Made by a program: the position numbers and the translations under genes. This document shows, piece after piece, positions 1 through 64,000 of a stretch of DNA of 64,000 nt (positions are counted from its first letter, which is position 1; each line of letters opens with the position of its first letter). The notes under the pieces were generated by a model. That model was not told where the DNA came from, did no database searches, and saw only the letters and a program-made list of their open reading frames with translations. This DNA is from Powellomyces hirtus. Taxonomy: Eukaryota > Chytridiomycota > Chytridiomycetes > Spizellomycetales > Powellomycetaceae. The stretch spans positions 72,501-136,500 of the forward strand of contig JAHLKG010000030.1 of the NCBI GenBank assembly GCA_025526995.1, given 5' to 3'.

Positions 1-958
1 GACGGCCGACAGTGTATATCGGGGCGGGATTGCGAGCGGGGACGAGTCCGGGGGTATCGAGAGATCGCACGTGCTCGTTGAGGTCGTAAATGTGCACTTT
101 GCCCGTGTCGGCCCATGTTGCAACAATATGCGATTCAGGGTGAGGCATGACCTTGAGGAATAAAGGCATCAAAATCATTAGACGCGTATTCCAGTATTTA
201 CGAAGAAGACAGAAAATCTAGGTAGTCCGATGACTGATGCATACCCTGACTCGATTAACTCCACCTATATGCGGAACAGTCCTGCTCTCCAAGATCGGGT
301 CCTCGTCCAAATCCTCATCATCATCATCGTCCGCATCGTCATTGTCATCGTGCTTTGTGCGATGCAGCTGGGACATCTTCATAATGTACAGCTTGTTGTC
401 TTTCGCAAGCTCGGCCTGCGATCCGGCAACAATGTAGGTGGTCATGGGGAAGGATTTTCGGCCGGTGCCCAGGTTGTCGCGGAGAATGTCGAAACTGAGA
501 CAAGGCCATTCGACACCCATGGAGTGAAGCATCTCGTATGTGCTGTTGTCCGCAACAAGTTCTTCACCTTCAGCAAGAGCCTGGCCAGGAAGGTAGACTT
601 GGAAGTCATCGGGTTTTTGTTCCTCCTCCTCTTCTTCGTCAACGTCCATGCCTACAAAAAATCGATAAACTGTGAATTCCACGGCCTTGTCTCGCATTCA
701 TACAGTCCAGCCGTGCGTTCGTCACAACGCACCATCTCCTTCAGCGTCACTGTCTTTGGCTATGACAACTTCGCCCTCATCGTCCTCCATGTCGTCCTCG
801 TACTGGTCTTCGAACTCGCCCATTTCGTCAACGGACACGTCGTTGGGAGCGCGGGCGGTTGCGTCGTCTGAGGTCTTGAGACCTTTGCGAGGGGAGACGC
901 CGTCCACCTCCATCTCGACGACGGCATTGTCTTCGGGTGCTTCTCGTTTCTTGGCCAT
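1..958 (-). CDS. rrb1: Rrb1/GRWD1-type WD40 ribosome-biogenesis protein (5' part, runs off left edge)
   Basis: Exons on the minus strand: 958-733, 651-245 and 151 to beyond base 1. The introns (732-652 and 244-152) have GT..AG ends and keep phase. The protein starts MAKKREAPEDN, has an acidic N-terminus, then the CAF1C/H4-binding-like segment (WPCLSFDILRD, MTTYIVAGSQAE), an Asp/Glu-rich stretch, the conserved GGVNRVRV and the first WD repeat (ATWADTGKVHIYDL). In yeast and animals this family is a nuclear chaperone for ribosomal protein L3 and also contacts histones and replication-licensing factors. It is the only clear conserved host gene here and anchors the fungal assignment. Its two introns carry none of the 69-bp units seen in neighbouring genes. 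The C-terminal WD propeller lies outside the window. Confidence 0.9.
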
Positions 959-1533
959 TTTGTCAGTGTGCGTACAGTTGCGTGTGCGAATGTGAATAAC
1001 AAAAAAAAAAAAAAACCGGGTAGGAAAAGAAGCTCAAAGGCAAAAAGAGGCAATGTCGTAAGCGGCTGCTGCGCCATGTTGTTCGAAATCACGTGGGGAA
1101 ACCATTTTGGTCCAACCGGACTACCCGCATCCAATTGTCCAATTGTAACATGTCTGCGACAAGGTTTGTTGAAACATCCTACCTGCCTCTTCTATGGTGT
1201 CTGACGGAGGAGGACGGGAAAAGACTTGTTGACGTACTGTGCATCTGGTTGCGACGTCGTTAAAGGGCTCCTAGCGGACAAACGGTCGATTCACGTCTGC
1301 TTCCAACTTTTTGTACACAGCTTTAATCACTGAGGCGTGTTTCGCCTACATTTCTCACAAGGCCGTGTCCTTGCCCTCTGCATGGGAGAGAAACTAGGCA
1401 TGGAAAATAGTCGGAACCCTAGACTATCTCGCCAAAAAGCGACTAGCTCATCCGACCTAAGGCTCGTCCACTAACATCGCTTGTACACAAGAGATTGAAT
1501 TTTGCAGCAACCACAACTTTCCTAAGGGCCTCC
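959..1533. other. Intergenic region upstream of rrb1
   Basis: No convincing gene. An A15 run lies at about 1001-1015, just upstream of the rrb1 start codon on its strand. The rest is unremarkable mixed sequence, presumably the rrb1 promoter and 5' UTR. Confidence 0.5.
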
Positions 1534-2098
1534 CTATGATCCCTGCAACTTCTCCAGCTGCTCCTTCTCTACGAAACGCCTGCTGTCGCCGTTCATAAAT
1601 TCGGCGCCGCGAAAATCCTCAAACCCAGCGAGAGCGGGGTACGATGCCGCCAATGGAACAATCCATTGGCCGCGCATAAATGTAGTTCTCGCATGCGTAC
1701 ATCCTCCGTTGCGACCAGAACCTACAAGAGCCGCATTCGGATTGTGTTGCGTGCAGCCCAAGGAGTAAGTAAATGACGTGATCTCTATCGTGGCCCGCCA
1801 TCCGGCCCTCTCGCTCGTTCTGTTTGATTCCGTGCCATATTGCACACTGTATGCCAGTGTGGGATCCGTGATCCAACATTGGCATACCATGCACGATGTG
1901 GCGTCCTGAAATTCACATCTCACTACCACGCTGCTGGAAAGACATTGCCGGTGTTCCTGCGCGAATGTTTTACATTCCGGGAACCCAAATATGGTTGATC
2001 GGCACTGGATGCGGATGATGATGCGTGCATTTGAGGAAGCTCTCGCGTCCTGATCCGATATATATGGAACGATGGAGCAAGAAACACCGGGAGGTGGA
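1534..2098 (-). CDS. Possible cysteine-rich protein exon, unrecognised
   Basis: An open minus-strand frame of about 188 codons ends at 1534. It has many cysteines in its first half (CRSTIFGFPECKTF, CMVCQCWITD) and a hydrophilic C-terminus (EKEQLEKLQGS). No ATG lies in frame near its upstream end, so it would need a 5' exon. I recognise no family. The steady cysteine spacing and length argue for past coding, but chance or a relic is possible. Confidence 0.3.
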
Positions 2099-2545
2099 CA
2101 CGTATGGCCATAACGCCGTCATCTGGGGTCAGAAGCCAATGTTCTAGTCATCAGACGTTCCCGTCCCGCGTTGAGCATTCAAAGGATGTCCGGGACGTGT
2201 GTGTCACCAGGCCAGTCGGAGCAAGGCTCATTCCATCCAGATGGCGGGAACAGGTTGTATGTACTGTGAAGGTATCTTTCACATTGCAACTAAGCGCCAC
2301 ATTTTGTGGCCTGGTGTGTGGCCTCGATTAATGTGGCCGAGCACTTAAATACCTGACTTCCAAGCCGATTTTGCCGATTTCAAGCCAAACAAGCCAATAG
2401 AAAACACGTGCTCATGTACACGTCAGCACAGCACTTGAGCTGCCGAATCTCACTCACGCAGGCTCACCTGTCAAATCCCATTCTCCCCCCAACTCATCTT
2501 ACCATCTGACACCTCTCATCTCATCTCATCTTATCTCATAACACA
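2099..2545. promoter_or_regulatory. Intergenic region with pyrimidine-rich 5' UTR/promoter of the 2546 gene
   Basis: No gene seen. About 2480-2540 is a CT-rich tract with repeated TCTCAT steps leading into the ATG at 2546, typical of fungal promoters and 5' leaders. Confidence 0.4.
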
Positions 2546-3572
2546 ATGAGCACAACACCACAAACGAGGTATGTAAGGGACGGGTTAGATGGTGTATTTG
2601 AAGAGAGCAGTCCAATTTGCATTGAAAAACGAACTGACATGCGTCCCGCAGTTTTTTTGTTTTTTTTTGTAAGTAGGGCATTATGGGAACCGTAGCAAGA
2701 TTGTTTAACCTAGGCGGAGGAGGTGGTGCAAGTGGTAGTGGTGGAAGTGGTGATGGTGAAAGGAAACGATCGTCGCAACCACCCAAAGAGGGACATTATC
2801 TCGAAGGTTTTGCAGCCACTCAAGCTCGCATGGCGGAAGAAGAACTGCAAGCAACCGTTGCGCTCCTGCGATACCTTGCCAAAGCCTGCCCCCCTCAGAC
2901 CTTACAGCGGAAGGGGACTGCCTGGTACTGGTGGCCCATGACAGACATCAATCACATCAATACCTTGGCACATCAACTCGAGTCTGGTATGGTGGCTGGC
3001 TGGGCTCTTGTTGGCAATGAAGTAAGGAACTACGCTGGAGGGGAGCGTGTTAGGGGGATATGTGTACGCCAGGAGCTCTTGGGTATGTATGGACACGTTA
3101 AACATTGTCTTTGTGCATGTAAACAAATTTGGCAATCAAAAACACCATTTACTGCGGCTGTATGTGCTGGACACAGTAAATGGTTTTTTTGCACGCAATC
3201 GGAGTAGCTATACGCTTTAACGTTATTTAATATGTCCACTCACTTCTACCTCTATTTATTGTTGTAGGCGGCGACCTCAAGTTTCATCCTGTCGATCGCG
3301 ACCATCACGCAATGTGGCACATGCCAAGAGTCCCTAGAACTGCTGAGGTGGACTGCAGCCGTGGCTCACAGTGCTCAAATGCGAAAGCCAGAGAAAACCC
3401 TGCCTGGGAGAGGGAGTTCCTTCCACCAACGATCCCAACAGCTACTCGTGCGACTCGTGCAAGAATGGGCAAGGTTTTGACCAAAGAATCAATGAATCCC
3501 CAAGCTGATGAGATCATGACCGAGGATGAGCGGGATGAGCAGGAGGAGCAGGAGGAGGACAAGGATGAGTAG
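2546..3572 (+). CDS. Unknown spliced gene with Gly/Ser-rich N-terminus and acidic tail
   Basis: Proposed exons 2546-2568, 2652-2668, 2714-3082 and 3268-3572. Phase is kept through all three introns, giving about 237 aa; a simpler model starts at the ATG at 2683. After a Gly/Ser linker come an Ala-rich helical segment (ATVALLRYLAKA), a Trp-rich patch (WYWWPM), a segment with DINHINTLAHQLESG, then a Glu/Asp tail (EQEEQEEDKDE). I recognise no domain. The first intron is one 69-bp GGAC..GTCC unit plus splice sites, the third is a tandem pair. The gene sits beside the histone-like and recombinase genes that carry the same units, so it may belong to the same accessory cluster. The 17-nt T-rich second exon is the weakest part of the model. 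Confidence 0.55.
2578..2646 (+). repeat. 69-bp GGAC..GTCC unit 1 (intron)
   Basis: Exactly 69 bp, beginning GGACGGGTTAGAT and ending ATGCGTCC. It fills the intron 2569-2651: 9 bases before it supply GTATGT and 5 bases after it (CGCAG) supply the 3' splice site. Confidence 0.8.
3091..3159 (+). repeat. 69-bp unit 2 (intron, first of a tandem pair)
   Basis: Starts GGACACGTTAAAC eight bases after the 5' splice site (GTATGTAT). Its right end has decayed to ACTGCGGCT, but the 69-bp register holds. It is closely similar over its whole length to unit 11 (40460-40528) in the recombinase gene, in the same sense orientation. Confidence 0.75.
3169..3237 (+). repeat. 69-bp unit 3 (intron, second of the pair)
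   Basis: GGACACAGTAAAT to TTTAATATGTCC, 69 bp, separated from unit 2 by the 9-mer GTATGTGCT. Both lie in the 185-bp intron 3083-3267. Confidence 0.75.
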
Positions 3573-3576
3573 TGGC

Positions 3577-3616
3577 AGAGGGGAGGGGCAGAGGGGAGGG
3601 GAGGGGAGGGGAGGGT
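3577..3616 (+). repeat. G-rich tract of repeated GGGGA steps
   Basis: Runs of four G separated by single A or CAGA immediately follow the stop codon of the 2546 gene. The arrangement could form a G-quadruplex on the plus strand. Similar G tracts occur at about 12946-12970 and 13801-13818 in the same cluster. Confidence 0.6.
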
Positions 3617-3839
3617 TTTGATTGTTTTGCAATATAGTAGTATCAGTATTCATTTCAATCACATTCTGTTCCATTTCACACATGACACGCACACAGACAA
3701 TGCCACTAAAGAAGCAACCACCAAAGAAGCAACCACCAAAGAGGAAAAGGTCTCCCAGTCCCACAGCCTCAGACGAAGACCTTGAGACTGTTATGCAGAC
3801 AAAAGACTGGACCGCAGGGGTTCCCCCCAAGTCTACACT

Positions 3840-4276
3840 TGTGAGATGGCCATCATGGCATATTTATACTTTTACTTATTTTCGGCTAGTAAAAAGCCAT
3901 ATCCCAAGTTAAGGCAGACGCGCCTCATAAGTGATTACCCAATCCTTCATAAGCATCTCCACAAGTCTCAGCTCTGTCAGCATACCCTCGCAATGCGCAG
4001 CTGCACTGCCCAGATACACTGCCCCGCTGCATTGCCATAGATCCCTAGATCATCTCCCCGTTCTCCCCAAGTTAGCTAGAGACTAAGAACCCGAGAACCT
4101 CATATATAAACGAGAAGGAAAGCACCCCCGGTGGAGATCATCATCCATCAATACATCAACATCCAAAAACTCGAAATATCATATCATTTCCTCTCTATCT
4201 CTCGCCTCTTCTTTCTAAGAACGACTCCAAGTCAATGAACTTCATACCTCCCGCCTTGAAACATAGGCACCTCACA
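3840..4276 (+). repeat. 5' LTR of the gypsy-type element
   Basis: 437 bp bounded by the 6-bp inverted ends TGTGAG and CTCACA. It contains a TATA-like ATATATAA at about 4102. The next bases, TGGTAGCACCACAGCG from 4277, begin TGGTA like the tRNA primer sites of gypsy elements. Confidence 0.6.
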
Positions 4277-5122
4277 TGGTAGCACCACAGCGTCTTTCCT
4301 GTCAGAACTCACTTCTTCTCGCTCTTTTCCTTGATTAAAAACACAGTGATTCACGATGGCTGCACCCGGACCTGCTGCCTGGACTTTTCCCGCCGTAGGC
4401 CCTGCCCTGCAGAATGGTGACCGGCTCAACGAGATCACCTTACAAACGACTCTGGTTGCCAATACAAGACAATTCCATACTTCTCTGGCGAACACGATAT
4501 GGAACTGATCGATCTCTTCGTCACCACGAATGTCAGAGCTTGCAACCACTTTATCACGGCTTATACCGGCATCGCTTACAACGAGTTCAACTATTTCGAC
4601 GAGTACGCCATCACCAATATGGACCCTTCAGTCGTCGCCTGGCATGTCGCTATCATGAACAATCTTCACGTTCAACCCGCCACGCCGGCCGAAGGCGTTG
4701 CCGCTTGGTGGGCCACCCAGTTCTACCAACGATGGATGCCCCGTAACGTTACCAATTGCCTACATCAAGAAATGGCAGCTCTTTTGCTTGGAAACTCGCT
4801 TGAGGATTACATCCGTGAACTGGAATGATATCGACATCTTGAAACGATTGCTGTCCGCGCCAACGGCAATGCTACCAAACGACTTCTCCTTAAATCCGAG
4901 ATGATCAACATCTTTCGCGCAGGCCTTCTCCAACACGCAACCTACGGTCTTTACCTTGTCCAAGCCCTGCAAAACTTCATGACGATGAGACTTACCATTG
5001 GACAAGCGGTCACCTGGCCCCTGGCCGTAGTCTGCGTCCGAAACGCAGCAGCCTCCCGCAACCTGGTTGATGGCTACCTTACTACTCCCGCACGGGCACA
5101 AGCCAAGGCCCCTGCCCGATTC

Positions 5123-5489
5123 TATTGGAGATATCGGCGTTTCCAGTACTTTATCGGAAATGCAGAGGATTGGCCGAATTCGATGTGGCCTCCAGTATAC
5201 TTCGTAAAGGGGGTTTACAGAGCTCTTCTGTGATGCAGATGACGATGTAGCGTTGTCAGATGCACGGAGATGTAATGTATGTAAATGTATTTTTATGTCT
5301 TAAAGTCTTATCGGTAATGTCTCGCTTCGAGCGTTCTAATCTACTTTTTCTCCAATCACGTGATCACACGTGATCCAATTCAGCTCTTAGCGTTACCGGT
5401 ATGGTGGTCACGCGTTCTAGTCGGAGAATCCAAGTAAGGATCTAATGTAAGGACCAAACGTTGAGTGCGCAAGTCTCAACATTCCAATA
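5123..5489 (-). repeat. copia LTR (3' LTR in element orientation)
   Basis: 367 bp, TATTGG..CCAATA, preceded by TSD GATTC. Just inside it on the minus strand, at about 5490-5498, is a G-rich polypurine-like stretch (CAGGGGGTG). Confidence 0.9.
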
Positions 5490-5528
5490 CACCCCCTGTC
5501 CGAGCAATCGATCCGCGATGATGGGATT

Positions 5529-8500
5529 TTACTCATTCGGGAGCTCCGTCATGGACGCTTTCGTCATTGGCGTGATGGTGTTGTTGTAGTGCTTGATGCA
5601 CATGTTTTCGCGATGGTATTTGAATGCCGGGGCCGGTAAAGGCTTCGTAAGTGAGTCGGCTACCATTTCAGCGGTGGGTAAATACTCCAGGTGAATCTCC
5701 TTATCGATGTGATCACGAATGAAGTGATGTCGAATGTCGATGTGCTTGGTACGGGCGTGATGCACGGGATTCATTGCCAACGAGATGCATGACTGATTGT
5801 CTTCGTAGATCGTTGTAGCCCGAGCACTTTCATCGAGATATTCGGGGATTTGGAGTTCTTGCAGAAGTGAGCGAAGCCAGATTGTCTCTTGAGTGGCGAA
5901 GGAAAGTGCCATGTATTCAGCTTCGGTAGATGAGAGAGCAACGGTGGGTTGGCGCTTTGAAGCCCAAGTAACGGGGCCCGCATTTCCAATGTAGAAAAGG
6001 TAGCCAGTGATTGACCGTCGATCAATGATATTGTTTCCCCAATCGGCATCGCTGTAGCCGTGAAGGGTGACGTTATTTCCGCCGATGCAGAGGCTGTAAT
6101 CTGATGTTCCCCGTAGGTAGCGAAGAACGCGCTTGGCAGCTTGCAGATGTTGAGGCGAAGGGTTGCTTGCGAAGCGAGAAAGCATACTGACTGCGACAGC
6201 GATGTCAGGACGCGTGCATATCATCAGGTACATGAGAGAACCAACGATTTCGCGATATTCTCCTTCTTGCGGGTTAGGTGAAGTCTTTGTATTTTCGACT
6301 TTGTAGGGTTCGAGCTTGGTCTGGTCCATCGGAGTGTTGACGGGCTTGCAATCTTGCATACCAAAGCGCTCGAGGATGTCATTTACATATGACTCTTGAT
6401 CAAGATAGATGACGTGCCTTGAGTAATCGCGTCGAACTCTCATTCCTAGGTAGTGGTTGACTTCGCCTAGGTCTGTCATGTTGAACTCGTTGTGCAGGGA
6501 TGTCTTGATTGACGAGATTTCCGATTCGGTCTTTGCGAAAATGAGGAGATCGTCGACGTAGACGGAGATGTACTGCGATGAGTCACTTTCAGGTAAAGTT
6601 CTGATGTAGACGGCATTGTCATTTGCCAGGCGCTTGAATCCCAAAGAAGTCAGTTCTTTGTGAAGTAGGGAGTACCATTCGCGCGGGGCTTGTTTTAGAC
6701 CGTAAAGGGCCTTTCGGAGTCGAAGGATGGTCCCGGGCGGAAAGCCAGAGCCTTCAGGAGCATAGATTAGGATGGTCTCGGTAACAATCCCATTCAGGAA
6801 TGCGGTTACTACATCCATTTGATGGCATTTCAAGCCTAGACTGGCGGCGAGAGCGAGAAGGACGCGTTGGGTAGCAATCTTGGCAACCGGAGCGTAGGTT
6901 TCGTTGTAGTCGATGCCGTAGCGTTGTTCGAAACCTTTCACTACAAGCCGGGCCTTGTATCGTTGGGGTTGACCATTCAGGTCTCGCTTAATCTTGAATA
7001 CCCATTTAGTGCGGATGGGCCGTTGATTGTGCGGTAAGGATTTGGGGTTAATGACTTCCCATGTTTCATTGGTGTGAAGGGACTTCAATTCGGCATTTAT
7101 GGCCTCGGTCCACTTTGGCGCGTCGTCTGATGAGAGCGCTTGTTTGTAAGTTTGGGGTTCTTCGGTACTTGCAGCCGAAAGAGCGCTCGCCGTCTTCTCG
7201 TTGATGTAGTCAGCGAAGACTGTCAAATGATTGACATTTTCGAGCGGTTCCCATGTATTATCTTTGTCTTCGAATCCTAGCCATTTGCAGAGGAATTCGG
7301 GGCCTTCCGGGCCATCACGTGAGTCGAGAATCTCTTTGACTTCGTAGAGTTCTTCGGGCGGAATGTAGTCTTTCGCGAGTTCGAGTGCTGAGTTTCGTCG
7401 AACGTTACATCGCGAGAAATGACTATTTCTTGACGGTTGTCATCCCAACAGCGGTAAGCGCCGTCAAATTCGTAACCGATGAGTTTGAGACGTGTGGCGC
7501 GCGGTGCCAACTTTGAGACTTGTTTTCTCTTGACGAGATGCACGAAGGCATCGGCCCAAATCACACAAAGGTGAGAAAGTGAGGGCTCTTCGCCGTTGAG
7601 CCGTTCGTACGGCGAAATGTTGTTGTTGGACTTGTGGGGTAGGCGATTCCGTAAGTAGACTGATGTAGCCGCTAACTCGGTCCAGAGTTGTTTCGGGATG
7701 CCGTATGAGTGTTCCAAAGAACGAATGGTGTCGAACAGGGTGAGGTTGAACCTTTCAGCTACACTGTTAGACTGTGGGGAATCTGCAGCGGTGAGTTCGT
7801 GCAGAATGCCCTTTTTCGAAATGAATTCTTTCAGATCGTGATTGACAAACTCCCCCCCTCGATCGGAATGAAGTCGTCTGACCCTTTCGTTGGTCTGTTT
7901 TTCGATGAGATTGATGAGTTCAATCAATTTTGCAGTAGATTCGCTCTTCGTCTTCAAGAAGAAGATCCATGTGAAGCGTGAATAGTCATCGATCACAACG
8001 AGGGCATATTTCTCATCGCCAACCGCGGGTATGTGCGGACCGTTTAGGTCAAAATGTAGGCGATCGAGTGGCGTCTTGGACCGTGTCATCGTACCGTTGA
8101 ATGGTGAGCGCTTGTGCTTACCAAACTCGCAACCTTTGCAGACTTCGTTGGTCATTGGGAGCTTGAGTTGCTTCATGATGTGAGTGCCAGGATGGCCCAA
8201 TCGGTGATGCCAGAGGGTTCCTTCGTTGACTGGAAAAGAGGGACCAGAACAAGCCCCAGAAGAAGCCGCCGAAGCAGCGGCGGCGGCGGCGGCGCCATCC
8301 TCGGCATCATCCGATGCCTTTGGGGCGGCCGGCCCCCCACCACAGCACCCACAACTCTCACTCTCCAGTGGGGGGCTGGCCAGCCCCCTCACTGGAGAGT
8401 ATGGGGCCGACCAGCCCCGATTTGGGGCGGCCGGCCCCTCCGTCGTGGCTTGGAGCGGGGTAGAACGCGTGACCGAGATGCCGGTAGCGTCTGTCGATAG

Positions 8501-10351
8501 GTGGAGTGCTTGAATCAATGTATCGGACGCGTGTGTTGGTACATTGGACGCGTTTGTCCATTTTGTCAATTCGGTAGATGTAATTTTCGACGAGTGTGTC
8601 GGTACATTGGACGCGTGTGTCCTTGAGCGAGTTTGGGTAGCGAAAGCCATCGGAGTTGGCGAGATGTGATACATTCCTCGAACGAGAGGTATGGTGATGT
8701 CGTTCGTAGTGCCATTGCAGTCTTGAATGACAGCGCTTTCATCTTCAAAGGTGACTCTCTTTCCATCTTTGGCGAGTGCGGAGACCGAGATGAGAGTCTT
8801 GGCGAGCTTCGGAACGTAGAGAATATCTGTGAGGGGTACATCTCCATCTGGAAGCTTCAAGATAGCATTCCCTTTCGCTTTGGCATCGAGAAAGGCGTTG
8901 TTTCCAAATCTGACGCGCGTTGAGTGCTCTTCGTAGGATTCGAGAATGGAAATGTCATTCGTCATGTGCTGTGAGCAGCCCGAATCCAGGTAAGCCAATG
9001 TAGTGGCGTTATGTGCTTCTGCAATGTTGGCATTAGCAGCGGGTTTTAAGGCTTCGACTGCCTTGGCTTTGAGGGGACAATTGAATGGGGTATGTTCATT
9101 CGAATTGCATAACCAACAGGGGAAGTTCTGTCTCTTCTTCGAGTCTGTGGTCTTCTTCGCGTCGGTCTTCTTGTGACTTGAGCCGTCTTTCTTTGAAGGT
9201 TGGGCTTCGAGCGCGATGTTTTCGCTCTTCTTGGCGAAACAGTTGTTTTGGTTACTCTTGTTACTTCCGTTATCCAGACGCTTGGCAGCTGCCATGAGGC
9301 CATGGAGATCCTTGAAACTTTGAGTTCTGACGAGCTCTGCATGATGTTCATTCATTCCGCGAAGATAGAACCACTTGTAGATTTCGAACGGCACCTTCAA
9401 GGGGATTTGACTTGTGATCTTCGTGAATGAGGTATTGTACTGCGAGATGGAATGACTTCCTTGTCGGAGTCTTTCAAGTTGAGTGAGCAAAGTTTCTTCG
9501 TGATCGCTTGGTTGGTAACGCGAGAGGAAGGGAGGCTTGAAGGATTCCCAATCCGTGATGGGCTCCACCAGCCCTTGTTCGGCATCTTTCTGGTGATTAC
9601 GATACCATTGTTTTGCTTCGCCAGAGAGCTTTGTGAAGATGAATGAGAGTTGTTCTTCTTCAGATACAGGTTTTAGGCGAAAGACTAGAGTAAGTTGATC
9701 GATGAAGTCGGCGAGTTTTGAGAGATTTCCCGTCCCGTCGAATGTAGATACTGCATCGATCGCAGATTTGAAGTATGCGAATGATGTACGTTGTGCGTCT
9801 CGATCATCGCTCTTTCTGCTGCTCGTAGTTGTTGTGCTCTCCGTTGGGGAAGACGGACGAAAGTGAGGGGCAACTGGGGCTTCAACTTCGCCGTGAGTAA
9901 TGTGTTAATGTAGAAAAGGGTACTCAAGGCCCGCTTTTGGGCTTCTCATTGGTGAAACGGCCGTAGGATGACAACCGATATGAGGCTTTTCGTACTTCTT
10001 GGGTTGTTGATGGGAAGTTGATGTAGCGAGAGGGTTTGAACTAGTCAATAAAGTCCTCTCCAACCTGTCCATCCGATGGTCGAGCTTTTCGTCGATTTCC
10101 ATCTTGAACCTCTGCAGAATTTGCATGACAATGTCAGTCGGTACTTCGGACGGTACTATCGCCGAGTCTGCATGAATTTCTCCATGATTCATCTCATCCA
10201 CATCGGCATCTGCGTCGTGGGAATCATGGTAGATTGAGGCATCGATATTAACGTCTTCTTCAGCGTCAGGACCCCGTTGGGCTTCTCGTGTGGCTTGACG
10301 GGCTTGTTGGCGGGTCTGCACTCCTAGAATGGGAGATCTTGCAGTAGGCAT
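5529..10351 (-). pseudogene. copia gag-pol (one nonsense codon, one frameshift)
   Basis: ATG at 10351. Order: gag N-terminus; in-frame TAA at 9907-9905; gag core (about 9700-9300, ITDWESF, TSQIPLKVPF); zinc knuckle CWLCNSNEHTPFNC; protease YLDSGCSQHM; a Pro/Ala-rich GC-rich linker (about 8470-8220); GAG-pre-integrase WHHRLGHPG; integrase core with HFDLNGP, HSDRGGEF and NSVAERF; a frameshift at about 7400-7370; a chromodomain (YEVKEILDSRD, FLCKWLGF, NTWEPLENV, about 7325-7230); RT with TAFLNG and YVDD; RNase H with YSDADWG, TEAEY and TKHIDIRHHF; stop at 5529. All catalytic motifs remain, so one or two mutations inactivated an otherwise complete element. Confidence 0.9.
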
Positions 10352-10447
10352 CTTGACGGTGTGCTCGGTACTTTCTTGGCACTTGAATTTGACGGAAGAC
10401 TTGTAGTTTACAGGTTTTACGAAGGGAGAATGATTCGAATTCGACCG

Positions 10448-10465
10448 GTCTCAGGGCTCATAACC
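10448..10465 (-). promoter_or_regulatory. copia primer-binding site matching the initiator tRNA-Met anticodon arm
   Basis: Directly inside the 5' LTR the plus strand reads CAGGGCTCATAACC (10452-10465), the anticodon stem-loop of fungal initiator tRNA-Met. This fits priming by a 5' half-tRNA cleaved in the anticodon loop, as known for Drosophila copia, rather than by the tRNA 3' end. Confidence 0.7.
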
Positions 10466-10832
10466 TATTGGAGATATCGGCGTTTCCAGTACTTTATCGG
10501 AAATGCAGAGGATTGGCCGAATTCGATGTGGCCTCCAGTATACTTCGTAAAGGGGGTTTACAGAGCTCTCCTGTGATGCAGATGACGATGTAGCGTTGTC
10601 AGATGCACAGAGATGTAATGTATGTAAATGTATTTTTATGTCTTAAAGTCTTATCGGTAATGTCTCGCTTCGAGCGTTCTAATCTACTTTTTCTCCAATC
10701 ACATGATCACACGTGATCCAATTCAGCTCTTAGCGTTACCGGTATGGTGGTCAAGCGTTCTAGTTGGAGAATCCAAGTAAGGATCTAATGTAAGGACCAA
10801 CCGTTGAGTGCGCAAGTCTCAACATTCCAATA
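10466..10832 (-). repeat. copia LTR (5' LTR in element orientation)
   Basis: 367 bp copy followed by TSD GATTC at 10833-10837. Confidence 0.9.
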
Positions 10833-11927
10833 GATTCCACCCTTACTCGGGCATCGAACAAGCCCCCTCTCGTACCGCTCGACGGACCTTTCAACAACCC
10901 GCACCAGTTACTCCTTGAAGATCAACAATCGAAGGCCAAACAGCTAAGCAAGCGATCCCCCAAACACCAAGAAAGAGACCTAGCTTACCAACGCCAATTA
11001 CTACACCTCAAGGAACTCCTGCACGCAGACCAGCATTTCCTAGAACTCCAGCGACTCCCAAAACGCCTATGAAACGTGGGAGTGCTATGCTCTGCAAACG
11101 ATGCGGACGAACCAATCACAAGATCCAGGACTGTTTCGCTAAGCGAGACGTCAATGGCGAAGCAATCGGGGAATCAGCTACTAGCAGCACTTACCCGGTT
11201 AGACAAGTCAGTCGAATCAGCGAAATCAGAGCCGATGAGGAAGACCAAGACTCCCAGGATTTTCTGGACGGTTGGGAGTAGAAATCGGTTCCTCTCAACC
11301 CAATAAGGGACATACTCTCTTCCCTGAATCCGATATTCCCTGGATGACATGTAATCGACCACCCGAAAGCCCTAAGGGCAATCCTACATCTATTCGACGA
11401 ATGGATTTTCAAACCCGACTTCAACCTGGCAAAGCTTCAAGCGCACCCAGTTGGGTCTTCCGAGTCAAAATGGGCACCAAGCCAATTATAGCCCTCTTGA
11501 ACACCGGCTGCAATACCATGGTCGTTCAAGACCGCGTAGCAGATGAACAAAGACTCGAGAAGAGACCTCTTGATAACCCATACGACATTGATACTGCCGG
11601 TGCTGGCCAAAGGATCCGAATCACCTCCTTTACCACCCAATCAATCCAAATTTTCAATAATGTCTTGCAAGACTACGACTCTGTTGCTTCTTTCCATTTC
11701 GAAATTGCGCCTATTGGAATCCCTCTTATCTTGGGACTTCCATTCCCCACCAATATATTAAGTATGGAAGGAAAACTACTTATATCGGAGTTGATCACGT
11801 GGGTTCACGTGATTGCGTGATACGCCCTGCGATGGCGCAGTTATGACTCGATGACAGAGTCTGTACGTGCTAACACCCGCCCATGCTTTGCGGTCAAAAC
11901 CATCATCTAATTTGTCCGAGTACCGCT

Positions 11928-11996
11928 GGACAAATTAGATGATGTTTTTGAATGCGCTTTGCCATTCTGAACCCTTTCTGATGATTTATTGTGTCC
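11928..11996 (+). repeat. 69-bp unit 4, with truncated upstream partner
   Basis: GGACAAATTAGAT to TTTATTGTGTCC, 69 bp, inside a probable H3-like intron (5' GTACCG at about 11920, 3' splice ATGCCAG ending 11997-12017 region). Its left end forms a 17-bp perfect inverted repeat with 11901-11917, which looks like the surviving right end of a second unit cut by the retroelement. Confidence 0.65.
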
Positions 11997-12203
11997 TCCA
12001 TCTTCCTTCAATGCCAGCTATTACGCCTCCAAAGTGGGCGCATTGATCCCAAAGGCACCATTTCGATGATGCGTCTGCGGGATCGTCGTCCCGGTGTGGA
12101 CAGACGAGTTGAACGCAAAAGGAAAGCTGCGTTGGAATGCTAGGGGCATGGATGTACTGCAAGAAGGAGCAGAGCTCTTTCTGGCAAGTTTTTTGGCAGA
12201 CTC

Positions 12204-12478
12204 TGTAATGAGGCGTGGCTCACCAGCCTAAGCCTAGACACGCATCGGGAAGGGTCCCGTGCGAGATGGATGCTAGCGTCAGCATCCTGAAGGGTACTAG
12301 ACCTCAGGGATGGCCACGGATGGCCATCACGTGACCAGGGCCACTCCGCGGCCTAGAAGAAAAGTAGAAATGCTCCAACGAGGGCGCATTCAAGACTTAG
12401 AGATCTTACAGTAGAATTAGACATAGGGAATTCCCGAATAGAAGACTAGACTCTGGCAACGGACCTAGTCTTATTACA
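12204..12478. mobile_element. Solo LTR copy A (275 bp)
   Basis: TGTAATGAGG..TTATTACA flanked by the 5-bp duplication GACTC (12199-12203 and 12479-12483). It interrupts the histone-fold exon of the H3-like gene. Same family as 39325-39599. No internal region, so it is an LTR-LTR recombination product. Confidence 0.9.
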
Positions 12479-12551
12479 GACTCGCTCCTGGTGTCTTGCC
12501 ATACCAGGCAATCCACCGTCACAAAGTACGACGTAAGTGCATATCTGATTA

Positions 12552-12621
12552 GGACGCATTAAATCAGTTATTTGAACGATTGGTCCATCCGCTGGAAGCA
12601 AAAACTCAATTTACTGTGTCT
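12552..12621 (+). repeat. 70-bp unit 5 (intron of H3-like gene)
   Basis: GGACGCATTAAAT to TTTACTGTGTCT, one base longer than the others. It occupies most of the intron 12533-12635 (GTAAGT..TTGCAG). Confidence 0.75.
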
Positions 12622-13001
12622 TCATTACATTGCAGGTTCAGATTGCGGCAGCTCTGGGCGGGCGCCTTGATCCTGAACGCGTTAAGGAGTTGCGGCAACT
12701 GCAGATCTGCGATGAGGCCGCCAGGGAGAAGGCGGCTTCTCTAAAAAGGAGAAAGGCGAAGGGGAAGGGGAAGGCAACGGCGACGGAGTCGGAGTCGGAT
12801 TCTTCATCCGAATATGAGCCTTACCCGCAAAAGTGGGACGATGAGGAAGACGAGTACAATCCACACGGTGAAGGGCCTTTGGGTGGGTCTGCTTCAGGTA
12901 CCGCTGGTACCCCTGGTGTATCCTATGCAGATGTATAGTTTTGCAGCGGGGGGGTGGGGGGGGGAGGGGTTGTTCCTATTATTTAGCATAAAGGTCCTAT
13001 A

Positions 13002-13070
13002 GGATGCATTAAATAGCACATATGAAAGCAGCTTTTCAACACGAGCACAATGAAAACATTTGACGTGTCC
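13002..13070 (+). repeat. 69-bp unit 6
   Basis: GGATGCATTAAAT to GACGTGTCC, 69 bp, in the 394-bp gap between the H3-like stop (12938) and the recombinase stop (13333). The gap also holds a G-rich tract at about 12946-12970. Otherwise nothing else is recognisable there. Confidence 0.7.
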
Positions 13071-13082
13071 ACACGGGATGCT

Positions 13083-13151
13083 GGACACAATAGATAGTTT
13101 ATTTGGAGGTCAACTCTATCTGCCAGCGCAAAGAACACATATAAAGCGTCC
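13083..13151 (+). repeat. 69-bp unit 7
   Basis: GGACACAATAGAT to AAAGCGTCC, 69 bp, 12 bp after unit 6; the spacer ends GCT as in the 3160-3168 spacer. May be part of an unrecognised intron or UTR. Confidence 0.7.
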
Positions 13152-13650
13152 AAGTCACTAGCTAATCTGCAGCAGGTGCTATAGGAGGACAACTAAGTTC
13201 TATATTATGACGCCTTGTCTTGGGTGGTGGCGATATGTGTGCCCTGTACTTATCCAGAGTCAATCCAAGCCCTTCTCTCTCCATGTCCATCATCTCGGCA
13301 ATCTCATATCCTGTGCATCCAGACTCTCTCATTCACTTGTCGATTTCATTATATATCACCTTGCGCTTGCTCCAGTATTTCCGTTCGGTTGAACTATGCG
13401 TTCGCCACGTTGCTTTGTGTGCCACCTCTAAGCTATGTACGGAAGGATGTCGTCTAACAACCGTCCCCTTCTCATCAAGAATTGGCTGCCCTTCTTCATA
13501 TTCCAACCAAACTTGAAGCACTGTCTGGTGATGCCGATAAAGCTCATATGGCAGCCATTTGGCAGACTCGGAGCCCTGTGTCTGTTGTGGTTGTGGTTGT
13601 TGTTGTTGTTGTGTCTCTTCTGCGTACAACTGCTGTTCCGTGTGGTTTCT

Positions 13651-13719
13651 GGACAGAATAAATGATGTATTTCAATTTAGAGCGCGGCTTGGGAGCGAAA
13701 AAGATCAGTTAACCTGTCC
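13651..13719 (-). repeat. 69-bp unit 8 (recombinase intron)
   Basis: Minus strand GGACAGGTTAACT to TTTATTCTGTCC, 69 bp of the 80-bp intron 13728-13649; the 3' splice AG follows directly after GTCC. Homologous along its length to unit 9. Confidence 0.8.
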
Positions 13720-13856
13720 AACGCTTACCTAGTAGTTGTACGCGACAGGGGTTCGTCGTCCTCTTCTTCTGACGTTGTTGACGTTGGAAAGAGTAATTGC
13801 GGGGGGGGGGGGGGGGGGCATCCGTCAGCTGTGACATAGTAGACTGTAACTGGCGT

Positions 13857-13908
13857 TATGACAGTGCATGGGCCTATAGTGTACACTATAGGCCCATGCA
13901 CTGTCATA
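13857..13908. repeat. Perfect 52-bp terminal palindrome, PLV1 left end
   Basis: Two 26-base arms meet at GT|AC with no loop, starting at the first base of the element. The identical palindrome is at the other end (39000-39051). Confidence 0.95.
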
Positions 13909-14708
13909 GGTGTAGTTGACTATGGCCTATAGTTGGCCTAAGGCTTATAGTTGAACTAGCTAAACAACTATGGCCTATAGTCAACTATGGCCTATAGTTG
14001 GGACAGACATTACGTAAGCTCCTTATCATCTGCTCTGCGCCACATTATATAAGCTTCTCATCACCTGCGCCACCTTACGTAAGCCAATGTGATACCTACA
14101 TGTAGGCACATTGAACCAATGTGACCCTACATGTAGCACCCTACATGTAGGCTATCCCAGATGCTAGATCTAGTATGCTCATTATCGATAATGAACCTTT
14201 CAAAGTCTGAACCAATTGTGACTCATCAACCTACATGTAGGCTATCCAGTCTGAACCAATTGTGACTCATCAACCTGATCCCAGATGCTAGATCTAGTAT
14301 GCTCATTATCGATAATGAACCTTTCAAAGTCTGAACCAATTGTGACTCATTACCTACATGTAGCACCCTACATCTATGCCCTACATCTATCCTAACTCAG
14401 ATGCTAGATCTAGTATGCTCATTATCGATAATGAACCTTTCAAAGTAACCAATTGTGACTCATCTTTTGATCACCAGACCATGTGATCTGATATTGCACC
14501 ATCATGTGATCTGACATTCAGTCAATGACCCCTACATCTAGGCTATCCCAGATGCTATATCTAGTATTATTGAGGCCCTATCCGATCTACTTGCATTCTT
14601 GGCCCTTGATCATCAATGTGCACTAATCCGAATCCCAAAAATGTCATGAGCCTCAAATGGCTTCGCAATGATGCTTTTGGACACTGCTCACTCGTATTCA
14701 GCGATTGT

Positions 14709-15390
14709 GCAAATGGACAAAATCAGGAATTACATATATTACATTTCCTGATTTTGTCCATTTGCCCAATTCCATTAGAGGCCTCAAACAGGTTCCAATG
14801 TAGCGGTTCGAACCACTTTTTGCATCATTGCTTGTTTTCATTTGGATTCAGAGATGATTCAAAAACATACCGCAATGATGCTTTTTTGACACTGCTCACT
14901 CGTATCCAGCGATTGTGCAAATGGACAAAATCAGGAATTACATATATTACATTTCCTGATTTTGTCCATTTGCCCAATTCCATTAGAGGCCTCAAACAGG
15001 TTCCAATGTAGCGGTTCGAACCACTTTTTGCATCATTGCTTGTTTTCATTTGGATTCAGAGATGATTCAAAAACATACCGCAATGATGCTTTTTTGACAC
15101 TGCTCACTTGTATCCAGCGATTGTGCAAATGGACAAAATCAGGAATTACATATATTACATTTCCTGATTTTGTCCATTTGCCCAATTCCATTAGAGGCCT
15201 CAAACAGGTTCCAATGTAGCGGTTCGAACCACTTTTTGCATCATTGCTTGTTTTCATTTGGATTCACAGATGATTCAAAAAACATACCACAATGATGCTT
15301 TTTTGACACTGCTCACTCGTATCCAGCGATTGTGCAAATGGACAAAATCAGGAATTACATATATTACATTTCCTGATTTTGTCCATTTGC
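14709..15390. repeat. Four tandem 208/209-bp hairpin units, left TIR
   Basis: Hairpins at about 14709-14765, 14917-14973, 15125-15181 and 15334-15390. Arms GCAAATGGACAAAATCAGG and its complement flank a short AT-rich loop. Between them lies a constant spacer with CCATTAGAGGCCTCAAAC and a TTCGAA core. Arms are perfectly paired in every copy. Confidence 0.9.
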
Positions 15391-15640
15391 ACAATCTCCT
15401 AAAAGGGTTCAATCGGTTACCAGTGGGGCGAAGCGCAGCAATAAATGGCATCATGGCTCTGTGCCAGATCACGTGATCCGACTTCGGGTCTTCCACCAGA
15501 TCATGTGATTGCGCCATGCTCTCGTATCAAGCTCAATCTTCAACGCATGTCATTGCTTGCATAAAATTTTTCTATATCCACACATCAGAATCAGAGTCTG
15601 TCTACTATACACATACGCAATGTCAGCTTAGCTTGCTCAG

Positions 15641-18586
15641 CTAGCACCCTTCGGTCATAGTTGCTATACAGGTTTGAACGAGCTTCAAGAATCTTGGATT
15701 TGTGGTGTAAGTCCATTTTCGCTTGCGGGTCGCAGGATCGGTTTTGCGCGTCTGACTGGTCTCGTAGACGGGGCACTCAAAGTATGTCTCCAACATCCGG
15801 GAAACCAGACTGCAGCGAAGATCTTCAGGAGGGTTGTGAAAGCTGAAAGCTTTGTTGATCCTATCGAGGGACATCGACGTTGACATGGTGGGTGGGAAGA
15901 CGTCACCAAGTGTAGCGCTGTTCTCGGTAAGTAGGTCGGCTATGATATGGTGTTCCGTATGCCGAATCTCCATGATCTTGCTAGGCATCTGGAGACCGTT
16001 GCTCCAAATGAACTTGAGTTTCTTGTCATCCTGCGATCGGAACATACCACGGAATCGGTGTTTCTGATACTTGAGGCGCGCTTGCAGTGTTGCTTTGTTG
16101 GAATAGATGTCAGCTTCGAGAGCACGCACGTAGTCTGCCAACCCTTTCTGATGCTCAGGATCGGAACTGTTGCACATATTCGGTATCTTATCCCAATCGA
16201 AGCAGACCTCTGCATTGCTGAGCAAATCCTTGATGTACTTTGCATTTGCTTTGCTGATCGTCTCGGCATCGGCTGGATAGGTTGTGATGTTGGCAAGCTG
16301 TGCGAAGAAGTTGAATGTCTCGTATGGGATGGGACCATTGTAGTTTTTCCCAGCTAGAGCCTCGATTTCCAAGTCCTTTTGGAGTTGCTGAAAGATCTTG
16401 CATTTGGGCACATCGATGGGCGGTTTGACAAATCCAAGAGATGCTTGCATGCTTCGACAGAGTCTCATCCGGCTATCCTTTGGGTGGCGTATCCGATTCA
16501 AGCCCTGAAGGAAGTCGCGTGGAGAGATCTGTGGCGTGTAGAAGGCATGGATTGCATCGAACACATCAGGTGTGTTGAAGTTCACTCCAACCGAAATGGT
16601 CCCATTGGTAACGACCACGCGCAATTCGGGGTAGCCCCAAACCGTTTCCACTTGTTCCAACTTCTGCTTCTCCATTTCCTTGTCGGCATAGTACCCAATG
16701 ATCTCCTTCCCCTCGGTCCATTTCATATGTTGGCAAAGAGCAGAGACAATATGCGGCACTCCATGCGCTCCCTTCTTGTACGGGGTGAAGATGTACAGTT
16801 TCTTCCCAGCTGCAAGCTCTTCAAGGATGTTGTGAAACCAGCTGTTGAATGTTTCATACTCCAGAAACGTCCTTTCAGTGGGTTTTGCTCGTGTGGAGAT
16901 GATTTCAATACCAGCGCTGCCCCGTACCCGGTCTGCTCGAGCCAAGCTTTGCAACATGTTCGTAGTCGCCTTTGAAGGGAATGCGTCCATCACAATGACT
17001 TTCTTCGCATTTTTGACCAATGTCAGCCATGTCGCCCAGTTGTCGCTGAGATGTGTCTGATGCGTCCTCATGTCCTTTCCGAATGTATCGAGGATGGTTT
17101 CGATCTCGTCACAGATAATGACATCGACGTTTCGAGTCAGATAGTGGAGGGACTGAATTGAGCATATGAGGTGTTGCGCTTCGCTCAACATGCCACCCTG
17201 CTTTTGCCGCTTTGTCATTTCCTTGTAATTGACAAACTCTAGACCGTCCTCTGCTAGTCGCTGCTTGGTGTTGGCCGAGAGTGTAATCCGTGGAGAGATC
17301 CACAACGTCCGCATTAGGGGTTTTTGCACTTTGGGCCAACTTCTGAGCCATTCAACCACCGCACCGGTCTTGTTACTGCCCATTGGTGATGTCAGGTAGG
17401 AGTATTTGCACTTGCGTGAGATGTGGTTTGCAGTGAGGTAGCGATCTTGCTCTGCATCGACCATGATGGTGTTCTCAATAGTCATGTTGGCCTGAAGCTT
17501 CTTCGTGCTCGGAGATGCGCGGATCTCTGGGTAAAAGTGCTCAAGAAGTGCATTGATGGTGCCAGCTTTGACAGCGTACTTGTCGGTGATAGAATCCCAG
17601 GCCTTTCTGTACTTTTGTAAGCGGGGAATGGTGTCTAGTTTCCGCTTGTTCCATGCCCAGAAGGTGAAGAAGTCTATGCCTGTTTGGTAACACCACATCA
17701 TCACAATCCAGATGTCATGGTGCGACAAGTAGTTGCTGCTGGCTTTGGGTGGGTTGGGTAAAAGCGCCAGTTTGTCCACAGGGGTTGCTGTCAACCAATC
17801 AAACGATTCGGGCACTGGAAGTTCTAGCTGTGGAAGCCCCATGATGTCGATGGGTGCAGAGCGCTTGGCTTTCAGATCCGATGTTGCTGCTGCCTCTGCA
17901 GCTGCGTCTTCGGCGTCTTTCTTGAAGTACGGAAGAGTGGTGAAGTCTACAGCGTCCTCGTCAAAGTCGTGCATGATCAAGTGTGTTCCAACGTGGCAGC
18001 TGCCTTCTAGATACTTCTGTACATCCTTTCCAGGCTTGGATTGGTTGATGCATTTGAAGTTTTTGTTACGGTAGTAGACTGATTGATCGAATCCGAGACT
18101 CTTGTGTAGTTTGCAGAAACGTTTGAGAGGCTCAAGAATCGCCTCCATGTTGAGCGCGTAGTAGTTTGAAAGGATCACGTGGAGCGACATGTCGGGTTCT
18201 CCAGTGGGCGTGGTGAAGCGGCCTGAAATGTGCATCCGCGCGTTTGGGAATGCGTCAAGAATTGTTGCCTTGAGCGTTTCCATTGGAACAGTGCCATCGC
18301 GAATGTCGATATCAAAGTAGATTTTGCGCTTTCCTTCCACTGTCATTATCTCGTAAAGGCCTTGATCCGAGGTGACAATGTCAACTAGCTTGTCACGCGT
18401 CACACCTGCCCACATGTTGCCCCATCGCTTGGTTTCAGACTTGATGGGGACCTGGTCGGGTTCCAAAAGGGAAAGCACATAGTCCTGCGCTCCGCCTATA
18501 TCACAGTTTTTGAACCATGGAATGCCCAAGTGGAATAGTCGTCTGAAGCGATTTCCGGTTGAAGGGTCGGTGAAGATGGCAGACAT
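15641..18586 (-). CDS. AEP primase fused to UL9-like SF2 helicase (PLV1 replication protein)
   Basis: 981 aa from ATG 18586. N-terminal third is an archaeo-eukaryotic (PrimPol/UL52-like) primase: KIYFDIDI (metal ligands), SLHVI, and DQSVYYRNKNF with nearby QSK. The C-terminal half resembles herpesvirus origin-binding (UL9) and related giant-virus SF2 helicases: phosphate loop TSPMGSNKTGA, DEIETIL (motif II), TNGTISVGVNF (motif V), FLQGLNRIRHP (motif VI). It would prime and unwind the linear viral genome. It starts the left gene block, 130 bp inside the TIR. It is not homologous to the PLV2 primase-helicase beyond the general primase fold. Confidence 0.85.
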   Translation of the reverse strand: MSAIFTDPSTGNRFRRLFHLGIPWFKNCDIGGAQDYVLSLLEPDQVPIKSETKRWGNMWAGVTRDKLVDIVTSDQGLYEIMTVEGKRKIYFDIDIRDGTVPMETLKATILDAFPNARMHISGRFTTPTGEPDMSLHVILSNYYALNMEAILEPLKRFCKLHKSLGFDQSVYYRNKNFKCINQSKPGKDVQKYLEGSCHVGTHLIMHDFDEDAVDFTTLPYFKKDAEDAAAEAAATSDLKAKRSAPIDIMGLPQLELPVPESFDWLTATPVDKLALLPNPPKASSNYLSHHDIWIVMMWCYQTGIDFFTFWAWNKRKLDTIPRLQKYRKAWDSITDKYAVKAGTINALLEHFYPEIRASPSTKKLQANMTIENTIMVDAEQDRYLTANHISRKCKYSYLTSPMGSNKTGAVVEWLRSWPKVQKPLMRTLWISPRITLSANTKQRLAEDGLEFVNYKEMTKRQKQGGMLSEAQHLICSIQSLHYLTRNVDVIICDEIETILDTFGKDMRTHQTHLSDNWATWLTLVKNAKKVIVMDAFPSKATTNMLQSLARADRVRGSAGIEIISTRAKPTERTFLEYETFNSWFHNILEELAAGKKLYIFTPYKKGAHGVPHIVSALCQHMKWTEGKEIIGYYADKEMEKQKLEQVETVWGYPELRVVVTNGTISVGVNFNTPDVFDAIHAFYTPQISPRDFLQGLNRIRHPKDSRMRLCRSMQASLGFVKPPIDVPKCKIFQQLQKDLEIEALAGKNYNGPIPYETFNFFAQLANITTYPADAETISKANAKYIKDLLSNAEVCFDWDKIPNMCNSSDPEHQKGLADYVRALEADIYSNKATLQARLKYQKHRFRGMFRSQDDKKLKFIWSNGLQMPSKIMEIRHTEHHIIADLLTENSATLGDVFPPTMSTSMSLDRINKAFSFHNPPEDLRCSLVSRMLETYFECPVYETSQTRKTDPATRKRKWTYTTNPRFLKLVQTCIATMTEGC

Positions 18587-18742
18587 TGTTGTGTTGTTTA
18601 GAAGTAGTGACAAGAAAAAAGTAGGCTCTGGGGAATGCGTCTGATGAGACGCGTTTCGCCCAAACGGATCCTTTTATACACCCGGATGATGGTCGTCATC
18701 GATAACGGCGACATTGAAGAGATCACGTCACATCATGACGGA

Positions 18743-19126
18743 TCACTGAGGTCCATACTTCGATACTATCTCGAAGACATGCTGTCGTGTGAGGGGTTTC
18801 TCATACCAGTCTGTCCCTCCCGCCTGCAAGAAGTCTTGACGGGCTTTTGGTTTGCTCGAAAACCCTATGATCGGAATGGAGGTGGCTGACATAGACTCCT
18901 TCTCGAACTCTCGGACAGATCTCACCACGTCAACGCCAGTTGCATCTTGAAGGATGAAGTCACATAGAAACAGGGTGATGTTTGGGTTGTCTAGAAAAGC
19001 TTGAAGTGCCTGATCTTTGGTTCTGCACCTGATCACGCACCAATTGAGTGCGGAAAACATAGCAAACGCGATTTTGAGACTGAGATCATTGTCATCGAGA
19101 ATCAACGCGTATGCTAGACATGGCAT
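18743..19126 (-). CDS. CheY-like response-regulator receiver domain protein (PLV1)
   Basis: 127 aa, a single stand-alone receiver domain. The acidic pocket is ILDDND (D11, D12, D14), the phospho-acceptor D56 lies in LFLCDFIL, the conserved Ser is in IIGFSS (90/91) and the Lys is K110 in WYEKPL. All key receiver positions are kept. Receivers are phosphorylated by histidine kinases; fungi have hybrid kinases and Ssk1/Skn7 regulators. A viral copy could tap into or buffer host stress phosphorelay (HOG-type) signalling. That role is inference. It lies between the primase-helicase and the integrase and is divergent from the 66-aa gene at 19157. No counterpart is seen in PLV2. Confidence 0.85.
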   Translation of the reverse strand: MPCLAYALILDDNDLSLKIAFAMFSALNWCVIRCRTKDQALQAFLDNPNITLFLCDFILQDATGVDVVRSVREFEKESMSATSIPIIGFSSKPKARQDFLQAGGTDWYEKPLTRQHVFEIVSKYGPQ

Positions 19127-19156
19127 TGTTTCTACTGTGTGTTACTATAAGAGTGA

Positions 19157-19357
19157 ATGGATCTTGATCATCAACTTCAACGTTTTTATCGAGCTATGCA
19201 GCTGTGGAGTGACTTTGAACGTGGAGATCTGTTTGTACGATATCCAAAGTCAGGCCTCCGTTACCATGTGGTTGACCCGCGTCAAGCATACCAACTGATC
19301 TGTTACCTGACCAGCCGTGTCAGAGTTAGATCTGGGAATCCTCGAACTCGTGTATGA
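19157..19357 (+). CDS. Small PLV1 protein with QAY motif, 66 aa
   Basis: ATG at 19157, 30 bp from the divergent receiver gene. It overlaps the 3' end of the integrase gene by 32 bp. The pattern F..GDLFVRYP..G..Y.V.DPRQAY....Y resembles the 96-aa PLV1 protein at 26246, suggesting paralogues. Function unknown. Confidence 0.5.
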   Translation: MDLDHQLQRFYRAMQLWSDFERGDLFVRYPKSGLRYHVVDPRQAYQLICYLTSRVRVRSGNPRTRV

Positions 19358-20672
19358 GATCCTTGGCGTTTGCCAAGTTACGCACTGGTTCCCAGGTGGC
19401 ATCCTCTCTGGGGTATCCCACCCAATGCGTCAGATACTGAGTTTGTCGCCTGTAAATGCGTTTGGCGCTAATAAAGTCAGCTTCGTACTCGTCGTTTCCT
19501 TCAAGACGCAATGATCGCCGCGTCTCTGGCTGGGTGCCCTCTGCACGTTCCCAGCTTTGCTGGGTGTTGGAACCTGGCACAAGATCATTACTTGGCGCGC
19601 TGGGTGGTTCAGGGTTGGGGTTCTCTACGACACCGGCAGATGGACGTTTTGGCACTGACTCATCCGCGCTTAGTATCGGCGGTATCGGAAGCAACTGTGT
19701 TTTGGCGTACCGGCCCGAAACCAATCGGCCTTTGGCATCCTCAACTTTGTAACTTGGCAGCTGGTTTGGATACGTGGACTCAAATCGCTGTACAACACTG
19801 TAGATGGGAGTGCTCCAGAACCCGAGGAGACCTGGTTTGGCCACTGATCCTGTGAAGATCCGTTTGAGCCGAACTTGCTGACCAATATGCAGTGGGGTTG
19901 AGATCCGCGTTGTTGAATATCGGGTGGAGATCTTCTTCTTAATGTTACTGACTGCTTGAGCCATGATAGTGTCATCTGCCTTCAACAACGTATCGGGAGA
20001 GAACCCGGTTGTGAATGACTTGTTACTGTTCAGGTTGCGGACGACCAGCGGCAAGTTCTTGACCCACTTGCGATCACCAGCCGCTGTCATCATCTGGAAT
20101 AGTTGTTGCTTGATGGTTCCACCTGCCCGTTCGACAATGGCATTCTGTTGCGGCATATGTGGCTTGGAGTAGAACAAGCGGATGTTGAATCCCTCCAACA
20201 TCTTTTTGAACTGGGATTGAAACGTACCTCCGTTATCACACTGGAATACAGTGAATGATGCACCCTCTTTGAGCCCTTGATCGATGCATGACTTGGCAGC
20301 AGCTGTCGTTTCAGCCTCAGTCTCTGTTCGCAGCGCTCGTGCCCAATGGCGCTTACTGAACCCATCTATCATATGGAAGAATCCGATGTAGCCTGCATCT
20401 GCATATGTCCGCAGTGAGACGTTGTCACACTGAATGTAACCTGGTTTTGTGATCTGAATGGGCGCAATGGTGGACTGTTTGAAGGGTTTCTGGTGTGTTT
20501 GATGCTCTACCTTGTACTTGAGAAAGTCGTTCAAGATTGTCCTTTGAGAGATGTTTGACTCAGGGTATGCACGTTTGACAGCTGCCCAAAGGTTGTCCCT
20601 GCCTGTCTTGTGGGTCTTGTATACAGCATCAACTTGCTGCCGTTCATCCTTGGTAAGAGGTGCCCATGACAT
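19326..20672 (-). CDS. Retroviral-type integrase with C-terminal chromodomain (PLV1)
   Basis: 448 aa from ATG 20672. RVE core with catalytic D83 (QCDNVS), D146 (FQCDNGGTF) and E181 (NAIVERAGG). The C-terminus is a chromodomain (about 390-448: EADFISAKR, THWVGYP, ATWEPVRNL), expected to bind methylated histone tails and steer integration to heterochromatin. It produces the 5-bp target duplication seen at the element ends, as in Polintons. It is clearly homologous to the PLV2 integrase, which is a little longer. Confidence 0.93.
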   Translation of the reverse strand: MSWAPLTKDERQQVDAVYKTHKTGRDNLWAAVKRAYPESNISQRTILNDFLKYKVEHQTHQKPFKQSTIAPIQITKPGYIQCDNVSLRTYADAGYIGFFHMIDGFSKRHWARALRTETEAETTAAAKSCIDQGLKEGASFTVFQCDNGGTFQSQFKKMLEGFNIRLFYSKPHMPQQNAIVERAGGTIKQQLFQMMTAAGDRKWVKNLPLVVRNLNSNKSFTTGFSPDTLLKADDTIMAQAVSNIKKKISTRYSTTRISTPLHIGQQVRLKRIFTGSVAKPGLLGFWSTPIYSVVQRFESTYPNQLPSYKVEDAKGRLVSGRYAKTQLLPIPPILSADESVPKRPSAGVVENPNPEPPSAPSNDLVPGSNTQQSWERAEGTQPETRRSLRLEGNDEYEADFISAKRIYRRQTQYLTHWVGYPREDATWEPVRNLANAKDLIHEFEDSQI

Positions 20673-20768
20673 TGTGTGCAAACTTACAGTAACACTGCTA
20701 TGTACAACTCCTCGCCAATAAATTTCTTATTTAACCCCCAGGTGGTGTGAAAAACCTTCAAACCCAAG

Positions 20769-21040
20769 ATCCACGGTACTTTCTCACCAGACAAATATTT
20801 AAAACTATGGGAGATCCTTCAAATCCCATGTTTGTTGAACATCCACGGTACTTTCGCACCAGACAAATATTTAAAACTATGGGAGATCCTTCAAATCCCA
20901 TGTTTGTTGAACATCCACGGTACTTTCTCACCAGACAAATATTTAAAACTATGGGAGATCCTTCAAATCCCATGTTTGTTGAACATCCACGGTACTTTCT
21001 CACCAGACAAATATTTAAAACTATGGGAGATCCTTCAAAA
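20769..21040. repeat. 72-bp tandem repeats (3.8 copies)
   Basis: Copies start at 20769, 20841, 20913 and 20985, nearly identical. Each has a palindromic AAATATTT/TTTAAA core and a GGGAGATCCTTCAAATCCC inverted motif. The array fills the gap between the integrase start and the ATPase stop codon, which lies in the edge of the last copy. It may act as a multiplied promoter or replication element. Open frames through it follow from the 24-codon period. Confidence 0.9.
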
Positions 21041-21757
21041 GTAATCCATGAACCCCTTAAGAGGATCGCAGTACCTATACATCTCTTTTGCTGATGATGA
21101 TCTTGTATTGATGTACGCAAAGCTGAACCGTTCCTCTGTGACAGCGATCAAGTAGGCATAGACTTCTTTCTCAGTCTTGAATGCGCTGCTGAGCACTCGG
21201 GCAAGGACTTTCAGATCTTCCATGTTGTTGCGGAACACGATCCATTCTGTAGTACAACCCTTATGTTTCCTTGTGAGCTGTCCCGAAATCGACTGGATGG
21301 CTACTATTATGGACGTCCCAACATGTCTACTCTTGGTAAAGAGTTTGGACAGTTCTTTGTTCAGTTCTTTGGAGTTGGCGGAGTCACCACTGTCATCAAT
21401 GAACAACAGCAGGGTATCTTTCTGCCCTGACTTGGACCAAAGATCAGTCTGATCTGCCATGATCTCTGCTATCGAAGCGTTGGTTACCTCGTCAGTCACG
21501 AAGATGTTCTTGTGCTTGGTTGTTTTGACTAGCTGGGCGACTGACGCGTCGTAAGCAACAGTATCACTCATGAGGATGCAACGGGAGAAGACAGATGCAT
21601 ATACGTCGTCGATCAATCCCAAAACAAGAGCCGATTTGCCGCTCATACGAGGCGCACACACTGTCGTACAGAGCGGAGGAGATGCAATGTCAAGTGGAAC
21701 TCGGGAGTGACGAGTGTGCTTGATCACTGGGATCACAGGTTGTGGTTTGTAGCCCAT
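21035..21757 (-). CDS. A32-like genome-packaging ATPase (PLV1)
   Basis: 240 aa from ATG 21757, chosen because it aligns with the PLV2 start (GYKPQP/SYKPRP); an upstream in-frame ATG is at 21790. Walker A is APRMSGKSAL, Walker B is LLLFIDDSGD, followed by the sensor region TSIIVAIQSISGQL. It belongs to the FtsK-HerA/A32 family that pumps DNA into double-jelly-roll capsids. It is divergent from the penton-like gene with a 38-bp gap, the same arrangement as in PLV2. Confidence 0.9.
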   Translation of the reverse strand: MGYKPQPVIPVIKHTRHSRVPLDIASPPLCTTVCAPRMSGKSALVLGLIDDVYASVFSRCILMSDTVAYDASVAQLVKTTKHKNIFVTDEVTNASIAEIMADQTDLWSKSGQKDTLLLFIDDSGDSANSKELNKELSKLFTKSRHVGTSIIVAIQSISGQLTRKHKGCTTEWIVFRNNMEDLKVLARVLSSAFKTEKEVYAYLIAVTEERFSFAYINTRSSSAKEMYRYCDPLKGFMDYF

Positions 21758-21795
21758 CGATTCTTTTTCTACACTGGTTACCATAGACATAGGAA

Positions 21796-22521
21796 ATGTA
21801 TTCAGAGATCACATACTGTTCTTTAAAGCGCAAGTCGTACAGCATTCCGCCACGTGAAGTGGAAGCATTCAAGATCTTGGATGTCAGTTTCCTTCAAGAT
21901 ACAGACTTGATCAACTCCGGGGTGAATGATCAGATTGCGTTTGCCGAAGCCGGGAACTCCACCATCCTGAACGCGAGGATCTCCCCCGGGTCGTATACCG
22001 TGGCCAACTTTCCCCAAGCTGTCGGTGCAGCAATGACATCTGTTGGTTCTCAATCGTATGTGGCCACATATGATCCTATTCTAAAGCGGTTGACCATCTC
22101 TGCGCCAACCAAAGACTTCAAGATATTGGAAGGATCACGAGGAACAACAGCATATCAGCTTCTAGGCATGTCACGGTGGGCGGAGACGGGTCCTGGAAAG
22201 ACCTTTCTCATGAAGAACAAGATGAACTTGAGCGGAGCCTATCCACTGCTTCTTTGCTCCAACATCCAAGTACAGGGTGCTCGCTTCCTATCCGACTACA
22301 ATGACTCTGCCAGCTCCGTCCTCTGTTCCATCACACCTGATTCAAATGGCGATGTCATTACATGGACCAACAGTGGGGAATTCATGCTCGTGGGAGAGCC
22401 AGTGTCCAAGATTGAATTCTCGCTCATTGATAGCTATACAGGGAATGAGGTCTCACTGTCGTCCCCTCTCACGGTCCGCTTTGCGATCACGGATGACGTT
22501 TCTGATCTGGGCAATCGTTAA
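21796..22521 (+). CDS. Penton-like minor capsid protein (PLV1)
   Basis: 241 aa, exactly the PLV2 length. Predicted beta-rich. It starts MYSEITYCSLKRKSY and contains VEAFKILDVSFLQD and a C-terminal strand pair (KIEFSLIDSYTGNEVSLSSP, LTVRFAI) typical of single-jelly-roll penton proteins of Polinton-like viruses. Penton identity rests on size, the fold-like pattern and synteny with the capsid and ATPase genes. Confidence 0.75.
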   Translation: MYSEITYCSLKRKSYSIPPREVEAFKILDVSFLQDTDLINSGVNDQIAFAEAGNSTILNARISPGSYTVANFPQAVGAAMTSVGSQSYVATYDPILKRLTISAPTKDFKILEGSRGTTAYQLLGMSRWAETGPGKTFLMKNKMNLSGAYPLLLCSNIQVQGARFLSDYNDSASSVLCSITPDSNGDVITWTNSGEFMLVGEPVSKIEFSLIDSYTGNEVSLSSPLTVRFAITDDVSDLGNR

Positions 22522-22531
22522 CTCCGATTGG

Positions 22532-22539
22532 TTTTTTTT
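22532..22539 (+). promoter_or_regulatory. T8 tract upstream of the coiled-coil gene
   Basis: T8 then CTCTGTATATG, ending 15 bp before the ATG at 22555. Similar T8-T9 tracts precede four other structural genes. Confidence 0.45.
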
Positions 22540-22554
22540 CTCTGTATATGACAA

Positions 22555-23010
22555 ATGGCAGACAGCGAATCGGTTGCAGTAGAGCCTACAGAACTTGGAG
22601 TGGATACGGACCCAGTGGCGCCCTCTCCGGAACCATCGCAGGTGGCACCCTTGGGGAAAAAGCCTCGTACCGAAGGGCAGATCAAAGCGCAAAAGCTGGC
22701 CACGGCCAAAAGGGCTGAGAACCTGCGTCAGATGCAGGAAGAGCGAGCCTTGAGAGAAGCAGAGGCTGCAGAGATCACGAGACTCGAAGAGGCAAAGCGC
22801 ATCCTTCAGGAAGCAAAAGAGAAGAAGCAGCATGAAGCAGCACTCAGGAAGGCCAAACGCGTGGCAAAGCAGACAACTGATGCTGATGTACCAAGAGGGA
22901 AACGGGCAAAGCGTGGGAAAGACTGCCAAGTTGTCTTTGATGATCTGGCTCCTCAATTTGACCAGGCGCCATCAGAAGAAGACAATTACGGAGGGATCTT
23001 TGGTTACTGA
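22555..23010 (+). CDS. Coiled-coil virion/scaffold protein ending YGGIFG (PLV1)
   Basis: 151 aa: acidic N-terminus, a long charged helix from about 50 to 115 (KRAENLRQMQEERALREAE) and a conserved tail EEDNYGGIFGY. Orthologue of the frameshifted PLV2 gene at 54227-54716. Position between penton and major capsid genes suggests a scaffold, cement or core role; the invariant C-terminal peptide could be a docking motif. Confidence 0.7.
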   Translation: MADSESVAVEPTELGVDTDPVAPSPEPSQVAPLGKKPRTEGQIKAQKLATAKRAENLRQMQEERALREAEAAEITRLEEAKRILQEAKEKKQHEAALRKAKRVAKQTTDADVPRGKRAKRGKDCQVVFDDLAPQFDQAPSEEDNYGGIFGY

Positions 23011-23017
23011 GGGCATG

Positions 23018-23026
23018 TTTTTTTTT
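23018..23026 (+). promoter_or_regulatory. T9 tract upstream of the major capsid gene
   Basis: T9 followed by CATATGC, ending 25 bp before the ATG at 23052. Confidence 0.45.
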
Positions 23027-23051
23027 CATATGCACATCATAACCACACAAC

Positions 23052-24302
23052 ATGACAGAAGTAAGGATTCCTCAGAACTGGTTGTTCAACAGCAATACCT
23101 TTGCCCGAGGGTTCAGTGACCCAAGGGCAGAGGGTGTAGCAACATACAGTGTGATAGGCGCTGACACCTACAGCTCCAAAGCAGGAAGCAAGACGCTGAT
23201 CAAGATCACTTGCGACTCAAACAGTGTTTCCTTTGTTTTGCAGAAGCTGTTGCTGCAGATGGACATCAGTTTGTATAATGCCGATGGCTCGCCCGCTGCA
23301 CCTGGAGCTGCTCTCAAGAACACGTTTCTTGGGCTTGACGCTTTCATCAAAACACTGACAATCAAAGCTGGGGGGCAAACGGTCGAGCAGATAGATGACT
23401 GGCCTAGTTACTGCGCAACAACGTACAAGAACCTGCCACTGGGGCAAAAGAAGCTACTCTCGCAAATGACTGGATACGGCAACACTGGCGTCTTTTCTAC
23501 ATCATCAAGCGTGACATCCAATTGGCACCCCCTAATCGGCTTTTTTCATAGCTCCTCAGGCCAATATCTGTCCCCGTGGAGTTTGCCGAACCAAGCCATG
23601 GAGATCATCTTTACTCTGAACGATCCAAGCCAGATCTTTACTGCATCAGCAGTTGCAGAGTACAGGATCAGCAACATTACCTGTTTCATCCCGTATATTA
23701 CGCCGCCTCCAGAAATCGTGATCCAAGCTACGCGGGCGATTGCAAACGGTCAGAGTCTATACTATGACTACATGAGAACGCGTCAAACAGATGCGCCATG
23801 TTCAGGCGCAAGACGCAACACGTTCCTGTTCCATATGTCTGGCGTGAGATCTTTGGCAAACACAGAGTTCTTCTTCATTGATGACAATGTAACTGCGGAT
23901 CCAAGCAAAGACAAAGCATTGTCCTTCTCGTCACAGAATCTCAACCAGTTCTGGTATCAATTGGGTCCAGGTCTTACGATCCCCAACGGGACCCAAGGGT
24001 TTAAGCATTCTGCAACGAACCCCCAGGCCCTGCTGCTGAGCGCATTGAGCAACAACAACTTTGAGCAACTTGGCGATATGGACATGGACTTTTCCATCTT
24101 TGATCATCAGCAGTTCTCGATCCCATACTCGTTCCAATCAACCGACGAGGCAAACAACGCCGCTCTTTCCTTCCAAGGTAGCGATGGACTATTCAGAATC
24201 ATCACAGAACGCTCGTCGGCCCCTAGTCCAGTCGTGAAGATGGTGTTACAGTACCGTGAGAATGTCACCCTGTCGATCGGCCAGACAGTTGCAGTCATTT
24301 GA
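23052..24302 (+). CDS. Major capsid protein, double-jelly-roll type (PLV1)
   Basis: 416 aa, the same length as the PLV2 protein and clearly homologous (PQNWLFNSNTFARGFSD against PRNWIFASNTFSRSFSD). It shows the pattern of Polinton-like virus capsid proteins: a central SLPNQAMEIIFTLNDPSQIF..RISNITCFIPYITPPP strand block and a C-terminal VTLSIGQTV strand. Trimers would tile an icosahedral shell. It sits in the penton, coiled-coil, capsid gene row. The fold is inferred from pattern and context. Confidence 0.85.
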   Translation: MTEVRIPQNWLFNSNTFARGFSDPRAEGVATYSVIGADTYSSKAGSKTLIKITCDSNSVSFVLQKLLLQMDISLYNADGSPAAPGAALKNTFLGLDAFIKTLTIKAGGQTVEQIDDWPSYCATTYKNLPLGQKKLLSQMTGYGNTGVFSTSSSVTSNWHPLIGFFHSSSGQYLSPWSLPNQAMEIIFTLNDPSQIFTASAVAEYRISNITCFIPYITPPPEIVIQATRAIANGQSLYYDYMRTRQTDAPCSGARRNTFLFHMSGVRSLANTEFFFIDDNVTADPSKDKALSFSSQNLNQFWYQLGPGLTIPNGTQGFKHSATNPQALLLSALSNNNFEQLGDMDMDFSIFDHQQFSIPYSFQSTDEANNAALSFQGSDGLFRIITERSSAPSPVVKMVLQYRENVTLSIGQTVAVI

Positions 24303-24409
24303 GGTTGTTGTTATCGATAACAAGTGTTCTATATAAGGAATTGAAACGCGTTCAACTAACTCAAAACTTTCTTGTGCTAACTATATATAGTCACCTATCT
24401 ATAGTCATC

Positions 24410-25837
24410 ATGTCCACTGATCACATCAACATCAATATGAACTCGAGCCTCACCCACAACCTTCGCGAAATTTTCAAGTGTCTTGCTTCATACAAGCCGG
24501 GCGTCTACACTTATGATGCGAAGAAGAGGAGGTACCCCAACATTCGTGTCACCAAACTGCTTGAATGGGCGGATGCACAACTGCTCGGTAATCTTGAAGA
24601 TCTTCAGGGTACGCTGAAGAAGATTCACGCCGCCTGCCCTGATGATGCATCCGAGATCACTGTTCGAACACAGTATATGGGTTACATTCGCGCTTACTGG
24701 AACGACCTGATCGACAGAACCAATATTGAGATTCCTCTTGCAATCTTGCAACTATACGGCTTTCCAGACGTGGCAACAGCAAAAGCTTGTTCAAAGACAC
24801 TCAATCAGTTTTGCCGAGCTGTGGAGGATGATGCCGCTGTTCGTCGGGCAACCAACACGTTCTCCACAAAGGATCAAGCAGCGATCGGCAATCAGGAAAG
24901 ATCTGTGTACCTCGACGACATCAAGGCAAAGGTTCTTGAGGCCATGACTATGCTGGCAAACTCTATGAACACTACTCGGTTCGAATACGGCACCCATCTT
25001 GGCCTTCTTTCGCGCCTGTTTGACAAAGATCGCCGCTCAGCCGACTATGCCCTTCGGTACCAAGGCAGTACGTCCGAGCCACTCATACTGATAGACGAAC
25101 ATGGAGAGAGGGTATACCACTATTTCCCCCAATTGAAAGATCTCGTCGACGTGCACACGGAAGACATGGATAAGAACGTCATTCGATTCAAAATTGACTA
25201 CAAGAAACGATTCTCCTTGTCGCCGCTGAACAAGTCAGCTTCGGACGCCGGATTCTTTTACGTTGACTCGAAAGGGAAGCCCTTCACAAGGGATAACTGG
25301 TGTAAAATGCTTCGGAAGTGTGTACAACGGGTCTGCTCTGACAACAGTTTGAACCAGCCGACACTTGCTCTCCTTCGTCGATTGCAGATCACGGAAGAGG
25401 AACCACACAATATGTCCCAAATCGAGAGAGAGCAGTCAGCCCGGGCACATGGTCATTCGGCAGCAACCACCCTGACCTACAATCGTCATCGAGATGTGCG
25501 GCCGGGTGACAATGATTGCTGCTCTTCTTCTTCTGGATCGAGCACCTCCAGCAAGCGTGCAAAGACATACAGCAAAGCGGGCATTGTGCATAGCGCATCA
25601 CGATCTGACACAACTTCTGTCTCCAGTTTGTCATTTGAAGAAGATGCTACTCCGATGTCACTGGAATTGCAGGTGGCACAACTACGTGAGGAGGTGAAGA
25701 GGTTGCGGACTCATGTCCTGACGCCGGAGTACAACGAGGAGGACAATGAGACAAAGTCGCAGATCACGATTGAGGATGAAGAAGATGAGGTGGACGAGGA
25801 GTTGGAGTTGATTGAGGAGGAAGAGGAGGAACAATGA
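24410..25837 (+). CDS. Tyrosine-recombinase-like protein (PLV1)
   Basis: 475 aa from ATG 24410. Near residues 322-358 it has RRLQIT, then HGHS and a Tyr at the spacing of tyrosine recombinase boxes (Arg to His about 25, His to Tyr about 9-10). The PLV2 protein shows RRSQIT..HHS..Y at matching positions. The usual His three residues before the box II Arg is absent. The C-terminus is a Ser-rich linker, a predicted coiled coil (LELQVAQLREEVKRL) and a long acidic tail. It could act in replication or resolution of termini, as integration is explained by the DDE integrase. Function is inference. Confidence 0.55.
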   Translation: MSTDHININMNSSLTHNLREIFKCLASYKPGVYTYDAKKRRYPNIRVTKLLEWADAQLLGNLEDLQGTLKKIHAACPDDASEITVRTQYMGYIRAYWNDLIDRTNIEIPLAILQLYGFPDVATAKACSKTLNQFCRAVEDDAAVRRATNTFSTKDQAAIGNQERSVYLDDIKAKVLEAMTMLANSMNTTRFEYGTHLGLLSRLFDKDRRSADYALRYQGSTSEPLILIDEHGERVYHYFPQLKDLVDVHTEDMDKNVIRFKIDYKKRFSLSPLNKSASDAGFFYVDSKGKPFTRDNWCKMLRKCVQRVCSDNSLNQPTLALLRRLQITEEEPHNMSQIEREQSARAHGHSAATTLTYNRHRDVRPGDNDCCSSSSGSSTSSKRAKTYSKAGIVHSASRSDTTSVSSLSFEEDATPMSLELQVAQLREEVKRLRTHVLTPEYNEEDNETKSQITIEDEEDEVDEELELIEEEEEEQ

Positions 25838-26040
25838 GGAAGCTGGCATGCGCATAGTTGCGCATGTTTGCCAAATAGAATAAGTGTTGTTTGTAAAGTG
25901 TTCAGTGTTCAATAGACCCATTCAAGAGCAATTATGCATCTGTTGTCTCTGCTGGCGCTTGTAACTGATGAGCCCTCCAATGGAAATGGGCAGATGAGCC
26001 TGACAGGGCCATGATGCGATTTTGCGTGCAAATCGCTACA

Positions 26041-26180
26041 CTGGGACCTGATTGAGGCCTCTAATGAAATTGGGCAAATGCCCTAAATCAGGGTATGTAT
26101 ATATAACAATTCCTGATTTAGGGCATTTGCACAATCGCTGGATACGAGTGAGCAGAGTCCAAAAGCATCATTGCGAGGTT
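26041..26180 (+). repeat. Internal diverged copy of the TIR hairpin unit
   Basis: Hairpin 26074-26130 with arms GCAAATGCCCTAAATCAGG and its complement. Flanks match the TIR unit (GAGGCCTCTAATG.AATTGGGC and GCTGGATACGAGTGAGCAG). Several arm bases differ from the TIR version on both strands so pairing is kept. It lies in the gap 25838-26245, the only large gap in the central gene block. Candidate origin or packaging signal. Confidence 0.8.
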
Positions 26181-26207
26181 ATATGAGCCGGACATTGCAC
26201 GCACGTG

Positions 26208-26215
26208 TTTTTTTT
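26208..26215 (+). promoter_or_regulatory. T8 tract upstream of the 96-aa gene
   Basis: T8 followed by ATCTTGTATATAC, ending 30 bp before the ATG at 26246. Confidence 0.4.
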
Positions 26216-26245
26216 ATCTTGTATATACATACAGTTCACGATACC

Positions 26246-26536
26246 ATGACCCAACGAAGCAGGGAGTGTGTGACATGCATGGACATCACCCTTTCTGAAC
26301 AAGAAGCGCATGACATCCAGCTTGGACAAGAGGTGTTTCAAGGGATAATGGACAAGTTTGGAGCGGGCACTCTCACATATATGGGGCGGGGCGGACATGA
26401 GATAGTTGTGACCAACCCAAAGCAAGCGTATGCCATGGCTAATGCTATGTCGGAGAGGGCGGTGCGCAGAGCACATTCCCAGCAAAGCCACCTTGTTGAA
26501 TGTGAGATCCCTGGAGCAGAACGCAGCACTTACTAA
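26246..26536 (+). CDS. Unknown PLV1 protein, 96 aa, with QAY motif
   Basis: Starts MTQRSRECVTC; contains two Cys in ECVTC and F..G.LTYMGRGGHEIVVTNPKQAYAMA, similar to the 66-aa protein at 19157. Converges on the pVI-like gene, ending 10 bp from it. No family recognised. Confidence 0.5.
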   Translation: MTQRSRECVTCMDITLSEQEAHDIQLGQEVFQGIMDKFGAGTLTYMGRGGHEIVVTNPKQAYAMANAMSERAVRRAHSQQSHLVECEIPGAERSTY

Positions 26537-26546
26537 TATTTTTGGT

Positions 26547-26855
26547 TCAAGTCGAGCCTATGTTTGTTCCAACGCGATCAAGAAAGGTCTGACCAGACTC
26601 GTGGAGATCACTCAACTTCCGTACTCCCGAAGTGACATGCCCTGTACCCTTTGCCGCAAGGTTCTTAGCTTTGGCGTTGAACAGGTTGCCTGAGTCTGAT
26701 TGGACAGCATTATTCACCCCTTGAACCAAACGCCCTGCTGTGGTTGCATGCCGAACGGCAGTGGTGGCGAACCCACGCGCTCTGTTCAGTAACGATGGAG
26801 CGTTTGTGTATAGTTGCTTGGCCTTTGTTCGAAGACCGGTCAAGAAGCTTGGCAT
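26547..26855 (-). CDS. Small amphipathic virion protein, pVI-like (PLV1)
   Basis: 102 aa with an amphipathic basic N-terminal helix (LRTKAKQLYTNAPSLLNRAR) and a mixed helical body (NNAVQSDS, GVRKLSDLHESGQTF). It is orthologous to PLV2 56265-56564, which occupies the same place beside the large virion protein. Length and N-terminal helix recall membrane-active protein VI of adenoviruses and similar Polinton proteins; this is inference. Confidence 0.55.
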   Translation of the reverse strand: MPSFLTGLRTKAKQLYTNAPSLLNRARGFATTAVRHATTAGRLVQGVNNAVQSDSGNLFNAKAKNLAAKGTGHVTSGVRKLSDLHESGQTFLDRVGTNIGST

Positions 26856-26918
26856 ATTGGTTTGCTTTGTCTTACCAATACAAAATTTTTAATTGCACCA
26901 ATAGCAACAAGTATCACC

Positions 26919-28718
26919 ATGTCTGTACCATTCAGAGCTCATTATGCAGACGATGCGGGACTTCACTTGGCTCCTGCAATCGCAAACGTACAGGTACACC
27001 AAGAAGGCTTTGCTCTTGACTTCCAACCCTCACACCTAGACCGGTTTGGGCGACCGAGAGTCATTTCATCGTTTAGTCGGGTGACGCGCCTGCCAAACGA
27101 CAATGCAACGCGTAGTGCTCGTGCTCGTATTGACCAAGCTACCCGATCTCTCCCATCTTTGGACCCGCTGATCTTACACCCACCCAAAGTGACAACCAAA
27201 GCATACCGTGATGGAATGGAATATGTGCAAGCGGAGAGTGATTTCAGGCAGAAAGAGCAGTACCTTGATTCCATAACTCCCACTAGGCGATCAGGTTTGC
27301 AACAGAGTGTTGGTACAAGTAACTCCCTCAGCGGTTTGCCGATACCAGATCAAGGAGGGAATGTCTACCACTATAGTGACACAACGAGGGCTCAAACTGG
27401 CCTGGGCTTTGTTGCACCCTTTGACTCATCTACAGAGATCCCAATCGGGATGGCAACAAAAAATGAGAACTCACGCCACACCCAGCCTGTCATCATGATG
27501 AACCACAGAGAGATCCGAACAGACCAAGATGGCAAAACAAGTGCCAATTTGGCATCAGGGGTGGTATTTCAGCCTCCAGCACAGGTAAGCGCGGATGCTT
27601 TCATTCCTGAGATACCGCAGCTGTTCCCTGGTTCGTATCCCAATCCAAGCCCTCCGGTGGAAATGACGGATGCCGTTCCAGAGTATGATGTCGAGCAGGC
27701 TATGATGAGTGAATCATCCAGGCGTGGTTCAGCGCCCAAAGTTGTGGCATCTACTGCCAAGGATTCAAGCGATGTTGAGGCAATCCTGGCACATAATGCT
27801 GTATATGGGAATACAGTGACTGTTCCCGCCCGATCACCATTTGCAGCAACACGTCAAAAAGATGTGAAAAGCATCTCACTTCAGACTATTGGGCCACACA
27901 CTAGTGGTCGTTTAGTCCGTGGTGATCTTGGGATCGGACAAACTGCCACAGCGTTTGACCCAACTGCTCTTGCCATCCCTCTTTCAGTACACGTACCAAA
28001 AGCTGTAGCCACCATTGTTACCCATGACATGAGTGGTTTGAGGGCAACTACAGGAGGGACGCCATTACAGGCAACCAGTCTGCGCACGTCTGGTGTGAAG
28101 GGGCGGCTCAAACGGCCATTCTCTGGTGAGTCTGACAGGGAACGAAAAACCCGTAAGATGACAGTTCCAGGAGCCACAGGCGCCCTTGTGACTCAAGATT
28201 TGGGCATTTTGAACGAGGCCACGAGAGTGGATCCTCTGCAACCCATCAATGTCCAAACTAGTAGCTCAAAGGGAAAACTCAAACGTTCTCAGTTGGAAGA
28301 TGGGGGGCCGAGAGTCACGAAGAAACGCAAGGTTGAAGCACTTCCAACCATTCCAGCTGCTCCGATTCCAAGAACCATCACAGCCAGCTCTCGTAGCGCA
28401 CGCAGAGCTCCCCGTGCCACTCGAGTCCTGAATGTACAAGACAACCCTACAGCAGGACGAGCCGTTCCACCGCCTGCTCCGATTGTTCCGGTGCCTCCGC
28501 CGGTAGTCCGAGCACCAGCCTTGCGACCATTAGCAAAGTTGCGTCGAGATGACCCTGACTTTGGCATTGCATCCACCATTCCTCAAACACCATACGTAGA
28601 GCCTCAACTGAGAACACGACTACGTAAAGGTCAAGCGCCGCTTACATATCCCAATCGGGAGAGTGCACTCTATGTGCAAACTGGAGAAGATCTTCAGAAG
28701 CGACGACGCAAGAAGTAA
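26919..28718 (+). CDS. Large minor virion protein (PLV1)
   Basis: 599 aa from ATG 26919. The conserved core TTKAYRDGMEYVQAESDFR and QYLDSITPTRR is matched in PLV2, followed by SGLPIPD and a TAQTG-like block (TRAQTGLGF). The C-terminal half is basic, Pro-rich and repetitive (KGRLKRPF, KGKLKRSQ, VTKKRKV). It lies between the pVI-like and fibre genes as in PLV2. Likely a capsid-interior or vertex protein that contacts DNA through its basic half. No named family recognised. Confidence 0.65.
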   Translation: MSVPFRAHYADDAGLHLAPAIANVQVHQEGFALDFQPSHLDRFGRPRVISSFSRVTRLPNDNATRSARARIDQATRSLPSLDPLILHPPKVTTKAYRDGMEYVQAESDFRQKEQYLDSITPTRRSGLQQSVGTSNSLSGLPIPDQGGNVYHYSDTTRAQTGLGFVAPFDSSTEIPIGMATKNENSRHTQPVIMMNHREIRTDQDGKTSANLASGVVFQPPAQVSADAFIPEIPQLFPGSYPNPSPPVEMTDAVPEYDVEQAMMSESSRRGSAPKVVASTAKDSSDVEAILAHNAVYGNTVTVPARSPFAATRQKDVKSISLQTIGPHTSGRLVRGDLGIGQTATAFDPTALAIPLSVHVPKAVATIVTHDMSGLRATTGGTPLQATSLRTSGVKGRLKRPFSGESDRERKTRKMTVPGATGALVTQDLGILNEATRVDPLQPINVQTSSSKGKLKRSQLEDGGPRVTKKRKVEALPTIPAAPIPRTITASSRSARRAPRATRVLNVQDNPTAGRAVPPPAPIVPVPPPVVRAPALRPLAKLRRDDPDFGIASTIPQTPYVEPQLRTRLRKGQAPLTYPNRESALYVQTGEDLQKRRRKK

Positions 28719-28771
28719 ATGGAATATCTTTTCTGCACATAGACATATACAGAACGTGTCCTTTGCAGTCG

Positions 28772-31700
28772 ATGAGTGGGTTGAACAGCCGGACATCCAC
28801 CGGGCTACGGCAGCTGGAAAACACCAATCTAGTTCAGCCATATGTCACTGGTTCTATGACAGCGTTGTCTTCCGATAGTGACATGATCAACTTCCGCAAC
28901 GGGGCATTCCACACAATTGAGAACGCAAATGGCCCTTTAGAGGTAAACACTGTTGCGAGTGATTTGCCGTTGGAAACGGTGATTGAGAATGGATCAGCCA
29001 CAACCACGTTAAAGTGGGATCCGGTCACCCTGAAGCAGAATGAAGATGGAAGTCTTACTACAGTTCCTCTGACTTTTGAGCAGCCGCTGTTGCAAGAGGA
29101 TATGAGAGTGACGTTACAGCATGATCAGTCGTTGAGAGTTCTGCCCGATACTGGTGAGCTGTCGGTCGATCACGGCAAAGTGGCAACGGTTGTCCCTCTG
29201 GTGAACAATCCTGAATCTGGGATCAGCCTTCAATATGACCCCACGCGATTGACACTGAAAGACGGCAAACTGAGTATTGTGATGCAACTAAGCACAATCG
29301 GCCAGGTAGCGACTAATGATGTTGAGTTCCCTGCACCTTTCACTTCCATGATCAGTCAGGAGGAATCAAAGACAACTATCGGTCTAGCTGTTGATCACTC
29401 GTTGGAAGTCAACACGGATGGCCAGCTTGCCGTGATCGTCGCGGCGCCATTAATTAGATCCTCGGAAGGTCTAGATCTAGCCATTGGTCGAGGTATCTCA
29501 GTGGACGACGACGGAAAACTGATCAGCAACACTGACGAAGTCCTCAAACCCTTGGGAGCGCTGCACACTGGTGGGGTTCTAGACATGGGAATGGATGAGT
29601 TGCTTGAGCTTGGGTATGATGCGCTCTCTGATCTCACAGACGAATTCCCCGACACTGATATTACTCTGATCAAGTTGCGAACTAGTGACGATTTCACTCA
29701 GAAGAACACACTTGCTTCCTTTGGTGGGAAAGCGCTAGCTATCAAGTCAAAAGGGGTCAACAAGATCCCATTCTACGGGGTGTTTGATGGCTTCAATGTT
29801 AGCGACAGATTCGAATACAACGATACCTTGTCAACACTGTCCGTCCCCCGCTTGAAGCTTCAAACATCATTTAATCCGGATTCAAACGAGGCTGTCACTC
29901 AGAACTACGTATCTCAGTTCATCCAAGGTGGTGAAGGAACGGACTTGTCTCCAGAAACAAACAATCGTCGACAAGTGAACATCAGGCGAGATGCGACATT
30001 ACAGATTGATGGAGCAAACAATCTCGGCGTCAACGTTAGCCCGCTAGTCAATGGATCATCCGTAAAGGTCGACTCTAACGGAAAGATATCTGGTGGCTAC
30101 ATCTTCCAATCCGCTAATGGAGTGCGCCTTCGAGAGGGGACCAACAATGATGTCCAACTTGCACTGGATGTGGAAGGAGCCCTGGAGAAGGTTGGATTAA
30201 ACCGGATCAAAGAGATCTTGACTGTGGGAGCCGGGTTGCAGCGAACTGAGAATGCCATTGGGCTGGACATCACCTCGGCCAACAGCCAGATCCTGGTAGA
30301 CAATGAGGCTGGACGCATCACGGGCAACATCTCCACCAAGACCGGCAGTGGCTTGTCAATGAACGAGAATGTTCTAGATTTACAGCTGGAGGGGTCTCAG
30401 CACATCCAAGTGACCGGTAACAAGATAGCTACAGACCTCCGGCCCTACACCGCGGGTCAGAATGTGACCATCAGCAACAACTCCATCTCAGTGAACCTGC
30501 CTGAAGAGGTCTCTTACAGCGGCGGACCAGGGATCTCGGTTAGTGGAAGGACCATCAGCAATACCCTGTCTATCAGCGCCGGAATGGGGATCACAGTAAC
30601 GGGGAGTGCTACAACTGGGTACTTCATCTCTTCTCAGAATCTGAAGCAGGACCGTGATGATGATGATGACAAACAGCAGACAGATGACACTGACGAGACT
30701 CTGAAAAATGAGAACGGCGAGGTAGTCTCAACGACATCCAATGTCAGCAACATCTTCCCTGTCCCTCTTTTCCCCATCCCGCCCATCCCACCGATACCGG
30801 TCATCCCTATTCCAATCCCTCTGCTACCGCTGCCTACACTCCTTGGCGGACTTGCGGCACTAGGCGGGTTGTTTGGGGTCATTTTCGGCTACGAGAAGGA
30901 GCGACGGAAGAAGAAGAATGCAGACGGAACAATCCAAACTGACTCTGAGGGCAATCCGATTTATGATCTTGACGAAGGTGGAAACTACATTTGGGATCCC
31001 ATAGGGGGGAAGCAAGTGGCCATCGTCTCGGACAAGACCAGTCGTGTGACTCGTCTCCTGTTTGACACTCCACCCGAGGACATTAGGGTCGCCTATGGCC
31101 AATCTGGAATGAACGTGGACTATGCCTGGCAGTTTGAGAACGAGATTTCACGGCCCTGGACAATAGACGCTATCCAGCAGCTTGTTTCCCCGATTGATAC
31201 ACGGCTGGTCACCACTGAGTCCCGCATCACGAGCATGGAGGGCCAACTGGGTGGTAAGCAGGATCTGATCGCTGTTGGGAAGGGTTTATTGAAGAATAGT
31301 AACACTCTCTCCATCAATCCATATCAGTCACAAACGATCTCGGCTATTGAGGACGTGTGTTTCGGGTTGCAAAGGATCATGCCAAGTTCCGTATGGTTCA
31401 CAGACGCCGAACCCTCTACCACGGACGTTGCAAACGAAGCCTGGGGCAACGGGACTTACACCATCAGCTCCAGTCACACTGACAATGTCAATCGCAGTCA
31501 TAAAGCATTCCAACCCGCATGGGGTTCAAGTCTCTGGTTCACCAACGTCTATACTACAGCAGGCGTATCGAGTCGTACCACTTCAACAACGGCTGGAGGA
31601 ATCTCTTACCTGGGCGAATGGATTCAGATACAGCTTCCAGCTGCAAAGAGCATTGCTGCTTTAAAGATGGGCTACCGAGTTGGAGGCAACATTGCTGGAT

Positions 31701-34700
31701 GTCCTCAGACCTTTGCTGTCCTGGGCAGCAACGATGCGGCCACCTGGAGTTTGCTGTACCATCAGGCTAACCCCGTTGGTTGGACTGAGGCCAATCGGGA
31801 TTCCAAGTGGTTCTCCATGTCCAACACTACACCACATCTGTACATCAGATTCGTATGTTTGACCAACGGAGGCAACTACAACTACTGTGGGGTCCGGGTG
31901 GAATACTTCACAACACTTGATGGGCTAACTATGAACAAACCATTGATGCTTGGGAATGGACTGTCCGCGTCCAGCGCGACCTTCTCTCAGGCTGTCACAG
32001 CGGCGACGGTTCCAACCCTGGGAGGCCATCTGATCAACAAAACCTTCGGGGATGCCACCTACACACTCATTGGTACAACCTCTGCCTTGACGACTCGAGT
32101 CAGTACAACTGAATCAAGCATCACATCACTGCAATCGACGAAGCAGAACAACATAACTGTTGCAAGCGGCCTGACGCTAACAGGAACAACCATCGGCTAT
32201 GACTCTGCGGTACTTGGAACAAAGGCATCTGTTGACGCATTGTCCATTCGCGTAGGCACAGCTGAATCAAGCATCACATCACTGCAATCGACGAAGCAGA
32301 ACAACATTTCTGTCGCAAGTGGCCTGACGCTAACAGGAACAACCATCGGCTATGACACTGCGGTACTTGGAACAAAGGCATCTGTTGACATGTTGTCCAT
32401 TCGGGTCGGAACCGCTGAAACAAGCATCACATCACTGCAATCGACGAAGCAGAACAACATTACTGTCGCAAGTGGCCTGACGTTAACAGGAACAACCATC
32501 GGCTATGACACTGCAGTACTTGGAACAAAGGCATCTGTTGACGCATTGTCCACCCGGGTGGGAACCGCTGAAACAAGCATCACCTCGCTTCAGACATCCA
32601 AAGAGAATGCCCTTTCTGCTGGAACTGGCTTAACAAAAACAGGTTCAACTCTCTCCGTTAACGCCGCTCAGACACAAATCACTTCAGTAGGCACGCTCTC
32701 TGCACTTGTTGTTAATGGCTACATCACCATCCCGAATGCTGGAAGCGTGGCTTTGGAGATTGGTGGCAATGTAGCCTTTGGAAGATGTGGAGCCAATGCG
32801 CAATGGTTTACGAACGCGTTTACCGGAGATGCTATCATTCGAGCAACTGGGAAAGTCATTCGCCTTGGAACGACTACCAACGCGTCCATTCTCGACGTAT
32901 TCGATGGAGGGGCAGTACTTAATTTAGGGAATTTAACCATAGCCGCTGCCCCTACCCTCGGCAGCCACGCGGTCAACAAGACATTCACTGATTCAACCTA
33001 CGCCACCATTACCAGCCTCGGGACAGCGAATACCAGCATCACCAATCTCACCGGTCGAGTGACCTCACTGGAGTCCGGAGGGTCGACGAACAAAGACATT
33101 ACGGTTTGGAACAAAATCAAACAATCGGACACAATACCAGTGACTTTGCCTCCAGTAGGTGCAGCGGGTTTAACTGCTACCACCTCGACATCGACGACAT
33201 GGGAGTACCTGAATGGTACTTACACTGTCAATGCGTCATCCGTCTTTGGGGCTGGATACGAAGCATACCGCGCTTTTCGATCGGAAGGTCTGGCATCTCC
33301 ATGGGTCTCGGGGGAGAACACTTACAATGGAACCACTGGCACATACACAACATCAACCGCGTCATGGATTGATGGCAATAGTACGTTTGTTCCTGGAGAA
33401 TGGATCGCAATCGATTTGCCTGCTGCTAGAACCCTATCGAGTGTGACTATCTATCGAAGGCTAAATGAAGCCTCGCCATGTATGCCAGTCCGGATAGCGG
33501 TTCTGGTGGGTCAAAACAGTGGCTCTATGACGGTGGCAGTCGACCAAGATGGTATCCCAGACGTTCCCAGTCACACGCTGAACTTTACACCCGGCTCCTA
33601 CAAGTACATAAGACTTGTATGTCTCAAAACAAGAACACCTTTTACCTATTGTACCTTCTCCTTCAGTCTCACAACCACAACGGCTGGGTTCCCTCTATCA
33701 TTGGACCATGCACAGGTGAAGATCACGTCTACTGAAGACTCCGCGCTACAAATCGGCGGTGGAGCAACCCTAACCAAAGCCCTGGGTGTAGGGACACGTG
33801 AGACAGTTGGGACAGCCAACCTGGTACAGCTATCAAGTGCCAACAGTACCTTCTCCACCTTTCTGGACACGTCGCTGGCAACCGGATGCCCGTTGAATGT
33901 TGTATCACAGTTTTCAAACTCAGGGACAACAGTCGACGTTGCAAGGCCTCTTCTGTCACTTGTGAAACCAGGCATCTATGGCCAGTCCAATGACTGCATT
34001 GCCTCATTTTACTTAACACGCTATTCTACAACGTCAACCACCGGTAACTCTGAATTGTCACTAGGGCTTCTGGCGGGAGACCGGCTGCTGGGCGGCGATG
34101 CCAATGTACCCACCTGGAAGTGGAGAGCCAATGGCACCTCATTGTGTTTAGGCACAGAAGATGCCACCTCTTCAACAACTGGGGCGCTACAAGTTGCAGG
34201 AGGTATAGCTGTGTCCAAGTCCCTGAACATTGGAACAGGAACACTCTCATGCGGACTGTCACATGAAGTCGGAGGCACAACACCGCTCATCAATCTGGGG
34301 GTCAACTTTCGGCCCATCAGCAACACCACCTTTGGAGGGGCCCAATTTCGTATTGATGGGCGCGGGTTCTCAACAAATGGTACCCCATTCTATTGGTTCA
34401 CCCGACCTCCTGGCTCATCTACGGAATCAGCTATTGCTAGCCTCGACATGATTGGTAAGATGGCTCTAAACGGGGGTATCTCCTTGACTAACGGTGCTTC
34501 AAACTTGATTCACTATGTACCCACTGGAGTTCAACCACCGACATTTTCAACTCGGTCCCCGGGAACCAAAATCGTCCTCTTCCCTGAGACCTCAGCCGTT
34601 GATTATGCTATAGGCATGGAAGGAGGTCATGTTTGGAATTCGGTTCCCAATGCAAATGCAACTTTAGGTTTCAAATGGTACGGAGGAATAACTCAAATCG

Positions 34701-35209
34701 CTCGATTGGATGGAGTGGGAAATCTGACCGTCAATGGAGGCTTGGACGAGAAGTTACCAACGTTTTTCATCGTCGACAATATGCAGATAACTTCTTACCA
34801 AAGTCTACCAGCAAACGCTGTAACTAAAATCACATTGGTTACTACAACGAGGTACACTAAAGGCGTGCAGTCCGGATGGAGGAACTCTACATCTGACTAT
34901 GTTGTACCAAAAACTGGTCTCTGGCAGTTCCATGTTTCGATTGGACTGACAAACTTTACAGGGAATAACAATGTTATGTTCTGCATTCAGGTCAATGGAG
35001 AGCTCCCTCCTGACCGTATCTACACTCAAGCAATCATCAATGCACAGTTCCCAAATCAGTTTTCAACTGTGCAAGGCACGTTCCATTTGGTGCTAAATGC
35101 AAACGATGTTATTTCGTTACAGTTCAACCCAACAATCGCTTGTTACACTGCTGGTATAGATTGGACTTGCATTTCCAGATTGTCTGGTCAACTGATTGCA
35201 GCCTCTTAA
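28772..35209 (+). CDS. Giant fibre protein (PLV1), 2145 aa
   Basis: ATG 28772 (MSGLNSRTS). Order: N-terminal tail; adenovirus-shaft-like short beta repeats (hydrophobic-Gly/Asp-Gly-x-Leu pattern, about 30-260); conserved ALHTGGVLDMGMDE; more beta repeats; an acidic linker, a Pro-Ile/Pro-Leu rich stretch and a Gly-rich hydrophobic segment ending YEKERRKKK (about 640-720), possibly membrane-inserting; a discoidin/F5-8C-like domain (about 870-1050, EWIQIQLPAAK); 51-residue repeats of coiled-coil type (about 1110-1290); a second galactose-binding-like domain (about 1470-1640); ALQVAGG-type repeats; and a C1q-like C-terminal head (about 2000-2145, PKTGLWQFHVSIGL). This is a receptor-binding spike. 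The PLV2 fibre is homologous over its visible length. Confidence 0.85.
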   Translation: MSGLNSRTSTGLRQLENTNLVQPYVTGSMTALSSDSDMINFRNGAFHTIENANGPLEVNTVASDLPLETVIENGSATTTLKWDPVTLKQNEDGSLTTVPLTFEQPLLQEDMRVTLQHDQSLRVLPDTGELSVDHGKVATVVPLVNNPESGISLQYDPTRLTLKDGKLSIVMQLSTIGQVATNDVEFPAPFTSMISQEESKTTIGLAVDHSLEVNTDGQLAVIVAAPLIRSSEGLDLAIGRGISVDDDGKLISNTDEVLKPLGALHTGGVLDMGMDELLELGYDALSDLTDEFPDTDITLIKLRTSDDFTQKNTLASFGGKALAIKSKGVNKIPFYGVFDGFNVSDRFEYNDTLSTLSVPRLKLQTSFNPDSNEAVTQNYVSQFIQGGEGTDLSPETNNRRQVNIRRDATLQIDGANNLGVNVSPLVNGSSVKVDSNGKISGGYIFQSANGVRLREGTNNDVQLALDVEGALEKVGLNRIKEILTVGAGLQRTENAIGLDITSANSQILVDNEAGRITGNISTKTGSGLSMNENVLDLQLEGSQHIQVTGNKIATDLRPYTAGQNVTISNNSISVNLPEEVSYSGGPGISVSGRTISNTLSISAGMGITVTGSATTGYFISSQNLKQDRDDDDDKQQTDDTDETLKNENGEVVSTTSNVSNIFPVPLFPIPPIPPIPVIPIPIPLLPLPTLLGGLAALGGLFGVIFGYEKERRKKKNADGTIQTDSEGNPIYDLDEGGNYIWDPIGGKQVAIVSDKTSRVTRLLFDTPPEDIRVAYGQSGMNVDYAWQFENEISRPWTIDAIQQLVSPIDTRLVTTESRITSMEGQLGGKQDLIAVGKGLLKNSNTLSINPYQSQTISAIEDVCFGLQRIMPSSVWFTDAEPSTTDVANEAWGNGTYTISSSHTDNVNRSHKAFQPAWGSSLWFTNVYTTAGVSSRTTSTTAGGISYLGEWIQIQLPAAKSIAALKMGYRVGGNIAGCPQTFAVLGSNDAATWSLLYHQANPVGWTEANRDSKWFSMSNTTPHLYIRFVCLTNGGNYNYCGVRVEYFTTLDGLTMNKPLMLGNGLSASSATFSQAVTAATVPTLGGHLINKTFGDATYTLIGTTSALTTRVSTTESSITSLQSTKQNNITVASGLTLTGTTIGYDSAVLGTKASVDALSIRVGTAESSITSLQSTKQNNISVASGLTLTGTTIGYDTAVLGTKASVDMLSIRVGTAETSITSLQSTKQNNITVASGLTLTGTTIGYDTAVLGTKASVDALSTRVGTAETSITSLQTSKENALSAGTGLTKTGSTLSVNAAQTQITSVGTLSALVVNGYITIPNAGSVALEIGGNVAFGRCGANAQWFTNAFTGDAIIRATGKVIRLGTTTNASILDVFDGGAVLNLGNLTIAAAPTLGSHAVNKTFTDSTYATITSLGTANTSITNLTGRVTSLESGGSTNKDITVWNKIKQSDTIPVTLPPVGAAGLTATTSTSTTWEYLNGTYTVNASSVFGAGYEAYRAFRSEGLASPWVSGENTYNGTTGTYTTSTASWIDGNSTFVPGEWIAIDLPAARTLSSVTIYRRLNEASPCMPVRIAVLVGQNSGSMTVAVDQDGIPDVPSHTLNFTPGSYKYIRLVCLKTRTPFTYCTFSFSLTTTTAGFPLSLDHAQVKITSTEDSALQIGGGATLTKALGVGTRETVGTANLVQLSSANSTFSTFLDTSLATGCPLNVVSQFSNSGTTVDVARPLLSLVKPGIYGQSNDCIASFYLTRYSTTSTTGNSELSLGLLAGDRLLGGDANVPTWKWRANGTSLCLGTEDATSSTTGALQVAGGIAVSKSLNIGTGTLSCGLSHEVGGTTPLINLGVNFRPISNTTFGGAQFRIDGRGFSTNGTPFYWFTRPPGSSTESAIASLDMIGKMALNGGISLTNGASNLIHYVPTGVQPPTFSTRSPGTKIVLFPETSAVDYAIGMEGGHVWNSVPNANATLGFKWYGGITQIARLDGVGNLTVNGGLDEKLPTFFIVDNMQITSYQSLPANAVTKITLVTTTRYTKGVQSGWRNSTSDYVVPKTGLWQFHVSIGLTNFTGNNNVMFCIQVNGELPPDRIYTQAIINAQFPNQFSTVQGTFHLVLNANDVISLQFNPTIACYTAGIDWTCISRLSGQLIAAS
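32108..32620 (+). repeat. 153-bp in-frame repeats in the PLV1 fibre
   Basis: About 3.3 copies encoding a 51-residue unit (SSITSLQSTKQNN.. to ..VDALSIRVGT). Nucleotide identity between copies is high, showing recent expansion. The PLV2 fibre has its own 51-residue repeats at about 61620-62050. Confidence 0.85.
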
Positions 35210-35270
35210 TCATGTGGCCAGGTTCGTCGGCCGGCTTGTTGCTGCATCTTGAGCTGGATGACCAGGCTTG

Positions 35271-35278
35271 TTTTTTTT
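35271..35278 (+). promoter_or_regulatory. T8 tract upstream of the 43-aa gene
   Basis: T8 then CTCTACTC, ending 27 bp before the ATG at 35306; supports the small gene being real. Confidence 0.4.
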
Positions 35279-35305
35279 CTCTACTCAACTATCAGAGCCA
35301 CACCA

Positions 35306-35437
35306 ATGCCTACCGTGAAGAGAACAATCACCACTACAAAGGGCATTCCAAAGGGCCTCCTTGCTGGGCCCAAAGACCTCAGCAAGCTCCCACCGGGGCT
35401 GAAGAAGTATTGGCAGGCCAAGCGGGCAGGGAAATGA
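35306..35437 (+). CDS. 43-aa basic peptide (PLV1)
   Basis: Starts MPTVKRTITTTKG and ends LPPGLKKYWQAKRAGK. Very basic, with a P.GLKKYW motif like small Lys-rich peptides of large DNA viruses. Between fibre and protease genes, with its own T8 tract. Possibly a condensing core peptide, by charge only. Confidence 0.5.
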   Translation: MPTVKRTITTTKGIPKGLLAGPKDLSKLPPGLKKYWQAKRAGK

Positions 35438-35560
35438 TCAAGATACATTGCACTACATGCAACGCCAGCTGCGCTAACTAAGATGGAAAGGATCTCATCA
35501 CTCACTGATTTTAACTTGCAATCTACATACATAGTACCTACATACATACATACATACACC

Positions 35561-36553
35561 ATGGCTGCCACGCACTTCAAACTCAATTATACGTTTGATG
35601 AACCTGATAGTCGTGACAAACCGCTCAAAGTGACCTATAGAACGCCCACCACCCCCGAGAAGCTCCCGGATGAAACCGATCTTGCACCCTTCATGGGTCC
35701 TGTTCACGATCAGGGGTCACTAGGCTCTTGCACGATGCATTCCATCGGGTATCAGTTGACTTACAATCGCAAAAAGGCAACAGGTGTGGTTGACCTCTTC
35801 TCGCGGCTGTTCATGTATTATGAAGGACGAGCCCGAGCAAACTATCCTGTTACTCGGGACACCGGTCTCACAATGCGACAAGCCTTTATTGGCGCTGCAT
35901 CGGGGATCGTTCAAGAAGAGCTGTGGCCATACGACACCAAACGTTTTGCAGAAAAGCCTGATCCCAAAGTGTATGCAGCAGCGCAACAATGTCTTACTTA
36001 CTTAGCAGTTGAACAGAGTCTTCCAGAGTTACGACGCTGCTTGATCAAGAGCCCTGTTAGTTTTGGAATGCGCCTCCAGAGTTCATTTCTGAGCGCCGCA
36101 ACAGCGCGGAATGGGCAGGTACCTGTTCCAATTGCCAATGAGAAGAGCGAGGGCGGACATGCAATGCTACTGGTTGGTTACTCGTCTCGTACAAAGAAGT
36201 TCAAAGTCATGAACAGTTGGGGTGAGACATGGGGAGCACGTGGATACTGCTATATACCAGAGAAGATGATCTTGGACTCAAAATCGTGTGGCGACATGTG
36301 GACAGTAAGAGACTTTGCTTGGCAAGAGAAACCATCGGTGGCCTTGCATGAGCCGGTTGCGATTGAGGAGAGCAAACAGCCGACACAGGCAGAGCCTGAA
36401 CTTGCACATGAATGGATGCCCAATCTGATGTATGGGCGAGGGACAAACGTGACATACGAGTTGGAACAATACATCTGCCAGGTTGCTCACAAAAGCATAC
36501 CAATGTGGACACCCAGCGCAGCCAGAATATTATGGCGTAAGGGAAACATATAG
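35561..36553 (+). CDS. Papain-like (C1A) cysteine protease (PLV1)
   Basis: 330 aa from ATG 35561 (context CACCATGG); an in-frame ATG also exists at 35483. Catalytic features: oxyanion Gln and Cys in HDQGSLGSCTMHS, His in GGHAMLLVGY, Asn in FKVMNSWGETWG, then RGYCYIP. No secretion signal or obvious propeptide. A C-terminal extension of about 90 residues follows. Polintons and adenoviruses use a C5 adenain-type protease for virion maturation; none is seen here, so this enzyme may replace it. The fibre-adjacent position supports a virion role. The PLV2 counterpart, if any, is beyond the window. Confidence 0.85.
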   Translation: MAATHFKLNYTFDEPDSRDKPLKVTYRTPTTPEKLPDETDLAPFMGPVHDQGSLGSCTMHSIGYQLTYNRKKATGVVDLFSRLFMYYEGRARANYPVTRDTGLTMRQAFIGAASGIVQEELWPYDTKRFAEKPDPKVYAAAQQCLTYLAVEQSLPELRRCLIKSPVSFGMRLQSSFLSAATARNGQVPVPIANEKSEGGHAMLLVGYSSRTKKFKVMNSWGETWGARGYCYIPEKMILDSKSCGDMWTVRDFAWQEKPSVALHEPVAIEESKQPTQAEPELAHEWMPNLMYGRGTNVTYELEQYICQVAHKSIPMWTPSAARILWRKGNI

Positions 36554-36631
36554 TACACTTTGTTGAATCACATACAACTTGACTATCTACAATGTCAAAA
36601 AGCCAGCAAAGCTGGTATTGTGCCGACCGCG

Positions 36632-37528
36632 CTACTTTCGCTTTTTGCTTTTCGATGGCTTGGGCTGTGTCTTGAGATTCTCCAATCGCTCCCCGACACC
36701 TTGGCGAAGTTTCCGTCCCATCAACACGTCCGAGGTGTTTATCCTCTTGGCTCCATAGCGAATCGTAGGATGGTGCCTTGTTTCTGAAAGGGCCTTCAGC
36801 ATCTGGATCAATGCAGTGGTGGCCGCTCGCATCGTTGTAGGAGGGTCCTCCATCACATTCTCGGGCAAACTCAACTCCATCGGGATTGCAGGCCACAGCT
36901 TTCGTATGCCCACATATTCTTTGTCTGCAGCAACCTCAGTGTACTTTTCGACAATTCTCAGCGTCAGTTCCTGAGATAGACCGTCAATGGGCTTCAGCGC
37001 AGCTCGGCGGTCATCAACATCTTGCAGATGCTTTGCCATCTGGGTTTGCATTTCCGCGGAGGTAGCCAGAGTGCCGATCACAGTGTTGAGAGTGGCATCA
37101 ATTTGGCTCAAGCGAGGGTTTTCGCTGATTTGTCGGCAAAGAACCTTGCGAGTCTCGTCCACATTCTCATTGGTCGATTCTGTACTCTCTTGAACTGATT
37201 GAACGTCGTTACGAAGCTCGTGAAGGACTTTTCGAGTGTGCTCCTGCCCATCAAGAAGTCGTTTGAGCATGGCCAGTATTTCCGTGTTGGCTGGCGCTGC
37301 AGCTGGTTGGCTGTCCTCGTCAACTTCTTCGTCAAGTTCGGGAACATAGCAGGATTTCTCCAACTCTCTGCGAGCATGATCAAATGCCTCATCCATCCTG
37401 TCCCAGCAACCTATGATCTTGGCGGCAAGACTTCCCGGTCTGACCTGGTGATTGTCGACTTTGTCATCTTCGTTTTGGTGGACGAGTACGGGGGGCTGGG
37501 ACTCAGAAGAATGCATAGCAGCAGACAT
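36632..37528 (-). CDS. Unknown coiled-coil protein (PLV1), 298 aa
   Basis: ATG 37528, 79 bp inside the right TIR. Acidic segment (PELDEEVDEDSQ), then a long heptad-rich helix (MLKRLLDGQEHTRKVLHELR), then a globular part (GIRKLWPAIPMELS) and a basic tail (KPSKSKKRK). No family recognised. Being the gene nearest the right terminus, it might bind the ends; unproven. Confidence 0.6.
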   Translation of the reverse strand: MSAAMHSSESQPPVLVHQNEDDKVDNHQVRPGSLAAKIIGCWDRMDEAFDHARRELEKSCYVPELDEEVDEDSQPAAAPANTEILAMLKRLLDGQEHTRKVLHELRNDVQSVQESTESTNENVDETRKVLCRQISENPRLSQIDATLNTVIGTLATSAEMQTQMAKHLQDVDDRRAALKPIDGLSQELTLRIVEKYTEVAADKEYVGIRKLWPAIPMELSLPENVMEDPPTTMRAATTALIQMLKALSETRHHPTIRYGAKRINTSDVLMGRKLRQGVGERLENLKTQPKPSKSKKRK

Positions 37529-37606
37529 GGTTCGGTTCGTCTTGGGGGAGGTAGGTGCCTTAAGCGAGTCAAAGGACTGCTGGAATGTGAAGACTATGCC
37601 AACCCA

Positions 37607-39051
37607 AATCACATGATCTGGTGGAAGACCCAAAGTCGGATCACGTGATCTGGCACAGAGCCATGATGCCATTTTGGGATGCACTTCGCTCCACTGGTAA
37701 CCAATTGAACCCTTTTAGGAGATTGGGCAAATGGACAAAATCAGGAAATGTAATATATGTAATTCCTGATTTTGTCCATTTGCACAATCGCTGGATACGA
37801 GTGAGCAGTGTCAAAAAAGCATCATTGCGGTATGTTTTTGAATCATCTCTGAATCCAAATGAAAACAAGCAATGATGCAAAAAGTGGTTCGAACCGCTAC
37901 ATTGGAACCTGTTTGAGGCCTCTAATGGAATTGGGCAAATGGACAAAATCAGGAAATGTAATATATGTAATTCCTGATTTTGTCCATTTGCACAATTGCT
38001 GGATACGAGTGAGCAGTGTCAAAAAAGCATCATTGCGGTATGTTTTTGAATCATCTCTGAATCCAAATGAAAACAAGCAATGATGCAAAAAGTGGTTCGA
38101 ACCGCTACATTGGAACCTGTTTGAGGCCTCTAATGGAATTGGGCAAATGGACAAAATCAGGAAATGTAATATATGTAATTCCTGATTTTGTCCATTTGCA
38201 CAATCGCTGAATACGAGTGAGCAGTGTCCAAAAGCATCATTGCGAAGCCATTTGAGGCTCATGACATTTTTGGGATTCGGATTAGTGCACATTGATGATC
38301 AAGGGCCAAGAATGCAAGTAGATCGGATAGGGCCTCAATAATACTAGATATAGCATCTGGGATAGCCTAGATGTAGGGGTCATTGACTGAATGTCAGATC
38401 ACATGATGGTGCAATATCAGATCACATGGTCTGGTGATCAAAAGATGAGTCACAATTGGTTACTTTGAAAGGTTCATTATCGATAATGAGCATACTAGAT
38501 CTAGCATCTGAGTTAGGATAGATGTAGGGCATAGATGTAGGGTGCTACATGTAGGTAATGAGTCACAATTGGTTCAGACTTTGAAAGGTTCATTATCGAT
38601 AATGAGCATACTAGATCTAGCATCTGGGATCAGGTTGATGAGTCACAATTGGTTCAGACTGGATAGCCTACATGTAGGTTGATGAGTCACAATTGGTTCA
38701 GACTTTGAAAGGTTCATTATCGATAATGAGCATACTAGATCTAGCATCTGGGATAGCCTACATGTAGGGTGCTACATGTAGGGTCACATTGGTTCAATGT
38801 GCCTACATGTAGGTATCACATTGGCTTACGTAAGGTGGCGCAGGTGATGAGAAGCTTATATAATGTGGCGCAGAGCAGATGATAAGGAGCTTACGTAATG
38901 TCTGTCCCAACTATAGGCCATAGTTGACTATAGGCCATAGTTGTTTAGCTAGTTCAACTATAAGCCTTAGGCCAACTATAGGCCATAGTCAACTACACCT
39001 ATGACAGTGCATGGGCCTATAGTGTACACTATAGGCCCATGCACTGTCATA
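37607..39051 (-). repeat. PLV1 right terminal inverted repeat (1445 bp)
   Basis: Reverse complement of 13857-15510 with three hairpin units (about 37727-37783, 37936-37992, 38144-38200) instead of four. Otherwise very similar, so the arms are kept alike. Confidence 0.92.
39000..39051. repeat. Perfect 52-bp terminal palindrome, PLV1 right end
   Basis: Identical to 13857-13908. Followed directly by TSD GGCGT (39052-39056). Confidence 0.95.
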
Positions 39052-39218
39052 GGCGTGCTGCTGGAGATCGACAGATGTCGGATATCGCTGTTACCATCTC
39101 GTGCACCGCAACAGAGGTGGCTTCTTGCCGAATGCCCAGTGCGTTACAATATGTCTGAAAAGTCCCTTGCATCTTCTCCGCTATACGGCTGGCGTCCTTC
39201 CGGGTATGTCTGATCTCT

Positions 39219-39287
39219 GGGCAAAGTAAATCGTATATTTCAACTCCAAATGCGGCTCAGAACTGAAAAAGATGCTTTAACGTGTCC
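39219..39287 (-). repeat. 69-bp unit 9 (recombinase intron)
   Basis: Minus strand GGACACGTTAAAG to TTTACTTTGCCC, 69 of the 80 bp of intron 39296-39217. The 3' AG follows the unit directly. Confidence 0.8.
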
Positions 39288-39324
39288 TGTACATACCTTC
39301 GATGATTTCTTTACCCAGTCTGAT

Positions 39325-39599
39325 TGTAATGAGGCGTGGCTCGCCAGCCTAAGCCTAGACATGCGCCGGGAGGAGCCCCGCGCGAGATGGATGCTAGCGT
39401 CAGCATCCTGAGGGGTACTAGACCTTAGGGATGGCCACGGATGGCCATCACGTGCCCGGGACTGCCTCGCGGTCCAGAAGAAAAGTAGGAATACTCCGAC
39501 GAGGGTGTATTCAAGACTTAGAGATCTTACAGCAGAATTAGAGATAGGGAATTCCCAAATAGAAGACTAGACTCTGGCAACGGACCTAGTATTATTACA
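39325..39599. mobile_element. Solo LTR copy B (275 bp)
   Basis: TGTAATGAGG..TATTACA flanked by CTGAT (39320-39324, 39600-39604). Same length and family as 12204-12478. Inserted in a recombinase exon; removing one TSD copy restores the frame. Confidence 0.9.
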
Positions 39600-40014
39600 C
39601 TGATAGACATGTCGTTTTGATTTGAGATTCCGCTCAACTCAAAGGAGAGTGCTTGATTACCAGTGGTAATCATTGATGCAATTTGTGGAACAACATATTG
39701 AAGAGTTGCCAGGGTTGGATTGACGACGCTGCGCATCCTGTCCAAGAGCTCTGTCTTGTAGAGAAGGAATGCTGGCGATCGGAACAGTGGATGGGTCCAT
39801 ATGGCATGCAATGGAAATTTGTCTATCAAGACTGCAGCATCCTGAATGACAACACGGCACATTTTCTTCAACAGAATTGCAAAGCCTCGTCCAGCAATGT
39901 CCGTAACTTGTGGATTACCCAATGCTTCATCAACAAATGGAAACACGGCAGCTTCTAGTTCTTCAGGGACATCAATACATGCGCGGGGTAAGAAGAACCC
40001 GCCACCTCAAAGAT

Positions 40015-40083
40015 GGACGCGTTAGAATGTGTTTTTTGCATTCCCTTTATGGATGTCACACAATTAATCAATTTAATGCGTCC
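40015..40083 (-). repeat. 69-bp unit 10 (recombinase intron)
   Basis: Minus strand GGACGCATTAAAT to TCTAACGCGTCC, in intron 40088-40006 (GTAAT before, ATCTTTGAG after). Shares its right third with unit 12. Confidence 0.8.
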
Positions 40084-40459
40084 ATTACCTTGTATCAGCC
40101 ATTGACCTAATGCGCGCATAGCTTGTTTCGGGAGCTCCAAATCGTAAGACATATTCTTTGCTGTTTGGTCCCAGCCTCCCATTCTGTTAACGTCACTTCC
40201 ATCCACGCCTCGAGATGTTGCTGTACGGACTGCAACGCCACGTGGGAGGTGTGTCACTTTTGATACATTGATGTTGCAAGCCTTGAGAGCCCGCTGATAG
40301 ATTTGCGGATGAGATTGATATGACATGCCATTGGGATTATTGTCCTCGCATTCGTCTTTTCCCTCTCCCGCACCATCAACATCTACTTTTGGAGGTATTA
40401 GATAGCGGCATTGCATGAAAGAGAACGGGAGGCATTCAAAAACATTGTCCAGTGTAGAC

Positions 40460-40528
40460 GGACGCAGTAAATGGTGCTTTTGACTGCAAGCTTGGCTTAT
40501 GTTCACAAAGACGATGTCTAACGTGTCC
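40460..40528 (-). repeat. 69-bp unit 11 (recombinase intron or exon edge)
   Basis: Minus strand GGACACGTTAGAC to TTTACTGCGTCC, 69 bp. Begins 11 bases after the GTAAGT donor at 40540. The best in-phase acceptor (CCAAG ending at 40491) lies inside the unit, so its right half may be exonic. Confidence 0.75.
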
Positions 40529-40948
40529 CGTTTTACTTACATGTGTCTGCATGTTTCCGCTTTCTCGACTTCGCTCGCTTTGTATCTCTCTTCATGAAGT
40601 ATGTGTTGTACCATGACTTGTTATCGGTGAAGTCTGGCAGTTGTTCATTGGTCTTGTGATATTGATAGAAAAGGAAGAACGCGGCATGGCCAACAGGGCA
40701 TAAGGCAGCCTCTTTATGGCGCATGCAAAGCACCTTTTCCTTGCGGCCTACTTTGTTTGTTTTCCCTTCGCGTGAAATGGTTATCATAGCGAATGCTGGC
40801 GTTGGTCCTTCCTCTTTTGGTAGATCAGAGCTGAACATATATGAGAGCTGAAGCAGTCTGATACTCTGTCCACGCCCCATAGTCGAATGTTGAAGAAGAA
40901 AGCATGCAGCATTCTGCAAGCCCATCTCTGGTTGTGCCTACGGATATT

Positions 40949-41017
40949 GGACGCATTAGAATGTCTTTTTGCATAGATATCATGGATCATGGTTGAAATA
41001 CTTGATTTAATATGTCC
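40949..41017 (-). repeat. 69-bp unit 12 (recombinase intron)
   Basis: Minus strand GGACATATTAAAT to TCTAATGCGTCC in intron 41021-40938 (GTAG donor, CCGTAG acceptor). Confidence 0.8.
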
Positions 41018-41585
41018 CTACCTGTCCCCACCAATGCGCAACTAGGGCACTCTGTTCTGCTACGCTGTACATATCAATGAGTGTTCCGACGCCACGGTCT
41101 TCAAATCCTTTTAACTCTTGCTGGAGTACTCCATGGGCGTAGGCTTTGACCATGTCGGAGAGTGTCTTTGTACGGGGGCAGTTATCTTTTGTATTCATGT
41201 TGAGTTGACATTGATAAGACCACAAGTTGACGGTTGCCTTAATAAACTGCTCGATGCTCGCCTTGCTGTATGGTTTGTTCATTCCTTTTTCATCTTTGCG
41301 GCTTGAACCTTGCGGTATAACAGCTTTATTCAACCATAAAAGAACTTTGTCTGGCGCGACTCGCTCGTCCATGCCTAGGGAGCGACACCAATCTTTGTAC
41401 CACTTTGCGCGCCATTCATATGCATTCCGAGTGGCCACAGGCCGTTGATTGTGGTTGGCAACGAGTTGATTCAAATTGTTCGCATGCAGGGCCATGAGGT
41501 TTTGAACGTCCTGGTTCATTGCGGTGCCATGGAGCGCTGCTGCAGCAGCAGGTGGTAGGTTGCACAGGTTCATTGCACGGGAAGG

Positions 41586-41654
41586 GGACGTAGTAAAGGT
41601 CGATTCCGAGGCGAGCGAGTTGGAAGCAGTCCAAAGAAGCAAAAAAGACTGTCC
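41586..41654 (-). repeat. 69-bp unit 13 (upstream array)
   Basis: 69 bp, 12 bp upstream of the recombinase ATG. Nearly identical to units 14 and 15. Confidence 0.8.
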
Positions 41655-41667
41655 AGTGGAAGGAGGC

Positions 41668-41736
41668 GGACGCAGTAAAGGTTGATTCCGAGGCGAGCGA
41701 GTTGGAAACAGTCCAAAGAAGCAAGAAAGACTGTCC
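41668..41736 (-). repeat. 69-bp unit 14 (upstream array)
   Basis: 69 bp, GGACAGTCTTTCT to TTTACTGCGTCC on the minus strand, 13 bp from unit 13. Confidence 0.8.
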
Positions 41737-41769
41737 CAATGGTCCCAGTGGTCCACAGCGGAAGGAGGC

Positions 41770-41838
41770 GGACGCAGTAAAGGCCGATTCCGAGGCGAGC
41801 GAGTTGGAAACAGTCCAAAGAAGCAAGCAAGACTGTCC
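41770..41838 (-). repeat. 69-bp unit 15 (upstream array)
   Basis: 69 bp, 33 bp from unit 14. The three-copy array has no in-frame stop, giving a spurious N-terminal extension of the recombinase frame that lacks any ATG. Confidence 0.8.
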
Positions 41839-42164
41839 CAATGGTTGGTTAAAAATGTGGGCAAATGCAATTGCGAAAATGCAATGGCAATGGCGAAATG
41901 TCGTGGGGGTGGGCTCAAGTAACGAGATAAATACAGCCTACCTTATGTAAGAGACATTCCAATGGAGTCCAACCAGGTATCAGTTAATTGAGGCCACAGT
42001 GAGTGCTGTAAGCAGTGAAATACCTATGGTATTTGAGCTTTTCCTAGATAAATGTGTGGTTGACTATCTAGTGCAGATACCTGGGGGCGGTGAGCCCCAC
42101 TAGGTATTTGGTTATGTAAGCTTAGGTAAGGTCACGTGTATTTGTGGCCTTGGCTAGGCAATGT
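41839..42164. other. Sequence between the recombinase 5' region and PLV2
   Basis: No gene seen. Probably recombinase promoter and flank. The last five bases, AATGT (42160-42164), are the predicted left copy of the PLV2 target duplication. Confidence 0.4.
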
Positions 42165-42218
42165 TATCACAGTGCATCTGAGGTGTAGTATATACTACAC
42201 CTCAGATGCACTGTGATA
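42165..42218. repeat. Perfect 54-bp terminal palindrome, PLV2 left end
   Basis: Two 27-base arms without loop. The outer TAT[G/C]ACAGTGCAT is shared with PLV1, while the inner arm sequence is different. Confidence 0.92.
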
Positions 42219-42976
42219 GGTATCTGGGTTGTATGTAGGTTGTATCTAGGTTGTATCTGGGTTGTATCTGGGTTGTATCCAGAATGTAGTCAGAGTGTAG
42301 TCCCGGTGTAGGCAGGCGCGTCTCCATCCCAAATTTAGCTTTGGGTTGCTTATGTCATCCTCTCGTAAGCATCGAGCCATGCGTCCAATGTTCCCCCCGT
42401 TTTCCACCTTCCATTGGAGTCCGTTCCTTCCTATCGATAGCAAGCCCCTCAGCTCCCCACCCCACCCGATTCCCAACCGCTAAATCCAAACACTCAGTTT
42501 TCCAAAGCACACCTCTCCATCTTTTCATTCTCCAACCGTTGCCCTCTCCATACCCTCCAGTCACATCTCTTCTTTATACTATATTTTTTTCTCTCGAAAA
42601 AATTCTGAGTGTCTGAGAAGCTGGGAAACCATAGATCCGTTCTAGCATCAGTAAAAAAATATGTTCTTTTTCCAAAAGTACTACGGAATTATTCTATATG
42701 ACCCCTTTTTGCTCCTCTCAAACTCCCAGATCTAGCTGGGATATTCTCCCCACACGGTCCTTTATGCTCCCCGCTGGTTTTTTTGTCTTTTACCTCTCGA
42801 TAGGTCCGCCTCTTGCCACACAGCCTCAAACAGGGGCTTGCCCCCGTATCCTTTCGTTTTCGCGCAAAAGATAGCTTCCCCACATTCCTATAAATTCAGC
42901 CCAAGTCGGCCAAAGCCCCCATTGCATTATTCCATCCCAACCAACCATCGTCACCAATCATCCTCACCAGCTAATC
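42219..42976. repeat. PLV2 sub-terminal region with GTTGTATCT repeats and direct-repeat copy A
   Basis: 42230-42290 holds five or so GGTTGTATCT-like steps. 42482-42705 is copy A of a roughly 220-bp direct repeat (CACTCAGTTTT at its left, CTCGAAAAAA in the middle, GGGAAACCATAGAT near its end) whose copy B is 47285-47508. No gene seen. Confidence 0.7.
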
Positions 42977-43432
42977 ATGACTGCCATGACTAACGACAAC
43001 GTTCTCCAGATGCAAGCTTCCGCGGATTGGATCCATGAGTCACTCTGCCATTTCTCGAATACACTAGAGGGTTCCTTGGCACTTGATCGATTCACTACCA
43101 TTTTAGAGACCACGTCTGACGCCTTTATTACCGCCCGCGAAATGAAGTCTGATTTAGAATATTGGAAACACGCAGTTGCCTCGTTGTGTATCTTCCAAAA
43201 ACACATTTGCTCCGTGTACAACGACATCTTATACATTGGAAAAGCCAGCCAGGAAGAACTTGACGAATATCTGAGATGTATTGAGTATCTTGGGATGATT
43301 ACTGCCTTTGCCAAAGCTACGAGCAAGCAGCTTGGCATTGAACTGTTTGAACTCCCGCCCATGGTACAAAGTGATGACGAGGAAAATGTAGAAAGTGATG
43401 ACGAGGAAAATGTAGACAGTGATGACGAGTAA
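42977..43432 (+). CDS. Unknown PLV2 protein with repeated acidic tail, 151 aa
   Basis: ATG 42977. Helical body (WIHESLCHFSNTLEGSLALD) followed by three copies of the acidic SDDEENV motif, made by a short in-frame DNA repeat. First gene of PLV2, 0.27 kb after direct-repeat copy A, which may serve as its promoter. No family recognised. Confidence 0.55.
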   Translation: MTAMTNDNVLQMQASADWIHESLCHFSNTLEGSLALDRFTTILETTSDAFITAREMKSDLEYWKHAVASLCIFQKHICSVYNDILYIGKASQEELDEYLRCIEYLGMITAFAKATSKQLGIELFELPPMVQSDDEENVESDDEENVDSDDE

Positions 43433-43495
43433 AATTTGTAGTAATATTTAATGTTATTTTGTATGACAATGATCAAAAGCGTTGGACTCCTTATT

Positions 43496-43894
43496 CTATG
43501 CCTGCCATGTTCCAATCCCGTCCCACAGATAGTTCAATGACGAGTAATCTACTTGGTAGCACAAGCTTAAATGGCGGTCTTCTGTGTGAAGAGCGATCCA
43601 ACGGATACTCTCTGCGACTATAGACATTAATGCCCATCCATTCGATGAATCCAGTAGCTTTCCAAACTCGACTACTTTTGCTTTGTTTGCCGGGAGTTGG
43701 AACGCTGCTTCTCGATCATATGGCGACTTGTCATCCCTGTGATTGATCATCATTTCCCTCAGTTGGTACACGATCTGTCTCACGAGCTGCCATTCTTTAA
43801 CATCTTCAAGCTCTACTAGAGTTTTGGATTCCGTAGGAACCTTTTTGAGAAATCCTTCCATAAAAGCGTCGGCGACTTGTTGGATAACGGCCAT
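43496..43894 (-). CDS. Unknown PLV2 protein, 132 aa
   Basis: ATG 43894, soluble and mostly helical (VRQIVYQLREMMINHRDD; WALMSIVAESIRWIAL). Convergent with the 151-aa gene. No counterpart in PLV1 and no family recognised. Confidence 0.5.
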   Translation of the reverse strand: MAVIQQVADAFMEGFLKKVPTESKTLVELEDVKEWQLVRQIVYQLREMMINHRDDKSPYDREAAFQLPANKAKVVEFGKLLDSSNGWALMSIVAESIRWIALHTEDRHLSLCYQVDYSSLNYLWDGIGTWQA

Positions 43895-44056
43895 GTCTTA
43901 GATCTTAACTAGGAGGTGTACAGATAGTCTGGCCGCCTTAAATAGAAAGCTTGTGATGTACTTATGACGACGTATAGCATCATATAAAACTTGAGATGAC
44001 ACGGAAGCTTCCCATCGATAGGAACTTGTTTCGTAATTCAAATGCTCGCCAACAGA

Positions 44057-44686
44057 CTAGTTAAAAAAGTCAAGCCTATGTGCTTTAAAACACTTGAAGC
44101 AACGGGTTTTCCAAGCAGGCTCGCTCAAATTGATCCTACCTTTACAGTTTTCTGTGATGCAATCCCTTGTTGTCCTGCTGCGAGATGTTGCTAACTCTAC
44201 CGGTGTTGTGACAGCATGGCCTTTACTCTTCTTCCAACATGGCAGACACAATTTCTTATAAACACGCTCGGGAGTGCCTTCGGGGCAGAAGAACCAATGA
44301 TCCGCGCCTCTATTTCTGCACTTTACATGTTGCGAGAAACAGAAATTACAAACCTCTTGACTATTGGCCCCTTCTTTTGAATATCTCTTCGTACATATGT
44401 TACACTTCCGCGTTTTGTTACGTACCTCTTTCTGCATTTTTGTTGCTTTCTGCACCACGGCTGTAGGGAAGAACTTCTTCACACAATCACTACCAACAAC
44501 AACTTGGCGGTGGTTGATGGTGTTCTCGATAAAGTAGTTTTGGACAATGAAATGCGTGCAAATACAGGCAGTCTCACTACCCTGAGGTGCATACCCAACC
44601 ACATCCCATTCGCTCAAACATTCACTAAAATCTGTACCAACTGATTCGCTGATTAAGGCAGCACGGAACTTTGCGGCGTAATCCAT
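44057..44686 (-). CDS. Zinc-binding protein of large-DNA-virus type (PLV2), 209 aa
   Basis: ATG 44686. An N-terminal CICTHFIVQNYFIENT..VVVGSDCVKKFF block is like a Cys motif in several giant-virus and PLV proteins. It is followed by at least two CxxC-type sites (CNICTKRY, CNFCFSQH, CLPCWKK) and CFKCFKAH at the C-terminus. Upstream neighbour of the primase-helicase on the same strand. Probably nucleic-acid binding. Confidence 0.6.
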   Translation of the reverse strand: MDYAAKFRAALISESVGTDFSECLSEWDVVGYAPQGSETACICTHFIVQNYFIENTINHRQVVVGSDCVKKFFPTAVVQKATKMQKEVRNKTRKCNICTKRYSKEGANSQEVCNFCFSQHVKCRNRGADHWFFCPEGTPERVYKKLCLPCWKKSKGHAVTTPVELATSRSRTTRDCITENCKGRINLSEPAWKTRCFKCFKAHRLDFFN

Positions 44687-44764
44687 CAACTGTTAGTTTC
44701 TAATATACTACATTGCACATGTCTTTAAATAGCTTTATTGTAGCTGTACTTCTATACTAAATAC

Positions 44765-47206
44765 TTAGCGGAACAGGTTCTTCATTTTCTGACTTGCTTC
44801 CTCATACGAAGGCACCTCTTCTCTAACTAACTCCATGTCGTAAACATAAGACCTCTTGGTTCTATTGGCAGCAGAGTATTGCTCACAACATTTGTTCTTT
44901 CCACCTCTTGCCCGTTGGAAACATGACTTGCATGTGTTGACGATATCAATTGTGTACCCAAGCGCCTTGAAAGTTGCATGGTCTGTATCGTCCCATTTAT
45001 ACTTCTCCTGCGGATGGTTGAAGGTCATGTATTTTTGGAACGCTTTTTGCACGTCTGACAAGGCGATTCGCAAACGATCTTCTCCCGGCAAAACCTTTTG
45101 GCGCACAAAAAACTTTGCTGTGCAAGACTTGTTTTCATCGGGAGACGCAGTAAGAAATTTATGGAGCCAATTTGTGGCTGTCTTTGCGTACTCCTTGTTC
45201 TCATGAAAGTACATGGGGGCAATGTCCCAGAAAATCTTCCCCTGATTCTCTCTGACCGTTTTCCAATACGCCTGCAAACACTTGGCAATCAAATTAGGGA
45301 GTTCGTTGGATATGATGGTAGTTTCCAAACAGTCATTCTTATTCTCTATGTACTTGTCGAATAGGACGATAGGGACACGTCGCACAACCGCTCCCTTTTT
45401 GTCGGGATAGTTTGGAAAAACATTGCCCGCCATGAATAGTGGGCTAGGTAGGCGGCCAGTGAATGCCGTCGTATGTTTTTCATTGATGTTTACATCATCG
45501 CCATCAATGATGTTTTGGAAAATGGTTTGTTCTATTACTTCTCGGAAGTTTATAGGCATGTCGGGAATGAAAATGATATCTTTATTCAACAACGGTTCTA
45601 GGCCAAAGGACCTCTCCTGATTCGCAGATATCGTACCAATCTCTGCTGTAGAAAACATGGCCTTGATGATCATAAGCAGTGTTGTTTTCCCGGTGTTAGA
45701 CTCCCCATAAAACAATGGTGCAATTTTCCATTTGTCGTATTGATTCAGTCGGAAGAAACCGCGACCAATCATAGCCAAAATCATTTCCATGACGCTCTTA
45801 TCTGCTTCCGGATCGTCAGATGCCAGCTGATGCATCAGGAAATCATCAAATAGTGGAGTATAAGTTTTACCGGTGTAGATCTGATCGATGTAATTCCTAG
45901 CCACCTTTGTTTTAGCTACCTTGTCGGTGTAAGGTAGAAATTGCATAGAGTCAAGCATTAAGATTCCATTGGCGAAGGCAAGAACATTCCTGTCACGGAC
46001 CATAAACGCCAGATCCTCATCGTTATAATTTTTCAAGTGCGCCATTATATCGTTGAACCTTTTTGGGCTCGACTTGAAGAGTTTGTTCTTGCTTAAGACA
46101 ACATTAATGTAATCCTCATACTTTTGCAAGACTTGATACGCGCATGGCTTTCCTTGGACAGGTGCATAAATGTATCCATTCAACTTCAATAAGCGGTTCT
46201 TTTTCGCATGCTTCCAAATCTCACTCATCAGCAAATAATGCGGCGTTTCGTCTTTTTTTTCGTCCTCCGCCACAGGTTTGTCCTCGATGTACCTTGAGAA
46301 GTTTTGGTCACCGGTACTTTGCCTGCAGACAAACAAGAGACGATCGTTTCGACGTACAAGAAATGGATGATTGGTATGGTTCACATGTTTTCGCTCGCAT
46401 ATAGAACAATCAAAGTCTATAGTTTCCTGAAGAATCATACGGTTGAAGTCATCGGTCCTTAACAAACGGTGGGCCTTGAAGTAAGGCGACGCTTTAAACA
46501 GATTGAAATCATCGTTATTTGTTGGATCATTTTCAAACATCTCGGTGTGGTTTCTCTGCGCTTTAGCTACATGCATGCTAGCCACCTCCTTGGAACATGT
46601 CTGGAGGATGTTGTTCTTGATCCAGGCGGGCATAGGCAGGATTGGCACATCTTTAATGTCATTGTTAGGTTGCCAAACATATTGACCAACTTCAGAGACG
46701 GAAGGTGGACAAACGACAAACCCGCCCTCGCCTCTGATATCAATAGCACATAAGAGATCGTCAATAGACATAACGCAGGTGTTGGTAGTCTTTATCTGCT
46801 GGTACAATTCCGCATCTTCTTGGAAATAGTAGTGGAGTCCGCCGCTTGGGGTGACACACCTCAAGGTTGTTGGTTCGCCCCCGTTTTTATCACAGAGTGT
46901 CTTCCAATCCTCTAGACCTGTTGTTTTGCGATACAACGAGGATTGTTTAGCGTCTTCTGCAAACTTTGGAGTTTTGTTGTCAATATCAAGGACAATGACG
47001 CCTGATTTACTACCGGTTAGAATTCCAATGTTTGCCTTGGCTCCCGTCACACACTTTAAACTTTTAGACCAATCCGATGCAGTGTATGTCTTCCATTTTC
47101 CAAGCGGGTGCTTCTTCACATGGTGGGCAGGGATGGGAAGGAAGCCCTTGGCAAGAAGTTTGGTCTTAGCTGCTTTTAATGCGTCAAATGTGATACCGGC
47201 CGACAT
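44765..47206 (-). CDS. PrimPol-D5 SF3 helicase (PLV2 replication protein), 813 aa
   Basis: N-terminal bifunctional primase/polymerase domain (about 1-210): NIGILTGSKSGVIVLDIDN, TPSGGLHYYF, RGEGGFVVCPPS. A Cys/His cluster follows (DCSICERKHVNHTNH, about 265-280). D5_N-like region, then SF3 helicase (about 490-640): Walker A FYGESNTGKTTL, Walker B IIFIPDM, sensor LFMAGNVFP and RRVPIVLF. C-terminal zinc site (TCKSCFQRARG..CC). This is the typical replication protein of many NCLDVs, virophages and PLVs. It does the job that a UL9-like fusion does in PLV1. Confidence 0.93.
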   Translation of the reverse strand: MSAGITFDALKAAKTKLLAKGFLPIPAHHVKKHPLGKWKTYTASDWSKSLKCVTGAKANIGILTGSKSGVIVLDIDNKTPKFAEDAKQSSLYRKTTGLEDWKTLCDKNGGEPTTLRCVTPSGGLHYYFQEDAELYQQIKTTNTCVMSIDDLLCAIDIRGEGGFVVCPPSVSEVGQYVWQPNNDIKDVPILPMPAWIKNNILQTCSKEVASMHVAKAQRNHTEMFENDPTNNDDFNLFKASPYFKAHRLLRTDDFNRMILQETIDFDCSICERKHVNHTNHPFLVRRNDRLLFVCRQSTGDQNFSRYIEDKPVAEDEKKDETPHYLLMSEIWKHAKKNRLLKLNGYIYAPVQGKPCAYQVLQKYEDYINVVLSKNKLFKSSPKRFNDIMAHLKNYNDEDLAFMVRDRNVLAFANGILMLDSMQFLPYTDKVAKTKVARNYIDQIYTGKTYTPLFDDFLMHQLASDDPEADKSVMEMILAMIGRGFFRLNQYDKWKIAPLFYGESNTGKTTLLMIIKAMFSTAEIGTISANQERSFGLEPLLNKDIIFIPDMPINFREVIEQTIFQNIIDGDDVNINEKHTTAFTGRLPSPLFMAGNVFPNYPDKKGAVVRRVPIVLFDKYIENKNDCLETTIISNELPNLIAKCLQAYWKTVRENQGKIFWDIAPMYFHENKEYAKTATNWLHKFLTASPDENKSCTAKFFVRQKVLPGEDRLRIALSDVQKAFQKYMTFNHPQEKYKWDDTDHATFKALGYTIDIVNTCKSCFQRARGGKNKCCEQYSAANRTKRSYVYDMELVREEVPSYEEASQKMKNLFR

Positions 47207-47284
47207 GTGTAGTGATTAGGTCGTTGTCTAACCTTAGACACCTTTCCCTTTAATACATTGTTTACAATTTCAAATGACATCATT

Positions 47285-47508
47285 TAAACGCAAACACTCA
47301 GTTTTGCAAAGCTCCTTACTCCATCTTTCCTAACTTTTCATTCTCCCCTTCCATAACATCTAGTTAGCTTATTTATTACCTATAAAATGTTTTCTCTCGA
47401 AAAAAAACTGAGTAGTTGAGTAACTGGGAAACCATAGATTCGTTCTAGCAATATGAAAAAAATGTTATCATTTTTGAAAAATGCAAGGAAATTAATCTTA
47501 TTAGCCCC
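47285..47508. repeat. PLV2 direct-repeat copy B (candidate bidirectional promoter/origin)
   Basis: Second copy of the 42482-42705 repeat, in the 442-bp gap between the divergent primase-helicase and methyltransferase genes. ACTCAGTTTT and AAAACTGAGT arms could form a stem. Confidence 0.7.
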
Positions 47509-47648
47509 CAAATGCCCTACTCAACTTCTCAAAAGTCCGACAGTTCTATTACGCGTTTAGGGTTACATAATCAAACTCCGACACACGTGGCCACCAAAAA
47601 ACTGTTCAAAGCTATGATACACTTTGAACAGTTTTCTCACTATTAGAA

Positions 47649-49724
47649 ATGGGTAAAACTACCTCGCTAGACGGTTACGAAAGACAGATAAATTCGACAT
47701 ACCTAAAAATCAACATCCCACCAACGGCGGAATTCTTTGTGACGGTGAAAGCGCTCTACCACATTCAAGAGAACAAGCTCTATAAGCAACGTAACTTTAA
47801 GAGCTTTGAAAGTTACCTACTCGAAAAATGGGAGCTAAAGCGAGGAATTGGAAACCGGCTATGTGTTGCCGGCCGTGTGATTTCAGTCTTGGAAAAAAAG
47901 TTTACCGACCAAGAGCTTCCATCTAACGCTACATTATGCGTTGCAATAGAAGCTTGGGCACGGAAACGAAATGAGACTGTAGCGACAGTATGGAAAGCTG
48001 CACTTGATCACTTCGAAGGCAGAGACAACGCAGTCGCGAGTCACTTCTCCGAAATTTATGAGAAACCAGTAACGCCAATGTGTAAAACGATCCCTAATAA
48101 ACCACGTAACGTTAAAGACCCCAAAGGGGTAGACGACGAGACGAGCGACAGCAGCGACAGTAGTAGCTCCTCGGGCAGCGACAGTAGTGAAACGTCCGCC
48201 TCTTCCGATCCATCGCCGAATCGTAACATTCGCCGACAACCAACTCGACAACAAACTCGACAACCCTCGAATTCACCCGATCGATCTAACAAAGCGGCAG
48301 CTTCACCGATAATGCAAAAACCGGTCGAGGACGTTTTTAATACTCCGGAGTGGTTGTGCGATCTTATCGAACAATTCACAGGCGGTGTAGATTTGGATCC
48401 CTACTCTAATACGTCCAGCAAAATCAAGGCAAAGAAGAAATACGGATACATCACAAACAACAAATTTATTAACGGTTTAACGATTGCTGACTGGGAACCG
48501 AATACTAACTTCGTTTATATGAGCCCGCCTGAATCCAACGAGAAGCATTTACCTAGTAAATTCTGGACGAAGTGCTTTGAAGAGATGCGCAAGGGAAATG
48601 TAAAGCGTGTTATCGCGTTCATTCCGCAACTCAGTTACGCAAATTGGAACATGGAGATCTTTTCACGGTCACTTGTTTGTTTACTGAAGTGTCGAGTGGC
48701 CTTCGAAAAGGCGGATGGTACCCTTCATAAGGGAGAGACTTATGCTAGGAATATGTGTTACTTGGACACTGACGATAAATATCCCTACACTGGTCGATTC
48801 GTGGAAACATTTGGCAGTTATGGATACATTCCTGGCTTCAATATGAGAATGTACAAAGAGCCGAACGAGGATCGTCACCTTCGATACTTTTCCCTATGTG
48901 CCGGGATTGGTACAGCCGAGAGCGCAATACACAGCGTTTACCGGAATGCAATCTGTGTTGGGTACTCAGAGATCGATGAGAAAGCTCTGATTGTGTACCG
49001 CAAGCACTTTCCGGACCACACAAACTTTGGCGATGCTCTGAAGCTCGACCCGGACACACTCCCCGATTTTGATCTACTCATCGGTGGCATACCTTGCCAA
49101 CCCTTCTCAAAACAAAGCATTAACCGTACCCATTTCGACGATTCACGTAGCAAGCTATTCCATCGTTTTGTACAAATCTTAGAAAGCAAAGCTCCTCAAC
49201 ACTTTCTTTTGGAAAATGTCGCAATGGAGGAACTACCACGAAACAGGATCTCTAACGAGCTCAAGGTCCAACCGGTCTCACTAAACGCGGAACACTGGAC
49301 GGCCCAGAAACGGAAACGTCTTTATTGGTGCAACTGGTACATACCCATGCCGCTAGCAAAACCATCGCCTAATTTAGAGGACATTATCGACATGGATGAA
49401 CGACAGTACGTGGCAAACTACACAAATCTTCTAACGCACCCATCCCAGAATAAGGTGTGCTCTATCAGCCGGAACACGAAAACGGGCACCCTCACTGAGC
49501 GTACAGATCACAAAGCTTTAACGCAAGTCACCGGCGAATGCTACCAGTCTCTTGTCTTAGTAAATGGAGTTCAGAGACATTACAGCATAGTAGAGGTTGA
49601 ACGTCTTCAAGGATTCCCAGACGGTTATACCAATTGTGAAGGCTTAACTGATACAGACAAGAAACGGCTTTTGGGGAACGCGATGACTTTGCCGGTAATC
49701 GAATACATTATGAAACAGCTCTAG
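47649..49724 (+). CDS. Fused N6-adenine and C5-cytosine DNA methyltransferase (PLV2), 691 aa
   Basis: Residues 1-135: DNA-binding-like helical domain (FKSFESYLLEKWELKRGIGN). About 155-215: Ser/Asp-rich and Arg/Gln-rich linker. About 225-395: phage-type Dam methylase (FNTPEWLCDLIEQF, VDLDPYS, RVIAFIPQ), with SPPE at 292-295 where NPPY/DPPY is usual. About 408-691: complete C5 methylase with FSLCAGIG, GGIPCQPFS (Cys near 483), ENV, QKRKRLYW, RLQGFPDGY and LLGNAM. It could protect viral DNA or mimic or alter host methylation. The m6A half may be inactive given the SPPE motif. No equivalent in PLV1. Confidence 0.9.
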   Translation: MGKTTSLDGYERQINSTYLKINIPPTAEFFVTVKALYHIQENKLYKQRNFKSFESYLLEKWELKRGIGNRLCVAGRVISVLEKKFTDQELPSNATLCVAIEAWARKRNETVATVWKAALDHFEGRDNAVASHFSEIYEKPVTPMCKTIPNKPRNVKDPKGVDDETSDSSDSSSSSGSDSSETSASSDPSPNRNIRRQPTRQQTRQPSNSPDRSNKAAASPIMQKPVEDVFNTPEWLCDLIEQFTGGVDLDPYSNTSSKIKAKKKYGYITNNKFINGLTIADWEPNTNFVYMSPPESNEKHLPSKFWTKCFEEMRKGNVKRVIAFIPQLSYANWNMEIFSRSLVCLLKCRVAFEKADGTLHKGETYARNMCYLDTDDKYPYTGRFVETFGSYGYIPGFNMRMYKEPNEDRHLRYFSLCAGIGTAESAIHSVYRNAICVGYSEIDEKALIVYRKHFPDHTNFGDALKLDPDTLPDFDLLIGGIPCQPFSKQSINRTHFDDSRSKLFHRFVQILESKAPQHFLLENVAMEELPRNRISNELKVQPVSLNAEHWTAQKRKRLYWCNWYIPMPLAKPSPNLEDIIDMDERQYVANYTNLLTHPSQNKVCSISRNTKTGTLTERTDHKALTQVTGECYQSLVLVNGVQRHYSIVEVERLQGFPDGYTNCEGLTDTDKKRLLGNAMTLPVIEYIMKQL

Positions 49725-49920
49725 TTTGGACAGTCTGCCAAACAGTCGAGAGCTGATGTTTCAGGACCTTTCGATATAATTGAAGTTTTGATGTCATTTC
49801 TCGAAAATATGATGAGGCAGCTCTAAATTAGACGGTCTACCAAGGGGTTGGGTGAGCTGGTGTGTTTCAGGACCTTTCGAGAGTCTAAAAAAAGACTCAA
49901 TATGAAGTCATTTCGTGTTT
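49713..49920. repeat. Duplicated 3' end of the methyltransferase gene
   Basis: 49713-49810 and 49812-49920 are diverged tandem copies starting at the last codons (CAGCTCTAG / CAGCTCTAA) and including TTTCAGGACCTTTCGA and AAGT.ATTTC. Fills most of the gap 49725-50025; otherwise nothing recognised there. Confidence 0.65.
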
Positions 49921-50025
49921 TTGTACCTATCGAGAGGAACTTTTATTTAAAGATGTAACTCCTATAAAAGCAGCTACACCTTCTACTGTATTCCGATTTA
50001 ATTCATTCCTCAAATAGTAAGAACA

Positions 50026-51162
50026 ATGTACACTTTGGACACTTTCGACATTTGCGCCTTCTACACCTTGCCGGTAGATCCTACTACCATCGAGGAGGCG
50101 CCAGAAGTCGCGGGAAAGAAAACCTCTAAAAAGAACCCTTACGGAAACCAAAAGCGCACAGTGAATGATTTATTGCTGTACAAAGCCAAAGGTGCCTTTG
50201 CTCTAAAGGAAAACATCACAAACATTTCTAAGATGAAGACTATTGTGTTTTCCTGCCATAACCGAACCAACGAGAACAGTCAAGCCCAAGCCCTTGGTAT
50301 CGTACGCAAGTTCTTGGGAGCAGTTGGTCCTCTCCCTTTGGACATGACCAAAGACGAACACATCATGTTATTGAAACGCTATGACGAGTCAATCAACGTC
50401 CTAAAAAAGACATACCAGCAACAAGTGGATGATGGAGAGGGAGAGGTATTCGAATACGCCCCTGTCCTGGAAAAGGCTTGGGAAAACGTCACGCGCGACA
50501 GTAGCATTTACGACGAGGAATTTCCAAGTGACCAGAAAATCCTCGACTTGCAAGATAGCCTTATAGCAATAACCCAACTCGCTATGCCTAATTCAAGATC
50601 TAACATGGCAACACTAGTGAACGGCTTTCACGATGATGCAGACTTGAAAAAAGATAATGTTTTCCTTCCCACTGGAACCACTGGAACTAGTGTCATTATT
50701 TGGAACGAGAGAAAGATTGATCGCATCAAATCAGGCAAACCAAAAGTCGGCGAGGTGCAGGATCCAATTGACAATACGAGGTACATCGAACCATTGAACA
50801 CTGTGCTGCCACTTCCGTTCATGGAACCGGAGCGTGTTTCAGAACACCTTACCAAATTTGTACGCAAATACCGCAAGAATTCAAAGTACATTTTTATACG
50901 GAAAGATGGCACTCCTTTTATGAACGAAACCAAAGACGACAAGCGATTCGAACCTTACCGAGCAAGAGTCAAGATTGCCACAGGACAAAACATCTCGGTG
51001 GTTAGACGCTCTCAGATTACAGCAGTACGAGACATGTCCTTAACGAAACAAGAACATGCTCAATACGCTGCAGACTGCCACCACTCTAAGGAGGAAAACA
51101 ACCACTATTGGAGGGACTATGTTTTCCGGGATGCTATTCAACGAGGGTGGAGGAGATCGTAA
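50026..51162 (+). CDS. Tyrosine-recombinase-like protein (PLV2), 378 aa
   Basis: RRSQIT near 326, HHS near 351 and Tyr near 360 match the spacing in the PLV1 protein at 24410 and of tyrosine recombinase boxes. An earlier NSRSNMATLV could be box I. The N-terminus has Lys-rich KKTSKKNPYG. Converges with the integrase gene (stop codons 24 bp apart, overlapping 3' regions). Lacks the PLV1 acidic tail. Confidence 0.55.
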   Translation: MYTLDTFDICAFYTLPVDPTTIEEAPEVAGKKTSKKNPYGNQKRTVNDLLLYKAKGAFALKENITNISKMKTIVFSCHNRTNENSQAQALGIVRKFLGAVGPLPLDMTKDEHIMLLKRYDESINVLKKTYQQQVDDGEGEVFEYAPVLEKAWENVTRDSSIYDEEFPSDQKILDLQDSLIAITQLAMPNSRSNMATLVNGFHDDADLKKDNVFLPTGTTGTSVIIWNERKIDRIKSGKPKVGEVQDPIDNTRYIEPLNTVLPLPFMEPERVSEHLTKFVRKYRKNSKYIFIRKDGTPFMNETKDDKRFEPYRARVKIATGQNISVVRRSQITAVRDMSLTKQEHAQYAADCHHSKEENNHYWRDYVFRDAIQRGWRRS

Positions 51163-52499
51163 TCCTGTACAAGTTCCGGCGCCAATTCTATTATTTCCCT
51201 TTCGTCCCTCCATTGATCGTCCTTTGCTGTGTATCCCGTGTATCTAACTTTATATTGTGTCTTCCCCCTATAACTTCTCTTCCCTACAATAAATTCAATC
51301 TCATACTCTGCTTCGTCGTCCTCATTTTGTGCGTTTTGGATTCTCAACGACTTCCTTCGAACCATGGACTTAGCTGTTTTACCGGGCGTTGGAGCCGTTT
51401 CAGCCTCAACACTCCTATTTACCAAGTCATTAGACACCTCTTCTTCTCCTTCTATCTCGTTTTCTTCTTGATCCATGTTCTCTACCTGATCACTGCTTAG
51501 TATTGGCGGTATTTCTAAAAGATCTGTCCGGGCAAATCTGCCCTTTTGGACTACACCATTAATTTTCGCCAACCTATAAGATGGCAGGAAGTTTGCATAA
51601 GTCGAGTTGATCCGTTGGACAACCATAAATATCTCCTTATTCCAATATCCAAGAAGGCCTGGTTTTTTTACACTCGACTGTAGAATCCGGCGTGTACGTA
51701 CCTTTTGCCCCACATACAGCGGGCGCATAATCTTTTTTGTTTTATAACGCGAGGCAAGGGTCGAGGCAATCTTTTCTTTTGCCATCTGTTGCGCTTCATT
51801 GTCACCGCCTTCTAATGTATTAGGACTTACACCTGTACTAAAAGTCTTTGAACTATTGATACTATCTATGACACCTTGAAAGCGCGAAACCCACTTTTTA
51901 TCACCGTTTAGCTCCATGAGTCTGTAGAGCGCGGCCTTAATATCCCCGCCCCTGCGCTCGACAAATGCGTTTGATTGGGGTCTGGCGGGGGCAGAGTATA
52001 TATACTTAATATTACGAGAATCTAACAAGGCCCTGTATTGTGCTTGGAACGTACTACCATTATCTGATTGGATTATAGTAACCTTTTTTCCGTCCCTTTT
52101 CATCTCCTCCAACATGGATTCAATAGCATCTACGGTTTCTTTCTCTTCTTCTGTGCGCAATGGTCGAGCATATGTCTTTTTGGTAAACCCATCGATCATA
52201 TGGGAAAATCCAACATACCCATTATCGGGGTATGTTCTCATAGACACATTGTCTAGCTGCAAATACCCGGGTTTGGTTATCTGCAAAGGCGCAATGGTAG
52301 AACGCTTAGTAGTTGGCTTGTTTTGGCTTTGCCAAGACGGTTGTTCCTTTAACCAATAAAGCACCGCACGTTCGCTACCTTTGAAATTAGGATACTCACT
52401 TTGTACTGCATCAACAAGACGGTCTCGACCAAAGGGAAACTTTTCATATACTTTGGCGACAAGTGCCTCTTCTTCTGGTTCTAATGGAATAAATGACAT
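51138..52499 (-). CDS. Retroviral-type integrase with chromodomain (PLV2), 453 aa
   Basis: ATG 52499. Core motifs QLDNVSM, IQSDNGSTF and NAFVERRGG; the linker GLLGYWNKEIFMV is conserved with PLV1 (GLLGFWSTPIYSV). Acidic linker then a chromodomain (YEIEFIVGKRSY, QYKVRYTGY, DDQWRDE) with one cage Trp replaced by Tyr. Homologous throughout to the PLV1 integrase. Its stop overlaps the convergent recombinase-like gene by 25 bp. Confidence 0.92.
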   Translation of the reverse strand: MSFIPLEPEEEALVAKVYEKFPFGRDRLVDAVQSEYPNFKGSERAVLYWLKEQPSWQSQNKPTTKRSTIAPLQITKPGYLQLDNVSMRTYPDNGYVGFSHMIDGFTKKTYARPLRTEEEKETVDAIESMLEEMKRDGKKVTIIQSDNGSTFQAQYRALLDSRNIKYIYSAPARPQSNAFVERRGGDIKAALYRLMELNGDKKWVSRFQGVIDSINSSKTFSTGVSPNTLEGGDNEAQQMAKEKIASTLASRYKTKKIMRPLYVGQKVRTRRILQSSVKKPGLLGYWNKEIFMVVQRINSTYANFLPSYRLAKINGVVQKGRFARTDLLEIPPILSSDQVENMDQEENEIEGEEEVSNDLVNRSVEAETAPTPGKTAKSMVRRKSLRIQNAQNEDDEAEYEIEFIVGKRSYRGKTQYKVRYTGYTAKDDQWRDEREIIELAPELVQDYDLLHPR

Positions 52500-52556
52500 G
52501 ACTTTCTTTAAGCTGTATGTACATAATTTAAGCAAGCTTCTAATTCGACTAGCTAA

Positions 52557-52850
52557 CTAGTCCTCATCAATATCTGCCAGGTTCCAATTATCTGCATCTT
52601 CCTTGAGTTTCTTGTCATAGCATTCATCACATCGAGGTCTACATTTAAGCCATTTGATGTCCTTTCCACATCCTACACACATGCGGCGCCTGATGTTAGC
52701 AACTGCATCATTCCACCATGCCAGTGTTTTCAGTGAATTAAAGTCCTTTTGGGTACACCATTCGTATCCTTTTGCCAACTGCTCATCAATCCAAGCGGCC
52801 ATGATGTTCTGTTGTTCAGTATCGTTCTCAATAGTATTGGTTTCTGCCAT
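52557..52850 (-). CDS. Small zinc-ribbon protein (PLV2), 97 aa
   Basis: MAETNTIEND start; a four-Cys site MCVGCGKDIKW..CRPRCDECYDKK near the C-terminus; acidic end. Between integrase and capsid genes on the same strand. Function unknown; possibly a transcription cofactor. Confidence 0.6.
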   Translation of the reverse strand: MAETNTIENDTEQQNIMAAWIDEQLAKGYEWCTQKDFNSLKTLAWWNDAVANIRRRMCVGCGKDIKWLKCRPRCDECYDKKLKEDADNWNLADIDED

Positions 52851-52942
52851 TTTGATTATTATCGGCGAAATTTCTGTGAAGCTTGTTTCCTTAAATAGAT
52901 GCGTTTTATTAGCTGACTTGCAACGTCATTTCTATCGATAGA

Positions 52943-54193
52943 TTACAAAACAGTCACCATTCCTCCTATGCTCAACGTCACATTTTCGTGGTACGTAGTC
53001 AACAAACGCACCTTTTGCGATGGAGCGGGCGACGCATGTTTCGTAATTATTTTGAGAATAGAGTCTGTCCCAGTGAAACTAAGTGCCGCATTGGAGCCCT
53101 CGTCCTTCGATTGGAAACCATAACTAAAAGAAAAATGCTTCTGATCATAGTCTTGGAAGTTTATATCCATGTCCGCCATCTGATCAAAGTCGTTGTTAGA
53201 CAGGTGACTGATCAGTAGAGTTGTTCTATCAAAACTGTTATGTGTGAATCCTTGGGAACCCGCAGGAATAAGAGCGTTAGGTCCCAACTGGATCCGCCAT
53301 TCTCTAAGGTTCTGCGACGAGAACATCTCACTCTTGTCCTTAGTAGGATCAGAGAGTACATCATCATCTACGAAACAACATTCGATCCCAATCAACGACC
53401 TGACTCCGGACATGTGGAGGTTGAACACATTTTGGGACCCGCCACTTGCACTTGCCTCGACCATCGTCGCTCGACTGTAGTCATAGAAGATACTCTTACC
53501 AGATGCTAACCCGCGAGTGACGTTGAAAACAACGCTTGGAGGCGGAGTAATATAAGGTACAAAGCATCGAATGTTAGATACTCGGAGTTCATTGACATTT
53601 CCTGAGGTAAAAACATTCGAGGGGTCGGCGAGAACAATCTCAATGGTCAACGCTTGGTTAGGTAGTGCCCAGACGGGGAAAAATTGATTATTGGTTGGAT
53701 GGAAACACCCTAGCATTGGATGCATAGACACAGTGGCCGTATGTGTTCCGGCAAAGATATTGGAGGTTCCATACCCGTTCATGTTCATGAGTAGTTGCTT
53801 GTGACCCTTGTTCAGATTCCTATATGTCTGGCTAAGATAAGCGGGATAATTATCAATCTTAGTCATAGTTTCACCACCGGCTTTTACAGTAATGCTTTGG
53901 ATCAATGATTCCAATCCAAGTTTGGTATTGATGATTCCAGCACCTGAAGTAGGCGCTCCGTCATTTACAGCAGTAACGTCCATAGAGATCAAAAGTTTCT
54001 GCAGAATAAAACTGACGCTGTTGGAATCACATGAAATCTTAATAGGTGTAAGATTGCGACTCTTGGTACTATATTCGCTTTGTCCAATGGGACTATACAC
54101 AGACACCCCTTCACCACGAGCATCACTGAAACTACGCGAAAAAGTATTGGACGCGAATATCCAATTTCGAGGAACAGATGCTACTTCAGACAT
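52943..54193 (-). CDS. Major capsid protein, double-jelly-roll type (PLV2)
   Basis: 416 aa, same length as in PLV1 and co-linear with it: PRNWIFASNTF, CDSNSVSFILQKLL, ALPNQALTIEIVLADPSNVF, FVPYITPPPSV, SGVRSLIG, C-terminal NVTLSIGGMVTVL. A T9 tract lies 15 bp upstream of its start (54209-54217). Confidence 0.85.
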   Translation of the reverse strand: MSEVASVPRNWIFASNTFSRSFSDARGEGVSVYSPIGQSEYSTKSRNLTPIKISCDSNSVSFILQKLLISMDVTAVNDGAPTSGAGIINTKLGLESLIQSITVKAGGETMTKIDNYPAYLSQTYRNLNKGHKQLLMNMNGYGTSNIFAGTHTATVSMHPMLGCFHPTNNQFFPVWALPNQALTIEIVLADPSNVFTSGNVNELRVSNIRCFVPYITPPPSVVFNVTRGLASGKSIFYDYSRATMVEASASGGSQNVFNLHMSGVRSLIGIECCFVDDDVLSDPTKDKSEMFSSQNLREWRIQLGPNALIPAGSQGFTHNSFDRTTLLISHLSNNDFDQMADMDINFQDYDQKHFSFSYGFQSKDEGSNAALSFTGTDSILKIITKHASPAPSQKVRLLTTYHENVTLSIGGMVTVL

Positions 54194-54208
54194 TTAATAC
54201 AGCTGTAG

Positions 54209-54217
54209 AAAAAAAAA
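54209..54217 (-). promoter_or_regulatory. T9 tract upstream of the PLV2 major capsid gene
   Basis: On the minus strand T9 then CTACAGCTG, ending 15 bp before the ATG at 54193; same placement as in PLV1. Confidence 0.45.
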
Positions 54218-54226
54218 TAACGTAAA

Positions 54227-54716
54227 CTATCCAAAGATGCCTCCGTAATCGTCACTTTCACTTTCGCTCTGATCGAATTCCACATATGTGTGTCCAGCTG
54301 AAGGCGGAGTAGAGGCACGTTTTGGTTTCGCTTGTAACTTAGGTACAGGCTTGGTTTTCTGCTTTTCTTCTAATGCCTTCTTTCGTGCTTCACGCTTAAT
54401 TCTACGTTCTTCCTTTTCCTTTTCGAGGATGCTTTTAGCCTCATCAATCTTCCTTTGTTTTTCTAGAAACAGCGTCTTCTTTCTTCTTTCTCGCTTGCAT
54501 CTCTCGTAGGTTTTTGGCACGCGTTTCGGTGGCTTTCTTCATTGCAGCTATCTGCGCTGGAGACCTCGGTTTCTTTTGAGCTGGAGGAGCTACCTCAGGT
54601 TCCTCCAGCTCCTGTTCAGGCTGTTGTTCGGTATCCTGTACCGGTTGGGATTCCTCTACAGGCTCCTCATCGGCGCTCGATTCTAGGTGTTGCACGTTAG
54701 GATCTTCTTGGCTCAT
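54227..54716 (-). pseudogene. Coiled-coil virion/scaffold protein ending YGGIFG, frameshifted (PLV2)
   Basis: ATG 54716. Frame 1 (to 54444) gives the acidic N-terminus and KNLREMQARKKKED; the matching helix and the tail SDDYGGIFG continue in another frame from about 54490 to 54227. The switch is in a purine-rich A/G run at about 54472-54492, one base off. It could be a recent mutation, a sequencing error in the run, or programmed frameshifting; the PLV1 orthologue needs none. Confidence 0.75.
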
Positions 54717-54743
54717 TCTTTAAACTGTACTTAGAAAATAAAT

Positions 54744-55469
54744 TTATGTATCACTTACATCGTCAAGTATAGCAAAACGCACGGATAAAGGGCTATTCAA
54801 GGATACCTCCGTACCGGTAAGGGAATTTATCAAATGGAATTCCACGCGAGTAACGGTTTCTTCTACCGGAAGGTATTCCCCTCCATCGTTGGTCCATGTG
54901 ACAATATCACCAAACGAGTCGGGTGTCATGGAGGCAACAACGGACTGAGCCGCATCGGTGTAGTCTGTAAGGTAGGTTTGACCTTTTACAGAAATATTAC
55001 TGGTGAGAAGTACCGGATAACTCCCGGAAAGGTTTACCGGATTCTTCAGAGTTAGACTCTTTCCGTACCCGGTCTCATAGCGGCTCGACATACCAGTCAA
55101 TACGTAGGAGCTGGTCCCTCGGTACGCTTCAAGAATCTTAAAGTTAACACCACTTGTTGATACAGTGAGGCGTCGAGACACGGGACTATAAGAAACTTTG
55201 TAGGTGTTCCCAGCTCCTGAGGCCGCAGTCAAGGCTGTGGCAATAGCATCCCCAAAGTTTACGATACTATAGTTTCCATTTGGAATAGTTGCGTATAGAA
55301 CAGTGTCCGACCCTTGTTCAGCAAAGGCAATCTTATCGTTGACGCCCTTTTCTACCAAGTCCCAATCCTGCAGGAAAGAGACAGAAAGGATCTTGAAGGC
55401 CTCAACGCGTCGTGGCTGAATGTTGTACGTTCTTTGCCTTAGGGATGAGTAGAGATATTCGCCGTACAT
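54744..55469 (-). CDS. Penton-like minor capsid protein (PLV2)
   Basis: 241 aa, co-linear with PLV1: VEAFKILSVSFLQDWDLVEKG, NDKIAFAEQGSDTVL, FKILEAYRGTSSY, C-terminal SLTGTEVSLNSPLSVRFAIL. Divergent from the ATPase gene with a 36-bp gap. Confidence 0.75.
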   Translation of the reverse strand: MYGEYLYSSLRQRTYNIQPRRVEAFKILSVSFLQDWDLVEKGVNDKIAFAEQGSDTVLYATIPNGNYSIVNFGDAIATALTAASGAGNTYKVSYSPVSRRLTVSTSGVNFKILEAYRGTSSYVLTGMSSRYETGYGKSLTLKNPVNLSGSYPVLLTSNISVKGQTYLTDYTDAAQSVVASMTPDSFGDIVTWTNDGGEYLPVEETVTRVEFHLINSLTGTEVSLNSPLSVRFAILDDVSDT

Positions 55470-55505
55470 TCTTCTCTGCTTTATGTTAAAGAATAGGATT
55501 TTATT

Positions 55506-56219
55506 ATGTCGTCCTATAAACCGAGACCGATCTTTCCAACCAAAAAGAAGGCACGAGACCCCAGGATCCCACTCGATATTCAGGACCCGCCACTCTGCAC
55601 AACACTCATTGCTCCAAGAAAGTCCGGAAAGTCCGCTTTAGTAGCTGGTTTAATCGAGGACGTGTATGCTAAGGTGTTTGACCGTGTTATTATTATGTCG
55701 GACACAGTGATGTACGATAAGTCCATTAAAGAACTTGCCCAGAAAACTAAGCATAAAAATATCTACTTCACAGACGAGGTAAACAACGTATCAATTAGAG
55801 AGATTTTAGAAGAGCAAAAGAAACTGGCTGATGATGGAAAGACTCTACTTTTTATGATCGACGACGCAGGCGATAATGCGCAGGGGAAGGATCTCAATAA
55901 AGAACTTTCCAAATTGTATACGAAAGGACGCCACCTGCTATGTAGCACAATTGTGTGTATCCAATCCGTATCTGGGCAATTGACGCGTAAAATGAAAAAC
56001 AACACGACAGAATTTATCATATTCAAAAACAACGCGGAAGACATGGAAGTGTTGGCGCGGCTGCTCACCTCTGCCTTTAAAAACCGAAAGGAAGTTCTCA
56101 CATATCTTACCGAGTGTACACAGGAACCTTACAGTTTCTGCTATATCAACCTCGCAGCCGATGACGCTAAAACCATGTACAGATACTGCGACAAGGATGG
56201 ATTTAAAGATTACTTCTGA
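55506..56219 (+). CDS. A32-like genome-packaging ATPase (PLV2)
   Basis: 237 aa. Walker A APRKSGKSAL, Walker B LLFMIDDAGD, CIQSVSGQLTRK. Strongly similar to PLV1. Starts MSSYKPRPIFP, which supports the shorter start in PLV1. Confidence 0.92.
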   Translation: MSSYKPRPIFPTKKKARDPRIPLDIQDPPLCTTLIAPRKSGKSALVAGLIEDVYAKVFDRVIIMSDTVMYDKSIKELAQKTKHKNIYFTDEVNNVSIREILEEQKKLADDGKTLLFMIDDAGDNAQGKDLNKELSKLYTKGRHLLCSTIVCIQSVSGQLTRKMKNNTTEFIIFKNNAEDMEVLARLLTSAFKNRKEVLTYLTECTQEPYSFCYINLAADDAKTMYRYCDKDGFKDYF

Positions 56220-56264
56220 TAACCCTTATGTTTTGATAGCTTTTTTAACGTTGACTGCTTTCCC

Positions 56265-56564
56265 TTAATTTAATTCACCACCTTGGACCTTATCCACAAA
56301 TTCTTGACCCTGTTTGTTGATCTCTTGGAGTCTTCTCACACCTTTTGTCGCCGTCGAATCAACGCGCCGAGATGTCTCTTTAACCTTATCGCTGAATAAT
56401 GGAGAGTCCTGAACGGCGTCATTAACATTTGTGATAAACTTCGCCCCTCGGTCCGCGTGCTTAACAGCGGTCTGTACGAAGTTGCGGGCTTTCTTAGCAT
56501 AGGCTGGGGCATTGGATATAAATGTATTCGCCTTTTTCTTTAGGTTAGCAAAGAATTTACCCAT
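56265..56564 (-). CDS. Small amphipathic virion protein, pVI-like (PLV2)
   Basis: 99 aa: MGKFFANLKKKANTFISNAP amphipathic basic helix, NVNDAVQDSP, GVRRLQEINKQGQEFVDK. Orthologue of PLV1 26547-26855, and likewise beside and divergent from the large virion protein gene. Confidence 0.55.
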   Translation of the reverse strand: MGKFFANLKKKANTFISNAPAYAKKARNFVQTAVKHADRGAKFITNVNDAVQDSPLFSDKVKETSRRVDSTATKGVRRLQEINKQGQEFVDKVQGGELN

Positions 56565-56615
56565 CTCTTCTTTTTGTTGTAGCTTTGGAAAATAATATCG
56601 CTTTTAGTAGTAAAG

Positions 56616-58262
56616 ATGGCGTTCTATCGAGCAAACTACCTGGAATTCCAAGGAATAAACCAGAGTAAAGGTGTACCTAATGTGCAAAGGCACCAGATTG
56701 GACAGGCTCTCGACTACACTGACCTCGATGAGTACGATCGACCAAATGTGACCTATTCTTGGAACAGGAATATTCACGACAAAGACATGGCCACCAAACG
56801 GAACTATGTAGCGCCTGTTCACCATAAGCAGGCTTCTTCTGCGGACACTATGCGTATGTCAGCTGCCGAACATACAACGAAAGCCTACAAGGATGGCCAA
56901 GAGTACATTAAAGCCGAAAGGGATTTCCGCGCAAAGGAAAGGTACCTCGACAGCATCACTCCATCTAGAAGGAATCACACAGTGAGCATTGGTACTTCCA
57001 CCTCCACCAGCGGCTTGCCCATACCTGATGTTAAAGGCAATGTCTTTCACTACGATGCGGCTACAACCGCCCAAACGGGCATGAGGTTTGAAGCGCCTCA
57101 CAACCTCCCGGAAGTTCCACAATCTGCCGATCAATTAAACTCCAATTCTAAACGGATCAATCCTGTTATCCTCACAAGAGAGAAAGCCATATCCATAGAC
57201 AACGCAACCGGCTCAGGGTCGATTACTTTTGGATCGAGCTCTGTCCTCAAGCCTCCAGTGGTGTCCAACCCTTTCGAGTATACTGATCCAGCCATGCCTG
57301 GCGCCTTTCCAGATATGAAGGTTGTTGATGTGAAAAGAGATGAAGAAATGGAGGATGCATTTTACGTCAAGTCCGAGCCTGTAGAAACTAAACCAGAGAT
57401 TGCCTTGACGACTATCAATGATCCAAGAGAGGTAGAGGATATCATTGCCAATACTGAAATGGCTAGAAACGATTTCGTAGCCGTCCAAGCCCATTCTCCC
57501 TTTGCGAATCTGAGACAAAAGCCGTACAGCAGGAAGCCTCCCAAGAAGGAGAAGCTAACGGTAGAAAGGGCCGTTTTACGAACAGTTGATGCCGCTCAGG
57601 AGAGAGTTGCGGTTGGTGGAGTGGAGCCTTCGAGAGAGGTACAAGTCGAAACGATTAACCCTAGGGTTCGAGGGCATATTTCAACCCCATTCGTCGCTCA
57701 GGAAATGGTGGCCGACCGAATGGATCCTTTCAGAGAGATACAAATTAAGCCCATAAACCGTAGGGTTCGAGCGCAGACTCTAGTCCCAACGTTAGCCCGT
57801 GGTGTAAAGCGGGGTGGTGATGCAGAGGTGGAATCAGAGCGTAGAGCTCAAAAGCCGCGGGTTGGAAATCTTCCTGAAGCATACAGATTGAATCCAAGCA
57901 TAAAGCGTGTGGCGCTTGCAGGTGCCCCAGGGAGGCCAACAATCCATAAGAAACAAAGAACCGATGCTGATGTCCAGGAGATTACTTTGAAAGATCTTCG
58001 AGCTGTAACAAAGCGTGGCCGCAAGATTAATGCTCAGATCGACCCCACTGCTGTTATCGACCCCCGGCCTCCAAAGGTCGAGACAGCTACCGCTGGTTTC
58101 CTACGTCCTATTGCAAAGTTGCGCGGCCAACCAGAGATCGACTATGCCATACCGCCTAACTTCCAAGTAAATCCAGTAGTAGAGGAAGCAACAGGACTTA
58201 GAAAGAAGCGTCCTGTTGCAGCAGGTGCAACTAGACCCACCAAACGTCAAAGAGTAATTTAA
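56616..58262 (+). CDS. Large minor virion protein (PLV2), 548 aa
   Basis: Core TTKAYKDGQEYIKAERDFRA and RYLDSITPSRR plus SGLPIPDVKGNVFHYDA match PLV1. Basic C-terminal half with repeated REVQ(V/I)ETINPRVR / REIQIKPINRRVR segments, ending TKRQRVI. Probable interior or vertex protein. Confidence 0.65.
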   Translation: MAFYRANYLEFQGINQSKGVPNVQRHQIGQALDYTDLDEYDRPNVTYSWNRNIHDKDMATKRNYVAPVHHKQASSADTMRMSAAEHTTKAYKDGQEYIKAERDFRAKERYLDSITPSRRNHTVSIGTSTSTSGLPIPDVKGNVFHYDAATTAQTGMRFEAPHNLPEVPQSADQLNSNSKRINPVILTREKAISIDNATGSGSITFGSSSVLKPPVVSNPFEYTDPAMPGAFPDMKVVDVKRDEEMEDAFYVKSEPVETKPEIALTTINDPREVEDIIANTEMARNDFVAVQAHSPFANLRQKPYSRKPPKKEKLTVERAVLRTVDAAQERVAVGGVEPSREVQVETINPRVRGHISTPFVAQEMVADRMDPFREIQIKPINRRVRAQTLVPTLARGVKRGGDAEVESERRAQKPRVGNLPEAYRLNPSIKRVALAGAPGRPTIHKKQRTDADVQEITLKDLRAVTKRGRKINAQIDPTAVIDPRPPKVETATAGFLRPIAKLRGQPEIDYAIPPNFQVNPVVEEATGLRKKRPVAAGATRPTKRQRVI

Positions 58263-58353
58263 ACGCGTCGCGGCACGCGTCCAAGCATGTGTACCTAAGC
58301 TTAGAAGTTCCTACGAGCTGAAATATATCTCTTGTTACTTAGTAACTATAGAC

Positions 58354-61300
58354 ATGTCCGGATTGAACAGTAGAACATTGTCCGGCTTGCAAAATCTAGA
58401 AGATACCAACCTGATCAGTCCTGTTGTCTCGGGCAACATGAAGGCATTCACTGCCAATAGCAAGATTACTGGATTCCAAAAAATCGCTGCAGATACCGTG
58501 GAAAACAAAAATGGTGAACTTTTGGTTAATGATGTAACATCAATAGATCCGGTTACAATCTCAACAGAAGACGGTGTTGCCACCGTTGGATTAGAGATTA
58601 ACGACAAGTACCTATTGATAGATGAGGGTGCATTAGCCTACAAACCAGACGAATACGATTTTCCACTAAGTCACGACACAGACTCCAAAACAGTGGAGCT
58701 TGTTCTAGCAGCCCCCTTTGGTGTTACAGAAGAAGGTCTCTCTATGTTTTATGACAACTCGTTGGAAATCAACAATGGGGATCTCTCGGTTGTAAGGGAG
58801 ACACTACAGGCTCCTTTGGCCAGAGACGCCAACGGTGTGAAACTTTTACATGACGAATCACTGACCGTTCAACATGGACTACTGAAGGTGGACTATAATG
58901 ATCCTTTATTCATAGACTCTGACAGTAAGTTAACACTCGATTATGACGAGTCTCTTGTTGTTGACACTGAAGGGAAACTTTCGGTTGTACCGGAAACTCT
59001 GACGGAGCCAATCGCTCGGGGGGAGGACGGGTCGATTACTTTCAAGTACGGTCGAGGCCTCAAAGTAGAGGAAGGAGAACTTGTCAGTAATACAGAGGAT
59101 GTACTCAAGCCCTTGGGTGCCTTGCACAACGGTGGAATCTTTGACATGGGAATGGATGAATTGACAGAATTGGGTTACGATGCTTTAGCGGATCTTACAG
59201 ATGAAGTTCCAGACACAGATATCACTTTGTTGCGGCTTCGTACAAGTGATGACTTTACCCAGAAGAACACCCTTGCAACGTTTGGAGGCAAGGCCTTGGC
59301 TATCAAGTCCCAAGGGAACCATAAGATACCCTTCTACGGAGTTTTCGACGGCTTTAACGTATCAAGTCGATTTGAATACAATGACACGCTTTCTGAGCTG
59401 TCTGTGCCGCATGTAGAACTAAACCAAAACTTCAATCCTAATTCCAACGAGGCTGTAACGCAGTCGTATGTAGCTCAATACATACAGTCTGGCTCAGCTA
59501 TTGATGTAGCACCAGAAACCAATAATAAACGTCTTCTTAATGTTCGCACGGATGCCACATTGCAAGTTGATGCTAACAATAATCTAGGTGTAAACGTGTC
59601 ACCTTTGGTAAACGGGTCATCTGTAAAGATCGATGGAAACGGCAAGATTAGCGGTGGCTACATTTTCCAATCTGCTAATGGAGTACGCCTTCGAGAGGGA
59701 ACCAACAACGATGTGGTCCTGGCTCTTAATGTCGAGGGGGCGTTAGAAAAGGTAGGACTTAACACAATAAAGGAAAACATGACCTTTGGAAATGGGTTAA
59801 AGAGAACAGGTAACAGTGTCGCACTCGATCTGCAGGGGAGCGAACACATCCAAGTGTCAGGGAACACTGTGTCTACAACATTGAAACCGTACACCGCTGG
59901 CCAAAATGTTACAATCTCAAATAACACGATTTCGGTGAACATCCCAGAGGAGACTCCTTACTCGGGGGGGGCAGGGATTTCAATTGCAGGCAAAACGATT
60001 TCCAACACCACACAGATTCGTGCTGGGACAGGCATAACTGTTTTTGGATCACCTGCAATTGGCTGGACGATCTCGAGCCAAAATTTGAAACAAAACGACG
60101 ATGACGATGATGAAAAGAAGACCGACAATGAAGACGATACACTGAAGAACGAAAACAATGAAGTTGTACAGACGACAAGTCCTACAAGTCTGATTTTCCC
60201 AATTCCACTCATTCCAATCCCCCCAATTCCACCCATACCACCCCTGGTGCCAATCTTTCCAATTATCGGAGTCCTCCCTTCTCTCCTTGGTTTCCTCGGT
60301 GGGTTCGCAGTAATATTCGGGTACCAACGGGAACGCAAGAAGAAGAAGAATGCAGACGGTACTGATCAAGTTGACGAGAATGGAAATCCAATCTACGAAC
60401 TTGATGATGATGGAAACTACATCTGGTCTGAAGGATCCAATGTTGTGATCCACTCGGACAAGGACACCAGACGTACAACACTGATGTTCGACTCATGGCC
60501 GGAGGACGTAAGGGTTGGCAGGTGGTGCTATGGAATGAACTTGGAAAAGACTTGGGAGTTCGAAGAAAAGATATCGAGGCCTTGGACCATTGAGACAGTT
60601 AGTTCTCTCGTTCAACCATTGGACATGCGGCTAGTCACTGCTGAGTCATCCCTAGAGAATCACGCGACGCGTCTGTCCTCGGCAGAAGTATCTTTAGGTA
60701 CAATTGGGGGGAGGGTATCAACAGTGGAGAGTAAAGTTTCGGTACTAGAAGCTAACAGCCCCCTAACAGTTGGAAAAGGACTCCTCAAGAATAGCAACGT
60801 CATCTCTATCAACCCGTACCAATCAGAGACAATCTCTGCCATAGGAGACATCGTGTTTGGTATGCAGCGATGGGTTCCCTCCACGGTCTTCTTTACAGAT
60901 AGTGAGCCCTCGACAACCACCGTGTCCGGGGAGGCTTGGGGGAATGGTACGTATGTTATCTCTACAAGTCATACAGATAACGTTAATCGAGGCCATAAAG
61001 CGTTTGCCAACTGGGGGGGAAGTTTGTGGTTCACAAACCTGTATACGGGTGTTGGAGGAACTTCGAGTAGAACAACTTCAACAACAGCCGGAGGAATATC
61101 TTACGCTGGTGAGTGGCTCCAAATTCAACTTCCTGCTGCAAAGAGTATCTCGGCGGTCCGTGTTCGCTACAGGGATGGAGGGGACATACGAGGATGTCCT
61201 CAAACCTTTGCTGTTCTTGGGTCGAATGATGGGACAACTTGGAATGTCATGTATCATCAGTCAACACCCGTTGGGTGGACAGAACAGAACAGAGATCCAA

Positions 61301-64000
61301 AATGGTTCAATATGACGACCTCCACAGCGTATAGTTATCTCAGGTTCGTATGTCTCACCAACGGCGGTGGGTACGCCTATTGTGGCTGTAGACTGGAGTA
61401 TTTTACTCCATTAGATTCCGTAACGATTAACAAACCTCTGTTTATTGGAAATGGTTTAACAGGATCCAATGCAACCTTTTCAAAGACAATAACTGCCGAG
61501 GCAGCTCCTACAATAGGAACTCATCTTGTGAACAAAACATTCACGGATGGTACGTATGCAACTATTACAAACTTGGGAACCACAAACACCAATCTGACAT
61601 CGCTTACAACACGAGTTACAAGTGCCGAGACTTCATTAACCGGTAAGCAAAACAACCTTTCGGTTTCTGCAGGGCTAACTCTATCTAACAATGTTTTGGG
61701 TTACGACAGTAGTGTCATCTCCACGAAGGCTTCTACGGATGCCTTGACTACTCGTGTTGGCACTGCGGAGTCCTCGATCACATCGCTCCAAACCGGAAAG
61801 CAAAACTCGCTCTCGGTTTCTGCAGGGCTAACTCTATCTAACAATGTTTTGGGTTACGACAGTAGTGTCATCTCTACTAAAGCAAGCACCGACGCCTTGA
61901 CTACCCGTGTTGGCACTGCAGAGACCTCAATAACATCCCTCCAAAACGGTAAGCAGAATCTTCTCTCAGTTAGTAGTGGTATAACGCTTTCCAACAATGT
62001 TATCGGCTACGACTCGACGATTCTAGCAACCAAAAGTTCAGTTGATGCTCTCTCCACCTCTAAGCAGGATACAATCACTGCAGGGACTGGTCTTACCAAA
62101 ACTGGAGCAACGCTATCTGTAAATCCGGCCCAAACGCAGATAACTTCCGTTGGGACTCTTACAGCATTATCGGTCAATGGTTACATCAACATAACCAACA
62201 CTGGAAGCGTAGCGCTGTCTATAGCAGATAACGTATCCTTTGGACGTTGTGGTTCCAATACACAATGGTTTTCAAATGCGCAAACTGGCGATGCGATCAT
62301 CCGAGTGTCTAACTCGAAAGTGATTCGTCTGGGGACCAATACGAATGCATCAGTGGTAGATATATTCGACGGAGGTATGGTTGTCAACAGTGGGAACCTT
62401 ACGGTAGCTCAAGCTGCTACACTAGGCAATCATGTGGTCAACAAAACTTACGTTGATGGATCATTTGCCTCAATAGTATCCTTGAATACTACGAATACCA
62501 ATATCACGAATCTCACGGGTCGAGTGGTCTCTTTGGAAACCGGAGGCAGTACATCCAAAGAGATCACAGTCTGGAATAAACTGAAAGGCTCCGACACAAT
62601 TCCGGTCATTCTGCCTCCAGTGGGTGGAGCTGCTCTCACAGCGGCCAACTCTACCACAACCTCTTGGGAGTACCTAAACGGAACCTATAACGTGAATGCA
62701 TCAAGTTTCCACTCGGCGGGTTACGAGGCTTACAGAGGCTTCAAGTCGGAACGATTAACGGCTCCATGGGTCTCTGGAAACGGTACTTACAACTCGACAA
62801 CTGGTGTATATACTACTTCCACCGTTTCATGGATTGATGCCAATAGTACATTCGTACCAGGGGAATGGGTTGCAGTGGCATTGCCAGGTGCACGAACGAT
62901 CTCTTCAGTAACAATCTATCAAAGGCTTGGCGAACCCTCTCCATCAATGCCTCTGAGAATAGCGGTGTTAGTTGGACAATCCACATCAACCATGACGGTG
63001 GCAGTCGACCAAGATAATATCCCAGACGTTCCGAGTCATACGCTAAACTTTACAGGAGGTTCCTACAAGTATATAAGGCTTGTATGTCTCAAAACAAGAA
63101 CACCTTTTACCTTTTGTAACTTTTCCTTTAGTCTCACCACAACGACCGCCGGGTTTCCCCTTGCCCTCGATCATTCTCAAGTGAGAATTACCTCCACTGA
63201 GGATTCTTCATCACCAACTTCAGGGGCCCTCCAGGTAGCTGGAGGTCTAAGCGTTCAGAAATCCATCAACATTGGTACAGCTATGATTCCAGCTGGTATT
63301 ACGACAGAAATTGGTGGAAATACACCGTTAGTCAACTTTGAATCTAACTTCCGTTCTGCAGGAAAGAACACTACATTTGGGGGCGCCGCTGTCAGAATCG
63401 ATACTCGGGGAACAACCCCAGCGATCAACTTTTTCCAAAGAGCCGCCGGTACAACTGTGGAGACTGCCCCACTCATAATTGATTCAAATGGAAGCCTGGA
63501 GATACAAACAGCCACAGATTCTTCCTCTACAACAACTGGAGCATTGCGGATTGCAGGAGGTGTTGGTATAGCAAAAAAGTTGAATGTTGGTACAAGTATA
63601 AGCGTCAATGGGGCGCCTACAGCATGCTCACGACTGTCACTTTTGGGTCCCGATAACAATATAACACTAGGTCCCCATTTTACTGCTTACACATCGTCGA
63701 ATACCGCCCACCCTATTTTCCAGATATTAAATTGGGGAACAAACAACCAATCACTCAATTTTGATACGTACTTAGGAGGAGGGGGTACTTGGACAAGTTC
63801 CTTTGCAGGATCGTCCAGCCAAATCTACAAACTTAGCAACGCGTTACTCTTCAACTGGGGCGTGGCCCCAGTAGGTACCACAGTGCCAATGACTACTGCA
63901 ATGAGGATTGATCTAACTAACGGTAACGTTAGCATCTTAACTGCAACCGAGTCCTCTTCTACCACCACTGGAGCTCTCCAGGTAGCTGGAGGTGTTGGTA
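58354..64000 (+). CDS. Giant fibre protein (PLV2), 5' 1882 codons, open at the window edge
   Basis: ATG 58354 (MSGLNSRTLSGLQ). Same order as PLV1: beta-repeat shaft, conserved ALHNGGIFDMGMDE, acidic linker, Pro-rich hydrophobic stretch and Gly-rich segment ending GYQRERKKKK, discoidin-like domain (about 60880-61420), 51-residue repeats (about 61620-62050), second galactose-binding-like domain (about 62640-63170), then ALQVAGG repeats at the edge. The C-terminal head is outside. Pro-rich and poly-Lys segments are better conserved than the shaft. Confidence 0.85.
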   Translation, partial: MSGLNSRTLSGLQNLEDTNLISPVVSGNMKAFTANSKITGFQKIAADTVENKNGELLVNDVTSIDPVTISTEDGVATVGLEINDKYLLIDEGALAYKPDEYDFPLSHDTDSKTVELVLAAPFGVTEEGLSMFYDNSLEINNGDLSVVRETLQAPLARDANGVKLLHDESLTVQHGLLKVDYNDPLFIDSDSKLTLDYDESLVVDTEGKLSVVPETLTEPIARGEDGSITFKYGRGLKVEEGELVSNTEDVLKPLGALHNGGIFDMGMDELTELGYDALADLTDEVPDTDITLLRLRTSDDFTQKNTLATFGGKALAIKSQGNHKIPFYGVFDGFNVSSRFEYNDTLSELSVPHVELNQNFNPNSNEAVTQSYVAQYIQSGSAIDVAPETNNKRLLNVRTDATLQVDANNNLGVNVSPLVNGSSVKIDGNGKISGGYIFQSANGVRLREGTNNDVVLALNVEGALEKVGLNTIKENMTFGNGLKRTGNSVALDLQGSEHIQVSGNTVSTTLKPYTAGQNVTISNNTISVNIPEETPYSGGAGISIAGKTISNTTQIRAGTGITVFGSPAIGWTISSQNLKQNDDDDDEKKTDNEDDTLKNENNEVVQTTSPTSLIFPIPLIPIPPIPPIPPLVPIFPIIGVLPSLLGFLGGFAVIFGYQRERKKKKNADGTDQVDENGNPIYELDDDGNYIWSEGSNVVIHSDKDTRRTTLMFDSWPEDVRVGRWCYGMNLEKTWEFEEKISRPWTIETVSSLVQPLDMRLVTAESSLENHATRLSSAEVSLGTIGGRVSTVESKVSVLEANSPLTVGKGLLKNSNVISINPYQSETISAIGDIVFGMQRWVPSTVFFTDSEPSTTTVSGEAWGNGTYVISTSHTDNVNRGHKAFANWGGSLWFTNLYTGVGGTSSRTTSTTAGGISYAGEWLQIQLPAAKSISAVRVRYRDGGDIRGCPQTFAVLGSNDGTTWNVMYHQSTPVGWTEQNRDPKWFNMTTSTAYSYLRFVCLTNGGGYAYCGCRLEYFTPLDSVTINKPLFIGNGLTGSNATFSKTITAEAAPTIGTHLVNKTFTDGTYATITNLGTTNTNLTSLTTRVTSAETSLTGKQNNLSVSAGLTLSNNVLGYDSSVISTKASTDALTTRVGTAESSITSLQTGKQNSLSVSAGLTLSNNVLGYDSSVISTKASTDALTTRVGTAETSITSLQNGKQNLLSVSSGITLSNNVIGYDSTILATKSSVDALSTSKQDTITAGTGLTKTGATLSVNPAQTQITSVGTLTALSVNGYINITNTGSVALSIADNVSFGRCGSNTQWFSNAQTGDAIIRVSNSKVIRLGTNTNASVVDIFDGGMVVNSGNLTVAQAATLGNHVVNKTYVDGSFASIVSLNTTNTNITNLTGRVVSLETGGSTSKEITVWNKLKGSDTIPVILPPVGGAALTAANSTTTSWEYLNGTYNVNASSFHSAGYEAYRGFKSERLTAPWVSGNGTYNSTTGVYTTSTVSWIDANSTFVPGEWVAVALPGARTISSVTIYQRLGEPSPSMPLRIAVLVGQSTSTMTVAVDQDNIPDVPSHTLNFTGGSYKYIRLVCLKTRTPFTFCNFSFSLTTTTAGFPLALDHSQVRITSTEDSSSPTSGALQVAGGLSVQKSINIGTAMIPAGITTEIGGNTPLVNFESNFRSAGKNTTFGGAAVRIDTRGTTPAINFFQRAAGTTVETAPLIIDSNGSLEIQTATDSSSTTTGALRIAGGVGIAKKLNVGTSISVNGAPTACSRLSLLGPDNNITLGPHFTAYTSSNTAHPIFQILNWGTNNQSLNFDTYLGGGGTWTSSFAGSSSQIYKLSNALLFNWGVAPVGTTVPMTTAMRIDLTNGNVSILTATESSSTTTGALQVAGGVG

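Follow-up and report, generated by a model that had tools for sequence, protein, structure and literature searches.

Inverted half-site pairs at a fixed 69-bp spacing fill the introns of a Crypton-type element in Powellomyces hirtus and may be an old introner-like family

A 64,000-nucleotide stretch of the Powellomyces hirtus genome (contig JAHLKG010000030.1, positions 72,501 to 136,500; here called the window) carries a series of short sequences with similar inverted ends, free interiors and one length, which raises the question of what these units are and what keeps their length fixed. A preliminary description had listed 15 of them, 14 of 69 bp and one of 70 bp, as units bounded by GGAC and GTCC. 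All 15 starts were confirmed to carry a unit-like 69-mer. Strict GGAC...GTCC pairs numbered 11 in the window at a total length of 69, with 0-2 at each other length from 49 to 89, and 100 dinucleotide shuffles of the window gave an average of 0.74 at length 69 (maximum 3). The strict ends do not hold for 4/15 units: those at 3091 (ending GGCT), 13002 (starting GGAT) and 39219 (starting GGGC), and the 70-bp unit at 12552 (ending GTCT). The list itself was sound but incomplete, as it omitted a degenerate 60-bp unit at 40391-40450 and an insertion-cut unit left of 11928, of which only the right part (to 11917) is left.

Each unit is comprised of two inverted half-sites of ~23 bp, with an outer distance fixed at 69 bp (70 bp in one family) and an unrelated core between them. 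The half-site consensus is identical at both unit ends, with conserved blocks at approximately positions 1-4, 9-12 and 18-23. The periodicity of the blocks gave a p-value of 0.0004, by a statistic that takes no account of neighbouring positions being clustered; the period that fitted best was 9-9.5 bp, versus 10.5 bp for a DNA turn. Half-sites were called in five element copies at ≥15/22 consensus letters with a converging partner within 46-400 bp, unpartnered half-sites being left out; all 66 partnered half-sites lay at 69 bp (61) or 70 bp (5), although the units are common to all copies and the cases are hence not independent. The 23-bp cores are essentially random (mean identity of 0.28), and unit length differs by at most 1 bp except in a few damaged units. 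The argument that a fixed length combined with a variable interior is unlike an ageing MITE family was thus borne out. The proposed homology between particular units was upheld for two pairs, 2/11 and 13/14, whose cores were the only ones with high identity in copy C1 (0.61 and 0.83, respectively); the 8/9 pair reached 0.43, a value also obtained when one of the two was reversed, and 10/12 was absent from the 14 best rows, each scoring at least 0.43. A single core indel was seen, compared with ~10-20 expected under simple drift. This expectation is based on an indel ratio of 0.061 per substitution overall and on the cores having diverged through mutation, and it falls to about half with the units' own indel ratio of 0.035.

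The units lie in a Crypton-type element of ~6.3 kb, at 16-17 sites per element. It comprises a recombinase gene with NDC10_II and GCR1_C regions (gene B), a histone-H3-like gene (A2) and a gene of no assigned family (A1). The copy in the window, C30a, spans 2258..42164, from its left end (TACTGTGAAGG...) to the site where virus-like element II is inserted; the final ~40 bp of the copy are on the far side of this insert and fall outside the window. On the plus strand, A1 has exons at 2683..3082 and 3268..3572, and a Pfam search of its protein gave no match. Gene A2 starts on the same strand with exon 1 (3700..3839), which is cut by an insertion zone (~3840-11877), and continues with exon 2 (12018..12532, including a 275-bp repeat at 12204-12478) and exon 3 (12636..12938), which ends at the stop codon; exon 2 encodes the histone fold identified in the product (Pfam, 3e-15). 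Gene B lies on the minus strand, with its main part, the tyrosine recombinase (NDC10_II) region, at 39057..41573 (ATG at 41573) and its 3' part with GCR1_C at ~13177-13856. Virus-like element I (13857..39051, 25 kb, with terminal inverted repeats) sits inside gene B as an insert flanked by a 5-bp duplication, GGCGT, and is not part of the Crypton. Exon 4 of gene B contains a frameshift and a 275-bp repeat (39325-39599). The spliced window copy matched PF16787 (NDC10_II) at 1.5e-35, showing the tyrosine recombinase region of CryptonF to be present, and PF12550 (the GCR1_C DNA-binding domain) was found at 2.6e-13 in copy C22, reading across B intron 5 (Bi5). The recombinase exons are present in five copies. 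When compared with the 4-6 bp direct repeats of CryptonF, the element ends share ACT/TACT alone, through which C30a and a second copy, C30b, are joined head to tail. The ends also bear a different repeated motif, TGTGGCC-like by eye, and no half-site; the recombinase therefore probably reads another motif.

Nine introns could be defined, eight coding and one predicted in a leader, and each contains one or two units. On the plus strand, u1 (2578..2646, 69 bp) lies in the predicted 5'-leader intron of A1 (2569-2651). Intron 1 of A1 (3083..3267, 185 nt, GT-AG) holds u2 (3091..3159, its 3' end decayed in this copy) and u3 (3169..3237). Unit u4 (11928..11996) is in A2 intron 1; the insertion-cut unit to its left, u4a (11878..11917), is whole in C1, C22 and C3. 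Intron 2 of A2 (12533..12635, 103 nt in this copy, GT-AG) holds the 70-bp unit u5 (12552..12621). On the minus strand, gene B has u8 (13651..13719) in intron 5 (13649..13728, 80 nt, GT-AG), u9 (39219..39287) in intron 4 (39217..39296, 80 nt), u10 (40015..40083) in intron 3 (40006..40088, 83 nt), both u11 (40460..40528) and the 60-bp u11b (40391..40450) in intron 2 (40386..40540, 155 nt), and u12 (40949..41017) in intron 1 (40938..41021, 84 nt). Five units are outside recognisable introns. Two of these, u6 (13002..13070, where splice sites are not clear) and u7 (13083..13151), lie where genes A2 and B converge, between their 3' ends, and the others, u13 (41586..41654), u14 (41668..41736) and u15 (41770..41838), lie on the minus strand in the 5' leader of gene B, as a diverged tandem set of variable number (two in C1 and C22, three in C3 and both C30 copies).

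Among the eight coding introns, 37/38 intron-by-copy rows had GT-AG boundaries and the remaining row had AT-AG; two rows with a retroelement were left out. Removing Bi1-Bi3 from the window copy yielded one NDC10_II frame. Judged from the sequence, the frames would be restored by GT-AG splicing and not by excision of the unit, as excising the unit alone leaves 11-56 nt, breaks the frame in 6/8 coding introns and leaves a stop in Bi1; the reading frame would remain open solely at A2 intron 2, with 11-12 extra codons. A relative at C27 aligns in a single frame over the Bi1 position (with a 1-residue gap) and over the Bi3 position (with no gap), which makes seamless intron gain plausible. Near the place of Bi2 it has a stop and a gap and is uninformative; it may be broken or have its own intron.

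The key letters of both ends were found at a spacing of 68-70 bp at 37 places in 29.3 Mb, with none for the reversed control and none at a spacing of 80-82 bp. A half-site search allowing ≤3 mismatches gave 75 matches, versus 6 in the control. Copies or fragments of the one ~6.3-kb element accounted for 35/37 of the paired places and 72/75 of the half-site matches. The preliminary description had proposed a genome-wide search for spaced GGAC/GTCC ends; the extended ends passed it, and the short patterns alone were not enriched (222+230 versus 226+272 for the reversed pattern with GGAC-N59..65-GCGTCC; 42+40 versus 55+53 in the control with GGACRNRKTARA-N40..60-GTCC). In the rows of the latter pattern, all but two in element copies were 69 bp, and the six outside rows were 58-72 bp. 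Borderline places outside the element were C6/C40, one duplicated stretch in which GGAT...ATCC spans exactly 69 bp, and C54, where GGAC...GTCC spans 68 bp; key-letter pairs outside it were C16:244223 and C26:339997. The second end at C6 and C54 scored 9/22, a level attained by 14% of background positions, and nothing clear emerged from a six-frame search for host splice signals around them. No autonomous partner sharing the unit ends was present among the half-site matches, and viral contigs searched with the recombinase and with the unit pattern gave no match. The family is therefore real but not dispersed in the host: a few doubtful exceptions aside, its units are confined to copies of a single Crypton-type element. 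Old decayed units may exist outside the element.

A permutation test for target duplication around the units (k = 3-12) showed no excess (p = 0.10-0.70), and the GTATGT and GAGTA repeats flanking two units were discounted as target duplications on this basis. No empty sites were found in the five copies. With damage and the tandem set aside, the copies showed no differences in unit presence or absence; as every compared site is occupied in every copy, nothing points to mobilisation at present. Variation among four copies was about equal in the unit ends (38/390), middle (31/390) and core (27/256), and no present-day constraint on the ends was seen. Codon-position variation was unbiased (110/1039, 97/1038 and 112/1037). 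Non-coding, non-unit stretches varied more (196/1005), partly through poor alignment. The element copies now decay neutrally.

We favour, with roughly even confidence, an old introner-like family that filled the Crypton before its spread in this genome, with the fixed length reflecting the spacing of two putatively protein-bound half-sites. Each unit would be a minimal symmetric insertion, the paired half-sites setting its outer distance and the core being free. A protein probably reads the half-sites, and the units were presumably inserted as DNA. The inverted ends carry, in either orientation, a sequence resembling a branch point (CTAAY or CTGAC, for example), and a unit landing in a gene could thus be spliced via GT and AG sites of its flanks. 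Unit by unit, such insertions could have given all the recognised Crypton introns, plus the copies in non-coding parts. The filling, perhaps in another host, would have preceded the entry or amplification of the element here. Against an introner reading, the five copies showed no empty site, the target-duplication test was negative, and u6, u7 and u13-u15 are not in recognisable introns. It is rather unlikely that the system is private to the element, its own DNA-binding machinery copying the half-site pairs within the element only, with introns as a by-product. The candidate binders would then be the GCR1_C recombinase, protein A1 and the H3-like histone. The footprint of a histone tetramer is about 70 bp, close to the unit length.

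Exact DNA excision of 69 bp, like that of a ciliate IES, would suit the precise unit ends and a length divisible by 3, but the reading frames reject it for 7/8 coding introns, unless flanking sequence were lost too, and leave it scarcely credible. The earlier interpretation is partly supported: the fixed length is indeed unlike a MITE family, but processing by exact unit excision is contradicted in most introns. It is very improbable that the units are a free MITE family with present activity in this host. They are short and have terminal inverted repeats, and the borderline and key-letter places outside the element could be counted in favour of such a family; however, these amount to 3/75 half-sites (C6 and C40 being one stretch) and 2/37 pairs, the second ends at C6 and C54 score at a level that 14% of the background attains, and neither target duplication nor dispersal or insertion polymorphism was found. 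Near-confinement to the element effectively refutes an active family here.

Two further explanations were considered. According to one, the introns are ordinary, and the units look alike only because they have splicing signals in common or form a hairpin to assist splicing. Introns of 80-90 nt are common in fungi, the unit ends are branch-point-like, and the ends pair far better in register (62.3%) than when slid by 1-3 columns (31.5-44.2%), as expected of any inverted repeat. This pairing was no better than with shuffled partners (64.8%), end-to-end covariation was absent from the units, and the folding z-scores of 11 RNA pieces were mostly unremarkable (-3.41 to +1.02), so that an RNA hairpin was rejected as the main constraint. 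As the ~23-bp conservation extends to both ends and to non-intronic units, and unit length is constant, we consider ordinary introns improbable. According to the other, the element itself uses the units as cis-acting sites, for partition, synapsis, regulation or chromatin; a protein that it encodes would bind them, and introns are where they are tolerated. Their near-exclusivity to the element, fixed spacing and symmetric ends, their non-intronic copies, their density along the element, and its GCR1_C protein and histone all fit this. The candidate binders would again be A1, the GCR1_C recombinase and the H3-like protein. On the other hand, nine of nine defined introns are mostly unit, which suggests that units make introns and do not hide in them, and the element ends bear the TGTGGCC-like motif in place of a half-site. 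We regard cis-acting sites as a serious possibility, albeit an unlikely one.

In the literature collection searched, no paper joined introners and Cryptons. A 2025 paper on the horizontal transmission of introner transposons reportedly names Cryptons among introner sources. Among the matches listed in a search of titles and abstract openings, a weak test, there was no histone-carrying Crypton. The introner-like reading places the units beside introners as described by Gozashti et al. (2022; PMC9860276): both are short repeated sequences acting as introns, with splicing here predicted from frames, and that account includes introners that have inverted repeats yet lack target duplications, and others for which the insertion site provides both splice sites. 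Introners are recognised by similar introns at ≥5 positions and by their spread over unrelated host genes; here, nine introns are similar at the unit ends only, and practically no units are in host genes. Recent introner families also share their whole sequence, whereas these units share only the ends and the length. In Hypoxylaceae, the symmetrical sister stwintrons and the introns derived from them (PMC8469720, PMC12403724) resemble the units in inverted-repeat symmetry, seamless positions and absence of target duplication. They differ in being similar over their whole sequence and scattered in host genomes, and the proposal there is that the symmetry permits double-stranded RNA. Such RNA pairing between inverted ends, a mark of symmetrical fungal introner-like sequences, was not found for these units, the ends of which lack covariation and which include non-intronic copies. 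CryptonF elements (PMC3212892) likewise have a tyrosine recombinase region with GCR1_C, no long terminal repeats and a short shared end sequence; the element here adds an H3-like gene, another gene and nine introns of half-site pairs. The candidate introners of mirusviruses (PMC12768974) are also introner-like introns in a mobile genome and not in host genes, but they are defined by intron-sequence similarity and reside in a virus; here, the carrier is a Crypton and only the ends are alike.

The origin of new introns is a long-standing question, and this is a compact case, nearly all of it inside one small element. It combines DNA-type symmetric ends and fixed spacing with random cores and no RNA pairing signal, in contrast to ascomycete introner families, which are reported to lack inverted repeats and target duplications (PMC9860276). 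An H3-like gene carried by a Crypton is notable by itself, because yeast Cbf2/Ndc10 is reported to derive from CryptonF (PMC3212892). The half-site is short enough for a direct binding test, for which the genes of the element provide a short list of candidate binders.

All 15 of the 69-mers that the preliminary description had assigned to a family of fixed-length GGAC..GTCC units were found in the window, and two further, damaged units are present in the same Crypton copy. Strict GGAC-GTCC pairs numbered 11 in the window at length 69, compared with 0-2 at any other length in the range 49-89; dinucleotide shuffling gave a mean of 0.74 for length 69. Searches of the genome (29.26 Mb, 60 contigs) bore out the enrichment for the extended ends but not for the short ones, as GGAC/GTCC-type patterns were no more frequent than reversed-pattern controls. 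There were 75 half-site matches (6 in the control), and the conserved key letters of both ends occurred 68-70 bp apart at 37 places (0 in the control; 0 at 80-82 bp). Over the five long element copies, the spacing was 69 or 70 bp in 66/66 half-sites with a partner.

Both unit ends share one consensus, with blocks near positions 1-4, 9-12 and 18-23, while the mean core identity between units is 0.28. In-register pairing between ends (62.3%) exceeded that of slid versions (31.5-44.2%), as expected of any inverted repeat, but showed no gain over shuffled partners (64.8%). Each end thus matches the consensus independently of the other, which suggests that a protein recognises the DNA sequence and that the constraint lies in the spacing. 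One core indel was observed against approximately 10-20 expected, or about half that expectation using the units' own indel ratio; the expectation presumes that the cores diverged by mutation and is invalid if they differed from the outset.

Contigs C1, C3 and C22 each carry one copy of the element, whose Crypton type suggests a fungal host, and C30 carries two that follow each other head to tail; C25 and C17 contain fragments. The five long copies were aligned. The element ends are TACTGTGAAGG and GTTTAGGTACT, and TGTGGCC-like repeats were seen by eye close to both. The copy at window 2258-42164 and that at about C30:139461-148490 are linked through a common TACT, as expected of a recombinase inserting beside itself. 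Gene B (minus strand) encodes NDC10_II and GCR1_C domains, the make-up described for CryptonF in PMC3212892, where yeast Cbf2/Ndc10 is reportedly derived from CryptonF. In every long copy the gene B frame is broken by a stop or a frameshift. A second NDC10_II gene (C27:10341-11735), 30% identical to gene B, has a single frame with one stop. The A2 product has a histone fold (PF00125, 3e-15), and its top solved-structure match is a histone H3 (9.8e-13); A2 (window 3700-3839, 12018-12938) is a transposon-encoded histone-H3-like gene. A domain search of A1 gave no known domain. The C17 fragment (562400-563800) contains the A2 exon with the 70-bp unit, approximately 1 kb from a different H3-like stretch.

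Several insertions break the window copy, the left of the two in C30: a zone of retroelement sequence spanning about 3840-11877, in which a Copia element occupies about 5122-10832; two insertions of a 275-bp repeat (12204-12478 and 39325-39599), which the tandem sister also carries; and a virus-like element (13857-39051). The virus-like element and a second (42165-64000+) are each ~25 kb, with terminal inverted repeats, and Polinton-like by gene content. Both encode an integrase with a chromodomain; the former also encodes a Herpes_ori_bp-like helicase, a papain-like protease and a 2148-aa F5/8 protein, and the latter Prim-Pol/DUF5906, an A32-like ATPase and a DNA methylase. Each of the two, like a third such element in C3, lies inside a Crypton copy, with 5-bp duplications.

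Nine introns were defined, eight of them coding and one (83 nt) predicted in a leader, each comprising one or two units and little other sequence. The gene B introns (Bi1-Bi5) measure 84, 155, 83, 80 and 80 nt (Bi4 is 85 in C3), the A1 intron 185 nt, and the A2 introns 185-194 and 103-106 nt. Excluding two intron-by-copy rows containing a retroelement, the coding introns were GT-AG in 37/38 rows and AT-AG in 1/38. In the window copy, splicing out Bi1-Bi3 would give a single frame, followed by a frameshift in exon 4. Exact excision of the units alone was rejected for 7/8 coding introns, as a frameshift would remain in six and a stop in Bi1; only A2 intron 2 would keep an open frame. The C27 relative (30% identity) aligned over Bi1 with one gap residue and over Bi3 with none; a stop and gap near Bi2 leave it without evidence on that position. 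Units u6/u7 and u13-u15 are not within clear introns.

Among the 75 half-site matches, only those in C6, C40 and C54 lay outside the element, with C6 and C40 being one identical stretch. Each place has one good half-site, with GGAT at 69 bp (C6:1188733-1188801) or GGAC at 68 bp (C54:18443-18510); the opposite end matches 9 of 22 consensus letters, a level attained by 14% of background positions, and a search there for a longer match to the element found none. Two of the 37 paired key-letter matches also lay outside (C16:244223 and C26:339997). A few such places may be old, decayed units outside the element.

The compared unit sites were occupied in 5/5 copies, with two exceptions: an insertion interrupts one unit in the C30 copies, and a tandem set comprises either two or three units. 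Substitution levels among copies were even over ends, middle, core and codon positions; the copies are therefore now drifting, and the conservation between units must stem from an earlier active lineage. That the half-sites are functional for the element itself appears rather unlikely, although this could hold together with the reading we favour, to which we give an even chance: the paired half-sites are an old introner-like family, most of its units lying in predicted introns. A protein would recognise the half-site DNA, with the fixed spacing as a constraint; the units, as half-site pairs, would have filled the Crypton, and the element would have spread in this genome afterwards.
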